DNA from: Elusimicrobiaceae bacterium
GTDB lineage: Bacteria > Elusimicrobiota > Elusimicrobia > Elusimicrobiales > Elusimicrobiaceae
NCBI GenBank assembly: GCA_016282685.1
Contig: JAEELM010000010.1
Coordinates: 1-54,843 of the forward strand
Reading direction: 5' to 3'
DNA length: 54,843 nt
The notes beneath the pieces were generated by a model that was given only the letters and a program-made list of their open reading frames with translations, was not told where the DNA came from and made no database searches. The position numbers and the translations under genes were made by a program. Positions 1 through 54,843 of the stretch are shown here, in pieces; position 1 is the stretch's first letter, and each line of letters begins with the position of its first letter.

Positions 1-24
1 GTATGTTAAGCCGCGCCCATTACC

Positions 25-846
25 TTATAGTTTTACAAACAAAATTTCCAATAAGTCGCGGAATTTCTTTTCAATTTTTTTCGTTTCGCTGATGGTTTGT
101 GCATGTGAAAGCGGTTTCTTTTCAATGCCGCAACCCATGTTGCTTACCCAGGCCAAGCCTAATACTTGTATATCGCATTGACGGGCAGCAAGCACTTCCG
201 GTACGACGGACATTCCCACAACCGTAGCACCCCATTTTTTAAACATTTGAATTTCGGAAGGGGTTTCAAAGTTGGGCCCGGTAGTAGCCAAGTAAACGCC
301 TTCGCCCGCGTTGACATGTACTTTTTTGGCAGCTGCCAAAGCTACTTTGCGCATATTTTTATTGTAAGCTTCGCTTAGATCAAAGAACATGGGGCCGAAG
401 GCCGGGTCGTGGTTGCCGATAAGCGGGTTATTGCACATAAAATTAATGTGGTCCCTTAAAACACACAGAGAACCGGGTTTGAGTTTTAAGTCCATGGATC
501 CTACCGCTGCGGAAACAAGGAGTTTTTGTACGCCTAACAATTTGAGTGTACGAATGGAAATAGCCAGGTCTTTCATGGGATGGCCTTCATAGTAATGAAA
601 ACGGCCCTGCATGATGACGACTTTTCTTCCTTTGTAAATTCCGAAGATCAGATTGCCGGTGTGCCCCGGTACGGTGCTGCGTAAGAAACCGGGAATAGAA
701 GAATAGGGTACTTTGATTTCTTTTTCAAGTGGCGGTATAGAACCGGCCAGGCCGGAACCGGTGATTAAAGCAATTTCCGGTTTGAAATTTTTTGTTTTTT
801 TATTCAAAAAAGCAGCCGCTTTTTTTACTTGTGCGAGTTGGGTCAT
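25..846 (-). CDS. punA: Purine nucleoside phosphorylase (trimeric PNP/MTAP family)
   Basis: Cleaves purine (deoxy)nucleosides with phosphate to free base plus (deoxy)ribose-1-phosphate in cytosolic purine salvage. About 273 residues, the usual length for the trimeric family. Visible family motifs are ITGSGL near the N-terminus (phosphate-binding loop), VPGHTGNL, GRFHYYEGHP, a TTGPNFETPSE loop, and a C-terminal MSVVPEVLAAR segment. The ATG at 846 is chosen over the longer frame because AGGAGA lies just upstream and the family N-terminus begins there. It follows yraN by 13 bp and ends the minus-strand series exported protein, rnhB, yraN, pnp. The guaC gene at 48.8 kb also belongs to purine interconversion, but the two are not linked. 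Confidence 0.93.
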   Translation of the reverse strand: MTQLAQVKKAAAFLNKKTKNFKPEIALITGSGLAGSIPPLEKEIKVPYSSIPGFLRSTVPGHTGNLIFGIYKGRKVVIMQGRFHYYEGHPMKDLAISIRTLKLLGVQKLLVSAAVGSMDLKLKPGSLCVLRDHINFMCNNPLIGNHDPAFGPMFFDLSEAYNKNMRKVALAAAKKVHVNAGEGVYLATTGPNFETPSEIQMFKKWGATVVGMSVVPEVLAARQCDIQVLGLAWVSNMGCGIEKKPLSHAQTISETKKIEKKFRDLLEILFVKL

Positions 847-859
847 ATACTCTCCTTTA

Positions 860-1219
860 TCACAGAGTAGTGCGCAGGGGGGAAAACGCATTTTGTATAT
901 GTTCCGTTTTCTCCGGCAACACACATATTACATCAAATCTTATACTATCAAATTTTAAGCCGTTTGCTTTAATATACTGGTGTGCCGCTTGTGCAATTTT
1001 GCGTTGCTTGGAGGAAGTTACCGCTGCCAACGGCCCTCCGTAGGCGTGATAGGCACGTGTTTTTACTTCCACAAATACCAGGGTTTTTCTAAGGCAGGCT
1101 ACAATATCAATCTCGCCGCCGTTGCCCCGGTAGTTACGGGCCAGAATGCGGTATCCTTTATCAATTAAGTAAGAAGCGGCTTTTTGTTCGCCCGCTTGCC
1201 CTTGAGAGGTGGTGTTCAT
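860..1219 (-). CDS. yraN: YraN family (UPF0102) nuclease-fold protein
   Basis: A 119-residue member of the YraN/UPF0102 family, which has a restriction-endonuclease-like fold; its cellular role is poorly defined (DNA processing is suspected from the fold). The sequence shows the typical AA-x-YL segment, ILARNYRGNGGEIDIVA with the GEID acidic motif, and FVEVKTR, matching the D-ExK type active site. Its ATG overlaps the rnhB stop codon (ATGA, 4 bp), which implies translational coupling; rnhB-yraN neighbourhood is common in bacteria. It ends 13 bp before the pnp start. Confidence 0.92.
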   Translation of the reverse strand: MNTTSQGQAGEQKAASYLIDKGYRILARNYRGNGGEIDIVACLRKTLVFVEVKTRAYHAYGGPLAAVTSSKQRKIAQAAHQYIKANGLKFDSIRFDVICVLPEKTEHIQNAFSPLRTTL

Positions 1220-1863
1220 GGTAAGAATAAATCTTCGTGGGGGAGTAGCCGGCGGACCGGTCCGAAAGAGCGGCGGTGTTCTTTACAGGGGCCTAATTCT
1301 TTTAGTGCCTGCAAATGCTTGGCTGTTCCATAACCTTTGTGGGTTGCAAAATTGTATCCGGGATAAAGTTGGTCCAGTTGCGTCATGTATTGGTCCCGCG
1401 TTACTTTGGCTAAAATGCTGGCCGCCCCAATGGCCAATGATTTGGCATCTCCGTCAATGATGGGGCGCTGGGTAAAAGGCAGTTGTGCTACCGGATACGG
1501 GCCGTCTACTAATACCAAAGCGTGCGGCAGATTTTCCAATTTTTGTGCGGCACGGCGCATGGCTAAGAAAGTGGCTTGCAAAATATTTAATTCATCAATT
1601 TCTTTGGCACTGGCAAAACCAATCCCGAATAAAACGCCGTTTTCGTGCAAACGTCTAAAAATTTCTTTCCGTTTGGTTTCCGTCAGTTTTTTGCTATCGT
1701 TTACATCAGAAAAATTTTGCACAAGAGAGGGGGGAATAAAACAGGCTGCTGCTACTACCGGCCCTGCTAACGGACCACGGCCGGCTTCATCAATACCGAT
1801 AACAAAATTGGTACCGGTGTCTAAAGCTTGTTGCCTGTCAAATTCTACTAAAGGAGTTAGCAT
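1216..1863 (-). CDS. rnhB: Ribonuclease HII
   Basis: Endonuclease that cuts RNA in RNA-DNA hybrids and removes misincorporated ribonucleotides from DNA, in the cytosol. 215 residues, normal for RNase HII. The N-terminal GIDEAGRGPLAGPVV holds the DE metal ligands, DSKKLTE follows, then VDG and a second acidic region GDAKSLAIGAASILAKVTRD. The start lies 4 bp after the stop of the exported protein at 1868-3073, so the housekeeping trio rnhB-yraN-pnp appears to be transcribed behind it. Confidence 0.96.
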   Translation of the reverse strand: MLTPLVEFDRQQALDTGTNFVIGIDEAGRGPLAGPVVAAACFIPPSLVQNFSDVNDSKKLTETKRKEIFRRLHENGVLFGIGFASAKEIDELNILQATFLAMRRAAQKLENLPHALVLVDGPYPVAQLPFTQRPIIDGDAKSLAIGAASILAKVTRDQYMTQLDQLYPGYNFATHKGYGTAKHLQALKELGPCKEHRRSFGPVRRLLPHEDLFLP

Positions 1864-1867
1864 ATTA

Positions 1868-3073
1868 TTATTTTATCTTTTTTTCTATGATTGTTACATT
1901 GGGTAACGTGCGCAGTTTTTGTGCCGGATTTTGTACAAATATCTTAAAAGCTTCTTCAGGAGTAAACCAATCACGCGGCTTTTCAAGGGGAATGGCAAAG
2001 TTTAACGAGAAACGGTCTTTTACTACGTGATCTCCGTTGAAATAAGTGAGAGGCATTTCCTTGTGTAAATGTACGTGCAACTGATTGGGTTTTTCATATT
2101 CGTGCGGGGTAACGCGCAGCCAGACGGTTTTGTCGGCATTGTGTAAGAAAAGAGCGCGGCGCGGATAATCAATCGTGAGCAGCATTTCATGGGTACGGTA
2201 ATCCCCGTTGACCAGGTAAGTGTAAAAATCAGACAAATGGTCTAAGGGACCGCTAAAGCGGTAAATGCGGTATGGACGGTGTTTGATAAGGATGGAACTG
2301 CCACCGTTTAAATAACTAAACAAACCGCGCTTCATAGAGGTGGACATGCGCTGTTCTACAGAAATTAAAAGCTCGTTGGGGCGGAAGTTTTCGGCAGTTA
2401 GAAAATCAAGATCGTGAATATAACGGATACGGATTTGGGGAGAGCGTTTTCCTTTGGAGAACATCTCAGCTATTTGCGTCTTTTGGGCGACCAATTCTTC
2501 CAATCGTCGTAAAAATTTTATTTCTACGCCCGGATTATGCATACTGGCTATGCGTTCAAAAAGGGCTTTTGTGTGAGGGGTGCCCATGGTAAAATGACGG
2601 TAGTAATAATCCCGGACCAACGTAAGGAAAAAATTGTTTGTGTTATCTACTTGTGATTGTAACACCCGTACATTTTGGTGGATTTTAGTAAGCGAAGCAC
2701 GCGGGAAAGCATAATCCAAATAGAGGTCCAGCTGATCTCTGGGCAGAATGCGCATTGAACCCCCATTGCGGTAAACACGTTTTAAGTGAAGTAACGGAGG
2801 GGCGACAACCGCTTGCGTGATATTGCGTTGCAGTTGGGCAGTTTCTGTGGCAACGACGGGGGTTAGTTTCCCTGCGGTTGAAGCGGCTGTGGGTATAATC
2901 GTTTCTGCCGATATCAGTGGCGGGGGTTGAAGAAGTAATTTGCGTTGGGCAGTCTTTCGTAAACATAATTTAGCCCCTGATACAATCGTTTCATTAGAGA
3001 AAACGGATACAGGGGCTAATAAGAAAACGGAAAAAAGGATAATCCTAAAACAGGGGGGAATCTTATATCTCAT
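1868..3073 (-). CDS. Exported protein of unknown function, paralogue of the gene at 3145-4278
   Basis: About 401 residues with an N-terminal signal peptide (hydrophobic stretch IILFSVFLLAPVSVFS). I do not recognise a known domain. It aligns by eye with the upstream neighbour: both have a DLYLxYAxPRA segment, a xNFF followed by an aromatic-rich stretch, a KxWxRVxxHEYE motif and a histidine-rich VHLxK segment near the C-terminus. The start at 3073 is chosen because a clear sigma70-type promoter (TTGCCA, 17 bp, TATTCT) lies between it and the longer start at 3091. The predicted transcription start falls on or beside the ATG, so the mRNA may be leaderless; no Shine-Dalgarno sequence is visible. 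Confidence 0.85.
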   Translation of the reverse strand: MRYKIPPCFRIILFSVFLLAPVSVFSNETIVSGAKLCLRKTAQRKLLLQPPPLISAETIIPTAASTAGKLTPVVATETAQLQRNITQAVVAPPLLHLKRVYRNGGSMRILPRDQLDLYLDYAFPRASLTKIHQNVRVLQSQVDNTNNFFLTLVRDYYYRHFTMGTPHTKALFERIASMHNPGVEIKFLRRLEELVAQKTQIAEMFSKGKRSPQIRIRYIHDLDFLTAENFRPNELLISVEQRMSTSMKRGLFSYLNGGSSILIKHRPYRIYRFSGPLDHLSDFYTYLVNGDYRTHEMLLTIDYPRRALFLHNADKTVWLRVTPHEYEKPNQLHVHLHKEMPLTYFNGDHVVKDRFSLNFAIPLEKPRDWFTPEEAFKIFVQNPAQKLRTLPNVTIIEKKIK

Positions 3074-3079
3074 ACCTAT

Positions 3080-3108
3080 AGAATAGCACAAAAAAAGTAC
3101 TTTGGCAA
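3080..3108 (-). promoter_or_regulatory. Sigma70-type promoter of the exported gene at 1868-3073
   Basis: On the minus strand TTGCCA (3103-3108) and TATTCT (3080-3085) are 17 bp apart. The expected transcription start, about 7 bp downstream, coincides with the A of the ATG at 3073. Unlike its paralogue at 3145-4278, this gene has no TRGGYC-N4-GRCCC element. Confidence 0.6.
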
Positions 3109-3144
3109 GAAAGGGCGTTTTGTGCTTTTTCCTCCCTTTTGGGC

Positions 3145-4278
3145 TTATTCTACCGTTACAAGCGGGTTAGCGGTAAGGATGCGCTGAGGTTTGTCAATCA
3201 GCAACGTGCGCCAAATGCTTTCGTCGACGCCTGGTGTGTTAAGAAAGCGTGGGCGCGAAAGCTGAATTCTTAAATTAAACAAGACGTAATCGTTTACAGT
3301 TTTACCGTTTACGGTATATTGAGTCGGCACCAGTTTTTCTAAATGAACGTGTGGAGCGACGTTTTCATATTCATGGTCGGAAACACGAATCCAAGATGTT
3401 TTATCTTCATTAAAAAGGAAAAAATTCTTTGGAGTGGGGGTAGATAAAAACATCTTTTTCTGGGGGCCGTATCCGTTGAGTAAGAAAGAATAGAGAGAGA
3501 CCATGTCTTCGACGTTATTATAAAATTGTGTGGGAAATTTTCCTTTGGGGGTGTAAACGGCGGAAGATGCCAATAAGTCCGGAAAGAAATCGCTTTTGAA
3601 CTGAGAAGATAATATTCTTTCAACAGTTAATACCAGATCATCCGGATTAAAAGTTTGAAAAGAAATAGGAGTTTTCCCCATATATTTTACAAGCAAGGAA
3701 GAAGGACCTACGTTTAAAGCGGCTCCTATCTCTTGCCGGCTTTGGGCCAATGTTTCCAAACGGTTTAAAACTTGTTCTTCTAAGGCCGGGTTATTTTGGG
3801 CTCCCACTTCTTTGAAAAAATCTTTCATTTCCGGAGAGCCTTTGCGGTGAAACGTATTAAAAAAATACTTTGTAGCCAGTGGGACGAAAAAGTTATTTTC
3901 GTTATTTACCGCTTTTTGTAATAAACGGACATTTCCCAATACTTGGCTTATCGGTGCGCGCGGTAAGGCATAATTAAGATAGAGATCTATTTGCGAATGA
4001 TGGAGAAAAATTTTTGCCTGACCGGACGGAACAATTTTATAAGTGAGATTTAATGTAGGGGGAGTGGTAGCCGCTTTTGCCACTTGAGATTGAAGTAAAG
4101 AGTTCATTCCTGCAGCTGCCGTGCGGGACAGAGAGCTGGGTACAATAGCCGGGGGAACTAGCATTGTTGCCTCACCCATAGCGTTGCGGATAATTTTTAC
4201 CGCCCCGCCTTGCGCATATCCCACGACTGTTAAACAAAAAAATACAGATATTAAAAATAAGGTTTGTTTGATCTTCAT
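3145..4278 (-). CDS. Exported protein of unknown function, paralogue of the gene at 1868-3073
   Basis: About 377 residues. The ATG at 4278 opens a good signal peptide (MKIKQTLFLISVFFCLTVVG, cut after YAQ) and is preferred over the longer frame because the -10 box lies between the two starts. After the signal comes an Ala/Val-rich stretch, then a body shared with the 1868-3073 product (DLYLNYALPRAPIS, WIRVSDHEYE, VHLEK). No known domain recognised. No Shine-Dalgarno is seen; the predicted transcript begins at the ATG, so leaderless translation is likely. It carries one of the seven shared regulatory elements (4314-4328), whereas its paralogue uses a plain promoter. Confidence 0.86.
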   Translation of the reverse strand: MKIKQTLFLISVFFCLTVVGYAQGGAVKIIRNAMGEATMLVPPAIVPSSLSRTAAAGMNSLLQSQVAKAATTPPTLNLTYKIVPSGQAKIFLHHSQIDLYLNYALPRAPISQVLGNVRLLQKAVNNENNFFVPLATKYFFNTFHRKGSPEMKDFFKEVGAQNNPALEEQVLNRLETLAQSRQEIGAALNVGPSSLLVKYMGKTPISFQTFNPDDLVLTVERILSSQFKSDFFPDLLASSAVYTPKGKFPTQFYNNVEDMVSLYSFLLNGYGPQKKMFLSTPTPKNFFLFNEDKTSWIRVSDHEYENVAPHVHLEKLVPTQYTVNGKTVNDYVLFNLRIQLSRPRFLNTPGVDESIWRTLLIDKPQRILTANPLVTVE

Positions 4279-4284
4279 ATTTTT

Positions 4285-4351
4285 AGAATAGAAAAAAAAT
4301 CCTTTTAATAACAGGGTCAAAAGACCTAGTTGGAAAGGGAAAAAGGGCCTA
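4285..4351 (-). promoter_or_regulatory. Regulon promoter A: TRGGYC-N4-GRCCC element, -10 box and upstream half-site
   Basis: Minus strand: TAGGTCTTTTGACCC (4314-4328), then exactly 23 bp, then the -10 TATTCT (4285-4290). A second half-site TAGGCC lies 23 bp upstream of the first (GGGCCTA on the plus strand, 4345-4351). The same arrangement occurs at six other promoters in the window. Confidence 0.7.
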
Positions 4352-4387
4352 TTGAGCAATTGGGTATAAATAGGAATAAGGAAACAT

Positions 4388-4419
4388 CAAAAACCCCGGG
4401 CAAAGCGCTTTGCCCGGGG
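4388..4419 (-). terminator. Intrinsic terminator of the fmt-rplS operon
   Basis: A perfect GC-rich palindrome (arms 4394-4406 and 4407-4419) followed on the minus strand by TTTTTG. It lies 30 bp after the rplS stop codon. Confidence 0.88.
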
Positions 4420-4448
4420 TATATTCGGAGTTTTGGTTTCCGTTTCGA

Positions 4449-4844
4449 TTATTTCGCCTCTGCGGTGGGTTCTTCGGCAGTTTCTGCAGTGCCTTCTTGC
4501 GGAACTTGTTTTTTGAGTTCTTGTAAGCGGGCAGCTTTACCGGAGAGTTTGGTTAAGTAATTGAGTTTTGCACGGCGTACTTTACCGACTTTGAGTACTT
4601 CAATGCTATCCACGCGGGGGGAGTGGATCGGGAAAATGCGTTCCACACCTACGCCAAAGGATACTTTGCGCACGGTAAAAGTTTCACCAATGCCGGTGCC
4701 TTTACGGGCAATCACAACGCCGTCAAAAGTTTGCAAGCGTTCGTTGTCGCCTTCCACTACTTTTACTTTTACGCGCACGGTGTCGCCGGCTTTAAAAGTA
4801 GGCACATTGGTTTTAAGATTGTGTTTAATTTCGTTGATATTCAT
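4449..4844 (-). CDS. rplS: 50S ribosomal protein L19
   Basis: 131 residues. Component of the large ribosomal subunit at the 30S-50S interface. The core is canonical: [62 protein letters not shown]. The C-terminus extends about 15-20 residues beyond the usual end with a Glu/Ala/Thr-rich acidic tail. It lies 5 bp downstream of trmD and is followed by a strong terminator, closing the operon. Confidence 0.97.
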
Positions 4845-4849
4845 ACGTC

Positions 4850-5572
4850 TTACTTCCTCCGAATCTGTTTTTTGCGTTGGACCTTTTTCACTTTGACTTG
4901 AGAGGCGTTGGCAAGTAAATCGGGCCTAAACTTTTTTGTAATTTTTAAAGACTCTGCGTGTTTCCACGCTTCTATTTCCTTATGGTTACCGTTCAAAAGT
5001 ACTTGCGGTACGCGGCGCCGGCGCCAAACTTCCGGCCGGGTATATTGCGGCGCTTCCAGCAAATTATTTTCAAACGATTCCGACGAGGTCACCCCGTCTT
5101 TTTTAAACGTCCCGGGTTGCAAACGCGTTAATGCGTCTATCATTACGCAGGCGGCTAATTCTCCACCTGTTAAAATGAAATCCCCTAAGGACACTTCTAA
5201 ATCTATTTCCGGGTAAATCCGCGCATCTACTCCTTCATAATGACCGCACACAATGATTAAGTGTTTTTTCTTTGCCAATTTTTTAGCCAACGACTGGCTA
5301 AATACTTGGCCGCGCGGACTGGTCATTATAACGAAAGACGTTTTCTTACGTAGACTTTTAATGGCCTGGTAAAGAGGTTCTGCTTTCAGCAACATTCCCG
5401 GCCCGCCGCCGTAAGGACGGTCGTCAATCGTTTTGTGCTTGTCTTGGGTAAAATCCCTTGGACTAAGCGTACCCAGTTTGATTATCCCCGCTTTGCGCGC
5501 ACGCCCCACGATACTTTGGGAAAGCGCTTGCTCTACTAACGGACCAAAAGCGGTGATAACGTCTATTTTCAT
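4850..5572 (-). CDS. trmD: tRNA (guanine-N1)-methyltransferase TrmD
   Basis: Methylates G37 of tRNAs using S-adenosylmethionine, preventing +1 frameshifting. 240 residues, typical. SPOUT-fold signatures are present: [11 protein letters not shown], the knot region [12 protein letters not shown] (here VCGHYEGVD), and [14 protein letters not shown]. Its ATG overlaps the khpA stop by 1 bp (TAATG). In most bacteria rimM sits between the KH gene and trmD; here it does not. Confidence 0.97.
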
Positions 5573-5802
5573 TAATCTTCCAGCTTTAGGGTAACTTTTT
5601 TATTTTGATTGGAGGCAGCTGCCGTCAAAACCGTGCGAATGGCTTTGATAATACAACCGTCTTTTCCAATCACTTTACCTTTATCGGCGGCATCCACTTT
5701 TGTGGATAAGTAAATTTTATTTTGCTCTATCTTTTCTTCCACGACTACATTATCGGGCGTAGAAGAAAGAGATTTTAATAAGAGCGTGGCAAGTTCTTTC
5801 AT
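5572..5802 (-). CDS. khpA: KH-domain RNA-binding protein KhpA
   Basis: 76-residue single KH-domain protein. The GxxG RNA-binding loop is visible as VIGKDGCIIKAIR, preceded by the YLSTKVDAADKGK strand. KhpA proteins bind many RNAs and are linked to cell-division and envelope regulation in Gram-positives; the role here is unknown. It sits in the conserved place after rpsP (14 bp gap) and is translationally coupled to trmD by a one-base overlap. Confidence 0.93.
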   Translation of the reverse strand: MKELATLLLKSLSSTPDNVVVEEKIEQNKIYLSTKVDAADKGKVIGKDGCIIKAIRTVLTAAASNQNKKVTLKLED

Positions 5803-5816
5803 AACTTTTTATCTGC

Positions 5817-6065
5817 TTATTTCGCGCTGGCTTTTTTGATTAAGCTGGCAACGGTTTGAGAAGGTTTTGCACCTACTTTCAACCAGTATTCTACTCTAGG
5901 CATATTTAATTTTACTTGGTCGGCCGCATTGGGGTTGCTGGGTTGATATTGGCCGAGTACTTCTTTGGCTTCTTTACCTACCGCAGTGGATTTTTCAATC
6001 GCTACCACTCTGTATTGAGCCACACCTTTTTTGCCGACTCTTTGTAATCTAATTGCTACTGCCAT
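5817..6065 (-). CDS. rpsP: 30S ribosomal protein S16
   Basis: 82 residues, normal for S16. Begins MAVAIRLQRVGKKGVAQYRVV, with the family's RLxRxGxKxxPxYRIV pattern slightly changed (Ala-Gln for the usual Pro). The ATG at 6065 is preceded by AAGGAGA, which rules out the longer upstream frame. Binds 16S rRNA in the 5' domain and aids 30S assembly. Confidence 0.96.
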   Translation of the reverse strand: MAVAIRLQRVGKKGVAQYRVVAIEKSTAVGKEAKEVLGQYQPSNPNAADQVKLNMPRVEYWLKVGAKPSQTVASLIKKASAK

Positions 6066-6105
6066 TTTGTTTCTCCTTGTATTGCTTTTGCTTTGCAAAA
6101 GCGGT

Positions 6106-6801
6106 TTAAATATCCGAGGCCGCCTGTCTGATTTGGTTGAGGGCCGTTGCAGGGTCCGCGGCGTTAAAAATCGCACTTCCGGCTACCAATGCGTCTGCCC
6201 CGGCTTTTGCAGCCCGCGCAGCAGTTTGAACATTGATGCCGCCATCTACTTCCAGCCAAATCGCACGGCCGGAACGGGTAATGAGTTGCCTTACTTGCTT
6301 CAGTTGCGTTTCGCTTTGGGGCAGAAAAGCCTGCCCGCCAAAGCCCGGATAAACACTCATTACTAAAATCAAATCCAATTCATTCAAAAACGGAACAATT
6401 CTTTCCGGGGGCGTATCGGGCTTGATGGAAAGGCCTGTTTTTACCCCTAGCTTTTTGATAGCGGTTAATGACTGTTGCACGTCATCTTTGGCTTCTGCGT
6501 GCACGGTCAAAAGATCCGCCCCGGCTTTGGCAAACGGCTCAATAAATAATAACGGATGCTCTACCATCAGGTGGACATCCAATGCCAAGCGGGTTTTTCC
6601 GTTTAAACTTTTCACAATAGACGGACCGAAACTTAAATTCGGTACAAAATGCCCGTCCATAATATCCACATGCAGCCAATCGGCTCCTGCATTTTCTACC
6701 GTTTGTACACTGGTACCCAGTGAAAACAAATCAGCAGACAGGATAGATGGCGCAACAGATATTTTACCATTTACTGCGGGCATTTTGGAAGTTTTTTTCA
6801 T
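6106..6801 (-). CDS. rpe: Ribulose-phosphate 3-epimerase
   Basis: Interconverts ribulose-5-phosphate and xylulose-5-phosphate in the pentose phosphate pathway. 231 residues with a short N-terminal extension. Motifs: APSILSADLFSLG, WLHVDIMDGHFVPNLSFGP (metal-binding HxD), LDVHLMVEHP, LILVMSVYPGFGGQAF and EVDGGIN near the C-terminus. The start overlaps the PASTA gene stop (ATGA, 4 bp); an internal ATG at 6783 is an alternative start. Confidence 0.96.
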   Translation of the reverse strand: MKKTSKMPAVNGKISVAPSILSADLFSLGTSVQTVENAGADWLHVDIMDGHFVPNLSFGPSIVKSLNGKTRLALDVHLMVEHPLLFIEPFAKAGADLLTVHAEAKDDVQQSLTAIKKLGVKTGLSIKPDTPPERIVPFLNELDLILVMSVYPGFGGQAFLPQSETQLKQVRQLITRSGRAIWLEVDGGINVQTAARAAKAGADALVAGSAIFNAADPATALNQIRQAASDI

Positions 6802-7802
6802 AGAACTTCCCGTTCCCGTACCAAAATACCGTCTGAAAATACGCGAATAGTTCCGCGCCCCGCATAGGGAATTTCCATATCAATTTTGGAGCCGGGTTGC
6901 TTCATTTCGTTAAATACTTCATTTTCACCGGAAGCATCTTCCACCGTTACGCGCACGCGGCTGGCATTCTTTCCTTGCGGCATTTCGTAATGCAAGTGAT
7001 ATGATTTTTCGTTATCGGCCGTTTCGCGCCGGCTGACGGTAACTTCCACATTGCTTTTGGGAGCAATCTGCGTGTCTGCTGCCGGAGATTGGGCTGCTAC
7101 TGTTCCGTTGGGGAACACGGAGGAAGGATCTTCCTTGATGATTAAATTGATGTCATGGTGACTGGCCCAAAGGGTAGCTTCGGCCAATTTTTTACTTTTG
7201 AAATTGGGAACTAATACTACACTGGCCGGCGGGGCTCCGTTGGATAATACCAACGACACATTGTCGCCTTTTTGCACCATGTTGTCTGCTTTTGGATTTT
7301 GAGAAATGATGACTCCTTTTTCGTATGTAAGCGAATAGGCATTGTCCACCCGATCTACATTCAAGCCGGCTTGGCGAATGGCTAATTGACCGTCACGCAA
7401 AGCGGAACCCACTACGTTGGGTACAAATACCATTTCGTCCCCTTGGCTGATCCATACGCGGATTACACGCCCTTCCCGTACGGTAGAACCGCCGGAAGGA
7501 ATTTGACGAAGCACGGACCCCGGGGCAATATCGCGGGCAAATTCTACGCCGGCTTGTTTCAAGGCTAAATTTTGTTGGGCCAACAACCCCAACGCTTGAG
7601 AGAGAGGTTTTTGGGTCAAATCGGGCACGGTAACTTCTTTGCGGGTGTGAATGAGGGCCCCCAACGCCCAATCAGCCGATAGAACGATTAATGCAATAAA
7701 AAATAAAACAACTAGTCCCACGATACCCCAGCGGGTAAGCGGAGAAGATTTCTTTTTTTTCTTTTTCAAAAATTCATCAAAATTTTCGTTTGTATTTGCC
7801 AT
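6798..7802 (-). CDS. Membrane-anchored PASTA-domain protein without a kinase domain
   Basis: 334 residues. A Lys-rich cytosolic N-terminus (FLKKKKKKSS) is followed by one membrane segment at about 25-50 (GIVGLVVLFFIALIVLS), then roughly three extracytoplasmic PASTA repeats, each starting with a V-P-x(L/V/F) strand (VPDLTQKPLSQAL, VPNVVGSALRDGQ, VPNFKSKKLAEA) and holding turns such as GSTVREG. PASTA domains bind peptidoglycan fragments or beta-lactams in Ser/Thr kinases and PBPs; neither catalytic domain is present here. The C-terminal approx. 70 residues are not PASTA and look beta-rich. It lies 38 bp after the TPM gene and overlaps rpe. Confidence 0.88.
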   Translation of the reverse strand: MANTNENFDEFLKKKKKKSSPLTRWGIVGLVVLFFIALIVLSADWALGALIHTRKEVTVPDLTQKPLSQALGLLAQQNLALKQAGVEFARDIAPGSVLRQIPSGGSTVREGRVIRVWISQGDEMVFVPNVVGSALRDGQLAIRQAGLNVDRVDNAYSLTYEKGVIISQNPKADNMVQKGDNVSLVLSNGAPPASVVLVPNFKSKKLAEATLWASHHDINLIIKEDPSSVFPNGTVAAQSPAADTQIAPKSNVEVTVSRRETADNEKSYHLHYEMPQGKNASRVRVTVEDASGENEVFNEMKQPGSKIDMEIPYAGRGTIRVFSDGILVREREVL

Positions 7803-7840
7803 AATTGTATTGTAGCAAACTTAGAAGGTGCGTTCAACTG

Positions 7841-8680
7841 TTAAAAGTGCCGTCCGGCACCGCCTCCGCCAAAAAAACTACCGCCACCACCTCTGCGTAT
7901 GCTTCTGCTTACGCCTACGCTGATACTGCCGCTGATAGCTACCCATACAAACACACCAAACAACATCACCAAGCCCTTTAATTCGGGCATAAAAGAATAA
8001 ATCCAAACCAGCCCTGTGATAAGAAATAAAGAGCCTATTAGAAAGAAAAGAATCTTTCCGCGAAAAGATAATGCGTAAGAGTTGGCAGCCACAATCATCA
8101 CAGCAACCCCCAATACCAACACACCCATCATCAGTATAAATTCCACTCCTTCAGGTAAAAAAGGAAAGTGTGACGCTTTCCCTGAAAACGCTTTCTTTTT
8201 TTCTATCTGCTTGTCTTTTAAAAATTCAGCCAGATGGTCCGTAAGGGATATAAGGCCTTCTTCATATTGGTCCCATTTGAAATATGGGACTGCGTACTGG
8301 TCTAATAAATCACCGGCTTGTGCATTCGTTAGGATGGTTTCTGTCCCGTAGCCAGTATCCAAGCGGACCTCCCGTTGAGAAGGTACTAGTGTAATTAAAA
8401 TACCGTTTCGGGTCTCTTTGTTGCCCACTTTCCAATGGTTTCCCAATCGTTGCGTATAAATGCTGACCGGCTGGCCGCGGGTGGAAGATAAAATAACCAG
8501 GGCTACTTCAAAATTGGAAATGTCGTGAAGTGTTTGTGTAATGTGCGTGCGCGCGGAAGGCGAGAGTAAATTTATTTCGTCTGTTACAGAACCGGTGGCG
8601 GTAGGAAAAAGCGTTTCGTCAGCCAAAGACAAACCCCACACGCTACACAAAGCCAAACAGGTAAGCAAAATTTTTTTCAT
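7841..8680 (-). CDS. TPM-domain (TLP18.3/Psb32/MOLO-1) membrane protein
   Basis: 279 residues: signal peptide (MKKILLTCLALCSVWGLSLA), a TPM domain at about 25-160 (GSVTDEINLLSPSAR, LGNHWKVGNKETRNGILITLVPSQREVRLDTGYG), two or three membrane segments at about 175-255, and a Gly-rich tail ending GGGGSFFGGGGAGRHF. This is the YgcG architecture; TPM domains are suspected phosphatases or chaperones for membrane complexes. The start overlaps the fmt stop (ATGA). Confidence 0.9.
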   Translation of the reverse strand: MKKILLTCLALCSVWGLSLADETLFPTATGSVTDEINLLSPSARTHITQTLHDISNFEVALVILSSTRGQPVSIYTQRLGNHWKVGNKETRNGILITLVPSQREVRLDTGYGTETILTNAQAGDLLDQYAVPYFKWDQYEEGLISLTDHLAEFLKDKQIEKKKAFSGKASHFPFLPEGVEFILMMGVLVLGVAVMIVAANSYALSFRGKILFFLIGSLFLITGLVWIYSFMPELKGLVMLFGVFVWVAISGSISVGVSRSIRRGGGGSFFGGGGAGRHF

Positions 8681-9639
8681 TTTGTTTTTTCTTGCGTAAA
8701 AAATAATCCGTTAGGGTGTACTTGGTAGCCATTGGCAAATGCATCAGCAGGCATGGTTTTTTTACCGGCCGGTTGCACATTGCACAACCAAACACATCCC
8801 TCTTTGCATTGCACCAAAATTCCTTTGTTGCGTTCAACGGCCAACACTGTGCCCGGTTGTGCGGCGCAAGTATCGGGCCCCGGTTGGGTACGCCCGACGG
8901 TCAGCCATTCGGTTTTTCCGTTGCGTGTAAAGGGAATTTTGGGTTTGGGGCCGCACGCAAGGCCGCGCACGCGGTTGTGTAAATCTTGCGCGGAAAGTTT
9001 TTCCGGGTGCAAGAATGCATCTTCTTTGGTGAGCATGGGGGCTAACGTAGGCGCGCCCGTTTGAGGGGTTTGTATCATGCGGCCGTTTTCAAGTTGTGTA
9101 AAAACTTCTTGTAACCCTTCCAACCCCAGGGGAATTAATTTTTCAAAAAGTGTTTGTGCATTGTCTTGCGGATCAATCGCTATTTCTTTTTGCAAAAACA
9201 ACGGGCCGTCGTCCATTCCGGGACGAATCCAAAAAATAGAAATGCCGGTTTTGGTAAGGCCTTGAATAAGAGATTGTTGCACCGGTGCGGCTCCGCGCAG
9301 TTGCGGTAGAAGTGAAAAATGGACATTAAGAAGTCCCAGTTTGGGCAAGGCCAGAAAGTCCGGCCGAAAAATTTTTCCATAAGCTACGACAACGCCCAAA
9401 TCAAAGGGAGTGGCGGCAATTGCATTGTAACTGTCTTTGAGTTTTTCCGGCGATAAAACGGTTAGTCCCAGCTCTTGTGCGCGTTTTTTAACAGGGCAGG
9501 GCGAAATTTCCATTCCGCGTCCGCGCGGTTTATCGGCCTGCGTAACGGCAAGCTGCAAGTGAGTCAGCTGATGTGTAAGTTCCAAATAGGGAACGGCAAT
9601 TTCAGGAGTGCCGAAAAAAATTGTATTGAGTTTTGACAT
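8677..9639 (-). CDS. fmt: Methionyl-tRNA formyltransferase
   Basis: Formylates initiator Met-tRNA using 10-formyl-THF. 320 residues, normal. N-terminal TIFFGTPEIAVPYLE, QADKPRGRGMEI, the catalytic region LLNVHFSLLPQLRGAAPVQ (Asn-x-His; family HxSLLPxxRGxxP), and the C-terminal Formyl_trans_C domain. It opens the minus-strand operon running to rplS. The -10-like TAAAAT is seen just upstream. Confidence 0.96.
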   Translation of the reverse strand: MSKLNTIFFGTPEIAVPYLELTHQLTHLQLAVTQADKPRGRGMEISPCPVKKRAQELGLTVLSPEKLKDSYNAIAATPFDLGVVVAYGKIFRPDFLALPKLGLLNVHFSLLPQLRGAAPVQQSLIQGLTKTGISIFWIRPGMDDGPLFLQKEIAIDPQDNAQTLFEKLIPLGLEGLQEVFTQLENGRMIQTPQTGAPTLAPMLTKEDAFLHPEKLSAQDLHNRVRGLACGPKPKIPFTRNGKTEWLTVGRTQPGPDTCAAQPGTVLAVERNKGILVQCKEGCVWLCNVQPAGKKTMPADAFANGYQVHPNGLFFTQEKTK

Positions 9640-9704
9640 GCTTTTATTTTAGCAAAATGAAAGGGAACGATTGGGAAAATTTATTTCTATTTTTTATTAA
9701 TTGA

Positions 9705-9726
9705 AAACCCCGCGTTTGCGGGGTTT
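9705..9726 (-). terminator. Intrinsic terminator after the tRNA-like element
   Basis: Stem ACCCCGC / GCGGGGT (9707-9713, 9718-9724) with loop GTTT; on the minus strand it is followed by TTTTC. It lies just downstream of the second GGAGAGG-bounded element and upstream of fmt. Confidence 0.7.
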
Positions 9727-9734
9727 GAATTATA

Positions 9735-9893
9735 CGGAGAGGGAGGGATTTGCCCTACGTCAATTTCCTGACGGAAATTGCGCCCGGGCCCGCCCTCGCG
9801 GTTTTTGCCTTTCGGACTGCGCCCTCAAACAAAAACATTGCTGCGGGCTTCAAATCCCGACGCGATACCAAGCAGTTGGTATCGATCCTCTCC
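9735..9893 (-). repeat. Structured element bounded by tRNA-Ser acceptor-stem sequence
   Basis: A 158-bp stretch that begins and ends with the tRNA-Ser acceptor arms (GGAGAGG at 9736-9742, CCTCTCC at 9887-9893). Its first 18 bases (9735-9752) repeat the tRNA 3' end exactly (9930-9947). Inside are strong inverted repeats: CGATACCAA/TTGGTATCG (loop 4) and CAATTTCC/GGAAATTG (loop 4), plus a CGGG/CCCG stem-loop. It is followed by its own terminator. It is not a functional tRNA: no anticodon arm is recognisable. It could be a decayed or remodelled tRNA-Ser duplicate, an integration scar, or a small structured RNA. Confidence 0.6.
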
Positions 9894-9904
9894 CCAAAAA
9901 ATTA

Positions 9905-9928
9905 GCCCCCTATACGGGGGCAAATTTT
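9905..9928 (-). terminator. Intrinsic terminator of tRNA-Ser
   Basis: Stem GCCCCC/GGGGGC (9905-9910, 9916-9921), loop of 5. On the minus strand a TAATTTTTT run follows. It lies immediately 3' of the tRNA gene. Confidence 0.75.
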
Positions 9929-9929
9929 T

Positions 9930-10014
9930 CGGAGAGGGAGGGATTTGAACCCTCGAAACCTTGCGGTTTACAGGTTTTCGAGACCTGCTGTTTCAACCAC
10001 TCACACACCTCTCC
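9930..10014 (-). tRNA. tRNA-Ser (anticodon CGA)
   Basis: 85-nt class II tRNA on the minus strand. Acceptor stem GGAGAGG/CCTCTCC with discriminator G, D-loop GAGTGGTTGAAAC, anticodon stem CAGGT/ACCTG with loop CTCGAAA (anticodon CGA), a long variable arm (AACCGCAAGGTT) and T-arm GAGGGTTCAAATCCCTC. CCA is not encoded. Confidence 0.95.
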
Positions 10015-10104
10015 AAAAGGGATGTTTATAAAGGATTGCGGTACCTTTTTATTATAGCAAATTATAAGACGGATGTGCGCGTGGTTGTATAGGTTTTTGC
10101 CCGT

Positions 10105-10132
10105 AAAAAAGGCTCCCGTTAAGGAGCCTTTT
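10105..10132 (-). terminator. Intrinsic terminator of the RDD gene
   Basis: Stem AAGGCTCC/GGAGCCTT with a 6-nt loop; on the minus strand it runs into TTTTTT. Confidence 0.85.
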
Positions 10133-10149
10133 AAGGAAAGATAGCTTTA

Positions 10150-10716
10150 TTAGTGAGGCATAATCGCCGCCAAGAAGAGGAACAAAAACAAGACGGCAAG
10201 TAGCGTAACAACCACCGAACCGATCAGCACGGCAATCACACACCCGGTTTTTTCTTGTGGGGTGGGGTCTATTACTAAAGAACTGGCCATAATATCATGC
10301 AGGCACTGCTTTTTCTCTGTCCACAAGCACATGAGAAACCCGATCCCTAAAATAAGCCCGGACAAGATTTTACCGGCATTGCGCCCGATAGAACGCAAAA
10401 AAGTAATACGTTGACCATTGAGGTCCGTTACCTTTAAGTTGAATATGCGTTTGCCGATAGTGGCTTGCCAGGAAGAGGATTCCGGCCAGGCATAATAAAC
10501 CAAGAAAGCAGCCAAAGAAAGCAGGATTGAAAAAACGTTAGTGAAGATAGTCATTCCCATCGGCATTTCTTTTGTGCTGGAGATATCCCCGTTGGAAACA
10601 AAAACAAGTACCAATATCAAACCTACCACGAACTGGATGGCATAGGTAATAGCCGAGCAAATAAAGCTGTCCAAAAGATACGCTGCGGCGCGTTTCCAAA
10701 AAGTTGCGTAATTCAT
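10150..10716 (-). CDS. RDD-family membrane protein
   Basis: 188 residues with four hydrophobic segments. Opens FWKRAAAYLLDSFICSAITY, the RDD pattern (Arg then Asp facing the membrane core: RAAAYLLD), followed by segments near 75-95, 120-140 and 165-185; the middle holds WQATIGKRIFNLKVTDLNG, typical of the family (GKRLxGLRV). Function unknown; some RDD proteins are Na+/H+ exchangers or accessory transporters. It lies 9 bp after the hydrolase gene, with a good Shine-Dalgarno (AAGGAGA), so the two form an operon. Confidence 0.88.
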   Translation of the reverse strand: MNYATFWKRAAAYLLDSFICSAITYAIQFVVGLILVLVFVSNGDISSTKEMPMGMTIFTNVFSILLSLAAFLVYYAWPESSSWQATIGKRIFNLKVTDLNGQRITFLRSIGRNAGKILSGLILGIGFLMCLWTEKKQCLHDIMASSLVIDPTPQEKTGCVIAVLIGSVVVTLLAVLFLFLFLAAIMPH

Positions 10717-10725
10717 AATCTCTCC

Positions 10726-11559
10726 TTATAACTTATTTATAAAATCTAATACTGCCTGTTCGAACCATAGCGGACTATCGTGCTCGCCCCCTTCGGCGAT
10801 AAAAACTTCAGTTTGGGCCGGGGCCTTGGCGGACAAGGCAGTTGTTAAGAAAGCAGGAACCACTTTGTCTTGCCGGGAAGCGCCGATTAGCAACGGGGTG
10901 CGGATTTCCCCAATGCGGGCTGTTTGGTCAAACTGTTTGTCCCACAAGAACGGCTTTAATAAAACGGATAAAATCGGCGCGAGAAAGCGGTCTTTTTCCC
11001 GCCGGGCCAAAGTGAAAAAAGCCATGTCCGTGGTATTGGTAAAAGGACTTTGCAAAATAGTGGCTTTGAACGGCCAGTCGTTGTGTTCGGCAGCCAAGTC
11101 AATGGCCGGGGTGCTGCCTAAAGAAACGCCCCATAAAATAATTTCTTGCGGGGAAATGAGTTTCCTTTCCATGAGGAAGTTTAAGGCGCTTTGTCCGTCT
11201 TCCTTCATATTCTTTTCAGACGGTTTCCCTTCGGATTTCCCATATCCGCGGTAGTCAAATAACAGTGCGCCAAAGCCTTCTTGTATGTAGGGAACCATGA
11301 AGTTTTGAACAGTATAGACATTTTGTTTATTACCGTGGAACATAAGGAAAGTGGGGTGCCCTTTACGGGCCGGTGCATAGAGAGCGGAGAGAATGCTGCC
11401 ATCTTGGGCCGGGAACATTACTTCCGAGAAAGCCGCCTGGTAGGAATACTCGTTTCGTGGAAAGCCAAAGACAAACACGTCTGCTGTTTTTTCTAAAAAC
11501 AACGCCCATGCTGCTAGTAAAATAAGTAGTAAAATGAGAGGTAAATGTTGTTTGAACAT
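10726..11559 (-). CDS. Membrane-anchored alpha/beta hydrolase
   Basis: About 277 residues. N-terminal membrane anchor or uncleaved signal (LPLILLLILLAAWALFL), then an alpha/beta hydrolase fold: oxyanion region FLMFHGNKQN, FDYRGYGKSEG, nucleophile elbow GVSLGS, acidic residue in GASRQDKVVP and catalytic His in GGEHDSP. This resembles the YfhR/BAAT-like group of uncertain substrate. The start at 11559 (third codon of the longest frame) is preferred because AGGAT sits at proper distance from it, while it is only 1 bp from the first ATG. Confidence 0.88.
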   Translation of the reverse strand: MFKQHLPLILLLILLAAWALFLEKTADVFVFGFPRNEYSYQAAFSEVMFPAQDGSILSALYAPARKGHPTFLMFHGNKQNVYTVQNFMVPYIQEGFGALLFDYRGYGKSEGKPSEKNMKEDGQSALNFLMERKLISPQEIILWGVSLGSTPAIDLAAEHNDWPFKATILQSPFTNTTDMAFFTLARREKDRFLAPILSVLLKPFLWDKQFDQTARIGEIRTPLLIGASRQDKVVPAFLTTALSAKAPAQTEVFIAEGGEHDSPLWFEQAVLDFINKL

Positions 11560-11688
11560 GCACATATCCTAGCAAAAAAAAGCAAAAGAGTGAAATTTTT
11601 TTCACTTTTCCCAATACAAAGGGCTTTGCAGGAGGCCTTATAAGTGGTATAATAAAAATAACTTTGTATTGTGTAAGCAGGTGTTTAG

Positions 11689-12528
11689 ATGAGTCAGTCT
11701 TGTTCCCATAATTGTGAAACTTGTAGTGCTAATTGTGATAGTCGTAACACCGTTCCGCAAAAAATAGCTCCCCATAAAGTAAGCCGTATCGGGCATGTAA
11801 TTGGAGTGTTGAGCGGAAAAGGCGGTGTGGGAAAATCACTCGTGACCAGTTTGCTGGCCTGTGAAATGGCACGCCGTGGTTTGAAATGCGGTATTTTAGA
11901 TGGAGATATTACCGGCCCTTCTATTCCTAAAATGTTTGGTATTAACCAACGCGCTATGGGGGATAATATGGGTATTTATCCGGTCAGCAGCGAAAAGGGA
12001 ATGCAGGTAATGTCGTTAAATTTATTGTTGGAAGATCCCACCCAGCCGGTCATTTGGCGCGGCGCACTTATCACCGGAACCGTACAACAATTTTGGACAG
12101 ATGTGGTATGGGATGTGGACTATTTATTTATTGATATGCCCCCCGGCACAGGGGATGTGGCGTTAACCGTTTTTCAATCATTACCTTTAGATGGTATTGT
12201 AATGGTATCTACTCCACAACAGTTGGTACAAATGATTGTGGGTAAAGCCCTTAAAATGGCTAAAACCATGAATATCCCGCTTTTGGGACTGGTGGAAAAT
12301 ATGAGTTATCTGCCTTGCCCGCAGTGCGCAACAAAAGTGGAAGTGTTTGGCCCCAGCCAAGCCGAAAAAATGAAACAGGAATTTTCTATCCCTACCGTTG
12401 TACGCTTGCCCATTGACCCGCAAGTGTCCGCTCTGGCAGATCAAGGAAAAATAGAAAATTGTCATCTTACGCAGCTCTCCCCATTGGTGCAGGAGCTTGA
12501 AGAATTACAGGTAGCAAATGAAAAATAA
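11689..12528 (+). CDS. mrp: Mrp/NBP35-family P-loop ATPase (iron-sulfur cluster carrier)
   Basis: 279 residues. Binds and transfers Fe-S clusters to apoproteins. Contains a Cys-rich N-terminus (C5, C9, C12, C16), deviant Walker A VLSGKGGVGKS at about 41-51, GILDGDITGPSIPKMFG, the FIDMPPGTGD switch, and CPQC at about 210-213, the cluster-bridging CxxC pair of the family. The Cys-rich N-terminal segment is of the Nbp35 type. A -10-like TATAAT lies about 35 bp upstream. It overlaps the next gene by 11 bp. Confidence 0.93.
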   Translation: MSQSCSHNCETCSANCDSRNTVPQKIAPHKVSRIGHVIGVLSGKGGVGKSLVTSLLACEMARRGLKCGILDGDITGPSIPKMFGINQRAMGDNMGIYPVSSEKGMQVMSLNLLLEDPTQPVIWRGALITGTVQQFWTDVVWDVDYLFIDMPPGTGDVALTVFQSLPLDGIVMVSTPQQLVQMIVGKALKMAKTMNIPLLGLVENMSYLPCPQCATKVEVFGPSQAEKMKQEFSIPTVVRLPIDPQVSALADQGKIENCHLTQLSPLVQELEELQVANEK

Positions 12529-15166
12529 AAAACGTAATTATGTAATGGTCGCAAACGTACTGTGCTTGAGTATTGCCTTGCACGCGCTGCCGCCATCTCC
12601 ACAGACGATAATGAAAGCTACACAACGCGCTGCCACAGCCGCGCGGAGCACCCCTGCCCAACGGATGTTGGAGCAAATGGTGCGTGATACTTCTTTTCGC
12701 AGCGGAATAAGCACCTCGTTGCCCTACCAACCGGTTATTTTCCCTCTGCAGGAACCGCTGGCTACGCTTTCGTTAGATGAGATTAAACGTCAAATTACTT
12801 TCCAAGCATATACACCGCAATTGTTTTCTTCTTGGGTACACCACATTAATCAGTTCCCCTATCAAAAGCTTTTGTACCAAAATTTTCTAAGTTTATCATT
12901 GCAAGGAATGCAGCCTGCCCCTGCCGATAAGAAGTTATTATTAAATTATCTGCGCACGGAAGCCCAACGACTGCTTACAGAAGTCAAAAAAGGTCCTGCC
13001 CAACAAGGCAGCGGCCAACCGGATGACGCACCGCTGTATCGGATGGAGGCTCAAGTAGAGCAGGAGGAGTTGCCGGAAGCGGACGCGGCAACAAGGTCGG
13101 TACTGTCGTATATCAAAACACCGCAGCAGCAAGTTGCCCTGCAACAGCTGGGATTTTGTTTAACCTCTATGGGGCTTTACGGCGAAGAAGAGGAAGTAAA
13201 ATTTTTACAACAAATTTACGCACAGGAACAACACTCCGTTTTGGAACCCGTTGTAATGGCATGGGTGGTGCGTTCGCTGTTTGCTTTAGGGGCCAACCAA
13301 GAGGCACACTCTTTGCTCCAACAAACACCCTCTTCCAATTTCAAAAAACAATTTGAACTGTTTGAACAGCGCCGTTTCCCGGCACTGCAGAACCGTTTAC
13401 AGGTGGACCCTTCTTTTGCCGCTTGGAAGCCGATGGTGCAAAAAACGGATCCTTCCGGCGTTGTTTTATTTGATTTTTCCGCTTTAGCTACCGATACGTT
13501 CATGGAATGGCGCAACATGTTGCAAGGCAAAGAAAGTACTGCCAAAATGCCCGATATACAAGCCGCTGTTGCAAAACCTGCTTCGCGGACCGAGCTTCTT
13601 TTCAACCGGAAGTATCCTTCCGGCTTGACAAGAACAGATGAGGAACGGTTGGTGCGCGATTGGTTGGATTATTACAAACACGGCTATTTCAAGCCGCGCA
13701 ACCAAATTGAAGTAATTGAAGGTATGTCTGCTGCCAAGGCCAATAACGTAATGGAATATATTTATTATATGACCATGGAGGAAGCGGAAGAACTGATTTT
13801 AAAACCGCTGCGCGAAACGGGCCGCTTGCCGGAATTTATGTATACGGCGGGTTTAATTCCCGATGCGGAGCGATTGCCGCACGGATATTACAAAAACAAA
13901 TTCAATAAAAATATCGCCCGGTTTGTGGAATTGGCTGATGAAGACGGCACCATTTATACACACAACGTAGAGTTAAAAGATTTGGTAATCGGCATGCGTG
14001 ATTATACGTTTGAACAGGGCTTTTCATACCGCAACCACCCGGAACTTACCAAAGGGCTGCGGCGCAACTGGGAAGAAATGGTGACTCAAATTGAAAAGAA
14101 AGGGTTACGGGCCGACCGCAATTATATCAATAAACTGTGGCACAAGCCAGTGCAATATCACGATGGGCAGAAAGTGATTAATGTCAGCTTGCGCGATTAT
14201 TTCACACAAGTGCGCCATTCGGCTGTGTATGAAGAAGATGTGGCCCCTTCTTTCTACTTAAACAGCCCCAAATGGGTGGCGTGGGAAAATGAACGCCGCA
14301 GTTTGCGTGCTACGGAAAAAATAGTTTCCAATCCGCAGGATGAAAAATTTATCAACCGTTGGCAACGCAAGCGGGCGCTCAAACATCCGGAAGATTACAT
14401 GACGTTGGAACAATTTGCCAACGTGATGCGGACCGCTTTCCTCAGCCGCTACGGCAATGCGCCCCGTGTTATTTTGGAAAAAGGGTTAGAAATGTCCCCG
14501 GCCGAAATGAACATCCGTGATATTCCGCCTTCTACAAACACCGTTAAAGTAAATAACTTTGAAAAAATCGGCGGCGTGTGCCAAATGTCCTTTGGAGACG
14601 GGGGCTATGCAGGCCCGGTAGAGGCCGGCTATGATGGAACTTCTACGGTTCCGCGCTTTGAATCGCACGTTTTTGACCAAGTGGAAGTAGTGGTGTTTGA
14701 CATGGAAAACCTGACGCCGATTGTGGTAACGTTGGATAAAGTATCGTACCTGAAAGATTTGAAGAAACCGGATGTAGACCGGGAACGTGCCAGTACCATG
14801 ATGAGCGACGGGCTTGATTTGTCGCGCGATTTGCTGACCGTTGAACAGGAAGAAAAAGCACTGGCCAATGTTCCCAACTTGCGTGCGACCATTTACCCGG
14901 TGCGGCGTATTTCACACCCGGAAAAAGTGCCGTATATGCATGGCGGCGGACTAGCGGGGTATTTGGCACTTTTTACGCCGGATTTTTACCCGCTTAAAAA
15001 AGTAAAACTGTTGCGGGAAGTGAACGGTAAAAAACAATGGGTAACCCAATACTACGTGCACAAAGCCGTACCGTTTTTGGCGGGTACCATTCACCGCGAA
15101 AATTTAACGCTTGCCCCACAGGTACAAGACCGTATCTATGTGCCGCCGCAAGAAAAACAAAAGTAA
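12518..15166 (+). CDS. Large exported protein of unknown function
   Basis: 882 residues with a signal peptide (MVANVLCLSIALHA, cut before LPPSP). No domain recognised. The first third is helical and Gln-rich and looks repeat-like (LQQLGFCLTSMGLYGEEEEV, FALGANQEAHSLLQQ), the remainder is a mixed globular region with many aromatic and charged residues and a Gly-rich stretch (FGDGGYAGPVEAGYDG, MHGGGLAGYL) near the C-terminus. The post-signal segment TIMKATQRAATAARS recalls the Ala-rich region after the signal in other exported proteins here. It overlaps mrp by 11 bp, so it is probably co-transcribed with it. Codon use matches its neighbours. Confidence 0.8.
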   Translation: MKNKKRNYVMVANVLCLSIALHALPPSPQTIMKATQRAATAARSTPAQRMLEQMVRDTSFRSGISTSLPYQPVIFPLQEPLATLSLDEIKRQITFQAYTPQLFSSWVHHINQFPYQKLLYQNFLSLSLQGMQPAPADKKLLLNYLRTEAQRLLTEVKKGPAQQGSGQPDDAPLYRMEAQVEQEELPEADAATRSVLSYIKTPQQQVALQQLGFCLTSMGLYGEEEEVKFLQQIYAQEQHSVLEPVVMAWVVRSLFALGANQEAHSLLQQTPSSNFKKQFELFEQRRFPALQNRLQVDPSFAAWKPMVQKTDPSGVVLFDFSALATDTFMEWRNMLQGKESTAKMPDIQAAVAKPASRTELLFNRKYPSGLTRTDEERLVRDWLDYYKHGYFKPRNQIEVIEGMSAAKANNVMEYIYYMTMEEAEELILKPLRETGRLPEFMYTAGLIPDAERLPHGYYKNKFNKNIARFVELADEDGTIYTHNVELKDLVIGMRDYTFEQGFSYRNHPELTKGLRRNWEEMVTQIEKKGLRADRNYINKLWHKPVQYHDGQKVINVSLRDYFTQVRHSAVYEEDVAPSFYLNSPKWVAWENERRSLRATEKIVSNPQDEKFINRWQRKRALKHPEDYMTLEQFANVMRTAFLSRYGNAPRVILEKGLEMSPAEMNIRDIPPSTNTVKVNNFEKIGGVCQMSFGDGGYAGPVEAGYDGTSTVPRFESHVFDQVEVVVFDMENLTPIVVTLDKVSYLKDLKKPDVDRERASTMMSDGLDLSRDLLTVEQEEKALANVPNLRATIYPVRRISHPEKVPYMHGGGLAGYLALFTPDFYPLKKVKLLREVNGKKQWVTQYYVHKAVPFLAGTIHRENLTLAPQVQDRIYVPPQEKQK

Positions 15167-15214
15167 GGCAGCACACAACCTTTGCGAAATGATACAATAG
15201 AATAAGAGTTATTT

Positions 15215-16420
15215 ATGTTGACACTTTCCAAACGTATTGCGCAAATCGGGGATTCCCCTACTTTAAAAATTAATGCTACCGCACGCGCTTTAAAAGCCGC
15301 CGGCAAACCTGTGATACACCTGGGAGGGGGGGAGCCTACTTATCCTGCCCCACAAGCTACGGTGGAAGCAATTATTAAGAAGGCGCAAAGCCGCCAAATC
15401 AAATACACGCCGTTTTCCGGCACTATGGAACTCAAACAAGCGGTACTGCATTATACGCAGCGTTATTACGGGCGGACATTTGAACCGAAAAATGTATTGA
15501 TCAGCGCCGGGGCCAAACAAGCTTTATTTAATTTCTTGATGGCAGTAGTAGAGCCCGGAGATGAGGTCGTTTTCCCTGCGCCGTATTGGGTGAGTTACCC
15601 GGAAATGGTAAAACTGGCGGGGGGAACACCGGTTATTGTGCGCCCGACAAAAGGCTTGCAAGTAACTTTTGAACAGATGCAAAATGCCGTAACGCCCAAA
15701 ACTAAAATAATTTTACTTAATAGTCCCTGTAACCCCTCCGGCCAAATTTATAGTGAAGATTTTGTACGCCGATTGGTTAGTTTGGCGGAAGAAAAACAAA
15801 TTTTTTTAGGAATGGATGATATTTATCATCAACTGGTTTTTGACGGAGCCCAAACGCCCAACCCTTGTACGTATGCCAAAGAAGGGAAAAACCTGGTACT
15901 GCTCAACGGCGTTTCTAAGTTATACGGATTGACGGGATTGCGTATTGGGTGGGCTGTGAGTGGTAATACCGATTTGATAGCGGCTATGGGAAAAATCCAG
16001 GGACAGAGCACGTCTTGCAATAGTGATTTGTCCGAATGTGGGGCTGCCGCTGCTTTGGAAGGGAATCAAGATTGTATCCAAGATTTATGCCGCGTGTTAA
16101 AAGAAAACCGCAATATATTACTGGAAGAATTATCGCAAATTCCCTTTATTAGGGTAGAAAAACCGCAAGGTACGTTCTACTCTTTCGTAGATTTTAGCCA
16201 CTACAACACGGATTCCAACGCGCTGGCCGCGTATTTATTGGAAAAAGCGTTGGTGGCTGTTGTACCCGGTGCTGCTTTTGGGGCGGAAGGGTACCTGCGC
16301 ATTAGTTTTTGTGCGGACAAAAATGCTATTATAGAAGGAGTCCGCCGGATTCGCTGGGCGCTGGATGAAACCGCTCCGAATGAAATAAAAATCGGGGATA
16401 AAATTGTAACGAGGAATTAA
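15215..16420 (+). CDS. Class I aminotransferase (aspartate aminotransferase type)
   Basis: 401 residues, PLP-dependent fold type I, subgroup of AspB/AspC-like enzymes: transfers the amino group between aspartate (or a related amino acid) and 2-oxoglutarate. Visible: GGGEPTYPAPQATVEA, YTPFSGTMELKQAV, SAGAKQALFN, NSPCNPSGQIY, GMDDIYHQLVF, the PLP-lysine motif NGVSKLYGLTGLRIGW (Lys near 235) and the C-terminal LRISFCAD arginine that binds the alpha-carboxylate. Substrate range cannot be fixed from sequence. It ends 2 bp before pckA, so the pair may link aspartate to oxaloacetate and PEP. Confidence 0.92.
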   Translation: MLTLSKRIAQIGDSPTLKINATARALKAAGKPVIHLGGGEPTYPAPQATVEAIIKKAQSRQIKYTPFSGTMELKQAVLHYTQRYYGRTFEPKNVLISAGAKQALFNFLMAVVEPGDEVVFPAPYWVSYPEMVKLAGGTPVIVRPTKGLQVTFEQMQNAVTPKTKIILLNSPCNPSGQIYSEDFVRRLVSLAEEKQIFLGMDDIYHQLVFDGAQTPNPCTYAKEGKNLVLLNGVSKLYGLTGLRIGWAVSGNTDLIAAMGKIQGQSTSCNSDLSECGAAAALEGNQDCIQDLCRVLKENRNILLEELSQIPFIRVEKPQGTFYSFVDFSHYNTDSNALAAYLLEKALVAVVPGAAFGAEGYLRISFCADKNAIIEGVRRIRWALDETAPNEIKIGDKIVTRN

Positions 16421-16422
16421 CC

Positions 16423-18048
16423 ATGAAAACATTAAATGCAAAACCGGATTATTTTAAACCGGAATACGGCCTTGAAAATGCCAACATTAAAACCAATAAA
16501 ACGGTTTATTGGAACTTATCTACTCCGGCATTATACGAAGAAGCCGTTAAACGCAACGAAGCCAATATCGTCTATGGAGGGCCCATTTGTGTAAGCACCG
16601 GCAAACACACCGGCCGCAGCCCAAATGACCGCTACTTTGTGGAAACCAAAGATATTGAAGGAAAACTCTTTTATAACAAATCTAACAAAGGGATCAAACC
16701 GGAATATTTTGACAAAATTTTTGCAAAAGTACAAAACTACGTTGCGGACAAAGACCTTTTTGTGCGTGATGCTTACGTAGGTTCGAGCGAAAATTCCCGC
16801 CTTAAAGTGCGTGCTATTACCGAATGTGCCTGGACCAATATCTTTGTTAAAAACATGTTCATTGAACCCAAGCAAGAGGAACTCAAAAATTTCAAACCGG
16901 AATTTACCCTCATCTGCTTGCCTAAAATGCACGTGGATCCGGTTACCGACGGTACCGTTTCCGAAACGGCCATTTTAATCAACTTTGAAAAGAAAATTAT
17001 TTTGGTTATCGGTTCCGAATACGGCGGAGAAAATAAAAAAGCTTTATTCACGGTAATGAATTTCCTCTTGCCGCAAAAAGGAATTATGACCATGCACTGC
17101 TCTGCCAACGTGGGTAACAAAAACGACAGCGCTATTTTCTTCGGTTTGTCCGGCACCGGTAAAACCACTTTGTCTGCCGATATTACCCGTGGGTTAATCG
17201 GAGATGATGAACACGGTTGGGATAACGAAGGCGTGTTTAACTTTGAGGGCGGCTGTTATGCCAAAGTCATTAAGCTAAATGAAGAAGCCGAACCGCAAAT
17301 TTACTCCACCACCCGCCGCTTCGGCACGGTACTTGAAAACGTCGTTTTTGACCCGGAAACCGGCAAACTCAATTTAGACGACGATACGTTGACCGAAAAT
17401 ACCCGTGCTTGCTACCCGCTTAACTATATTGACAATGCGGTAGAATCCAAACGTGCCACGCACCCCAAAAACATCATCTTCTTAACCTGTGATGCTTTCG
17501 GTGTGATGCCGCCTATCTCCAAACTCTCACCGGACCAAGCCTTGTACCACTTCATCAGCGGTTATACTGCCAAAGTGGCCGGTACGGAAAAAGGCGTTAA
17601 AGAACCGACCAGCACTTTCTCTACGTGCTTCGGCGGGCCGTTTATGCCTTTGCACCCCAGCGTGTATGCTGAACTTTTGAAAACCAAAATCAAAGAACAT
17701 AATGTGGATTGCTGGCTCGTCAATACCGGCTGGATTGGCGGCCCTTACGGCGTAGGCAACCGCATCAGCATTAAATATACGCGCGCGCTCTTGAACGCAG
17801 CGCTTGATGGTAAATTGGCGAAATCCCAATTTATTACGGACCCGATTTTCGGTTTCCAAATCCCGACCTCCTGCGAAGGGGTGCCGTCTGAGATTTTGAA
17901 CCCGATGAACTTGTGGAAAAACAAAGAAGAGTACATGGCTAAATACGAAGCCCTGGCTAAATCCTTTGTGGAAAACTTCAAGAAATACGAATCCGGCTGC
18001 AGCAAAGAAGTAATTGCGGCCGCCCCCAAAGTAAAAGTAGCCGCGTAA
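16423..18048 (+). CDS. pckA: Phosphoenolpyruvate carboxykinase (ATP)
   Basis: 541 residues, the ATP-dependent type: oxaloacetate + ATP to PEP + ADP + CO2, reversible in anaerobes. Shows the substrate loop GKHTGRSPNDRY, KMHVDPVTDGT region, FFGLSGTGKTTLSAD (kinase-1a P-loop near 240-252), GDDEHGWDNEGVFNFEGGCYAK with metal ligands, ENTRACYPL, and the C-terminal NTGWIGGPYGVGNRI. Shine-Dalgarno GAGGAA overlaps the preceding stop. Its partner aminotransferase provides oxaloacetate in the likely pathway. Confidence 0.97.
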   Translation: MKTLNAKPDYFKPEYGLENANIKTNKTVYWNLSTPALYEEAVKRNEANIVYGGPICVSTGKHTGRSPNDRYFVETKDIEGKLFYNKSNKGIKPEYFDKIFAKVQNYVADKDLFVRDAYVGSSENSRLKVRAITECAWTNIFVKNMFIEPKQEELKNFKPEFTLICLPKMHVDPVTDGTVSETAILINFEKKIILVIGSEYGGENKKALFTVMNFLLPQKGIMTMHCSANVGNKNDSAIFFGLSGTGKTTLSADITRGLIGDDEHGWDNEGVFNFEGGCYAKVIKLNEEAEPQIYSTTRRFGTVLENVVFDPETGKLNLDDDTLTENTRACYPLNYIDNAVESKRATHPKNIIFLTCDAFGVMPPISKLSPDQALYHFISGYTAKVAGTEKGVKEPTSTFSTCFGGPFMPLHPSVYAELLKTKIKEHNVDCWLVNTGWIGGPYGVGNRISIKYTRALLNAALDGKLAKSQFITDPIFGFQIPTSCEGVPSEILNPMNLWKNKEEYMAKYEALAKSFVENFKKYESGCSKEVIAAAPKVKVAA

Positions 18049-18066
18049 GCAGCCCCTTTTATGACG

Positions 18067-18100
18067 TAGTAGCAATGGGCTTGTCTAGCCATTGCTACTA
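18067..18100. repeat. Inverted repeat in the pckA-SWIB intergenic region
   Basis: Perfect 12-bp arms TAGTAGCAATGG / CCATTGCTACTA with a 10-bp loop. No T-run follows, so it is a poor terminator. The downstream TACAAT may be the -10 of the SWIB gene, so the repeat could equally be an operator or mRNA end-stabilising hairpin. Confidence 0.55.
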
Positions 18101-18142
18101 TGCTACAATAAAGAAAAGAAATTATATTACAGGAGAATTACT

Positions 18143-18397
18143 ATGGCAAAAGCAAACGCAAAATTTATGACCCCTTTAACCCCCAGCACTTCTTTGGCAG
18201 CGGTTGTAGGAAACAACGCTCTTCCCCGCACGGAAGTAGTGAAAAAGATGTGGGATTATATTAAGAAAAACAACCTTCAAGACAAAACCAACAAACGCAT
18301 GATCAATGCCGATAGCAAACTTTCGGCTATCTTTGAAGGCAAAAAACAAATCAGCATGTTTGAAATGAGCAAATATCTTTCCAAACACTTGAGCTAA
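18143..18397 (+). CDS. SWIB/MDM2-domain protein
   Basis: 84 residues, almost entirely one SWIB domain: FMTPLTPSTSLAAVVGNNALPRTEVVKKMWDYIKKNNLQD, then KRMINADSKLSAIFEGKKQISMFEMSKYLSKHL. SWIB domains are typical of eukaryotic chromatin remodellers but occur as free-standing proteins in Chlamydiae and a few other bacteria, where a role in chromosome or DNA-topology regulation has been proposed. Shine-Dalgarno AGGAG precedes the ATG at 18143. It forms a single-gene unit with its own terminator. Confidence 0.93.
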   Translation: MAKANAKFMTPLTPSTSLAAVVGNNALPRTEVVKKMWDYIKKNNLQDKTNKRMINADSKLSAIFEGKKQISMFEMSKYLSKHLS

Positions 18398-18415
18398 TTT
18401 GCAAAGTAGAATAAA

Positions 18416-18447
18416 CCCCCGGCTCACAAAGCCGGGGGTTTTATTTT
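18416..18447 (+). terminator. Intrinsic terminator of the SWIB gene
   Basis: Stem CCCCCGGCT/AGCCGGGGG (18416-18424, 18430-18438) followed by TTTTATTTT. Confidence 0.9.
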
Positions 18448-18455
18448 GGCAACAA

Positions 18456-18478
18456 CAAAAATCCCCGCTTGTGCGGGG
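18456..18478 (-). terminator. Intrinsic terminator of the exported gene at 18523-19506
   Basis: Stem CCCCGC/GCGGGG (18463-18468, 18473-18478), loop TTGT; minus strand continues ATTTTTG. Confidence 0.8.
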
Positions 18479-18522
18479 GATTAAAATATCGTTTTCTTTA
18501 AGTGCGCCGGGCAGTTATAAAG

Positions 18523-19506
18523 TTAGGGCTCCAAGCGAAGACGGTATGGGTTGATGCGGAAGCTCTGATCCGGCATGAGGGAAAGGCGTACCCAAATGGG
18601 GTTTCCATCGGGCCCTTTGACCAATGCGGACATTTCCACAATGTTTTCAGCCGGGATATCGTGTGCTACTTCAAAATTTGCATCTGTGCCTATGGTGCGT
18701 TCGTTGCGAACGGTGACCAGTACCGGGATTTTCCCGTCTTCAAAAGAGTTTCTTCTGGCATAGAAAGCTGCCACTTGCGGGTTGGGAGTCAACCACGTTA
18801 CTCGTGACTCCTCAATGGCATTTTTCATCATGGAACGGGTAACCGGTGCGGCGCTGGAAAGATTGGTTGTGCGCAGAAGGATGCCTAAATCCCCGGCGTT
18901 TTTCCCCAAGTCCTGCAAGCGCAAGCCGTTTCTTAAAATATTGCGGATGGCCGGTTCGTCAAGTCCTAAACCGCGTACACCGTAGATTTTATTGCCACCT
19001 TTCGGAAGGGGAATCTCCGGAGAGGGACCGGCAAAACCGTCTAGCGTAAGCCCTTTTAATGTAGGAACGGTCATTTCTCCTTCTACTACGGAAGACCAGG
19101 GACCGCCGGCATTGAGGCGCGAACCGCCTTTTTCAATTGTTGTGCGTAAAGCCTGTGTGCGCGGCATGTGCATGATACGGGTGTAAAAATCAGTAGTAAG
19201 GCCCGGCATGGAACGGTGAATGGTTGCTGAAAGGGAAGACGGCGTTGTGGCGGTAATAGTGCTTGCCGGTACGGTTGTTTGGGGAAGAGAGGCAACGCGC
19301 AGTGCTTCTGCGGTCGGTAAAGGGCCTCCTGTGAAACCCCGCCAAGCTGTCCGGGCCGCTGCGTCCACAACGGCAGGGGCGATCTCGGCAGTGCTCTTAA
19401 ATGCGGCTTCGCTCGCTTTTTCTACAAGCGTCTGCGCCTGTACCAAAACGGAAAATCCGGTCAGTAACCCTAGCAAGACAATGTGTTTTAGAAAATTAGT
19501 TTTCAT
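18523..19506 (-). CDS. Exported protein with ADP-ribosyltransferase-like C-terminal region
   Basis: 327 residues. Signal peptide (IVLLGLLTGFSVLVQAQ), an Ala-rich stretch (EKASEAAFKSTAEIAPAVV), a Thr/Ser/Pro-rich linker, then a globular C-terminus. The region at about 174-296 resembles toxin-type ADP-ribosyltransferases: IYGVRGLGL with a candidate catalytic Arg178, a following GLRLQDLG, TWLTPNPQVAAFYARR in the position of the STS-type strand, and IPAENIVEMSALV near the place of the catalytic Glu. This is a motif-level match only, and the fold is not proven. The ATG at 19506 has a strong Shine-Dalgarno (GGGAGGAAG). It carries regulon promoter B. Confidence 0.82.
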   Translation of the reverse strand: MKTNFLKHIVLLGLLTGFSVLVQAQTLVEKASEAAFKSTAEIAPAVVDAAARTAWRGFTGGPLPTAEALRVASLPQTTVPASTITATTPSSLSATIHRSMPGLTTDFYTRIMHMPRTQALRTTIEKGGSRLNAGGPWSSVVEGEMTVPTLKGLTLDGFAGPSPEIPLPKGGNKIYGVRGLGLDEPAIRNILRNGLRLQDLGKNAGDLGILLRTTNLSSAAPVTRSMMKNAIEESRVTWLTPNPQVAAFYARRNSFEDGKIPVLVTVRNERTIGTDANFEVAHDIPAENIVEMSALVKGPDGNPIWVRLSLMPDQSFRINPYRLRLEP

Positions 19507-19527
19507 AGTGCTTCCTCCCTTACCCAT

Positions 19528-19593
19528 AGTATAGGGAAAAAAGGTGTTTTTTCCATGGGTCAAAGGGCCCATTTTAATAAGAAAAAAGGCCTA
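19528..19593 (-). promoter_or_regulatory. Regulon promoter B: element, -10 box and upstream half-site
   Basis: Minus strand TGGGCCCTTTGACCC (19557-19571), exactly 23 bp, then TATACT (19528-19533). Upstream half-site TAGGCC (19588-19593) begins 22 bp before the element. Expected transcript start about 15 bp upstream of the ATG. Confidence 0.72.
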
Positions 19594-19696
19594 TGTGCTA
19601 TATAGGTATAAAATGCCTGTAAAATCCTTGTAAAGTATTCTTAAATTGCATACAATATGGGTGTACGACGTTTGTTATCCAATATGAGGAGAAATT

Positions 19697-21070
19697 ATGT
19701 CCGCTGATTTAAAACAGATGTATGATCAATTAATTGCTGCAGTGGGGGGAGTGGAAAATGTAGCCACTTTGGGAAACTGCATGACGCGTATTCGTTTTAC
19801 GTTAAAAGACAATGCAAAAGCACAAGGGGATAAACTGCGTGCCATCCCGGGAGTGGCAGGGTATGTGTTTTCTGCCAACCAACACCAACTGATTGTAGGG
19901 CCCGGTTTGGCCGGAAAACTCGGTGCGTATTGCAAAGAACAACACAATTTTGTGCCGCTTTCCATGGCCGGAAATGATACTAAAGTCGTGGGAGATGCGA
20001 AAGGAAATAAAGCAATTACCAAACAAAAATATTCGTCCAGTTTGAGTAAATTTTGTGCGCGTATCGGTGCAATTTTTGTACCGCTGATTCCGGCTTATAT
20101 CGGTTGTGGTTTATTGTTGGGAATTGCCAATATCGCCAAGAGTATTCACGGTTGCCCGGCGGACCTTGTTACTTTTTTAACGGTGCTGGGGCAAGGGGTG
20201 TTCTTTTACTTAAATGCAGCCGTAGGTTGGAATACATCTAAAGAATTTGGCGGAACACCGGCGTTGGGGTTGGCATTGGCCGGGGCACTTAATTTCCCGG
20301 CGTTGTCTAACTTGCATTGGTTCGGGCAAACATTTGTGCCGGGCCGCGGCGGTATTATTGCCATTTTATTTGTGTGTTATTTAGCCTGTTTTGTGGAGAA
20401 ATTTTTCCGCGCACGTATCAAAGGTACGGCAGAAATTTTCCTTACCCCCACGTTGACGTTGGTGGTAATGGGGTTGGCCTCTTTGATTGTTATTCAACCG
20501 TTGGCAGGGTATTTGTCTGACGCTTTGACAAAGGGTATTCAATACGGTTTGAAACACGGAGGTTTGATTTCCGGCAGTTTATTGGGCGGTTTCTTTTTAC
20601 CGACGGTTATGTTGGGTATTCACCAAAGTTTGGTTCCCATTCACCAGCAATTGGTGGATACGTTGGGTAATAACCCGTTGTTCCCCATTTTGTGTATGGC
20701 CGGCGCCGGACAAGTGGGAGCCGGAATTGCTGTTTACTTTATGACCAAAAACCAAAATTTAAAAAACATTATCAAAGGGGCTTTGCCGGTAGGGATTTTA
20801 GGAATTGGCGAACCTTTGATTTACGGGGTTACCTTGCCTTTGTTTAAGCCGTTTATCGCAGCATGTATCGGTGGAGCCGTAGGCGGAGCGGTAGGTGCGG
20901 TAGCCGGGGTTACTTCGGCCATTGCGTTTGGCGTTTCGGGTGTAGTGCTTTTGATTGCGCTTTCCAATTTGCACAGCGTTATTTTCTACACAGTCGGTTT
21001 TGTGGCGGCAGCCGTTGCCGGCGGAATTTGCACGTGGCTGATGGGATTTGACGACCCGATAGAAAAATAA
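19697..21070 (+). CDS. PTS permease, EIIB-EIIC of the glucose superfamily
   Basis: 457 residues. N-terminal EIIB domain (about 1-90) with the phosphocysteine Cys28 in LGNCMTRIRFTLKD, and an EIIC domain (about 110-450) with some ten hydrophobic segments and GILGIGEPLIYGVTLP, the substrate-binding Glu motif of this superfamily. No EIIA domain, so phosphate must come from another protein. Layout fits the sucrose/trehalose/N-acetylmuramate branch; the substrate cannot be set from sequence and no hydrolase lies nearby to help. Shine-Dalgarno AGGAGA precedes the start. Confidence 0.9.
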   Translation: MSADLKQMYDQLIAAVGGVENVATLGNCMTRIRFTLKDNAKAQGDKLRAIPGVAGYVFSANQHQLIVGPGLAGKLGAYCKEQHNFVPLSMAGNDTKVVGDAKGNKAITKQKYSSSLSKFCARIGAIFVPLIPAYIGCGLLLGIANIAKSIHGCPADLVTFLTVLGQGVFFYLNAAVGWNTSKEFGGTPALGLALAGALNFPALSNLHWFGQTFVPGRGGIIAILFVCYLACFVEKFFRARIKGTAEIFLTPTLTLVVMGLASLIVIQPLAGYLSDALTKGIQYGLKHGGLISGSLLGGFFLPTVMLGIHQSLVPIHQQLVDTLGNNPLFPILCMAGAGQVGAGIAVYFMTKNQNLKNIIKGALPVGILGIGEPLIYGVTLPLFKPFIAACIGGAVGGAVGAVAGVTSAIAFGVSGVVLLIALSNLHSVIFYTVGFVAAAVAGGICTWLMGFDDPIEK

Positions 21071-21076
21071 TTTGTA

Positions 21077-21871
21077 TTAGAAGAAGATTTCCGCACGTAA
21101 GTGAATTTGCTCACAGTACGTGCGGATTTTTTTAGATAAATTATCGTAATAGGTGCTATCGCCTTGAATAAAAATTTGTTTGTAAAGCACTAGAAGGGAA
21201 GGATGTTCTTTTTGTATATATCCCAACATAGTGGGGACAGAAACCGCCCGCAAATTTAACCGGTCTATTCGAAAAACGTCCGTAAAAGGAGAGGTCTTTG
21301 TAAGAATATTTTGCCAATCGGATAAATGCGGCAGTAACGGAGCCGCCATGACCGCGGTAGAAATGCGGTGTTGATGTAGCGTTTGCAATGCCTTTATTTT
21401 TTCTTCTACTGTGGATGTGTTGGGTTCTAACTGGCGACGGAGTGTTTCATCTGTAGAAGAAAACGAGAAACCTACCTCACAACCAGGTAATTGGGAAAGT
21501 AAATCAATATCTCGTAAGACCAAGGCGGACTTGGTTAAAATGGAAACATAGGCCTGGCATGAAACGAGTTGTTGCAAAATGCGGCGGGTGCATTGATACC
21601 TTTTTTCAAAAGGGTTATACGGATCCGTAACGGAACTTAACAATACATGTTTGTGAAATAACCGGGAGGGTTTGAGCGGAACCGAACAAGTTTTGACGTC
21701 TAAAAAAGACCCCCAAGGCGCTGTGTGGTGGGTAACCCGGCGCATATATTTGGCATAACAATATAAACAACCGTGCGTGCAACCTACGTAGGGATTGATT
21801 GCATAATCTGCCCCCGGAATTTTGGAAGGGGTCAAAAGCGTCTTTACAGCAACGGAGGTAACGGTAACCAT
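21077..21871 (-). CDS. Radical SAM protein (SplB/Rv2578c-like)
   Basis: About 264 residues. The cluster-binding motif is CTHGCLYCYAKYM (CxxxCxxC) within YAINPYVGCTHGC, the form seen in spore-photoproduct-lyase-like and Rv2578c-like radical SAM proteins; further DPYNPFEKRYQCTRRIL and FSFSSTDETLRRQLEPNT fit that group. Role unknown (DNA repair-type lyase or regulator proposed for relatives). The start at 21871 is chosen for its GAGGA Shine-Dalgarno; the longer frame would run into the divergent gene's promoter. Confidence 0.88.
   Translation of the reverse strand: MVTVTSVAVKTLLTPSKIPGADYAINPYVGCTHGCLYCYAKYMRRVTHHTAPWGSFLDVKTCSVPLKPSRLFHKHVLLSSVTDPYNPFEKRYQCTRRILQQLVSCQAYVSILTKSALVLRDIDLLSQLPGCEVGFSFSSTDETLRRQLEPNTSTVEEKIKALQTLHQHRISTAVMAAPLLPHLSDWQNILTKTSPFTDVFRIDRLNLRAVSVPTMLGYIQKEHPSLLVLYKQIFIQGDSTYYDNLSKKIRTYCEQIHLRAEIFF
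21091..21133 (+). terminator. Intrinsic terminator of the PTS gene, inside the 3' end of the opposing gene
   Basis: Stem CCGCACGTA/TACGTGCGG (21091-21099, 21117-21125) followed by ATTTTTTT. The sequence also encodes the last 20 or so codons of the convergent radical SAM gene. Confidence 0.75.
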
Positions 21872-21925
21872 AAAATCCTCGAACGGGTCTAAATAGTGTA
21901 CAATATCTATGCAAGAAGGAACAAT

Positions 21926-22420
21926 ATGAAAAAAAGGTTGCGCATTGTTGGAAAAAAAATTTGGCGGAGTGTGCGTCGTTTTGGAAAGACGTCGTGGCGT
22001 TTTTGCCAAAAAGGGATGCGTTTTATTGGAAAAAAACTTCGAAAAAATTTTGACTTTAAAGCGCAGCGCCGTTTGTTGTACCGATCGTGGGAAAGAGCTG
22101 CGAAAAAAAACAATGTTGAGGCAATCTATAAATTAAGAATGCTTTATTATGAAGAAACGGAAGAATACTACCCGTTAGCATTCAAATGGACACAATATTG
22201 GGTCCAGCAGGAAAAAGATTGTGCCGCTATGTTGCAGCTGGCACAAATGTATGACAAAGGCCACGGCACTGCGCAAGATGCGCTCCAAGCCAAAGAGTGG
22301 TACGAACGGTGCCTTTCTCTGCACATCATTCAAGGTAAGAAATCTCCTTTGGCGCGTGACGCCGCTGATTTTATACAGGAGCGCATCCAATCTTTGCGCA
22401 CTAAATCTTCGGGTAACTAA
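21926..22420 (+). CDS. Small Sel1-repeat-like protein with a basic N-terminus
   Basis: 164 residues. The N-terminal 55 residues are extremely basic (KKRLRIVGKKIWRSVRRFGK), the rest is helical and holds one recognisable Sel1-type unit (LAQMYDKGHGTAQDALQAKEWYERCL) preceded by a weaker one. Sel1 repeats act as protein-interaction scaffolds. No signal peptide, so it is probably cytosolic or bound to nucleic acid or membrane through the basic end (inference). Start chosen at the ATG after AGAAGGA. It is divergent from the radical SAM gene. Confidence 0.8.
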   Translation: MKKRLRIVGKKIWRSVRRFGKTSWRFCQKGMRFIGKKLRKNFDFKAQRRLLYRSWERAAKKNNVEAIYKLRMLYYEETEEYYPLAFKWTQYWVQQEKDCAAMLQLAQMYDKGHGTAQDALQAKEWYERCLSLHIIQGKKSPLARDAADFIQERIQSLRTKSSGN

Positions 22421-22451
22421 TCCTTTTTATAACTGGCTATGTGTACTTGAT

Positions 22452-22478
22452 TTGATTAAGATAAAGTATCTTAATCAA
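22452..22478 (+). promoter_or_regulatory. 27-bp perfect palindrome in the leader of the outer-membrane protein gene
   Basis: Arms TTGATTAAGATA / TATCTTAATCAA with a 3-bp centre (AAG). It sits directly upstream of the Shine-Dalgarno of the next gene. It may be an operator for a dimeric regulator or a 5'-UTR stem-loop. Confidence 0.55.
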
Positions 22479-22488
22479 GGAGTTTGCT

Positions 22489-23244
22489 ATGCGAAAATGG
22501 TATTTGCTGGTCTTGTGTTGCGTTTGTGCTTTCCCCAGTTGGGGGCAGTTGCAACGAAAATACGATTATGGTGTTATGCCCACGGAAAATATTACTTCGT
22601 TGGAAATAAATCCGGTATTAACCGTATTAGATGACCGGGCAGGTGTTTCTTCTAACCAGTTGATTATTAAAAGTTATCATGTGCTAAGTTCAGCTTGGAA
22701 TTGGGGCGTGGAAGTACCGTTGACACGGTATGAATCACCGGAAAAATCCGAAAACGGATTGGGGGACACTACATTGGCTGTGTCTTGGATGCACCCGGAA
22801 AGTTTGAACGGAGGTCTGGGTTACGGAACCCGAATGGAATTGTTTGTGCCTACCGCTACAGACAAACGCTTGGGAAGCGGACAATTACAGGTAAGTCCGT
22901 CGGCATTTGTATTGTGGTCTTTCCCATGCGGCATTTATACGGCTCTGGGGTATAAGCATTATTGGTCTGTAGTGGGGGACCATTCCCGCACAGATATTAA
23001 TTTGGGGCGTGTACGGTTAAATGTGTCATATTTATCAGATACCAAATGGTGGATACAAAGCAATTTGTATTATTACCAAGATTTTGAAAATAGCGGGAAA
23101 ATGGAAGTGGTCCCGGAGTTGGAAATCGGTACTTTGATAACGGTAGGTACGGCATTTTATGCCAACGTGGGTACACATGTTGCCGGGAATGCCCATAGCA
23201 AGGATTGGAGTGTAAGTATAGGATTTAGGGTACTGTATTTGTAA
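22489..23244 (+). CDS. Outer-membrane beta-barrel protein
   Basis: 251 residues with a signal peptide (MRKWYLLVLCCVCAFPSWGQ). The body is made of alternating hydrophobic beta strands (WNWGVEVPLTRYE, LGYGTRMELFVPTATDKRLG, CGIYTALGYKHYWSVVG, WIQSNLYYYQDFE) and ends in an aromatic or hydrophobic strand (WSVSIGFRVLYL), as expected for a barrel. It resembles the MetA-pathway/transporter-like porin group. Substrate unknown. It is immediately upstream of the pilus locus but has its own terminator. Confidence 0.82.
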   Translation: MRKWYLLVLCCVCAFPSWGQLQRKYDYGVMPTENITSLEINPVLTVLDDRAGVSSNQLIIKSYHVLSSAWNWGVEVPLTRYESPEKSENGLGDTTLAVSWMHPESLNGGLGYGTRMELFVPTATDKRLGSGQLQVSPSAFVLWSFPCGIYTALGYKHYWSVVGDHSRTDINLGRVRLNVSYLSDTKWWIQSNLYYYQDFENSGKMEVVPELEIGTLITVGTAFYANVGTHVAGNAHSKDWSVSIGFRVLYL

Positions 23245-23257
23245 AAACACAAGATCC

Positions 23258-23285
23258 AAAAGGCCGGCGTGAGCCGGCCTTTTTA
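23258..23285 (+). terminator. Intrinsic terminator of the outer-membrane protein gene
   Basis: Stem AGGCCGGC/GCCGGCCT (23261-23268, 23273-23280), loop GTGA, then TTTTA. Confidence 0.9.
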
Positions 23286-23326
23286 TGTCTTTCGTCGTCA
23301 AGTTTGCTATACTATAAATAGAGTCT

Positions 23327-24283
23327 ATGAAGAGAATTTTTTTATTTGTTATCTTACTCTTAACTATGCAACAAGGCCAAGCGGCAACTCCATCAGGTAG
23401 TACGCCGGTGATGGATTTCGGAGAATCGGTTTATGGAGCTGGTGGCTATGATTCTATCAGTATGGGGGTTGTAGGCACTATTCGCACGACCGGTACGGGA
23501 TATTTGTCTGCTCCTACGGGTACTTCTCGTGCTTATATTACATTTTCAGGCATGGATCCGAAAAATAAATATGTGTGGCTCAAGCCTGCCCGGCAGAGTG
23601 CTACTTTGCAACCGGTATCTGCTTGTGGGGCAACGCTTGCAGTTTCTTCGCTTTCCGCTTATAACTTTAGTCCCTCGACCAAACCTTCCAGTTATACGAT
23701 TGGTACTAGCACGACATTTGCCTATTACCCGGAAGGGGCTGGTTTTAGTGCTACTATTCAATTAGAAGGTACGCCGAACAAAACCTGTATTTTTGATGCA
23801 ACCCTGGCGGGAGAAATCTTATACCTGGAAAAGAAAAATAGTGGGGGAAAGTACAGCCCATTAGATTTAATCATTCGTTTTAAAGTGATTTTACCCGATA
23901 GTTTTTCTCATGATGAAAATGCCGAATTAAATTTTGGTACTTTTTGTTCATCTTCTTCTCAAGATCAAACTTTAACAATTACTCCGTCTGGAACAGTAGG
24001 TGGTGCTAGCGTTGTGTGTCCGGCTAGCGCAGATATTTCAGCCGATAGTTTTACGGTGTATAATCCATCCTCAGAAACTTTTACGGTTTCTTTGCCTTCC
24101 TCGGCTACTCTTTACAATGGAGATAATACGTTGACCGTCCAAAATTTTACATCTTCATGTGATATGGGGTGTACAACACTAAATGGAGAAAAACAATTTG
24201 GAGTGGGAGGAACTATTACAGTTCCACGCAATGCAGCAGTTGGAGAATATGTAGGGAATTATACGGTGGGGATTACTTACTAG
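23327..24283 (+). CDS. Two-domain DUF4402-like fimbrial subunit (possible tip adhesin)
   Basis: 318 residues. Signal peptide (LFVILLLTMQQGQAA), then two immunoglobulin-like domains. The C-terminal one (about 195-318) has the DUF4402 layout: LNFGTF, a GGASVVCPASADISADSFTVYN strand pair, FTVSLPSSATL, and the closing FGVGGTITVPRNAAVGEYVGNYTVGITY. The N-terminal domain opens MDFGESV and is more diverged. Two-domain organisation in a chaperone-usher locus fits an adhesin or initiating subunit, but that is an inference. No clear Shine-Dalgarno; a -10-like TATAAA lies 8 bp before the ATG, so the transcript may be almost leaderless. Confidence 0.83.
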   Translation: MKRIFLFVILLLTMQQGQAATPSGSTPVMDFGESVYGAGGYDSISMGVVGTIRTTGTGYLSAPTGTSRAYITFSGMDPKNKYVWLKPARQSATLQPVSACGATLAVSSLSAYNFSPSTKPSSYTIGTSTTFAYYPEGAGFSATIQLEGTPNKTCIFDATLAGEILYLEKKNSGGKYSPLDLIIRFKVILPDSFSHDENAELNFGTFCSSSSQDQTLTITPSGTVGGASVVCPASADISADSFTVYNPSSETFTVSLPSSATLYNGDNTLTVQNFTSSCDMGCTTLNGEKQFGVGGTITVPRNAAVGEYVGNYTVGITY

Positions 24284-24293
24284 GGGATCAACT

Positions 24294-25130
24294 ATGAAAA
24301 AATGGATACTGTTGAGTATGTGTTTAAGCATTTCTGTTCGTTTAATGGCGGGGATTATGATTTATCCCAAATATCTATTTTTAGATAACAAAACAAAATC
24401 AGCCGAGGTAACACTTATCAATTCCAGTCCATTGGAAAGTTCCAATTACCGTATATCATTGACGTATAAGAAACAGAACCCCGATGGCACTTATACGGAT
24501 ATCTCTGCCGATAAGGCTCCGGCTGACAGTGCAATTCCCTTTTTGCGTTATAGTCCGCGCTCGGTGATGTTGTCCCCTTCTAAAGGACAAACAGTCCGTC
24601 TCTTAAAGCGCTTGCCTGCAGATACGGTGCCTGGGGAATATGTGACATATCTTACTTTTACCGAAGTAGTATTGGAAAAACCCGCTACCAAGGAAAGCCT
24701 TAATCCTAATACCACGAGGGTAAAAATCACTCCAGTTCCTTCATTTTCTATTCCGGTTTTCGTGCGATATGATGTGAAGGAAAATGCCCCTGTTGCGTTG
24801 AGTACACAACCGTTGGAAGAAAAGGGCGGAGTGCTTTATTTGCCGGTTGTGATGACGCGGCAAGCCCAAAAGATACGTACTTCTGTACGAGGGGATTTGA
24901 CTGTATGGGATGGCGACAAACAAATAGGATTTATCAAAGGACGCTATTTATTACCTGGAAGTGAGCGACTGCAAACAAATATAGCGTTAAAAGCAAATGA
25001 TGGAAAAGAGACGCATTCTTTGACTTCAAAGGAACTGAAAGGAAAGACGTTGACGATTTTATTGACCGAACCGGGAGAGAACGAAATCAATACCGAATCT
25101 GTCTTTGCTAAAACACAAGTTACTTTATAG
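24294..25130 (+). CDS. PapD-like periplasmic pilus chaperone
   Basis: 278 residues, exported. Stabilises pilin subunits by donor-strand complementation and delivers them to the usher. Shows the N-terminal chaperone domain: MIYPKYLFLDNKTKSAEVTLINSS (beta-strand A/B with the family's hydrophobic pattern), YRISLTYK, LRYSPRSVMLSPSKGQTVRLLKRL (G1 region and PxxvxLxPgxxQtvR signature), YLTFTEV. The C-terminal domain is less conserved. It lies 10 bp after the two-domain subunit and 30 bp before the usher. Confidence 0.9.
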   Translation: MKKWILLSMCLSISVRLMAGIMIYPKYLFLDNKTKSAEVTLINSSPLESSNYRISLTYKKQNPDGTYTDISADKAPADSAIPFLRYSPRSVMLSPSKGQTVRLLKRLPADTVPGEYVTYLTFTEVVLEKPATKESLNPNTTRVKITPVPSFSIPVFVRYDVKENAPVALSTQPLEEKGGVLYLPVVMTRQAQKIRTSVRGDLTVWDGDKQIGFIKGRYLLPGSERLQTNIALKANDGKETHSLTSKELKGKTLTILLTEPGENEINTESVFAKTQVTL

Positions 25131-25160
25131 AGGTTGGGCAAAGGGGAACGAATAAGAAGT

Positions 25161-28100
25161 ATGAGTAGAGGAATTCTTCTTTCAGTAGGGGTTGCATTGG
25201 CATTAAGCCTAGCTATTTCTCCTTTGCGTGCTCAGCCACAACCCGATAATTTTATCATTATAGAAATACATTCAGGCCCCATCCTTTTAAACCCGGCAGT
25301 AGAAGTATTACAACAAGGAAATACGTTGTTTCTTCCCCTTAGTTATATTACACAAGATTTGCAAGTACCGGTTACGTATAATTCCGCAACACAGCAGTTA
25401 ACCGGTTGGTTGGAGAATGAAGCAAATACTGTGGCGGTAAATTTTGCCAAGTTGACCGGACGTGTGGGAAAAAAAATGTTCGATTTTTCCCCGGAAGATT
25501 TCCTTTATTACGAAAAAGAATTATTTGTTTCCAGTGCGCTGGTGGATAAAATTTTAGATACGCATAGCCAATTTGATTCTTCCAGTCAAGAGCTGCGCGT
25601 AACCACTGCCGGGAATTTGCCGTTTGAAAAAGAACTTTCCCGCCATCAAAAGCAGCAACGTTTTGATCAGGTTCAAAAAAATAAAGAACTGGCCCGCCAA
25701 CAAGATATCAACCGAGATGTATATGTACAAGAAGATTGGCTCCAATGGCCATTCGTAGATTTGTCTGCCCGGTATGGGTTTAACAAAAACACAGGACAAA
25801 AAATTTCTCCCAATTTTAATTACAGTGCTAATATCTCTTTATTGACTGGCGGTTTTGATACGCAATTTAATGCGCATGCATCCACCAATAACGAGCCACC
25901 TATTCTCTCTATTAACACAGTCCGTGAAGATGAAACCGGTCAAATATTGGGGTTGTTCAAACATTTGGAATTGGGTGATACATATGCTTATGCTAATGCC
26001 GAGAATGTCGCCTCCCCGTATGGATGGGGGGTAAAGATGTCCACTGAGTCTGCGCTGGAAGCAGAGGGAAAAACGTATACCTTCCGTGATACACTGCCTT
26101 TAGGCTGGGAAGTGGAATTGTATCGTAATGGTGAGTTGTTGGGATATCAAAATCAAACAGAGAACGGTTTTTTTGAATTTGCGGATATTAATTTGTTGTT
26201 GGGAAAAAATACTTTTAAGTTGGTATTTTACGGACCGCAAGGTCAGGTAAAAGAACGGAAGCAAGTAGTTTTCTTTAATGGGAATATCCTCAATAAAGGG
26301 AAAGGACGTTTACGTCTTAACTATATCAACAAAAACCGTTATCTTATCCAAACACATGATAGTCCGCGCGAATCTTCTTTGGGGCATAGTGCCCTGGCCG
26401 AAGCAGGATATGGAATAACGAATAACTTGACGGTCAATGTTTCGGCTATTGCAAATTCTTTGGAATTGACTTCTGCTACGCCTCCCGAGACGCTCTACCG
26501 TAAAGATAAAGAATTTATGGCAGCAGATTTATCTTTGTTTGCCTATGGCATTTTTTCTAGCGTGGGAAGTGTGGTGGATTTTGATCGTTCTGCCGCTACG
26601 TTTAATTATTATGGTCAAACGGAACGGTTGGGGTGGGACGTCGTCTTGGAACATACCTACTATGGTAAGGCAATTACTTCGCGCAATTTGTACAACGATA
26701 CATATATTAAAAATGAAACTAGTTTGCGTTTAAATAAAAATTTATCGTTAGGGCCCCTTACAAATTTACCATTTTCTTATTCTTTTCGGCGTTTTGACTT
26801 AGTAAATGGATTAGGCACACAAACAGAGCAAACCCTTTCACTTTCTAAATCTTTTTTGCGCAATTTATATGTCAATGGCAATTACCAAAACAGCCAATGG
26901 TTTAGTGGCCAGCGAGATGAACGTTTGTCTGTAAATGCCAACTATCTTAACGGTCCATGGACGGTTCGTTCAGGCGGGATATATGATTTTGTTCATGACC
27001 GTATGTCTAACGCAGAAGTATCGATTTTTCACTCTCTGACACCACGTTTAAAAGGTGGGGTTCGTTATGCATATACTTCGCGTAATCTCTCACAACATGC
27101 TTACGAAAGTTTATATTCGGCCAATTTAAGTTGGTCCACCCACTATGGATATATTTCGTTAGAAGCGGGGACGTCCAGCTGGCACAACTCTTATGCATTT
27201 ATTGGTTACAATGTTTCTCTTATCCCTGATGTGTTGAATCGCCGTGTTTACACCTCTGCTACCAAATTGCAGGGTACAGGGGCGGTGAGTGCATTCGCTT
27301 TTATGGATGCAAACGCCAACGGAATGTTTGATGAAAAGGAAACAATTTTAGAAGAAGCTCAGTTTACGGTAAACCCACGGGTTAATATTTATGATTCGTA
27401 TAAAGAAGTGCCTTCCGGTGGAGCCGTATTAACCCACTTGCCTTCTTATCGTCCATTTGAGATGTCCGTGGATACCAGTCAAGTATTTCAAACTCTGTCT
27501 TTATTAAATACCTCCGGTCCGCAAACCTTGCGTTTACGTCCGGCACAGATGGTTTATTTATCTTTCCCAATTGTGGGAACGGGGGATATTGAGGGAACAG
27601 TTTACCGTCAGAATGAAAAAGGTTCGCGCAAGCCCATGCGTGGAATGAAGGTGAATCTATACAAAGAAGATCAACTGGTAAGTAGCCGTGTGTCGGAATT
27701 TGATGGTTATTATTCTTTTGCGCAAGTACCCATGGGGCACTACACAATTAAATTAGATCCTGTCCAAGCCCAGGAATTGTCTATTGCGCAAACAAGCCCG
27801 TTGGAAATTTTTCTACACGAAATGGAACAGTTGGAAGTGCATGACATTGTCTTAAAATATCAAAAAACAAAAAAATCTTCTTCTAAGTCTAAGCGTAATA
27901 TCGATGTAAAACCATCTGTTAAAAAAGGAGATAAAAAGCCTACTAAGAAGACACAGGAAGAGGTATTGCCTGCTGTGGCCGAGAAAAATCAATTAGCGTC
28001 AGCCCCAGCTTTGCGTGGTGAAGATACTTCTGTTTTATCTTCACAAATATCTGTTCAAACGGAAGGATTGCAAGGAGAAGGGAAAGAAACTATTGCGGAG

Positions 28101-28340
28101 GAAACTGCTTTTTCGACGGAGAAAAATTCCAATTCTTCTCAAAAGGGAAAAACTTCTTCCTCTGCGCAAGGTACTTCTCCAAAAGAAAAAGAACAAACAG
28201 AAGCTACACAATCAGTCTCGCAAAAAATTATCAAAAAAGCGACTGCTGTCAAAAGAAAAGCGCAAAAGAAATTAAGCAAATTGTATGATGCTTGTCGTTC
28301 CGGTGCGAATCGTATTTCCCGCTTTTTTCATCAATTTTAG
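25161..28340 (+). CDS. Chaperone-usher pathway outer-membrane usher with long basic C-terminal tail
   Basis: About 1059 residues. Signal peptide to about residue 25, an N-terminal domain (LFLPLSYITQDLQVPVTYN), a charged linker, then a large beta-rich barrel region with usher-type segments (TLPLGWEVELYRNGELLGYQ, GFFEFADINLLLGKNTFKLVFYGPQGQ). A carboxypeptidase-regulatory-like beta-sandwich follows (IEGTVYRQ ... FDGYYSFAQVPMGHYTIKLDP). From about residue 900 on is a 160-residue low-complexity tail rich in Lys, Ser, Thr and Glu, ending in a basic helix. Classical ushers are about 800-850 residues and lack this tail. The ATG at 25161 is chosen; a TTG at 25134 is possible. Confidence 0.87.
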   Translation: MSRGILLSVGVALALSLAISPLRAQPQPDNFIIIEIHSGPILLNPAVEVLQQGNTLFLPLSYITQDLQVPVTYNSATQQLTGWLENEANTVAVNFAKLTGRVGKKMFDFSPEDFLYYEKELFVSSALVDKILDTHSQFDSSSQELRVTTAGNLPFEKELSRHQKQQRFDQVQKNKELARQQDINRDVYVQEDWLQWPFVDLSARYGFNKNTGQKISPNFNYSANISLLTGGFDTQFNAHASTNNEPPILSINTVREDETGQILGLFKHLELGDTYAYANAENVASPYGWGVKMSTESALEAEGKTYTFRDTLPLGWEVELYRNGELLGYQNQTENGFFEFADINLLLGKNTFKLVFYGPQGQVKERKQVVFFNGNILNKGKGRLRLNYINKNRYLIQTHDSPRESSLGHSALAEAGYGITNNLTVNVSAIANSLELTSATPPETLYRKDKEFMAADLSLFAYGIFSSVGSVVDFDRSAATFNYYGQTERLGWDVVLEHTYYGKAITSRNLYNDTYIKNETSLRLNKNLSLGPLTNLPFSYSFRRFDLVNGLGTQTEQTLSLSKSFLRNLYVNGNYQNSQWFSGQRDERLSVNANYLNGPWTVRSGGIYDFVHDRMSNAEVSIFHSLTPRLKGGVRYAYTSRNLSQHAYESLYSANLSWSTHYGYISLEAGTSSWHNSYAFIGYNVSLIPDVLNRRVYTSATKLQGTGAVSAFAFMDANANGMFDEKETILEEAQFTVNPRVNIYDSYKEVPSGGAVLTHLPSYRPFEMSVDTSQVFQTLSLLNTSGPQTLRLRPAQMVYLSFPIVGTGDIEGTVYRQNEKGSRKPMRGMKVNLYKEDQLVSSRVSEFDGYYSFAQVPMGHYTIKLDPVQAQELSIAQTSPLEIFLHEMEQLEVHDIVLKYQKTKKSSSKSKRNIDVKPSVKKGDKKPTKKTQEEVLPAVAEKNQLASAPALRGEDTSVLSSQISVQTEGLQGEGKETIAEETAFSTEKNSNSSQKGKTSSSAQGTSPKEKEQTEATQSVSQKIIKKATAVKRKAQKKLSKLYDACRSGANRISRFFHQF

Positions 28341-28351
28341 AAAAATCCCCC

Positions 28352-28407
28352 TTGACGAAATGGTAAAAACTACCTATACTTAGATTATACCTGCCAATAA
28401 AGGCAGG
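28352..28407 (+). promoter_or_regulatory. Sigma70 promoter and 5'-UTR hairpin of the major pilin gene
   Basis: TTGACG (28352-28357), 17 bp, TATACT (28375-28380), close to consensus. The short leader carries a CCTGCC/GGCAGG hairpin (28390-28407) just before the Shine-Dalgarno AGGAGG. This gives the pilin a separate, probably stronger, transcript than the rest of the locus. Confidence 0.8.
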
Positions 28408-28420
28408 GCTAGGAGGAATT

Positions 28421-28915
28421 ATGAAGAAAATTATTATTGTATTAGGGTTGTTCTTATGTGCAGGTGTGATGGCACAGGCAGAAACCACCGAAAATGCAGA
28501 AGGCACCGCAAAAGCAAAAATTGTGAAAGTCGCCTCCATTTCTCATACAGCAAATGCAGCATTGGACTTCGGCACCCTGATTAGAGGGGCAGGTACGGTA
28601 ACTTTGCAAGCTGCGGCTACTCCATCGCCACAGTATGCAGGTCCGGTGGCTGCAGCAGGGACAGCGGCTCCTACAGCGGATCACTTTGATTTAGCTGATT
28701 TGGAAAATGGGGTTACATACACAGTTCATATTCCCACTTCCGTTCAAATTACGGGGCCAGCAGGTTCAGATCCTATGGTAGTTGAGTTGACTCCGTCTGC
28801 TACAACAATTACGGATGCTCGTAATGAGTTGTACGTAGGGGGTGTGCTACATGTGGCAGCCGATCAGGAACCAGGTGAGTACTCGGCACATTACAACGTG
28901 AACTTGACTTACTAA
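28421..28915 (+). CDS. DUF4402-like major pilin subunit
   Basis: 164 residues. Signal peptide (MKKIIIVLGLFLCAGVMAQA), then one DUF4402-like pilin domain: LDFGTLIRGAGTVTLQAAATP, HFDLADLENGVTYTVHIPTSV, ELYVGGVLHVAADQEPGEYSAHYNVNLTY. The closing strand pattern matches the C-terminal domain of the 23327-24283 product. Small size, single domain, own near-consensus promoter and Shine-Dalgarno suggest the abundant shaft subunit (inference). A terminator follows 15 bp later. Confidence 0.87.
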   Translation: MKKIIIVLGLFLCAGVMAQAETTENAEGTAKAKIVKVASISHTANAALDFGTLIRGAGTVTLQAAATPSPQYAGPVAAAGTAAPTADHFDLADLENGVTYTVHIPTSVQITGPAGSDPMVVELTPSATTITDARNELYVGGVLHVAADQEPGEYSAHYNVNLTY

Positions 28916-28930
28916 GCGTTTTTGTAATGA

Positions 28931-28960
28931 AAAAATCCCCGGCAATTGCCGGGGATTTTT
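28931..28960. terminator. Bidirectional intrinsic terminator after the pilin gene
   Basis: Nearly perfect palindrome AAAAATCCCCGGCAATTGCC and its mirror, ending in a T-run on both strands. Confidence 0.92.
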
Positions 28961-29064
28961 TATGTATACGTAACATAAAGAAGGGAAAGGTTACGGAAGA
29001 AAGTAGGCATAAAGGCGGAATAATTGTAAAATAGTAACGTAACTTCCTGTTTAGGTTCAAGTAT

Positions 29065-30336
29065 ATGCAACTACCACAAGAATTTATTACGGATGCGTCT
29101 GCACTGTTTGGCCCGCAACGTTGGCAATGTTTTTTGCAAGCGTTGGAGGAAGAACCTGCTACCAGTATTCGTTTTAATCCCTGGAAATACGGCGGAGAAC
29201 AGATTTTTTCGCAAGTTACCTCCATTCCCTGGTGTAAGGGGGGATATTGGTTGGAGGAACGGCCCCGTTTTACGTTGGATCCTTTGTTTCACGCGGGGGT
29301 ATATTATGTGCAAGAGGCCGGTTCTTTATTTTTAGACACTATTTTACGCCAATATGTAAAGGCCCCGGTTTTGGCGTTAGATTTGTGTGCCGCACCGGGT
29401 GGCAAATCTACTTTGATGCGGGCCGCCTTGCCGGGAAATTCTATGTTGGTCAGTAATGAACCGGACCGCCGGCGCGCCAACATTCTCTTGGAAAATATGC
29501 TTAAGCAAGGACATCCTGATGTATTGGTTACACATAACTATGCACGGGATTTTGCTAAAACCAATTGGACTTTTGACGTGATTTTAACAGACGTTCCTTG
29601 CTCGGGGGAAGGAATGTTTCGCCGGGACATGGGAGCCGTGAAGGAATGGAGTTTGCAAAACGTGTATTCCTGCCAAAAACGCCAACGCCAAATTCTGCAA
29701 GATATATGGCCTTGTTTGCGCGAGGGGGGACTGCTCATTTATAGTACTTGTACGTTTAATGTGCATGAAAATGAAGAGAATGTACGTTTTATTGCAGAGC
29801 AATTAGGGGCGGATGTGTTGCCGGTTGATATCGAGCCGCAATGGCATATTACGGGATCTTTGCTGAAAGGGTGGACAGAACCGGTATATCGTTTTATCCC
29901 GGGGATTACGCGCAGCGAAGGACTCTTTATGGCGGTGCTCCGCAAAAAAGGAACGCCGAGTGCCCACACCCTTTTACCGGGATCGGCACGACGGTATGCT
30001 AAAACGCATTTGTTGATTCATTTATTATCAGACGGACTGGCTGCTCCCGAACAGAAGGGAAAAGAACAAATTCCTTCGGCTGCACAAGCACTTTCAGTGG
30101 AGGGGGCACCGGTAACAGACAAATACCCGCGGGTAGAACTTCCATTAGAGCAGGCTCGGAAGTATTTGCACCGCGAATCATTCGCACTGCCTTCCGGTAC
30201 GCCCAAGGGATTTGTGATAGTAACTTACGCCGGATACGCGCTTGGATTTATGAAAAATTTAGGCGATCGGGCCAATAACCTGTATCCTAAAAATTGGGCC
30301 ATCCGCTCATTGACGGACACTTCTCTATTCACCTAA
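29065..30336 (+). CDS. rsmF: rRNA (cytosine-C5)-methyltransferase, RsmF/NOL1-NOP2-Sun family
   Basis: 423 residues. SAM-dependent m5C methylation of rRNA. N-terminal SIRFNPWK segment, SAM motif LALDLCAAPGGKST, LVSNEPDRRRANIL, catalytic DVPCSGEGMFRRD (motif IV Cys) and IYSTCTFNVHENE (motif VI Cys). A C-terminal extension of about 120 residues with FALPSGTPKGFVIVTYAGYALGFMK resembles the RsmF C-terminal RNA-binding part. The end overlaps the convergent exported gene by 12 bp. Confidence 0.93.
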   Translation: MQLPQEFITDASALFGPQRWQCFLQALEEEPATSIRFNPWKYGGEQIFSQVTSIPWCKGGYWLEERPRFTLDPLFHAGVYYVQEAGSLFLDTILRQYVKAPVLALDLCAAPGGKSTLMRAALPGNSMLVSNEPDRRRANILLENMLKQGHPDVLVTHNYARDFAKTNWTFDVILTDVPCSGEGMFRRDMGAVKEWSLQNVYSCQKRQRQILQDIWPCLREGGLLIYSTCTFNVHENEENVRFIAEQLGADVLPVDIEPQWHITGSLLKGWTEPVYRFIPGITRSEGLFMAVLRKKGTPSAHTLLPGSARRYAKTHLLIHLLSDGLAAPEQKGKEQIPSAAQALSVEGAPVTDKYPRVELPLEQARKYLHRESFALPSGTPKGFVIVTYAGYALGFMKNLGDRANNLYPKNWAIRSLTDTSLFT

Positions 30337-31176
30337 GAAATAAAAATCCGGCAAATAAATAATACGCTTGGAATTTGTCTCTCTTTCATATTCATACGCG
30401 CCGTTGGGTCCTTTTTGGGTGGCGTTGAACAGGACTCTTGTTCCGAACGGGGATACCCCTTTATTAGGAAATGTGATTTGAAGAGTGCGTTTCCACCCTT
30501 TCGGTTTTCCGTCTTTATCCCAAATTACACGTTGTTCTTCAAGAATGCTGCTGGCTTTATCACACAACGCTGATAAGTTTGGCACGCCGGCCCATCTCTG
30601 TGCGATTTTTGCCCTGGCACGGTTCCAGTTTTTATCGATCGCAAGATTATATTTGGCGTGCTGAGATGGACTATCAGGGAAGGGATGCCCCGGGAAATAG
30701 TTCGTTCTTGATGGGGATAGATAATTGTAAGATTGCGTTTCATCATCAAATGTTCTTTCAAATTCATACGTGTGTGTGTTATTGCTTTCCCGCGTTTGGA
30801 TATACAATTTCCACACCCAGCGTGCCATGCCGACGGAATAATATTCTACTTCCGCGTCTTTAATGCGGAAGGAAGAATCTTGATTATATTTAGAAAGGGC
30901 CCATTTTTCACACCCGGGCCACTCACTGCACATTTGCTTGACGCGGGGATTGGCATAGACAGGTAGTTGAATTTTATTGCGTTGCGCATTTGCCCGGCGG
31001 TAGATGGCAGAATTTTGTTTGCCGTGATTAAGCCAATCCAAATCGCCGGTTTCCTCACGACACAAAATATAAGGAGAAAAATTTTTGGGTTGTCCCTTTG
31101 TTTTTTGTTGGGCATAGGTGGGGGATACACACACACCTACCAACACAATACTTAATAGCAATGCTATGCGTTTCAT
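30325..31176 (-). CDS. Exported protein of unknown function (CEKWA-FPGHPF family, member 1)
   Basis: 283 residues with signal peptide (MKRIALLLSIVLVGVCVSPTYAQ). No known domain recognised. It is a paralogue of the gene pair at 43043-44726: all three share YAN-x-RV-x-x-MC followed by GCEKWA (or EEWA), KYxxDSSFRIxDxExxY, a YxQTxExxxxHxYxF strand, FPGHPF and a C-terminal W-x-RTL strand. Two invariant Cys could form a disulfide. The start at 31176 has GAGG upstream and is preferred to the longer frame. Carries regulon promoter C2. Confidence 0.85.
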   Translation of the reverse strand: MKRIALLLSIVLVGVCVSPTYAQQKTKGQPKNFSPYILCREETGDLDWLNHGKQNSAIYRRANAQRNKIQLPVYANPRVKQMCSEWPGCEKWALSKYNQDSSFRIKDAEVEYYSVGMARWVWKLYIQTRESNNTHTYEFERTFDDETQSYNYLSPSRTNYFPGHPFPDSPSQHAKYNLAIDKNWNRARAKIAQRWAGVPNLSALCDKASSILEEQRVIWDKDGKPKGWKRTLQITFPNKGVSPFGTRVLFNATQKGPNGAYEYERETNSKRIIYLPDFYFLGE

Positions 31177-31206
31177 AAAATACCTCTTCAAACGGTTGAT
31201 ATATTT

Positions 31207-31251
31207 ATTCTATCTATTCAACTTTTTGTTGTACAAGGGCCATTGGACCCA
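31207..31251 (-). promoter_or_regulatory. Regulon promoter C2 (minus arm of the divergent region)
   Basis: Minus strand TGGGTCCAATGGCCC (31237-31251), 24 bp, then TAGAAT (31207-31212), about 30 bp before the ATG. Confidence 0.7.
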
Positions 31252-31260
31252 AAAAACAAG

Positions 31261-31326
31261 TAGGCCTTTTAATTGCTCTTTTTGGGTCTTTGGGCCCTTG
31301 TTTTAAGATGTTAAACCTTCTATGAT
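31261..31326 (+). promoter_or_regulatory. Regulon promoter C1 (plus arm of the divergent region)
   Basis: TGGGTCTTTGGGCCC (31283-31297), exactly 23 bp, then TATGAT (31321-31326). Half-site TAGGCC (31261-31266) begins 22 bp upstream of the element and lies between the two divergent elements. Confidence 0.72.
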
Positions 31327-31342
31327 AAATAGAGAGAAAATT

Positions 31343-32758
31343 ATGAGGAACTTTTTTCTATTTTGTTTTATCTTCTTTAGCGTATCAAGTGTTTCGGCGC
31401 AAACATCCAAGAATATTATCAGGGGTGTAACACGGTCGACGGAAGAATTATCCACCCGTGTAGGCGGATTAGCCGAACAAGCATCCAGGGGATTGCTTCC
31501 CCAGGCGGGAAATGTTGTTTTGTCAAAGGGAGTTCAAACGGCTGTTGAGACGGGAACTTCCCAACCGGTTTTGCAACCGGGTGTTTCTTCTTCCCCTTTT
31601 GTTCCTCAGGTTTCTCCCCGTGTTTCGGCTCCCGCCTCTTTGCCTAAATTCTCTACAGCTCCGATTCCCTCAACGGTGTCGGTGGCAAGCGTTGAGCGTG
31701 CCGCTGCTGCGGAAATGAAACATAAGCCGGTCGTCGGCGAAAATCAATTCCCGGGTGTAGTTAAAAATTTTGGCAGAAGCGTGTTGTTTTCTCCCCGTGA
31801 GATTTGGGATCGGATTGGGCGGAAATTTCACAAAGGAGGGTTCACGGTTACGGTAGTTAAGGGAAATTATCAGGGAAAAGAAGAAATTGGCGGAATCGTG
31901 CAAACGCATTTGTTGCCGACTAATTCAGTGGAAGAACACGTGAGTCTACCGAAAAAATTTGAGGTAAACGTTTTGTTGCCTGACGGGACAACGAAGACAG
32001 GTTTTGGGGAAGTGGTTCAAATTTCTCCCCGGAGTATGTTAGATATTAGTTATGTTAAATTCGATAAATCCATAGAGCCCTTTTTGGAACCGTTGGAAAT
32101 TTCCGCAGAAATAGAGGAGGGCGAGAAATTGCTTTCCTACGGGTATGCAAAAACAAAACCTGTCAGCACTACCAGTACGGTAATCAAAACAGGTTTTATT
32201 TACGGGAAAGTGAATGGTATTGATTTTGAAGGGGGCCGTGAAGGGTATTGCAGCAGCCCTTGGATTAATAAACAAGGCAAAGTAGTAATGTTCCACAGCG
32301 GTTCCGGCAGTTATGGTACACGTGCCAGTTTTGTTGACAAATTGGTGGAAGCTTATCACAACGGCGGAAAAGCCGAATATGATTTGATGCTTAACGAAGA
32401 AAAAATTGCAAAACTGAATATAGATGAATATATTTCTGCCTTCGGTTTGGCGGATGAAAATCACGATATTATATTTTTATCCGATGGCTTGGGAAGTGGT
32501 TGGGATGTGTTCAAAAAATATTCGGAATCTGCTATCCGTACGGAAATAATTCTGCATCCGGAGGCACGCTATTTGGTGCTGGACGCCCGCAAAGCTTTAT
32601 GGAAAAAAACAGAGGGAGGAACGGAAGTACTGGTGGAAGACCGTACCCCCGGTTCGGAAGCGGAAAACCACTTGCGGGAAATATGGTACGATTTGAAACT
32701 GCATGAACCGGAAATGGAACTGGAAGAAAATTCCATTCTAATGAGCTCTCTTCTCTAA
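31343..32758 (+). CDS. Exported protein with chymotrypsin-fold protease-like region
   Basis: 471 residues. Signal peptide (LFCFIFFSVSSVSAQ), Val/Pro/Ser-rich linker to about 135, then a beta-rich region at about 165-325 that resembles trypsin-like proteases of the V8/DegP type: GGIVQTHLLP with candidate His189, SMLDISYVKF with candidate Asp234, and GYCSSPWINKQGKVVMFHSG with candidate nucleophile Ser304 or Cys303 in the place of GxSGxP. Spacing fits the family, but the usual Gly after Ser is replaced. Residues 330-471 are unrecognised. Start at 31343 because the ATG at 31322 lies inside the -10 box. Confidence 0.83.
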   Translation: MRNFFLFCFIFFSVSSVSAQTSKNIIRGVTRSTEELSTRVGGLAEQASRGLLPQAGNVVLSKGVQTAVETGTSQPVLQPGVSSSPFVPQVSPRVSAPASLPKFSTAPIPSTVSVASVERAAAAEMKHKPVVGENQFPGVVKNFGRSVLFSPREIWDRIGRKFHKGGFTVTVVKGNYQGKEEIGGIVQTHLLPTNSVEEHVSLPKKFEVNVLLPDGTTKTGFGEVVQISPRSMLDISYVKFDKSIEPFLEPLEISAEIEEGEKLLSYGYAKTKPVSTTSTVIKTGFIYGKVNGIDFEGGREGYCSSPWINKQGKVVMFHSGSGSYGTRASFVDKLVEAYHNGGKAEYDLMLNEEKIAKLNIDEYISAFGLADENHDIIFLSDGLGSGWDVFKKYSESAIRTEIILHPEARYLVLDARKALWKKTEGGTEVLVEDRTPGSEAENHLREIWYDLKLHEPEMELEENSILMSSLL

Positions 32759-32923
32759 TTTTTAACGTTTTCCCCTGAAGTTTTTTGACCTAAATCTTTC
32801 TTCTTTTTATAAATAACAAAAGATTTTATTCCTATCTTTAGCACTATTTTATACAATAAATTATTCCAGCGGTTGTCGAATAATCTCCGTGGAGAGATTT
32901 AACAGCAAAAGAAAAAGACTCCT

Positions 32924-33901
32924 ATGATAAACACTCCCTTGATTTCTATTATCGTTCCCGTTTATAAAACGGAGAAGCAGTTACCGCGTTGCATAGAAAG
33001 TATTCTTGGGCAAACCGTTTCCAATTTGGAACTTATTTTGATAGATGATGGCTCACCGGATAATTGTGGGAAAATTTGTGATGAATATGCTCGAAGAGAC
33101 AGCCGGGTAAAAGTAATACACCAGGTAAATAAAGGGCTTTCCAATGCGCGCAATGCCGGCCTGGAAGTGGCGCGGGGAGAGCTTATCGGTTTTGTGGATA
33201 GTGATGATTATATTGAGCCGGATATGTATGAATATCTCTACCAATTAATTTGCAGAGATGATGCTTCCATGGCCCAATGTAATATATGTGAAGATGAAGG
33301 ATTTCGTCCAGATCGTGTAATTGAGCAGCCCTATGCTCTAATTCGTTCAATTGATTTATTTCAATTGGCTGATTGGGTGCAAGTTTGGAGCAAACTATAT
33401 AAAAGAGAATTGTTAACAGATGTTCGTTTCAAACCGGCCCTTTCTTTCGGCGAGGATGAAGTGTTTGTTTTTGAATTGGCTAAAAAGAATTTTTCGGTTG
33501 CGTTAGGTTCAGAAGCTAAGTACCATTATTGTTGTTCTTCTAATGCAGGAAGTCTAACACATACGTTCCATTCTACCCATTTAAATAAAATTATATTGGT
33601 AGAGCAGTTTTTAGAATATGCTAAAAATCATAATTTGACAACATATTATCAAACCCGGTCCCTAGAACAATTAAAACATGCATCTATGTGGTTGTTACAT
33701 TTATTACACGCAGATAATCCTTCCCCGGAAGATGTCGCATTTCTAACTCAGTACATTCGGCCGCGTTTTTCTTCGTTTTTGCGTGCTAAGCCGATTCCTT
33801 GGTACACAAAAGTATTTGTTTCAATGGCATGCATTAATTTCAATTTGACGCGTCCCTTTGTGCGTGTAGCATACTATCTGAAAGAAAAATTCCGTTTTTA
33901 A
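32924..33901 (+). CDS. Family 2 glycosyltransferase
   Basis: 325 residues, GT-A fold. Transfers a sugar from a nucleotide donor to a surface glycan acceptor at the cytosolic membrane face. Starts PLISIIVPVYKTEKQLPRCIESILGQT, then LILIDDGSPDNCGKICDEYA, NKGLSNARNAGLEVARGELIGFVDSDDY with the DxD metal motif. The C-terminal part is variable as usual. Neighbour of an O-antigen-polymerase-like gene, but no other glycan genes are seen, so it is a small isolated surface-glycan module. Confidence 0.93.
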   Translation: MINTPLISIIVPVYKTEKQLPRCIESILGQTVSNLELILIDDGSPDNCGKICDEYARRDSRVKVIHQVNKGLSNARNAGLEVARGELIGFVDSDDYIEPDMYEYLYQLICRDDASMAQCNICEDEGFRPDRVIEQPYALIRSIDLFQLADWVQVWSKLYKRELLTDVRFKPALSFGEDEVFVFELAKKNFSVALGSEAKYHYCCSSNAGSLTHTFHSTHLNKIILVEQFLEYAKNHNLTTYYQTRSLEQLKHASMWLLHLLHADNPSPEDVAFLTQYIRPRFSSFLRAKPIPWYTKVFVSMACINFNLTRPFVRVAYYLKEKFRF

Positions 33902-33925
33902 ATAGCAAGTTATTGGGAAAAATTT

Positions 33926-33960
33926 AAATACCCCGAAGGAACTTCTTTGGGGTATTTTTT
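33926..33960 (+). terminator. Intrinsic terminator of the glycosyltransferase gene
   Basis: Stem ATACCCC/GGGGTAT (33928-33934, 33949-33955), extended inward by GAAG/CTTC pairs, followed by TTTTT. Confidence 0.88.
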
Positions 33961-34171
33961 CGAAAGTAAAAATAAATAAAAAATATGAAAACGGACCCGA
34001 TAGGGGAAATAGTGAAGAGTTTTGTATAATATATGCAGTTAATGAATTGATTGTTTGTTTTGATAAATTGCTTCCGCTTTGATTTCTTCGTTTTTTCTGC
34101 GCAATAGCCGTTTCCCTTTGTGTTTGCTTCTTGCTTAAGGCTTCAAAATAAGCTTTCGCATTCTTGCGAAT

Positions 34172-35545
34172 ATGAAGCAACTACTTAAAATATATTCCTT
34201 AATTGCACTGCTTTCCGGGTTGGTGGCCATGTTGTTTATTGCCATTCCTTGGGAAAATTTGTCTTCCAAAGATTTGACAGTAGTTGTATCTTTTTTGCTG
34301 AACGGTACCGTTTGGGGGGTACTGCTCTTTTGCGAATTAAGCAAGCGAGCCTATTCCCTGTTGATTATTCACTGGTTGTTTTGCTTTCTGTTTTTTTTCG
34401 CAATTGCTTTTACTCAGTATATGCACGGCGTGTTTCCGTGGGTCGGTTCCCTGGGGCATGATATTTTGTTGCAGACTAATTTTATTTTGTTGGCATGGAC
34501 GGCGGTTGTGTGGGTGGGATATAAAGGGTCTTTCACAAAAAATAAAGCGGAAGCGGCCGCTAGTGTCGGTTTGAGAATTCCCCAATGGTTGGTTTTGAGT
34601 CTCACTTGCTTTACGGTATCAAACACAGTGTATCGTGTAGTAGCCATAGGTTTTAGTGCATTATTGGCACGGGCTACATCAGTAGTATCTTATGGGATGG
34701 AATCCTCAGCGGCGGGAATGTTTGTGGGACATAGCTTTCAAGCTCTTTCTTTTTTTGCGGCTGTATTTTCTTTGCTTGCGTATAGACAAAAACGGCGAGG
34801 ATTGCTTTTTGTCATGATTACAATGACGTGTTTATTGATATCATACTTCCCAACATCTATGGCACGTTATGCCACTGCCGCTATTTATGGAGGATTGCTG
34901 TTGATTGTATTTCGCTCTTTGCGTTCCAATCGGCTGTTCATTCTTTCTCTTTTAGGTGGATTTTTGATTGTGCTTCCTTTCTTAAATGCTTTTAGAAATA
35001 CCTCTTTTTTAGAAGTGAATATCAGCAACGTCGTGGCGAATGTATTTCATCATTTGGGAGATGCTTGGTTGTCCGGAGATTATGATGCCTATACATTACT
35101 GGTATTGGTATTGGAACACATCAAATTTTATGGTATTACCTGGGGAATGCAGTTCGTGGGAGTTTTGCTTTTTTGGATTCCCCGGGCATGGTGGATTGCT
35201 AAACCGGTGGGCACGGGCCATTTTATAACAACCCAAGCCGGATGGTATTTTACCAACGTGTCAGCTCCTTTGCCGGCAGAAGGATTAATCAATTTGGGGC
35301 AAGGGGGATATCTTTTGTTTGCATTGTTTGTTGGATGGTTGATGGGCAAATTGGATAGAAGTTATTGGAAAAAAGCGGAAGGAAGCTCTTGCAATATAAC
35401 ATCTTACAGCATCTTATATCCCGTGCTGATTATGTTCTTCTTTTTTATGAACAGAGGTGATTTGCTGTCTTCCACAGCCTATACCATGGCCTACGTGGTG
35501 AACTGGTGGTTATTATGCAAGTGTTGCCCAAAAGTTAAGTTGTAG
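34172..35545 (+). CDS. O-antigen polymerase-like multi-spanning membrane protein
   Basis: 457 residues with roughly 11-12 hydrophobic segments and a large extracytoplasmic loop at about 290-370, the layout of Wzy-type oligosaccharide repeat-unit polymerases. RYATAAIYGGLLLIVFR and FLNAFRNTSFLEVN resemble the family. Joins glycan repeat units in the periplasm if correct. No Shine-Dalgarno is seen; a TTCGCA/TGCGAA hairpin (34155-34170) ends one base before the ATG. A TATAAT at 34025-34030 suggests a leader of about 140 nt. Confidence 0.75.
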   Translation: MKQLLKIYSLIALLSGLVAMLFIAIPWENLSSKDLTVVVSFLLNGTVWGVLLFCELSKRAYSLLIIHWLFCFLFFFAIAFTQYMHGVFPWVGSLGHDILLQTNFILLAWTAVVWVGYKGSFTKNKAEAAASVGLRIPQWLVLSLTCFTVSNTVYRVVAIGFSALLARATSVVSYGMESSAAGMFVGHSFQALSFFAAVFSLLAYRQKRRGLLFVMITMTCLLISYFPTSMARYATAAIYGGLLLIVFRSLRSNRLFILSLLGGFLIVLPFLNAFRNTSFLEVNISNVVANVFHHLGDAWLSGDYDAYTLLVLVLEHIKFYGITWGMQFVGVLLFWIPRAWWIAKPVGTGHFITTQAGWYFTNVSAPLPAEGLINLGQGGYLLFALFVGWLMGKLDRSYWKKAEGSSCNITSYSILYPVLIMFFFFMNRGDLLSSTAYTMAYVVNWWLLCKCCPKVKL

Positions 35546-35663
35546 TGTTCGGAATGGAGGATTTCCCTTATTAGATTTATATTTTTTCAACAGAGTATTG
35601 CATAGACAGTACTGAAGTAAATTTGCTACACTTTGGGAGGAAGTTTTATTTTAGGAGGAATGC

Positions 35664-37307
35664 ATGATTAAAAAGGCAGTAGGGTTGTGTTTAGCATTTT
35701 TATTCTGTGTATGCGGCGTATGGGGCAGAGATATTGTCATTTACCACACGTCTGATATACATGGACAATACTTTGGGAAAAAAGACGGAGACGGCAAATC
35801 TTACGGAGGATTTGCACGTTTGTCTGCCGTTCTAAAAGACACCAAAACTCCGTTTTTGCTGTTGGATAGCGGAGATTTCAGCAGCGGTTCGTACGAAGCC
35901 AATATCTCTGACGGGAAATACTCAGTGGATTTGATGAACTGGGCCGGATATTCTGCGTTGACCATTGGAAATCACGACACGGATTTTGGGGATGCAGGTC
36001 TTGGAAACATGCTCGCCGATTTTAACGGAGACGTGTTAGCCATGAACGTATCTATGTTCCAAATTCCCAATAAATCTATTAAACCCCATGCTATCTATAA
36101 CATTGGCGGTATCAAGGTGGGGGTAATCGGTGTAGCTATGGACGGTGCAGGCACCGAACGTATGCACGTGGTAAACTCCCCGACTACCGAAGAATTTGAA
36201 GCGAATATTTTGGCTTTGAAAGCGGAAGGGGCGGAAGTGATTGTGGTAATTGCGCACGATTCTTTGATTGCCGATTCCACTATTTCCGTTGATAAACGTA
36301 GCAATATTTTGGCCCCGCTTACCAAAGCGCCTTCTTTTAAAGATGTGGACTTAATCTTGGGCGGGCATGCCCATACCCGCACGGCTCCCAGAAAACTCAA
36401 TGACGTGGATGGGAATGAAGGCCCCTGGGCGTTAGAAGATGAATCTTATTTAAGAAGCATATCGGCCACGGTAATCAGCAAAGATAAACGGACCGGAAAG
36501 ATTACGGTAAAAGAGCCACAATTTATTACGTTAGACGGTAAAGAAGAACCCAGTGTAAAGGAATATTTGGAATCTATCCGTTCTACGCAACTGGATGATA
36601 AATTGTATGCACGGGTACCTAAATTGATTACCAAATACCCCGCTGCCGACCAAGAAGACCGTGCCCCGGGTGTGGCGCGTATTTTTGCCGATCAAATGTA
36701 TGAGAGCATTAAAGAACAAGAGCCTTTAGATTTGGCCGCTTATTCGCTCAACTCTGCCCGCAGCGATTATGAACCGGGTAATATGACGGGCCGTTATTTT
36801 GCGGAAAAGACCCCTTACAAAGAACATGCCGGTACGTTTAACATAACGGGGACGCATTTGTTAAAAGCTATGAATGAATCGTTGGGATTCCGCGACGGAA
36901 GATGCTACTCTGTTTACGGATATTCCAAAAACGTAAGTATGACAATCTTGTGCAACCCCAAAGAAAAAAAGGCCCTGTTGTACAGCGTTTCAATTGATGG
37001 GGTAGCCTTGAAACCCAAAAAAGTCTATCGTATGGCCATGTTGACCCACTTGCCGCAAGGGTATTATGAAGGGAAACCGTTTAAGGTAGTGGACCCCAAC
37101 AGCCCGCAGAAAAACAACCTCATCAAGCACTATTATACGGTCACCAATGAGGATATGCTTTTCGGCGCAATCAATCAGTTTAAGAAAGAACAAGGCGAAG
37201 AAATCCCTGATTTTGAAGCGCCTTCAGATGTTCAAATTAAAGAAGTGATAGAAACCCCCGGTTCCACTATAAACAAGGCGTATACATCTCTCTTGTTTGC
37301 GGATTAA
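35664..37307 (+). CDS. Exported 5'-nucleotidase / 2',3'-cyclic phosphodiesterase family protein
   Basis: 547 residues, UshA-type. Signal peptide (LCLAFLFCVCGVWG), N-terminal metallophosphatase domain with the metal ligands in YHTSDIHGQYFG, LDSGDFSSG, IGNHDTDFGDAG, IAHDS and GGHAHTRTAP, and a C-terminal 5'-nucleotidase domain from about 330 (LAAYSLNSARSDYEPGNMTG, FNITGTHLLKAMNESLGF). Hydrolyses extracellular nucleotides to nucleosides in relatives. The pnp gene could use the nucleosides, but they are unlinked. Shine-Dalgarno AGGAGG. Confidence 0.93.
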   Translation: MIKKAVGLCLAFLFCVCGVWGRDIVIYHTSDIHGQYFGKKDGDGKSYGGFARLSAVLKDTKTPFLLLDSGDFSSGSYEANISDGKYSVDLMNWAGYSALTIGNHDTDFGDAGLGNMLADFNGDVLAMNVSMFQIPNKSIKPHAIYNIGGIKVGVIGVAMDGAGTERMHVVNSPTTEEFEANILALKAEGAEVIVVIAHDSLIADSTISVDKRSNILAPLTKAPSFKDVDLILGGHAHTRTAPRKLNDVDGNEGPWALEDESYLRSISATVISKDKRTGKITVKEPQFITLDGKEEPSVKEYLESIRSTQLDDKLYARVPKLITKYPAADQEDRAPGVARIFADQMYESIKEQEPLDLAAYSLNSARSDYEPGNMTGRYFAEKTPYKEHAGTFNITGTHLLKAMNESLGFRDGRCYSVYGYSKNVSMTILCNPKEKKALLYSVSIDGVALKPKKVYRMAMLTHLPQGYYEGKPFKVVDPNSPQKNNLIKHYYTVTNEDMLFGAINQFKKEQGEEIPDFEAPSDVQIKEVIETPGSTINKAYTSLLFAD

Positions 37308-37328
37308 AACCGTTTGGGTTTGATTTAA

Positions 37329-37358
37329 AAGAGCCACTTTTACAGTGGCTCTTTTTTT
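37329..37358 (+). terminator. Intrinsic terminator of the 5'-nucleotidase gene
   Basis: Stem AGAGCCAC/GTGGCTCT (37330-37337, 37345-37352), 7-nt loop, followed by TTTTTT. Confidence 0.92.
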
Positions 37359-37530
37359 GTTTGGAGGAAGTCCTTGGCAGAAGCGGAGGCAAATTATTGG
37401 GCGGTGCCGGCAGGTTTTTAGAAAGACTGTCTTACGCGAACGACCTTGAAATTATTGGGATTTACCTTATACTTTTAGTATATGGCAGACATTATTTTAC
37501 GTACATACTGTTTTTTTAAAGGGGAAGCAT

Positions 37531-39864
37531 ATGATGTATCCTGGTTTAAAGAAATGGATTTCTTTATTTATTCTGTTTGCTTTTCTGGCGAACCAATGTT
37601 CGCCGCTTTATGCTGCCCCGAAGACAAAAAGCGGATTAAAAAAACAAGTAGGCCAACGTGCGCAACAAGCCAAACAGAACGCTCCCGATTATTGGGTGCA
37701 GAAAGCAACCGAATTGGCAAAAGACAACTGTGATGTGGGCGGCGTAAAATGTGCACTTGATTTTTTAGAGAAAGCGGAAGGAAACCCCAAAGCCAATGTT
37801 TGTGTGCCGGCCAGTAAACACGATACTAAAAACAAAGTATGTATGGAGGCCCAATATTTTGCGTACGGGGCTATACATGCGGCGGTATCGGATCCCAAAA
37901 ACCCGTGGTTGTATTATAATTACAGGCAGAAAAAGTTCTTGGGGAAAACAACGGGCGTAAGAGAAACAGATTGGTATGCTGTCCGGGAATCTGCACATAA
38001 TGTATTCAAATTGGTGTCGCGGTGGGGAATTTATTATAAGTCTGACGTGGATGCTTTGACGAAATATTTTAAGGAAATTGCTACTGGCGGAAAGTGCGGA
38101 AAGGGCGATGGCGACTGCGGTTCAGAAATGATCGCTTTGATTGGGCTTGCTTTCTTATCCCAAGGCCGGGGGCCGAACGCACGAAAGTTTGCGCGGGAAA
38201 CCGCCACTAAAATTTTAACAAGCAAATGGAAATCCAAAGACGGTGGATCGGTCCTAAAAGGGGCGATTATTGCTTTGGCGGTGTTGGATACAGAAGCGTC
38301 TTGGAAAGATATTGAAACTTTTTTGACTTCCACTTCTTTGCCCAATCCCGCAAAAGAAGTGTTGAACTTGATGACCGTGGAAACGCTGACCGAAGCAGGG
38401 ATTCATCTTGCCTCGGCGGGGCGCAGCGGAGTCACGCGTTATTACAACAGTTCCAACCGGCAGTTTACTTACTTGGATACCTTGGCTTCCAATCAGCAGG
38501 GATTAAAACATCCTTACAATAATCCTGCATTGCAATATCCCCATAACAACGTGTTTGAGGAAATCGGTTATTTTATTGGGGAGCAGGCCGCTAAATGTAA
38601 AAAATGTAAAGCAAAGGAATTGGCTCAAAAAATTATGAGATCGGCCATCGCCTATGCAGAGTATAAATCGGCAAAGACGGCTACTCCTAAGAAGGCTTCT
38701 GCCAACCCTCGTCCCGTTACTACAGGGGGGGCAGCTCCCGTTTGGGCACCGACACCACAGACCAATCAATTTGAAATTTACGGAGGGCATTGGCCTTTGG
38801 TGGTGGGTATTATGAACGGAGCCGCCAAAAATCCAGCATCCATAGCGCCCGGTGATATGGGAATTATCGGTGTTATGCATTTAATCAAAGAAGTTTTTGT
38901 GCCGGGGTTTTGGGATACAAATGCCGGAACTTATCTGCGTGTGTTTAATATTGCCATGACGTATGGAAATGCACGGGTAGGAAGCGCGAAATTTAGGTTT
39001 ATGACAACCAAGTCGGAAGGGTACATTGCTGCCAAAAAGCATTACAGCAAAATACAACCGAAAAAAGAACTTGCCGGATATATTGACAAGGCCATTATGC
39101 TTGTTAGTACAGTTGCCTTTGTGGCATCTTTGCCGGAGTTGTACCGTTCTGTTTGTAAGGCTGCCAACTGGTTAAAAGGACAGATGAAGTTGCTCAAGAA
39201 TAAAGTACTGGCGGCCACGCAAGCGGCAGCCGAGGCAACCGAAACCGCTACGATTGCGGCCGGGCAGGTGTTGGATTCTGCTGCACTGAAAGAACTTTAT
39301 ACGGCCAAAAATCCACTGTTCCAGGGAGCAACGGAAACGTACGTCAAAGTGGCTCCGATTGAAGCGAAAGTGGCTGCGGGCGGGGAAAAAATCGCAACGG
39401 TGGTGAAGGGCGGACTTGTTGAGACGGTAAACGTGGCCAATCCCGGTGATATTATTTTAACGAACCCCGGAGGCGAACAGTACATTCTTTCCTTTGAAAA
39501 ATTTACCGACAGATATGAACTGGCTGCCGAGTTGGGAGAAGGATGGTACAGACCCAAAGTAATTAAACAGTCCTTTGTGCAAATTTCCCAAGACGTAGAT
39601 ATTATGGCTTCGTGGGGAAAGGTGGAACACGTTAAGAAAGGAGGATTTCTCAACGTGACGGATTTGGATAATATCTACGGCGTAGCCGAACATGAGTTCT
39701 ACCAAACTTACCAAAAAGTGTCAACCGGGTTACAAGGAGCAAGTGGTATGCCCAAGGCGTTTAAGCTGGACGGTTTGTTGAAAGGAGGGAGAATCGCTCC
39801 GAAGATAGAAGTTAAACCGAATATGTTCCGTCAAACCATACAGCCATACAAGAAAGCCGGCTAA
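37531..39864 (+). CDS. Large exported protein of unknown function, helical-repeat type
   Basis: 777 residues with signal peptide (LFILFAFLANQCSPLYA). No domain recognised. The N-terminal half has Cys pairs (DNCDVGGVKCALDF, CGKGDGDCGSEM, CKKCKAK) and helices reminiscent of HEAT-like repeats; the middle has a hydrophobic stretch (AIMLVSTVAFVASLPELY, about 510-530) followed by an Ala-rich helix; the C-terminus contains a small beta-rich region (GDIILTNPGGEQYILSFEKF). Own sigma70-like promoter (TTGAAA, 16 bp, TATACT) lies about 55 bp upstream. No regulon element. Confidence 0.8.
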   Translation: MMYPGLKKWISLFILFAFLANQCSPLYAAPKTKSGLKKQVGQRAQQAKQNAPDYWVQKATELAKDNCDVGGVKCALDFLEKAEGNPKANVCVPASKHDTKNKVCMEAQYFAYGAIHAAVSDPKNPWLYYNYRQKKFLGKTTGVRETDWYAVRESAHNVFKLVSRWGIYYKSDVDALTKYFKEIATGGKCGKGDGDCGSEMIALIGLAFLSQGRGPNARKFARETATKILTSKWKSKDGGSVLKGAIIALAVLDTEASWKDIETFLTSTSLPNPAKEVLNLMTVETLTEAGIHLASAGRSGVTRYYNSSNRQFTYLDTLASNQQGLKHPYNNPALQYPHNNVFEEIGYFIGEQAAKCKKCKAKELAQKIMRSAIAYAEYKSAKTATPKKASANPRPVTTGGAAPVWAPTPQTNQFEIYGGHWPLVVGIMNGAAKNPASIAPGDMGIIGVMHLIKEVFVPGFWDTNAGTYLRVFNIAMTYGNARVGSAKFRFMTTKSEGYIAAKKHYSKIQPKKELAGYIDKAIMLVSTVAFVASLPELYRSVCKAANWLKGQMKLLKNKVLAATQAAAEATETATIAAGQVLDSAALKELYTAKNPLFQGATETYVKVAPIEAKVAAGGEKIATVVKGGLVETVNVANPGDIILTNPGGEQYILSFEKFTDRYELAAELGEGWYRPKVIKQSFVQISQDVDIMASWGKVEHVKKGGFLNVTDLDNIYGVAEHEFYQTYQKVSTGLQGASGMPKAFKLDGLLKGGRIAPKIEVKPNMFRQTIQPYKKAG

Positions 39865-39963
39865 TGGTGGAAGTAGAGGTAAGATTTAACAGAACAACCG
39901 GAAATTATTGTATTTCGCAACAAGCCGGTGTTCGTTAATACGGAGCAAAAGTTTTTTCACGGG

Positions 39964-39990
39964 AAAAGCCCCGCAATTGCGGGGCTTTTT
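39964..39990 (+). terminator. Intrinsic terminator after the 777-residue exported protein gene
   Basis: Stem AAAAGCCCCGC/GCGGGGCTTTT, loop AATT. Confidence 0.9.
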
Positions 39991-40016
39991 GTTGGTCGGT
40001 TGCAGGTCAACGGTTA

Positions 40017-40108
40017 TAGGCCTTTTGGTCCTAAAGGAGTTAGGTCTAAAATAAGGGAAAAAATAGGTCCAAAGGCCCTGTCTTTACTGCTACTTGATTA
40101 TCTAAAAT
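40017..40108 (+). promoter_or_regulatory. Regulon promoter D with an array of half-sites
   Basis: TAGGTCCAAAGGCCC (40064-40078), 24 bp, then TAAAAT (40103-40108). Two further half-sites lie upstream at TAGGTC (40041-40046) and TAGGCC (40017-40022), spaced 23 and 24 bp start to start, i.e. about two helical turns. Confidence 0.73.
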
Positions 40109-40146
40109 ATTAAACAGAAGTATCAAAAATTACTGGAGAAATGAGA

Positions 40147-41535
40147 ATGAAAATAAAAAATTATTTGTTGGGGGCTTTATTGGTGGGGGCGGTTGTTCCT
40201 TCCGCTTTTGCCCAAGTGCCTCAAGTAGTAAAAGGGGCCGTAACTACAGGGGTTACGGACGGTTTGGTTGAAAATATAGGTCGTGCAGCCGTACGGCAAG
40301 TTGAGTTAACCGCCGCTGAAAGAGCGTTGTTACCGGTGGATGGCACCGCTACACATAAAGTGTTTTATCATGACAATAAAACGGCAACCATAGAGACGCG
40401 CACACCTTATCAGCAAGTCACTGTTGATAATATACAACTCTCCAACCTGGCTTCGCAAAATGCGAAATGGTTTTGGAGCAATAACTTTGCCAAAGAACTA
40501 TCCCCGAAGGTATTTCCTAATTTGGCAGGGGAAAATGTTTTCTACATGCAACAAGCCGTTAAACGCGCGGCCAGAAATTTTGATAAATGGGTCGCCCGTG
40601 AAACCGAGTTTTTGAAATACCTCCAACGGGACACCTATCAGGAAGTTCCGTGGTATAAGTACTTGCCATCGGAACCGATGGATTTCTTCTTTATAGGGGA
40701 AGGCATGTGGGATAAGGAAGTTTATGCCCATGTCTTCAAACCCATTATTAAAGAACTGCAAAGACAACAACCCAACCGCAAAATTATTTTGGCTACGGGA
40801 TATGTTCCCAGTCTGTATGAAAGAGTAGGGGATCAAAGCACCAGTACTGCCCGAATGATACGCACCAAAGAAGAATTACAAAGACTCTGGGGTTACTCGA
40901 TTAGTTCCAGGGAAGATATTTTGCGGGATGTATTGGACGAAGGAATTGAAATTGCAGGGGTGGAACCTGAAACCTGGTTGCGAGAACAATACCTCAAGGA
41001 ACGAAGCGAAAAGATGGGGGTGGACACTGAATTGGTGGGAGATTGGACGAACTTCATGTCCAGTGAAGTAACCATCCGTACTCGCCAATATATGTGGACG
41101 GAACTTTTGAACGAATTGAAAGCTGCCAACCCGGATGCACTGATTGTTGTGCACGGGCCGGTCGCTCTGTTTAATAAAAATACCAACTACGCCGTTCCCA
41201 GTGAAGTAAAAGGAAAAAGCTTTACGATGCAGGTGACGTCGACTCCTTCCACGTTGTATATTTCTCCTGAATTTTACGAAACGGTCGTTCGGAGTTCCCC
41301 TATGAAAGGATACGACGAGGAAATGGGTGTGAAAGAAATCTTCTCTTTTAAGCCCGATTTTGCCAATCTTTCCGACAAAAGCCAAGAGATGTTTAGAAGT
41401 GCGTTAGGAGGAGATGTGGTGGTAATATTCGACGGCGCAAGTGAAAGAACGAGACAAAGAGTTGCCAAAATTCAACGATGGCAACAAGAAAGAATAGAGC
41501 ATGGATTGTCGGGAAAAATCCAGATCAAAGAATAG
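40147..41535 (+). CDS. Exported protein of unknown function
   Basis: 462 residues. Signal peptide (MKIKNYLLGALLVGAVVPSAFAQ) followed by a Val/Ala/Gly-rich stretch (VVKGAVTTGVTDGLVENIGR) like that in the exported protein at 50951-52354. The centre has FFFIGEGMWDKEVYAHVFKPIIKELQ and a later LIVVHGPVALFNKN; the pair faintly recalls the ChaN/EreA hydrolase-like arrangement (GE-x-H then GxxH), but the key His is not clear, so no function is called. The ATG at 40147 has better spacing from GGAGA than the ATG at 40141. Carries regulon promoter D. Confidence 0.83.
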   Translation: MKIKNYLLGALLVGAVVPSAFAQVPQVVKGAVTTGVTDGLVENIGRAAVRQVELTAAERALLPVDGTATHKVFYHDNKTATIETRTPYQQVTVDNIQLSNLASQNAKWFWSNNFAKELSPKVFPNLAGENVFYMQQAVKRAARNFDKWVARETEFLKYLQRDTYQEVPWYKYLPSEPMDFFFIGEGMWDKEVYAHVFKPIIKELQRQQPNRKIILATGYVPSLYERVGDQSTSTARMIRTKEELQRLWGYSISSREDILRDVLDEGIEIAGVEPETWLREQYLKERSEKMGVDTELVGDWTNFMSSEVTIRTRQYMWTELLNELKAANPDALIVVHGPVALFNKNTNYAVPSEVKGKSFTMQVTSTPSTLYISPEFYETVVRSSPMKGYDEEMGVKEIFSFKPDFANLSDKSQEMFRSALGGDVVVIFDGASERTRQRVAKIQRWQQERIEHGLSGKIQIKE

Positions 41536-41557
41536 TTTACTAAGTAGTGACAACAAA

Positions 41558-41586
41558 GAACACCCCGCATTTGCGGGGTGTTTTTT
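41558..41586 (+). terminator. Intrinsic terminator
   Basis: Stem CACCCCGC/GCGGGGTG (41561-41568, 41573-41580), loop ATTT, then TTTTTT. Confidence 0.92.
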
Positions 41587-41643
41587 GGGATAAATTCAAA
41601 AATGTGCTACAATAACAGTGAGGAGAATTTCTAAATACCGTTT

Positions 41644-42069
41644 ATGACAGTTGCATGTACATTATTTGCTGCCAGTGCCACCCCGTATCAACAGGCTAAG
41701 AGAGCAAGTGCCGACGGATATTTTGATGTTAAGTTGCAAGATGGCCTGTATGAGGTGTTTTTCAACGGTAACGATAGTACCTCTGCCCGCAGAGCCAATG
41801 ATTTTGCGCTCTTACGTGCCAGTGAGGTATGTTTGGAAAACGGTTACCAATCTTTTCAAATTGTGCGCAAAACGGAAAATTTTACCGAAAAAGAAATTGA
41901 TACCGGCATCCGGCTTTTTGGTGGCAAGCTGAGGAATTTAGAAAATTCCGAACCGAAAATCTCGCTAATAATCCGCTGCTCCGCAAACGCAAATTTGCTC
42001 TACCAAGCACAAGAGCTAAAAAATAATTTACAAGAAAGATATCAATTAAAAGAATCCGTGCCTGCATAG
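41644..42069 (+). CDS. CC0125/CC1285-family lipoprotein-like protein, apparently with a shortened N-terminus
   Basis: 141 residues. The body fits the CC0125/CC1285 group: ATPYQQA, GYFDVKLQDGLYEVFFNGND, ALLRASEVCLENGYQSFQIV. Normal members start with a full lipoprotein signal ending in Cys just before the TPYQ segment. Here only about ten residues precede it (MTVACTLFAASA), with Cys displaced, and an in-frame TAA lies four codons upstream. The Shine-Dalgarno GAGGAG is 18 bp away. The N-terminus may be truncated or the start misread. It is 1 bp from the next gene. Confidence 0.68.
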   Translation: MTVACTLFAASATPYQQAKRASADGYFDVKLQDGLYEVFFNGNDSTSARRANDFALLRASEVCLENGYQSFQIVRKTENFTEKEIDTGIRLFGGKLRNLENSEPKISLIIRCSANANLLYQAQELKNNLQERYQLKESVPA

Positions 42070-42070
42070 T

Positions 42071-42901
42071 ATGAAAAGAACATTTCTTGTTTTATGTTTT
42101 ATAATGATGTTGGTTGTAGGGTGTAAAAAACCAGTTTCTCAATCGGTTTCTTCACCTGAACCGGAACCTTCCCTGCAAACAAATACTTGCATGATAAAAG
42201 AACAACCTTGTTGGAAAATCGTGCAGGCCTTAAATCAAACGGAAATTGTTTATCCAACGGAAAACAAGGTGTGCGATCCGGCGGGTAAAAATTTGTGCAC
42301 TTATAAAAACCCGGTTTTGGAAGAATGGGGAATATCGGTTGTACGTTTGGAAACATTTAGAGACGGCGGTTCTAAACTTTATAAAATTTCCGATGGGAAT
42401 TCTCAAATTACCATTTTTGTTAATCACAGAATAGGTAGCCAGGAATACGGACAAGTAGAAATTTCTTGGCCGGATAAAAGCGGCTTTACTTTTGATAAAG
42501 AAGGGCACCTTATAGAACAAACTTCTGCAGCCGATTGCGTGGTGGGCGATTGGTTGTGTGGGGATTTTGTGCGGGAAATTAACACTGCTTTCAAAATTCG
42601 CGAAACGGTTGCCCCCGGTTTGGATAAACCTATTGAACAACCTGACGGCCGTTTACTGCAGCGGGAATGTAAAGAGGAAATTTGCAATTATCGCATTTAT
42701 GATTCCGAATTAAATATTTTGGGTTTGACGCCGTCAGACCGTTACGAAGAAAATGACATCTACACTTATCACCTCTCCGACGGTAAAAAACTGATATTTA
42801 ATTGGCAGCCGGATAGCCCGGAGCATGGTTTTTTGACGGTTGTGCGGGCAGATGGCTCTCAAAAAAAGTTTGATTATATGGGTTTTGAAGTAAAAGAATG
42901 A
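42071..42901 (+). CDS. Lipoprotein of unknown function
   Basis: 276 residues. Lipobox VVGC at residues 15-18 after a hydrophobic stretch (MKRTFLVLCFIMMLVVGC), so probably lipid-anchored. Two similar halves can be seen: each has a W/R-KI(V)-x-A-L or FVREINTAFK helix, a CxxxxxxxC pair, and a KLYKISDGNSQITIFVNHR / YTYHLSDGKKLIFNWQP strand pair, suggesting an internal duplication. No known family recognised. It follows 41644-42069 by 1 bp, likely in the same transcript. Confidence 0.82.
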   Translation: MKRTFLVLCFIMMLVVGCKKPVSQSVSSPEPEPSLQTNTCMIKEQPCWKIVQALNQTEIVYPTENKVCDPAGKNLCTYKNPVLEEWGISVVRLETFRDGGSKLYKISDGNSQITIFVNHRIGSQEYGQVEISWPDKSGFTFDKEGHLIEQTSAADCVVGDWLCGDFVREINTAFKIRETVAPGLDKPIEQPDGRLLQRECKEEICNYRIYDSELNILGLTPSDRYEENDIYTYHLSDGKKLIFNWQPDSPEHGFLTVVRADGSQKKFDYMGFEVKE

Positions 42902-42958
42902 TATTGTAGCAACAGCCTGCACCTGCAAAACTTTTCTTAAGAAGTCCTATTTCCTTTC

Positions 42959-43003
42959 TAGGCCCAAAGGCCCTTGTGAAACAAAATGCAAAACCGATAG
43001 AAT
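42959..43003 (+). promoter_or_regulatory. Regulon promoter E
   Basis: TAGGCCCAAAGGCCC (42959-42973), 24 bp, then TAGAAT (42998-43003), about 40 bp before the GTG start. It serves the three-gene unit to 46065. Confidence 0.73.
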
Positions 43004-43042
43004 GGTACTATACGGACCCCTAGGGAGCCGAGGAGGTTATTT

Positions 43043-43852
43043 GTGAAAAAAATAGTTATTCTATTGGCAGCTGTGCTTATTGCAACAACAGCGTTACCAT
43101 CACACGCGCAAAAAATAGATCAAAGAGGTATCTCCTGGTTTAATGTCCCTGTCGCAAGTACGCCCGACTCTCCAAAAGAGCCTGCTTATATTTGGCATCC
43201 TTCGCCCAATGATCTAAAACCCGTCATCGAGAAAAAAGCGGCCAAACAAAACATTACTCTTTATGCCAATAATCGTGTTATGCGCATGTGCCGGGAATTT
43301 CGCGGATGCGAAAAATGGGCTCGCGGCAAATACGCGCTCGATTCCTCTTTCCGCATTACGGATGTGGAGATAACGTATTGGTACGGTTACCCAAACCAAT
43401 GGGAATGGGCTTACGCCCTCTATGTGCAAACATGGGAAAACGGACATGTACACGCTTACAAACTTACAAAGCCAACCCTGCAAGAGGTTTTTCCTTCCTG
43501 CGAAGAGATTAACAAATTCCCGGGGCATCCATTTTCCGATGAACGTTCTCAACATGCCAAATACCCCTCGAAAAAAGAAATTTACAAACGCTGGAGCTAC
43601 CCGCTCGCTCTTATATATCCCAAACTAAAAAAAATGGGTGTCATTCTGAGCGAAAAAATTGCGGAAGAACAGATAGTTGTGTGGGAAAATGATGAGCCTA
43701 TCTGGAAACTGCGTCTTTATGCTGAGTTCGTCGTCAATGATGATAACAATTTAAGAACAGTAGAAAAACGAATCGTTCGGGAAGCAAAACAAGAATACCC
43801 CGGTGGGCCTTTTTCTCTCTCTCAGGGAAAATGGAAACATTATATTTTGTAA
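43043..43852 (+). CDS. Exported protein of unknown function (CEKWA-FPGHPF family, member 2)
   Basis: 269 residues, GTG start with Shine-Dalgarno GAGGAGG. Signal peptide (MKKIVILLAAVLIATTALPSHAQ with M for GTG). Shares YANNRVMRMCRE-x-x-GCEKWARGKYALDSSFRI, HxYKL, FPGHPF and SQHAKYPSKKEIYKRW with members 1 and 3. No known domain. First gene of the regulon E operon; 28 bp before the next. Confidence 0.86.
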   Translation: MKKIVILLAAVLIATTALPSHAQKIDQRGISWFNVPVASTPDSPKEPAYIWHPSPNDLKPVIEKKAAKQNITLYANNRVMRMCREFRGCEKWARGKYALDSSFRITDVEITYWYGYPNQWEWAYALYVQTWENGHVHAYKLTKPTLQEVFPSCEEINKFPGHPFSDERSQHAKYPSKKEIYKRWSYPLALIYPKLKKMGVILSEKIAEEQIVVWENDEPIWKLRLYAEFVVNDDNNLRTVEKRIVREAKQEYPGGPFSLSQGKWKHYIL

Positions 43853-43880
43853 TTAATTTTATTAAAAAGGAGTAAACTCA

Positions 43881-44726
43881 ATGAAGAAATTAATGATGTT
43901 GACGATAGTAGCACTTATTGCAACGGTTGCGCTACCCTCGAATGCTCAAAAAATAGATGAGGAATGGAACAACCGGTTTACAGACCCTATTGTAAATCCG
44001 ATTGTCAAGCCGCAGAAAAAAGACAATCAAATATACAACCTGACTATTAATAAAGATAATGTGAAAGCGTTAGCCAAACACCAGGTAGCCAAACAAAAAA
44101 TCGTTCTTTATGCTAACAACCGCGTCATGAAAATGTGCCGCGAGTGGGAAGGATGTGAAGAATGGGCCAGAGATAAATATGCATTGGATACCTCTTTCCG
44201 TATTACAGATATAGAGGTAACTTATCACTTTTATCCGCAAAAATGGCACCCTGGAAAATGGTTCTACGAACTCTATGTGCAGACATGGGAAAACGGTCAC
44301 GCCCGCGCGTATAAATTTCAAAAACAAGAAGGGAAAAAAGAGGTTCCCTCTTGTGTAGAGATTGGTAAATTCCCGGGGCATCCGTTAAATGATCCTTCTC
44401 AAAGTGTCAAACGTCCCTCAACAAAAAATGAACTCTACAAACGTTGGAGCAGTGTTGTTGATAAACAAATATTGCCTAAAATGATTTTGAATGAGAACAC
44501 CGTCTTATCGAAGTTCGGAATGGCAGAAGAACAGACAGTTGTGTGGGAAGGTGATAAACCTATTTGGAAGCGCACCCTTTATGCTGCCGTTACCGTTTAT
44601 GATAACAATCTTTGGTGGAATAAAAGCGGGAAATTTGTCATAGAAATAAAACAAGAATATCCGAACGGCCCTTTTATTTACTCACAAGGGAAATGGAAAG
44701 AAGGCATTTTGGCCGATTATGAATAA
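43881..44726 (+). CDS. Exported protein of unknown function (CEKWA-FPGHPF family, member 3)
   Basis: 281 residues, signal peptide (MKKLMMLTIVALIATVALPSNAQ) almost identical in style to member 2, indicating tandem duplication. Conserved: LYANNRVMKMCREWEGCEEWARDKY, DTSFRITDIEVTY, LYVQTWENGHARAYKF, FPGHPLNDPSQSVKRPS, YKRW, EEQTVVWEGDKPIWKRTLY. Shine-Dalgarno AAGGAG. It overlaps the next gene by 8 bp. Confidence 0.86.
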   Translation: MKKLMMLTIVALIATVALPSNAQKIDEEWNNRFTDPIVNPIVKPQKKDNQIYNLTINKDNVKALAKHQVAKQKIVLYANNRVMKMCREWEGCEEWARDKYALDTSFRITDIEVTYHFYPQKWHPGKWFYELYVQTWENGHARAYKFQKQEGKKEVPSCVEIGKFPGHPLNDPSQSVKRPSTKNELYKRWSSVVDKQILPKMILNENTVLSKFGMAEEQTVVWEGDKPIWKRTLYAAVTVYDNNLWWNKSGKFVIEIKQEYPNGPFIYSQGKWKEGILADYE

Positions 44727-46065
44727 AAAATTAATGCGGCAGACGGGTAGTGCGCTTGTTGCATTCCTGTTTTTACCTGCTATTAGTTTTGCACAAGGCA
44801 AACTGGTTGCTGGGAGCGCCCGGCAACTGGCGGAGAGGACTGTTCCCGAAATGGCAGATGTAATGATCCCCGCCACGTCGGAAATTCCCACTCGTTTAAC
44901 CAAAAGTAGCATGCCGGGGAAAATTGTTTCTAATCCTGCAGTTTCCCCTGTTACTTACGGGGCTTCACTGGGGGTCAACAAGTATATGGAAGCGGTTGCT
45001 CCGATAATTCCTTCTGCTTCGGTAGGAGTAAAAGCGCTCCCATCAAAGCCCTATGCGCCGTCGGTTTCTTCTTTGAAAAGAGAGATTGCCGCACTTTCCC
45101 CGGTTGCTGCGGCGGATGCTCTTTTCCAAAAAAAGGAAAAATCCCCGAAGAAGATTTTTGAAGTTTATTTTATTGATTTGCCGAACCTTTTCTTTCAACC
45201 TTTTGATAAGCCTGTTGCGATGCGTCAGGAACAGGTGGAAGAAGCGGACAAATTTTACAAACAATTTTTAAAAGGCCGCAACATATACGGCAAATTTTTA
45301 GGTGGTAATTATTACTTTACTACTTTAGCGGATTCACACATTAAATGGGCCGAAGTATTGTATGCATTTACCGGATTAAGTTTGTTAGGGCAACCCGGGG
45401 CAGGGGATGCGATTGTAGATGCGGCTCTGCGTGCCCCCTCAGGTCGCCAGCCATTTAGCGATTATATCGCCACTCATGCTTTGCTGCTCTTGGAAGATTG
45501 GCCTGCGTTGCAGCGGTTTATCAACGTGCGTTCGGTGGCCGGATACGGTGCGTTTGTGGAACTGCGGGGATATCTGGCCAATGTTGTTCCCGATGCGCCC
45601 ATTTCTTTTCCTAAAAGGATTATCAACGAAGAGTTTCGCCCGTTCCATAGGGTGTATCATTATCCCACCGTAGAGGAACAACTAAAACTCATGGATAGCT
45701 GCTGGGAGGAGTTGGAGCAATTTGCGCATTATATACGCGGGGAAAAAGACGAAGAATACGTTTTGTACAAACACTATCCTCTTACCTCTTTTATAACGGG
45801 TAAGCGCCGTGAGTTTGAGATAAGTGAAGTGGCGGATGAATATAAAAGAGGAAAAGTTTTTGTAGAAGCTAACCTGAAATATGGTGGGTTTACAGGGTTG
45901 ATGGACAACTTTGAAACCTACGGAGTGCAAGAAGAGGACCTTATTGAAAAAAACAACAACGCTTTCTTCAAATGCATTTCGTATGATGCGGGCATTACCG
46001 CCAACATGGCATGTATTCGCGAAAAATTACACCGTCCTATCATATACACCCCCGAACAAAAATAA
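44719..46065 (+). CDS. Exported protein of unknown function
   Basis: 448 residues. Signal peptide ending ISFAQ, an Ala/Thr/Pro-rich segment (LVAGSARQLAERTVPEMADV) and a mainly helical body from about 145 (FEVYFIDLPNLFFQPF, WEELEQFAHYIRGEKDEEY). Cys appear only near the C-terminus (KCISYD, MACIREK). No family recognised. Overlaps the preceding gene by 8 bp (no separate promoter), so it is under regulon promoter E. Confidence 0.84.
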   Translation: MNKKLMRQTGSALVAFLFLPAISFAQGKLVAGSARQLAERTVPEMADVMIPATSEIPTRLTKSSMPGKIVSNPAVSPVTYGASLGVNKYMEAVAPIIPSASVGVKALPSKPYAPSVSSLKREIAALSPVAAADALFQKKEKSPKKIFEVYFIDLPNLFFQPFDKPVAMRQEQVEEADKFYKQFLKGRNIYGKFLGGNYYFTTLADSHIKWAEVLYAFTGLSLLGQPGAGDAIVDAALRAPSGRQPFSDYIATHALLLLEDWPALQRFINVRSVAGYGAFVELRGYLANVVPDAPISFPKRIINEEFRPFHRVYHYPTVEEQLKLMDSCWEELEQFAHYIRGEKDEEYVLYKHYPLTSFITGKRREFEISEVADEYKRGKVFVEANLKYGGFTGLMDNFETYGVQEEDLIEKNNNAFFKCISYDAGITANMACIREKLHRPIIYTPEQK

Positions 46066-46121
46066 TTTTTACCACACTCGCGCCTCGTTTTGCGATATGG
46101 TAGAATAGGAACGAGGTGACT

Positions 46122-46799
46122 ATGAAAAAGCTAACGTGGATTTTTGTGCTGTTTGTGTGCAGTGTGTTTCCGGCCGCCGCCGATACGATTTCTACCGATA
46201 AAAGCGGCTTTGACAAAATATATAACGTCATTGATGATGCTGTATTCGATTTGCGCTATTATTCTCCCTACAATTTTACAGGTGCCAAAATAAGAGGTTA
46301 CAAAGCCCCCGTGGCGTATATGACCAAAGAAGCGTTACAAGCGCTGGCTGTGGCCGCGGCTGATTTGCGTGCACAGGGGTACCGCATTTTGGTATGGGAT
46401 TCGTATCGCCCGCAAAAAGCGGTGGACCACTTTGTGGAGTGGATTAACGACCCCAACGACCCGGGCAACAAAAGTTTCTATCCGGAACTTGAAAAGGCGG
46501 ATTTGATTGCCGGCGATTACATTATGCCCAAATCCGGCCACACGCGCGGCAGCACAATTGATTTAACAATCATCAAGCAAGACGGCTCTTTTGTAGACAT
46601 GGGCGGCACGTTTGATTTGTTCAGCGAACGCTCCCACCCGGATTACAAAAAAATCACCAAGAAACAAAAACGCAACCGCAAAATCTTGCGCGATGCAATG
46701 GTAAACGCCGGGTTCAAACCACTCGATTCCGAATGGTGGCACTTTACGCTCAAGAACGAACCCTACAAAGACACATATTTCAATTTTGATGTAGAATAA
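46122..46799 (+). CDS. Exported D-alanyl-D-alanine dipeptidase (VanX/DdpX family)
   Basis: 225 residues, zinc metallopeptidase of the M15D type: cleaves D-Ala-D-Ala. Signal peptide (LTWIFVLFVCSVFPAAA). Zinc-site motifs SGHTRGSTIDLT (SxHxxGxxxD) and the catalytic/zinc EWWHF near the C-terminus; VWDSYRPQKAVDHF is the conserved substrate region. Being exported, it probably recycles peptidoglycan-derived dipeptide rather than conferring glycopeptide resistance; no vanA/vanH neighbours. Start at 46122 after GAGGTG. Confidence 0.93.
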   Translation: MKKLTWIFVLFVCSVFPAAADTISTDKSGFDKIYNVIDDAVFDLRYYSPYNFTGAKIRGYKAPVAYMTKEALQALAVAAADLRAQGYRILVWDSYRPQKAVDHFVEWINDPNDPGNKSFYPELEKADLIAGDYIMPKSGHTRGSTIDLTIIKQDGSFVDMGGTFDLFSERSHPDYKKITKKQKRNRKILRDAMVNAGFKPLDSEWWHFTLKNEPYKDTYFNFDVE

Positions 46800-46829
46800 A
46801 CAACATTCACGTACGACAACGAGGGTAAT

Positions 46830-47486
46830 ATGAAAAAACTAATCTTCTCTTTGGCTGCACTCTTATTTTGCTTTCCGAGTTTTGCACAACTTGCACAAGG
46901 TAACCAGTTAATCGGAGCCCGATTGGGGCTTGGGTTTCAGTTGGAAAATTCCGGCGTGTCTTATTCCGATTACAGCCGCGTGGATTGGGGCTCGTTGGGC
47001 GCAGAGTACGGTTTATCCTATTACTATTTGGTAACGGACAAAGTAGGTATCGGGGCAGACGTGTCGTACGGCGATTTTGAAGGAGGGGATTTGTTTGTCT
47101 CTTCCGATAAAGTAAACGACAGAACCCGTCTCTTTAACACGTTTTTATCGGCCCGTTTTACTTCCAATCCCTCCAGTGTGTTTCGCTTGTATATGCCGAT
47201 GGGGATTGGGATTACAACGTCTCACCAACATTTACATATTGACAAAGGCGGCACAAAATACGAAAACCGCGTTACCGATACTTCGTTGGGTTGGTTTGTG
47301 GGGGGCGGCTTTGAATTTGATTTTGGCCGCGGAAGTGATTGGTCCATGGGATTGGAAGCGCGCTACAATGCATTTAGCGTAGATACAGACCGTTTAACCC
47401 GCAACGCTCCTCCCGCCGTAAAAGGCGTGGGCAACCGCCATTTAAGTTATATGTCTTTCCACCTGCGCGTGAACAAGCGTTTCTAA
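46830..47486 (+). CDS. Outer-membrane beta-barrel protein
   Basis: 218 residues. Signal peptide (MKKLIFSLAALLFCFPSFAQ), then strand-turn-strand pattern with Gly/aromatic alternation (LIGARLGLGFQLENSGVSYS, GLSYYYLVTDKVGIGADVSYG, GWFVGGGFEFDFG) and final LSYMSFHLRVNKRF ending in Phe as in most barrels. Eight strands fit an OmpA/OmpX-like small barrel. It follows the dipeptidase by 30 bp and precedes the DUF3795 gene by 4 bp. Confidence 0.85.
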   Translation: MKKLIFSLAALLFCFPSFAQLAQGNQLIGARLGLGFQLENSGVSYSDYSRVDWGSLGAEYGLSYYYLVTDKVGIGADVSYGDFEGGDLFVSSDKVNDRTRLFNTFLSARFTSNPSSVFRLYMPMGIGITTSHQHLHIDKGGTKYENRVTDTSLGWFVGGGFEFDFGRGSDWSMGLEARYNAFSVDTDRLTRNAPPAVKGVGNRHLSYMSFHLRVNKRF

Positions 47487-47490
47487 CCGT

Positions 47491-47823
47491 ATGAAGAAAT
47501 TAATTGCCTATTGCGGCCTGGATTGTGAGAAGTGCGACGCTTATTTGGCTACCGTTCACAACGATTCTGCCCTGCGCGAGAAAACGGCCAAATTGTGGAG
47601 CGAATTAAACCACGTTTCCATTTTGCCGGAAGATATTCACTGCGAGGGATGCCGTAATAACGGCGTAAAAACTGTATTTTGCGATAAACTTTGCGACATT
47701 CGCCAATGTGCGTTGAAAAAAAGCGTAAACACATGCGGCGATTGTGAAGAGTGGAAAAAATGTACGAAAGTCGGTAAAATAATTAAAAATAACCCCGCCG
47801 CACTTAAAAATCTAAAAAAATAA
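47491..47823 (+). CDS. DUF3795 Cys-rich protein
   Basis: 110 residues. Opens with AYCGLDCEKCDAYLAT, followed by CEGCRNNG, CDKLCDIRQCALKK and CGDCEEWKKCTK, the Cys spacing of DUF3795, which likely binds zinc or an Fe-S cluster. Function unknown; cytosolic. Terminator follows at 47836. Confidence 0.9.
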   Translation: MKKLIAYCGLDCEKCDAYLATVHNDSALREKTAKLWSELNHVSILPEDIHCEGCRNNGVKTVFCDKLCDIRQCALKKSVNTCGDCEEWKKCTKVGKIIKNNPAALKNLKK

Positions 47824-47835
47824 TTTGTGAATATA

Positions 47836-47860
47836 AAAGCCCCGCGACTGCGGGGCTTTT
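47836..47860. terminator. Bidirectional intrinsic terminator
   Basis: AAAAGCCCCGC/GCGGGGCTTTT with loop GACT, between convergent genes. Confidence 0.92.
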
Positions 47861-47878
47861 CATGGGAAACATTCCCTT

Positions 47879-48406
47879 TTATTCTATCCAAAATACGCGG
47901 TTGTCTTTGCGCGGGGCGGCGGTAGGTGCTTCGCCCTCCACGTAACCCACGGCGCAATGGCCGATTCCTTCCCACTGGCCTTGTACGCCTAAATCTGCCA
48001 GCAGTTTTTTCCATTCGTCTTGCTCAAATTCTTCTTTGGCACGGTGAATCCAAATACTGCCCAGCCCCAGTGAATAAGCGGCCAACATCATATTCCCCAT
48101 CATTAAACTGCCATCATAGAGTTGCGTGTGACAGGCTTTATTGCCCAATACAACCAGAATAGCCGGTGCCCCGTAAAACGGATCAAAGCCGTCCGGCCAC
48201 CCACCTATTTTAGCGTTGGCCCCGGCCAGCTTTTCACGCATTTCTTTGTTGGTAATGGCCAGTACCATAGCGGCTTGCTGCCCCCGGCCGCTGGCGGCGT
48301 AAAGCCCGGCCTCAATAATTTGTGATAAATCTTCTTTACGTGGAAGTTGCGCCTTGAATTTGCGGATACTGCGCCTTTGTTTCATGGCTTGGATAATTTC
48401 GTTCAT
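47879..48406 (-). CDS. Nitroreductase-family FMN oxidoreductase
   Basis: 175 residues, FMN-binding. MKQRRSIRKFKAQLPRKEDL (FMN phosphate Arg pair), EAGLYAASGRGQQ, DGSLMMGNMMLAAYSLGLGSIWIHRA and GHCAVGYVEGEAPTAAPRKDNR are typical of small nitroreductases (NfsB-like, Frm2-like). Substrate not predictable. Start at 48406 after GGAGGAAAC; the longer frame lacks an RBS. Confidence 0.92.
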   Translation of the reverse strand: MNEIIQAMKQRRSIRKFKAQLPRKEDLSQIIEAGLYAASGRGQQAAMVLAITNKEMREKLAGANAKIGGWPDGFDPFYGAPAILVVLGNKACHTQLYDGSLMMGNMMLAAYSLGLGSIWIHRAKEEFEQDEWKKLLADLGVQGQWEGIGHCAVGYVEGEAPTAAPRKDNRVFWIE

Positions 48407-48474
48407 GTTTCCTCCTTTTCCTTCATTATAGCAGTTGCACAAAAAAAGCCAATAAAAAATTTATGTTGATTTGC

Positions 48475-48502
48475 TTGCAATATGCCGTGTTTTATGTATA
48501 AT
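48475..48502 (+). promoter_or_regulatory. Sigma70 promoter of the micropeptide gene
   Basis: TTGCAA (48475-48480), 16 bp, TATAAT (48497-48502, consensus -10). Confidence 0.75.
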
Positions 48503-48545
48503 GGAATTGTAAGTGCTACTCAATATTCTTACAAAGGAGTGAAGT

Positions 48546-48614
48546 ATGAGAACCATTATTTACTGGGTCGGACTGATTGTGATTGTCGTATTTTTGTGGA
48601 GATTGATTTTCTAA
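48546..48614 (+). CDS. 22-residue hydrophobic membrane micropeptide
   Basis: ATG with the Shine-Dalgarno AAAGGAG at 7 bp. The product (MRTIIYWVGLI then VIVVFLWRLIF) is 22 residues, almost one membrane helix with one Arg near each end. It has its own promoter (consensus -10 at 48497-48502) and its own terminator 27 bp after the stop, so it is a complete single-gene unit. It is not known to me as a named family; small membrane proteins such as CydX or KdpF are similar in style only. Coding is inferred from RBS, length and isolation, not from homology. Confidence 0.62.
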   Translation: MRTIIYWVGLIVIVVFLWRLIF

Positions 48615-48640
48615 CATATCAACTTCAAGTTTTATTGGTT

Positions 48641-48669
48641 AAAATCCCCGGTGAGTCCGGGGATTTTAT
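48641..48669 (+). terminator. Intrinsic terminator of the micropeptide gene
   Basis: Stem AAAATCCCCGG/CCGGGGATTTT (48641-48651, 48657-48667), loop TGAGT. Confidence 0.9.
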
Positions 48670-48716
48670 TGGGTAACTGCCCCGATAAAAGCACCCACAG
48701 GTTGCCGGAATAAGTG

Positions 48717-48812
48717 GTATACTATAGGAAGTTAGAGCCAATTTCTAAAACTGCGCAATAACCGGATTCGGTAAAGGCAAATGCTTGAAAAGGGCTTTTA
48801 TGTGGAGGAATT
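48717..48812 (+). promoter_or_regulatory. guaC promoter and 5' leader
   Basis: A -10-like TATACT near 48718 and about 85 nt of leader before the ATG. The leader has an ACCG/CGGT hairpin and possible pairing of AGCC with GGCT at its ends. No known riboswitch class is recognised. Confidence 0.35.
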
Positions 48813-49916
48813 ATGAGAATTTATGATGATGTTCAGCTAGATTATTGCGACGTGCTTTTGCGGCCCAAACGTTCGGCGTTGGCGTCTCGGTCTGACGTAG
48901 ACGTTTTGCGCGAATACAATTTTAAATGGTGCCCCCGTACTATCAAAGCTACCGGGATAATTGCCTCCAATATGTTCACTACCGGTACGTTTGAAATGGC
49001 CCGTGCTATGCAGAAAGAACATTTGTTTTGCGCCATTCATAAACATTATAAGGTGGAAGAAGTCATTCGCTTTTTGCGAAAAAACAAAAAAGAATTTGGC
49101 TCTAACGAATTGGTTTTCATCAGTACCGGCGTGTCTGACATGGACTATGAAAAAGTAAACCAAATTCTTCAAACCAAGTTGGTGGCTAACATTTGCATTG
49201 ACGTTGCTAACGGATATTCCCCTTATTTGCTTAATTTCGTGCGTAAAGTGCGTACGGCTTGGCCCAAAGCGCTCATTTTAGCGGGTAACGTAGTAACGGG
49301 CGATATGTGCGAAGATTTGATTTTAAACGGAGTGGATATTGTGAAAGTAGGTATCGGCCCGGGCTCTGTATGTACGACGCGTAAATTAACCGGCGTGGGC
49401 CGCCCGCAATTTTCCACCGTTATTGAATGTGCCGACGCCGCACACGGCGTAGGGGGAATGATTTGTGCCGACGGCGGATGTACGGTCCCCGGGGATGTGT
49501 GCAAAAGTTTTTGCGCCGGAGCCGATTTTGTGATGCTGGGCGGTATGTTGGCCGGGCATGCTGAAAGCGGCGGCGAAATGACAACAAAGATTTTCCAAAC
49601 CGGGGAAGTAAATATAATAGATGATAAGCACTGTGAATTGGCCCTGGTGGAAAAGCAGTATAAAAAATTCTATGGGATGAGTTCCGCTTACGCACAAGAG
49701 CGTCACTACGGCGGGCTTAAAAAATACCGTGCCAGCGAAGGGAAATTGGTGGAATTGCCGTTCCGCGGCCCGGTGGAGCCGACGCTGCTGGCTATTTTAG
49801 GCGGTATTCGCAGCTGTATGACGTATATCGGTGCCAAACGGCTTAAAGATATGCCGAAATGTTCCACTTTTTACCGCGTCAACCGCCAATTAAATACTAT
49901 TTTTGGGAACGAATAA
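48813..49916 (+). CDS. guaC: GMP reductase
   Basis: 367 residues, IMPDH/GMPR family without a CBS domain. Reduces GMP to IMP with NADPH in purine interconversion. Visible: DDVQLDYCDVLLRPKRSAL, VANICIDVANGYSP, ILAGNVVTGDM, GIGPGSVCTTRKLTGVGRPQ (catalytic Cys loop), ICADGGCTVPGDVCKSFCAGADFVMLGGMLAGHAE. The C-terminal YRASEGKLVELPFRGPVEPT is typical of GuaC. Shine-Dalgarno GGAGGA. Confidence 0.95.
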   Translation: MRIYDDVQLDYCDVLLRPKRSALASRSDVDVLREYNFKWCPRTIKATGIIASNMFTTGTFEMARAMQKEHLFCAIHKHYKVEEVIRFLRKNKKEFGSNELVFISTGVSDMDYEKVNQILQTKLVANICIDVANGYSPYLLNFVRKVRTAWPKALILAGNVVTGDMCEDLILNGVDIVKVGIGPGSVCTTRKLTGVGRPQFSTVIECADAAHGVGGMICADGGCTVPGDVCKSFCAGADFVMLGGMLAGHAESGGEMTTKIFQTGEVNIIDDKHCELALVEKQYKKFYGMSSAYAQERHYGGLKKYRASEGKLVELPFRGPVEPTLLAILGGIRSCMTYIGAKRLKDMPKCSTFYRVNRQLNTIFGNE

Positions 49917-49931
49917 AAAAGGCCAAAAGAT

Positions 49932-49962
49932 AAAAACCGCCCCTTGTTTGGGGCGGTTTTTT
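49932..49962. terminator. Bidirectional intrinsic terminator
   Basis: Stem CCGCCCC/GGGGCGG (49937-49943, 49950-49956) with A- and T-runs on both sides, between guaC and the convergent thioesterase gene. Confidence 0.93.
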
Positions 49963-49968
49963 ATAAGT

Positions 49969-50709
49969 TTAGATCCATTCGCATTTTATCAAACACAAAT
50001 CTTCTTGCGTTTGTGCGTGGCTGACGGCGTGCAAAGTGGTGTGATTATCTAATTTTTGCACTTTGCTGATCAGTTGCTCGCCGCATTTGATTTCTTTTTT
50101 GAAAATGATATCTATGTTTTTAAGTTTCTTTTCGTGTTTCCACTCATAAGGTAGCGGTTCGAGTGCCCACACAATGTAATTGCCGTTGTTGGCATGCATA
50201 TTGACATCAATATCGTTGTAACGCACTTTAAACGTTTCTTCGTAATCGGTTTGTGTAAGGGGAAAAATTTTGCCAAATTTAAGGTCTCCTTCTCTGGGGG
50301 TAAACTTGGGCATATTTTCGTTCCCGCCGATTACTTTTTCCACATGTGCGATTTCCATTGTTTCGGCATTCAAAAGCGCCCACACGCTAAATGCACGACC
50401 GCATAGTTTGCCGTCTGTGTACATTTCAAATTGACGGTACGCAAACATCCGGTTGTAGCCGCGCGGCTCGGTTTTGATGGTAAGTGGTTTGCCGTGTATG
50501 GGATAATTGGTAAATTCAATGCGGTATTTCAAGAGCACCCACATTAGTTTCTGAGGATAAATGGCCGAGTAGCCAAAGCCTAATTTTTCGGCACTTTCTG
50601 CCGCCAAATCTTGGAAAAAGTTAAGCAAAGAGAACGGTTTTAAATTATTATTACAGTCACTGTCCGAATAGCGAATATGTATCGTTTTTTCTAATGTTAA
50701 ATCTTTCAT
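49969..50709 (-). CDS. Acyl-ACP thioesterase (double hotdog, FatA/FatB family)
   Basis: 246 residues. Hydrolyses acyl-ACP to free fatty acid and holo-ACP. First hotdog: IRYSDSDCNNNLKPFSLLNFFQDLAAESAEKLG, MWVLLKYRIEFTNYP. Second hotdog with the catalytic Asp-x-N-x-H arrangement in VRYNDIDVNMHANNGNYIVWALEPLP. Start has Shine-Dalgarno AAGGAGG. A TAGGTC half-site lies upstream (50749-50754) but without the rest of the regulon element. Confidence 0.92.
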   Translation of the reverse strand: MKDLTLEKTIHIRYSDSDCNNNLKPFSLLNFFQDLAAESAEKLGFGYSAIYPQKLMWVLLKYRIEFTNYPIHGKPLTIKTEPRGYNRMFAYRQFEMYTDGKLCGRAFSVWALLNAETMEIAHVEKVIGGNENMPKFTPREGDLKFGKIFPLTQTDYEETFKVRYNDIDVNMHANNGNYIVWALEPLPYEWKHEKKLKNIDIIFKKEIKCGEQLISKVQKLDNHTTLHAVSHAQTQEDLCLIKCEWI

Positions 50710-50870
50710 AATTCCTCCTTAACTACGTATAGTGTAGCAAAAATAATAGACCTATTTGAAAGGGAGGGAAAAACCGGTAAGGAATTTAGGAAGAAATGAA
50801 AAAAGAGACCAGGAGAAAAATATTTTAGATCTTCTCCCAAGTTATAAGTTTGATGGTTTAACGCAGCATG

Positions 50871-50893
50871 AAAAATCTCCGCGTTGCGGAGAT
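50871..50893 (-). terminator. Intrinsic terminator of the receiver-like exported gene
   Basis: Stem ATCTCCGC/GCGGAGAT (50875-50882, 50886-50893), loop GTT; minus strand continues TTTTC. Confidence 0.85.
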
Positions 50894-50950
50894 CTTTCGT
50901 GAGTAGTATCCTGGTTACAGATGGTAGAAAACCACAGCAATCAGTTGGGT

Positions 50951-52354
50951 TTATTTTTTTCTCCACTTATTCCAATAGAAATTTATAATTGTGTCATCTG
51001 TATGCCTACGATAAGCTACACAGTCTTCCCACATCTTTAAAGTCCCTTCGATACCGGCGTCTACACTAAGTTTCGCAAACTCTTTAAGGTCAGTACCGGG
51101 CTCTTTCGTAGGAGCCGATAATATCAAAATCCCTCCGTTGCCACTAAATGTAAGTTCATGGAGCAACCGTGAATAGGGGTTGCGGATGATTGCATACTGA
51201 TGTTTGGGAGGGTAAAAATCTCCAACCACAACGTCATATGAATAATCTCTTTCCTTAAGAAACTCCTGAACGGTAAAGCTGCGGATTTCCCATTTCCGCC
51301 GCGATTTTTCAATGTCTCTTTTCATTTCTTTATATACATTTTTATCATCATGGACAACAGCTATTCGCAAATTTTTTGGAGCATTTTCGCGGTCTTTTGA
51401 AGAAAGATACCAAGAGTAAAAAGAGTCCGGTTTGGCTGGATTTGGCTTCAGTATCGGTTGAGGCAATTGACAAGGAATTTTTCCCTCCACAAATTTCATA
51501 AAATAGTATTCAACTTGTTGTAAATAGCGTGTTTTTTGAATCAATTCCCAAGGCCGCATTCCCATAGTTTCATCCAAAATTTGGATTCTTTTTCTTAAAA
51601 GATTCGCTTTTTCCCGTACGGTATCAATTGTTCTTTGATCCATTTTTTGCCCGAGCGATTTTCTCTCCATTAAAGATTTTACGTGTTCATAGAAAGATTG
51701 AATCTCATTGAAGGTAGCTCGGTAAACGGCAACATCTTCCCAATATGCTTTTGCGTCTGCCACCGCCTCCGGACGTTTAAGTATGAGATCCCAACGATTG
51801 GGATATCTTTTGTTTATGTAACTCATATCGGCGAATTGATAATCCGTGCGTTGATACTCAATCCCTTTTTTCATATGTTTCATTTGTTCAAGGGCCTCTA
51901 AGAGTTGGAGATGTCTTATCTCTGCATGGGCTGCGCGTTGTATAGCTGCAAGACGGCCGGGAGCATCATCGTGAGATTCAAAATTTTTCGTCACGACTTC
52001 TTTAACTTCCGTAATGGTCCTTGTCTGCGGCAGAGCAGTTTGGTTCTTAATAAATTCCGGAGCTGATGGAATGAGTACTTCTTTTTTCACTTCTACAGGA
52101 GTAACGGTAACACGCTCTGTTATCGTGGGAGGATTAGTCAAAAGTTCCGGGAAGGATGCATTGGTAAGCATTGGAACCGTTCGTAAAGCCGGAAACGTAA
52201 CCCCGTTGATTACAGTCCGCCCCAAGGCATCTACCATCCCGTTCCCTACAGGCTTTAGTGCCGTTTGGGCCAAAGGGACAACTGCCCCTCCTTGGGCCCA
52301 AGCGGGATGTACCATCCCCAGAACAAGAGCTACTAAAAACATTTTTTTATTCAT
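50951..52354 (-). CDS. Exported protein with a C-terminal receiver-like domain
   Basis: 467 residues. Signal peptide (MNKKMFLVALVLGMVHPAWAQ), Val/Ala-rich segment (VVPLAQTALKPVGNGMVDAL), a coiled or helical middle (about 125-300), then residues 328-455 resembling a two-component receiver domain: IAVVHDDK (Asp336, Asp337), YDVVVGDFYPP (Asp379, candidate phosphoacceptor), ILILSAP (Ser413) and GTLKMW (Lys440), with spacing close to CheY. Receiver domains are cytosolic; an exported one is unexpected, so it is either a non-phosphorylated structural copy or not truly exported. Carries regulon promoter F. Shine-Dalgarno AGGAGGG. Confidence 0.85.
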   Translation of the reverse strand: MNKKMFLVALVLGMVHPAWAQGGAVVPLAQTALKPVGNGMVDALGRTVINGVTFPALRTVPMLTNASFPELLTNPPTITERVTVTPVEVKKEVLIPSAPEFIKNQTALPQTRTITEVKEVVTKNFESHDDAPGRLAAIQRAAHAEIRHLQLLEALEQMKHMKKGIEYQRTDYQFADMSYINKRYPNRWDLILKRPEAVADAKAYWEDVAVYRATFNEIQSFYEHVKSLMERKSLGQKMDQRTIDTVREKANLLRKRIQILDETMGMRPWELIQKTRYLQQVEYYFMKFVEGKIPCQLPQPILKPNPAKPDSFYSWYLSSKDRENAPKNLRIAVVHDDKNVYKEMKRDIEKSRRKWEIRSFTVQEFLKERDYSYDVVVGDFYPPKHQYAIIRNPYSRLLHELTFSGNGGILILSAPTKEPGTDLKEFAKLSVDAGIEGTLKMWEDCVAYRRHTDDTIINFYWNKWRKK

Positions 52355-52387
52355 AGATACAAACCCTCCTACTTCTTGCGTATTTAT

Positions 52388-52493
52388 AGTCTAAGAAACT
52401 ACTTTGCTTAATACCAGGGTCTTAATACCTAAAAAAGAAAGAAATAAGACCTAAATGTTTTTGGGTCTTATTTCCCATTTTTTCTAGGTCTTA
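52388..52493 (-). promoter_or_regulatory. Regulon promoter F with an array of half-sites
   Basis: Minus strand TAGGTATTAAGACCC (52417-52431, one mismatch to consensus), exactly 23 bp, then TAGACT (52388-52393). Upstream: TAGGTC (52448-52453, 22 bp away), then two TAAGACC copies 23 bp apart ending by 52493. Confidence 0.68.
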
Positions 52494-52709
52494 TTTTCCA
52501 ATTTTATTTGATTTTCTGTTATTTCCTCTTGTTTAAAGAGGTTTCATATTATATGTTTTTGGTCCAACCAAGTAGATACTACGCAGTTTGATTGGCAAAA
52601 TCCCAACGCTTGGCCGCCTAATGATAAAAATAATTGCTTTATATGATTTCGTTTAGTACAATAAATTAGTTTAGGCAAATTTTTCAGGCCCTAAATCAAG
52701 GAGCAACTT
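52494..52709 (+). promoter_or_regulatory. pyrB upstream region with sigma70-type promoter
   Basis: TTGCTT (52634-52639), 17 bp, TACAAT (52657-52662). Leader of about 40 nt to the GTG start. I see no PyrR-type attenuator and no gene in the remaining stretch. Confidence 0.6.
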
Positions 52710-53666
52710 GTGCATCATCTCAACCCTCTCTATGGGAGAAATATCCTGAATATTTCCGACTTATCATTAGCGGATTTAGAACTGATTTTCAAAACCGCAT
52801 CCGTTATGAAAAGCCGACTCAGACAATCTAACAAAAAGGCTTCGTATCTAAAAGGGAAAACTATCATTAATTTATTCTACGAGCCGAGTACCAGAACCAG
52901 AACTTCTTTTGAATTAGCCGGCAAATACCTAGGGGCAGATGTTATTAATTTCACAACATCTGCCTCTAGTTTATTAAAGGGAGAAAGTTTCCGTGATACC
53001 TTGCTTACGCTAGAGTCCATGCATAGCGACGCGTTTGTCATCCGCCACCCGGTGGAAGGTGCCGCCGCATTTGCGGCCTCCAATGCGCACCAAAGCGTTG
53101 TGCTAAACGCCGGAGACGGCGCCCATGCGCATCCTACGCAAGCGCTGCTTGACATGCTCACACTCCGGGAACGTAACATCTGTTTGAAAGGAGCCAAAAT
53201 GACGATTGTGGGAGACATTTTGCACAGTCGGGTGGCTCGGTCTAACATTGCTTTGTGGAAAAAATACGGAGCAGACGTGCACGTTTGCGGCCCCGGCACG
53301 TTACTGCCGCGGGAAATAGAACGCTTGGGAGTCACCGTTCATAATCGTATAGAAGACGCCTTGGAAGGGGCCAGCGTGGTAAATGCCCTGCGTATTCAGC
53401 TTGAGCGCCAACAAAAAGGGATGTTCCCTTCGGTGCGGGAATATGCCCAACTCTTTGGCGTGAACGAACAGCGTATGAAACTGGCTCGGCCGAACGCAGT
53501 TATTGAGCACCCGGGGCCACTCAACCGCGGGGTAGAAATTTCTTACAAGGTGGCTTACGGTAGCCAAGCGGTTATTTTGCCGCAGGTGGAAAGCGGAGTG
53601 GCTATTCGCATGGCACTACTGGCACTTACACTGGAAGGAGGGGTTCCCAATGAAGATTTTAATTAA
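52710..53666 (+). CDS. pyrB: Aspartate carbamoyltransferase catalytic subunit
   Basis: 318 residues, GTG start with Shine-Dalgarno AAGGAG. Condenses carbamoyl phosphate with aspartate, second step of pyrimidine synthesis. Signature FYEPSTRTRTSFELAGKYLGA (carbamoyl-phosphate site), LLKGESFRDTLLTLESM, FVIRHPVEGAA, HPTQALLDMLTLRE and GPLNRGVEI. Length matches the PyrR/PyrB class without a regulatory chain in the window. Overlaps pyrC by 17 bp. Confidence 0.97.
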   Translation: MHHLNPLYGRNILNISDLSLADLELIFKTASVMKSRLRQSNKKASYLKGKTIINLFYEPSTRTRTSFELAGKYLGADVINFTTSASSLLKGESFRDTLLTLESMHSDAFVIRHPVEGAAAFAASNAHQSVVLNAGDGAHAHPTQALLDMLTLRERNICLKGAKMTIVGDILHSRVARSNIALWKKYGADVHVCGPGTLLPREIERLGVTVHNRIEDALEGASVVNALRIQLERQQKGMFPSVREYAQLFGVNEQRMKLARPNAVIEHPGPLNRGVEISYKVAYGSQAVILPQVESGVAIRMALLALTLEGGVPNEDFN

Positions 53667-54843
53667 AAACGGACGTGTGGTAGATCCCAGTCAACAACTC
53701 GATACTACGACCGATATTCTAGTAAGTGATGGGAAAATTCAAAAAATAGAGTCCCATATTTCTGCTGCGTGTGAACGCACCATAGACGCGCGGGGGTTAG
53801 CGGTATTCCCCGGTTTAATAGACGTGCATACACACTTACGCGAGCCCGGTTACGAGGCCAAAGAGACGATCCTTTCCGGCACGCAAGCGGCTGCACACGG
53901 CGGTTTTACCACCATTGCGTGTATGCCCAACACACGGCCGGTGATAGATACTTCTATCGTGCTTGATGGCGTGAAAGAGCGCGCGACTCAATGTGGCCTC
54001 GCACACGTGGAAGTAATTGGTGCCATTACCAAAGGTGAAGAAGGGAAAGAATTGGCCGAAATGGGGGATATGGCCCGCCACGGGGCAATGGCTTTTTCCG
54101 ACGACGGACATCATGTTTCTTCCGCCCGAGTGTTTTTGTTGGCCGCACAGTATGCCAAATCATTGGGGAAAGTGCTTATTTCCCATGCCATAGAAGAAGA
54201 ATTAAATACGCAAGGTTTTATGCACGAAGGGTTTGTTTCCACACAGCTGGGGATTCCCGGTGTTCCCGCAGTGGCCGAAGATATGGCAGTGGCGCGCGAT
54301 TGTTTAATTGCCGCTTATACGGGTGCGCGCGTTCATATTGCGCACGTTTCTACCAAAGGAGCAGTGGATCTTATACGTTATTTTAAGAAACAAGGGGCCC
54401 CGGTAACGGCAGAGGCAACTGTTCACCATTTGACGTTGACCGACGAGGCTTGCAGCGGATTTAATACGGCTGCAAAGGTAAGCCCGCCGTTACGCAGTGA
54501 AGAACACGTACTTGCTTTGCGTGAAGGACTTAAAGACGGCACGATTGACGCGATTGTCACGGACCATGCCCCGCACACGCAGGAAGAAAAAGATGTGGAG
54601 TTTCGTTACGCGCCCAACGGGTTTCCGGGATTGGAAACATCCCTGGGCGTAGTGCTGACCGATTTGTATCATACCGGCGTGCTCGATTTGGCAACGTTGG
54701 TTAATAAAATGAGTTGCACTCCGGCGCGTTTGTTTGGACTCCCCGGCGGTACACTGCGCCCGGGAGCACCGGCAGATATTACGCTAGTGGATCTTGAACG
54801 GGAGTGGACCGTGGATAGCCAACATTTTTACACGCGCGGAAAA
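53650..54843 (+). CDS. pyrC: Dihydroorotase (partial, runs off the window end)
   Basis: 398 residues visible, 3' end cut. Cyclises carbamoyl-aspartate to dihydroorotate. Class I (PyrC-b/AllB-type) metal-site motifs: FPGLIDVHTHLREPGYEAKE (HxH), FTTIACMPNTRP, LISHAIEEE, VHIAHVST, and IVTDHAPHTQEEK (metal Asp). ATG is preceded by GGAGGGG. Overlap with pyrB indicates translational coupling. Confidence 0.96.
   Translation, partial: MKILIKNGRVVDPSQQLDTTTDILVSDGKIQKIESHISAACERTIDARGLAVFPGLIDVHTHLREPGYEAKETILSGTQAAAHGGFTTIACMPNTRPVIDTSIVLDGVKERATQCGLAHVEVIGAITKGEEGKELAEMGDMARHGAMAFSDDGHHVSSARVFLLAAQYAKSLGKVLISHAIEEELNTQGFMHEGFVSTQLGIPGVPAVAEDMAVARDCLIAAYTGARVHIAHVSTKGAVDLIRYFKKQGAPVTAEATVHHLTLTDEACSGFNTAAKVSPPLRSEEHVLALREGLKDGTIDAIVTDHAPHTQEEKDVEFRYAPNGFPGLETSLGVVLTDLYHTGVLDLATLVNKMSCTPARLFGLPGGTLRPGAPADITLVDLEREWTVDSQHFYTRGK

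Follow-up and report, generated by a model that had tools for sequence, protein, structure and literature searches.

The DevR box of mycobacteria is GGGAC-N4-GTCCC, a 5-4-5 layout that is also that of the element described here, and GerE of Bacillus subtilis, a sporulation factor without a receiver domain, has the consensus RWWTRGGYNNYY. The start-proximal DevR site overlaps the -35 region and adjacent sites are bound cooperatively (PMC3029386). ComA recognizes an inverted pair of hexamers separated by 4 nt, the optimal spacer length (n=4), and further recognition elements lie nearby (PMC4797271). Neither a description of the present element nor a promoter description for Elusimicrobiaceae was found in the literature searched.

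The window, i.e., the whole stretch of 54,843 nt that was analyzed, is the forward strand of contig JAEELM010000010.1 of an Elusimicrobiaceae bacterium (GCA_016282685.1). The preliminary description had listed seven related sequences, each followed by a TANNNT hexamer at a distance of 23 or 24 bp and by a gene for an exported protein. A pattern scan located all seven at their coordinates, with the hexamer at 23 or 24 bp (7/7) and an exported product downstream (7/7). The shared motif, TRGGYC-N4-GRCCC, was matched exactly by six of them, while the seventh (TAGGTA) has one mismatch. The relaxed pattern TRGGYM-N4-GRCCC gave eight matches in the window, of which those at 19556 and 19557 are one place read on both strands; shuffled sequences gave 0.39 on average and never more than 3.

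The element TAGGTC-TTTT-GACCC (4314..4328, minus) is followed after 23 bp by the -10 hexamer TATTCT (4285..4290, minus) and by the gene of a 377-aa protein (MKIKQTLFLISVFF..YAQ; 3145..4278, minus; no Pfam match), whose ATG lies 12 nt past the first T of the -10. A half-site, TAGGCC (4346..4351, minus), starts 23 bp before the element. The same half-site (19588..19593, minus) stands 22 bp upstream of TGGGCC-CTTT-GACCC (19557..19571, minus), which is followed after 23 bp by TATACT (19528..19533, minus) and the gene of a 327-aa protein without a Pfam match (18523..19506, minus). Two divergent promoters share one half-site, TAGGCC/GGCCTA (31261..31266), in the upstream position. On the minus strand, TGGGTC-CAAT-GGCCC (31237..31251) precedes TAGAAT by 24 bp (31207..31212) and a gene for 283 aa (30325..31176); on the plus strand, TGGGTC-TTTG-GGCCC (31283..31297) precedes TATGAT by 23 bp (31321..31326) and a gene for 471 aa (31343..32758), and neither product has a Pfam match. 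At TAGGTC-CAAA-GGCCC (40064..40078, plus), the half-site TAGGTC (40041..40046, plus) is placed 23 bp upstream, and a third copy with one mismatch, TAGGCC-TTTT-GGTCC (40017..40031, plus), begins 47 bp upstream of 40064. The -10 TAAAAT (40103..40108, plus) follows after 24 bp, and the exported protein has 464 aa (40141..41535, plus), or 462 if it starts from 40147; G-E-x-H is present in the consensus of this product and four other target proteins. TAGGCC-CAAA-GGCCC (42959..42973, plus) is accompanied by a weak, inexact reverse half-site, AGTCCT (42943..42948, plus), and followed after 24 bp by TAGAAT (42998..43003, plus) and the gene of a 269-aa protein without a Pfam match (43043..43852, plus), after which come genes 43881-44726 and 44719-46065, both likewise flagged as coding for exported products. 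The mismatched element, TAGGTA-TTAA-GACCC (52417..52431, minus), has the half-site TAGGTC 22 bp upstream (52448..52453, minus), TAGACT 23 bp downstream (52388..52393, minus), and a gene for 467 aa without a significant Pfam match (50951..52354, minus).

In the genome, which is 91% complete, the exact pattern occurred 49 times and its reversed control 3 times. Six matches were set aside: three in which an overlapping palindrome was read in reverse (L010, L020, and L027), two adjacent to a site with better placement (L001 minus and L004:1500), and L004:2862, which has no ORF meeting the rule before the locus end. This left 43 promoter-oriented sites; the mismatched window site is outside this set. 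TANNNT was found at +23 or +24 in 33 of the 43, with other offsets at about 1.04 each. TTGACA was absent after all 43, in agreement with the earlier remark that no good -35 is present, although the columns directly 3' of GRCCC have the consensus T-(T/G)-G-T. A half-site at a fixed upstream place accompanied 40 of the 43 sites (shuffles: mean 1.09, maximum 6) and a further one 21 of them. Exact half-sites occurred 63 times upstream and downstream in only one of the 43. In six of the 43 genes the ATG is exactly 12 nt past the first T of the -10, as for leaderless starts. The preliminary description had overlooked that the element is a dyad and that half-sites are phased upstream of it, as well as the candidate regulator named below.

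The downstream product starts with a signal peptide at 42 of the 43 sites by eye and at 41 by a simple in-house script, which pilins also pass (at least L105 and L129). Among 123 genes that lack the element, 42 were positive; these genes come from the window and from stretches chosen around sites or regulators and are thus no random sample. The 42 sites together with the mismatched window site would give a regulon of at least 43 exported proteins. By a crude rule, 23 of the 52 called genes of the window look exported, and 16 of these 23 have no element directly upstream, indicating that the element marks a subset. The promoter of 1868-3073, earlier named as a housekeeping promoter without the element, does lack it, but its product starts with a signal peptide. 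The 43 target proteins, some cut at the locus end, matched 11 Pfam and 18 NCBIfam families (E ≤ 0.01), none of which occurred in more than one of them. For one target family with three members, the AlphaFold model had a mean pLDDT of 54.8. The genome-wide results support the proposal of an undescribed, putative activator site at the class II position ahead of exported genes; the earlier observation is correct, and understated.

In a second genus (G034), the full design recurs, with the -10 at 23 or 24 bp in 22 of 30 sites. Other families of the class also have the element with half-sites upstream of it, but keep the -10 spacing only partly, with 1 of 11 read sites in G152 (f2) and 2 of 12 in G197 (f7); counting degenerate copies further downstream adds three sites in each. 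At unselected loci of G152, G197, G098, and G094, an ORF follows 14 sites, and only 5 of these ORFs start with a signal peptide. The element was enriched in 47 of 88 genomes with an orthologue of response regulator B and in none of the six class members without B, a co-occurrence that is weak evidence because B follows phylogeny. The 41 genomes with B that were not enriched at the threshold used include 15 of 17 in f2, 9 of 10 in g2, and both in g5-6. Outside the class, none of 103 genomes was enriched (44 sites against 159 controls in sum); the reversed-pattern control grows with GC content. The 16-bp pattern with one mismatch clearly exceeded its control only in G003 (27 places; control, 14) among five genomes, the others being G128 (1; 5), G013 (12; 10), G134 (32; 134), and G102 (10; 32). 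Exact AT-core sites are present in G013, G003, and G134.

The dyad, an inverted hexamer repeat with a 4-bp spacer at the class II position relative to the predicted start, is together with its upstream half-sites typical of NarL/FixJ-type activators. Complete proteins of the receiver-GerE type number two in the genome (A and B), and a third GerE match is present. B is a response regulator (L077:1479-2180, minus) whose operon also encodes two histidine kinases, and the recognition helix of B carries KTVKN, as in DevR. In DevR, Lys179, Lys182, and Asn183 contact bases (PMC4082495). G128 is the only B-bearing genome with no exact sites, and among 17 read B-bearing genomes only in G128 is the first Lys of this motif, a predicted base contact, changed to Asn; G128 is the single genome of its genus in the comparison.

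Judging from sequence, we lean toward the element being the polymerase-proximal operator of a global NarL/FixJ-type class II activator, most likely B phosphorylated by a kinase, and the design of these exported-gene promoters is probably under a single two-component regulator. The phosphate would come from either or both of the histidine kinases encoded next to B. A dimer would bind the 16-bp dyad TRGGYC-N4-GRCCYA, centered near -42.5 against a weak -35, and recruit RNA polymerase with the main sigma-70-type factor to the TANNNT -10. A second dimer would bind about 22 to 25 bp further upstream and a third about 46 bp upstream at about half of the promoters, both mostly on single half-sites. 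Autoregulation of B was rejected, as the element is not above chance at the B operon in L077, nor is it in L168. The presence of a Tad-like protein among the neighbors of B indicates that B could serve pili instead.

It is possible, if not the likelier outcome, that the same class II site is bound by another protein, either A, the other response regulator, or a helix-turn-helix protein outside the survey. A is kept in f1 at 56 to 83% (47% in G130), and the regulator survey of the genome covered a minority of families. The poor -10 spacing of the read f2 and f7 sites, where the enrichment may thus involve a different regulator, raised the probability of such a protein and lowered that of B. However, 11 of 16 f7 genomes are enriched, with B at 60 to 71%, although their best A-like match is only 46%. 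LytTR (PF04397), AraC (PF12833), and LysR (PF00126) regulators were rejected, as none had a match in the genome at its 91% completeness. CRP/FNR regulators, which typically use 16-bp dyads near -41.5, were a further candidate and were rejected on a single weak match to HTH_Crp_2 (E, 9.9e-5), which is not among the matches listed over the cut-off of 27 bit and, by its E-value, should fall under it.

An operator at which a repressor against the -35 blocks polymerase is improbable: the dyad abuts the -35 position, but the absence of TTGACA in 43/43 is expected of activator-dependent promoters, and the extra half-sites lie almost entirely upstream. Sigma-54 promoters have -24/-12 elements with GG, which the GG and inner spacing of the element superficially resemble, and an ECF sigma gene (L020:796-1401) is divergent to one site. 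Nevertheless, it is very unlikely that the element is a promoter core read by an alternative sigma factor, be it sigma-54 or another, and sigma-54 and ECF sigma were rejected on the fixed -10. The -10 and ATG spacings, including the six ATGs at 12 nt, also argue indirectly against a start about 12 bp past the GC of a -12 element. Elusimicrobium minutum is reported to have no sigma-54 (PMC3162934). The inverted repeat could fold on paper into a 5-bp stem with a tetraloop, but an RNA hairpin or terminator is hardly conceivable. Positions 5 and 12 do not covary (Fisher P = 0.73), and 4 of 43 sites combine C with A, a pair not expected in a stem; the hairpin was rejected on this basis. Moreover, the element is about 35 bp before the predicted start and would therefore stay outside the transcript of its own promoter, and an Rfam search of the window matched only one tRNA.

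With B as the candidate activator, a little-studied phylum gains a predicted global regulon, with sequence rules precise enough to locate members in the genus and near relatives, and dozens of exported proteins, mostly of unknown function, would be tied to one signal. Promoter and leaderless-start rules are suggested for Elusimicrobiaceae. More tentatively, the system may be an ancient two-component master switch of a lineage-private secretome, in which the operator and the DNA-contacting helix are nearly fixed class-wide while the exported targets, mostly without a recognizable family, turn over, and joining the regulon defines a new exported protein.

Among known systems, DevR/DosR of mycobacteria, a NarL-type regulator, is alike in its -35-overlapping proximal site, secondary adjacent sites, and KTVKN helix. 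In contrast to DevR/DosR, the half-site here is GGGYC, the phylum is another, and nearly every target is an exported protein. GerE is alike in that its consensus RWWTRGGYNNYY contains TRGGY. ComA of B. subtilis likewise has inverted hexamers with a 4-nt spacer and extra elements nearby, but its hexamer is TTGCGG and its extra direct repeat is downstream of the dyad, whereas the extra half-sites of the present element are upstream.

Re-reading of the window placed all seven elements of the preliminary description where they had been reported. The pattern proposed for them, TRGGYC-N4-GRCCC, was matched exactly by six, and the seventh, at 52417-52431, carried one mismatch. A TANNNT hexamer started 23 bp after the elements at 4314, 19557, 31283 and 52417 and 24 bp after those at 31237, 40064 and 42959, and the product of the gene behind each of the seven began with a signal peptide. 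With a relaxed pattern, the window gave 8 matches against 0.39 expected from shuffles. The scan was extended to the genome that holds the window (1.42 Mb, 91% complete, 49 contigs, of which the window is contig 17), where 49 exact matches were found, compared with 3 for the reversed pattern. Three places were counted on both strands, and 43 gene-facing sites were kept and six omitted.

Among these 43 sites, TANNNT started 23 or 24 bp past the element in 33 and at 22 to 25 bp in 36; the background averaged 1.04 per offset (offsets 0-20 and 30-59). The claim that a good -35 box is absent held for the genome, as TTGACA followed the element at none of the 43 sites. In the column consensus, built from the 37 of 49 matches whose -10 lies at 22 to 25 bp, the motif continues after GRCCC with T-(T/G)-G-T, which, if read as a -35 directly behind GRCCC, lies 17 to 18 bp from the -10. 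Two sites of a genome of genus g2, G013 (L099 and L111), differ from those of the window's own genus in having TTGAC, near the consensus -35, directly behind the element. In six target genes (L001, L018, L026, L036, L043 and L044) an ATG lies exactly 12 nt past the first T of the -10. These genes look as if they have leaderless mRNAs, with the ATG where transcription should begin, and this position independently supports the -10 assignment.

Upstream of the element, further half-sites (single hexamers of the TRGGYC type) occurred in direct orientation at 22 to 24 bp (31 occurrences) and inverted at 13 to 15 bp (12 occurrences). One or the other was present in 40 of the 43 promoters, against 1.09 on average and 6 at most in shuffled upstream sequence. 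Another half-site stood one step farther up in 21 (direct at 43 to 49, inverted at 35 to 39). Exact half-sites numbered 63 upstream and were seen downstream in one promoter only, L038. The divergent promoters 31237 and 31283 (region 31207-31326) have a single central half-site, 31261-31266, at the place expected for both. The element is likely to be an activator site, since its promoters combine the lack of a consensus -35, a fixed class II position and auxiliary sites upstream.

The target ORF was taken as the first ATG or GTG opening a long frame, without regard to signal peptides. A Sec-type signal peptide was found by eye at the start of 42 of the 43 products, the exception being a GT2 glycosyltransferase (L014:1663-2415), and by a simple script in 41; the other product missed by the script, L038, has one from an internal Met. 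The association with exported proteins was borne out in the window and 17 other stretches of this genome, where 21 of 23 genes with the element at most 150 nt upstream were script-positive versus 42 of 123 without it (Fisher p 2.6e-7). As script-positive genes also occur without it, the element picks out only part of the exported set. Pfam matches among the targets were to trypsin, TraB/ChaN, glycosyltransferase, MFS and receiver families, with a few weaker ones besides. None of these families was matched by more than one target, so that at least 32 of the 43 lack a match at an E value of 0.01 or below. Several of the targets are paralogous to one another, in small families. One exported family comprises the product of 40141-41535 and those of L037, L018, L034 and L045, with G-E-x-H in its consensus, reminiscent of the TraB/ChaN (Tiki) superfamily; PF01963 was matched by one of the 43 targets but not by the 40141-41535 protein itself. 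At 43043-46065, three genes in a row behind one element were flagged as exported. A gene for an ECF-type sigma factor (L020:796-1401, minus strand) is divergent to an element promoter. Sequence alone could hardly make it more certain that the element is a genuine cis-regulatory module serving a set of genes for exported proteins.

The spread of the element was followed in 198 genomes of the phylum, the present one included. A genome counted as enriched when it had 10 or more sites and no fewer than twice as many as the reversed-pattern control. Of the 36 other genomes of the same genus, 30 were enriched; the figures were 2/2 for genus g3, 1/10 for g2, 0/1 for g4 and 0/2 for g5-6, and, for the families, 2/17 in f2, 1/3 in f5, 11/16 in f7 and 0/1 in f8. 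In G034, of g3, which has 31 sites, the -10 stood at 23 or 24 bp in 22 of 30 sites read, and 23 of 26 sites with an ORF preceded a signal peptide. For G152 and G197, ten stretches each with AT-rich cores were picked by eye from the listed places, reverse readings included. In these selected stretches, signal peptides followed 4/8 and 10/12 sites with an ORF, an upstream half-site (relaxed match) was present in 7/11 and 7/12, and the -10 was at 23 or 24 bp in just 1/11 and 2/12. A degenerate copy farther downstream had a -10 at that distance in three more cases in each genome (reversed-pattern control, 0 and 0). At some f2 and f7 loci, L151 of G152 being an example, the copy closer to the -10 is degenerate and the exact element stands at a greater distance upstream; at some f7 sites, e.g., L160, a complete second dyad stands 24 bp upstream. 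Unselected loci of G152, G197, G098 and G094, many with GC-rich cores, had signal peptides behind 5 of 14 sites with an ORF, and G013 had them at 3 of 3, one product being pilin-like and without a -10. Judged from the sites read in these relatives, the element together with its upstream partner extends through the class, but a firm case for the exact promoter spacing exists only in the window's genus and g3.

The activator is probably a NarL/FixJ-type protein. The genome encodes two complete receiver-GerE response regulators, A and B, beside a third GerE match; it gave a single weak CRP-type match and none for LytTR, AraC or LysR types. Within family f1, identity to A was 56 to 83%, apart from G130 with 47%; in other families it did not exceed 47%. 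Identity to B was at least 60% across f1, f2, f5, f7 and f8, for G108 over a partial stretch only. Enrichment of the element was seen in none of the 6 members of the class that lack a B orthologue and in none of 103 genomes outside the class. The closest B orthologues (genome_contigs), at 87% and 85%, were from a roe deer rumen Elusimicrobiaceae assembly and an assembly labelled uncultured Elusimicrobiales, which puts the genome within the Elusimicrobiaceae or close to them; the matches after these, in other phyla, had 44% or less. B (L077:1479-2180, minus strand) is the best single guess for the activator. Kinase, receiver-kinase hybrid and B followed one another in 9 of the 11 stretches examined in relatives, and a Tad-like protein was present in 8 of the 11. 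B stood alone in L086, and L087 is a second copy close to the end of a contig. Two further proteins are encoded in the B region (L077:1-8000), one weakly matching HAMP and one that looks exported and has no Pfam match.

In the B sequences read, 17 from 16 genomes with G013 as the only one of g2 and G034 not among them, the recognition helix was SVKT(V/I)KNHLN. In G128 it is SINTVKNHIN. The lysine changed there aligns with DosR (DevR) Lys179, one of three base-contacting residues in the DosR study (PMC4082495). G128 is the only one of 88 B-bearing genomes with zero exact sites, and at up to one mismatch it had one place versus five control places. The changed helix and the lack of exact sites would fit B as the regulator and are suggestive, but they come from a single genome, in which base composition may contribute.

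No description of the element was found in the open-access literature searched. Its dyad has the same geometry as that measured for ComA, two hexamers with a 4-bp spacer (PMC4797271). The promoter layout is the one described for DevR, in which the proximal site covers the -35 and neighbouring secondary sites are bound cooperatively (PMC3029386). The mechanism is of a known kind; the novelty lies in what the regulon contains and how far it extends.
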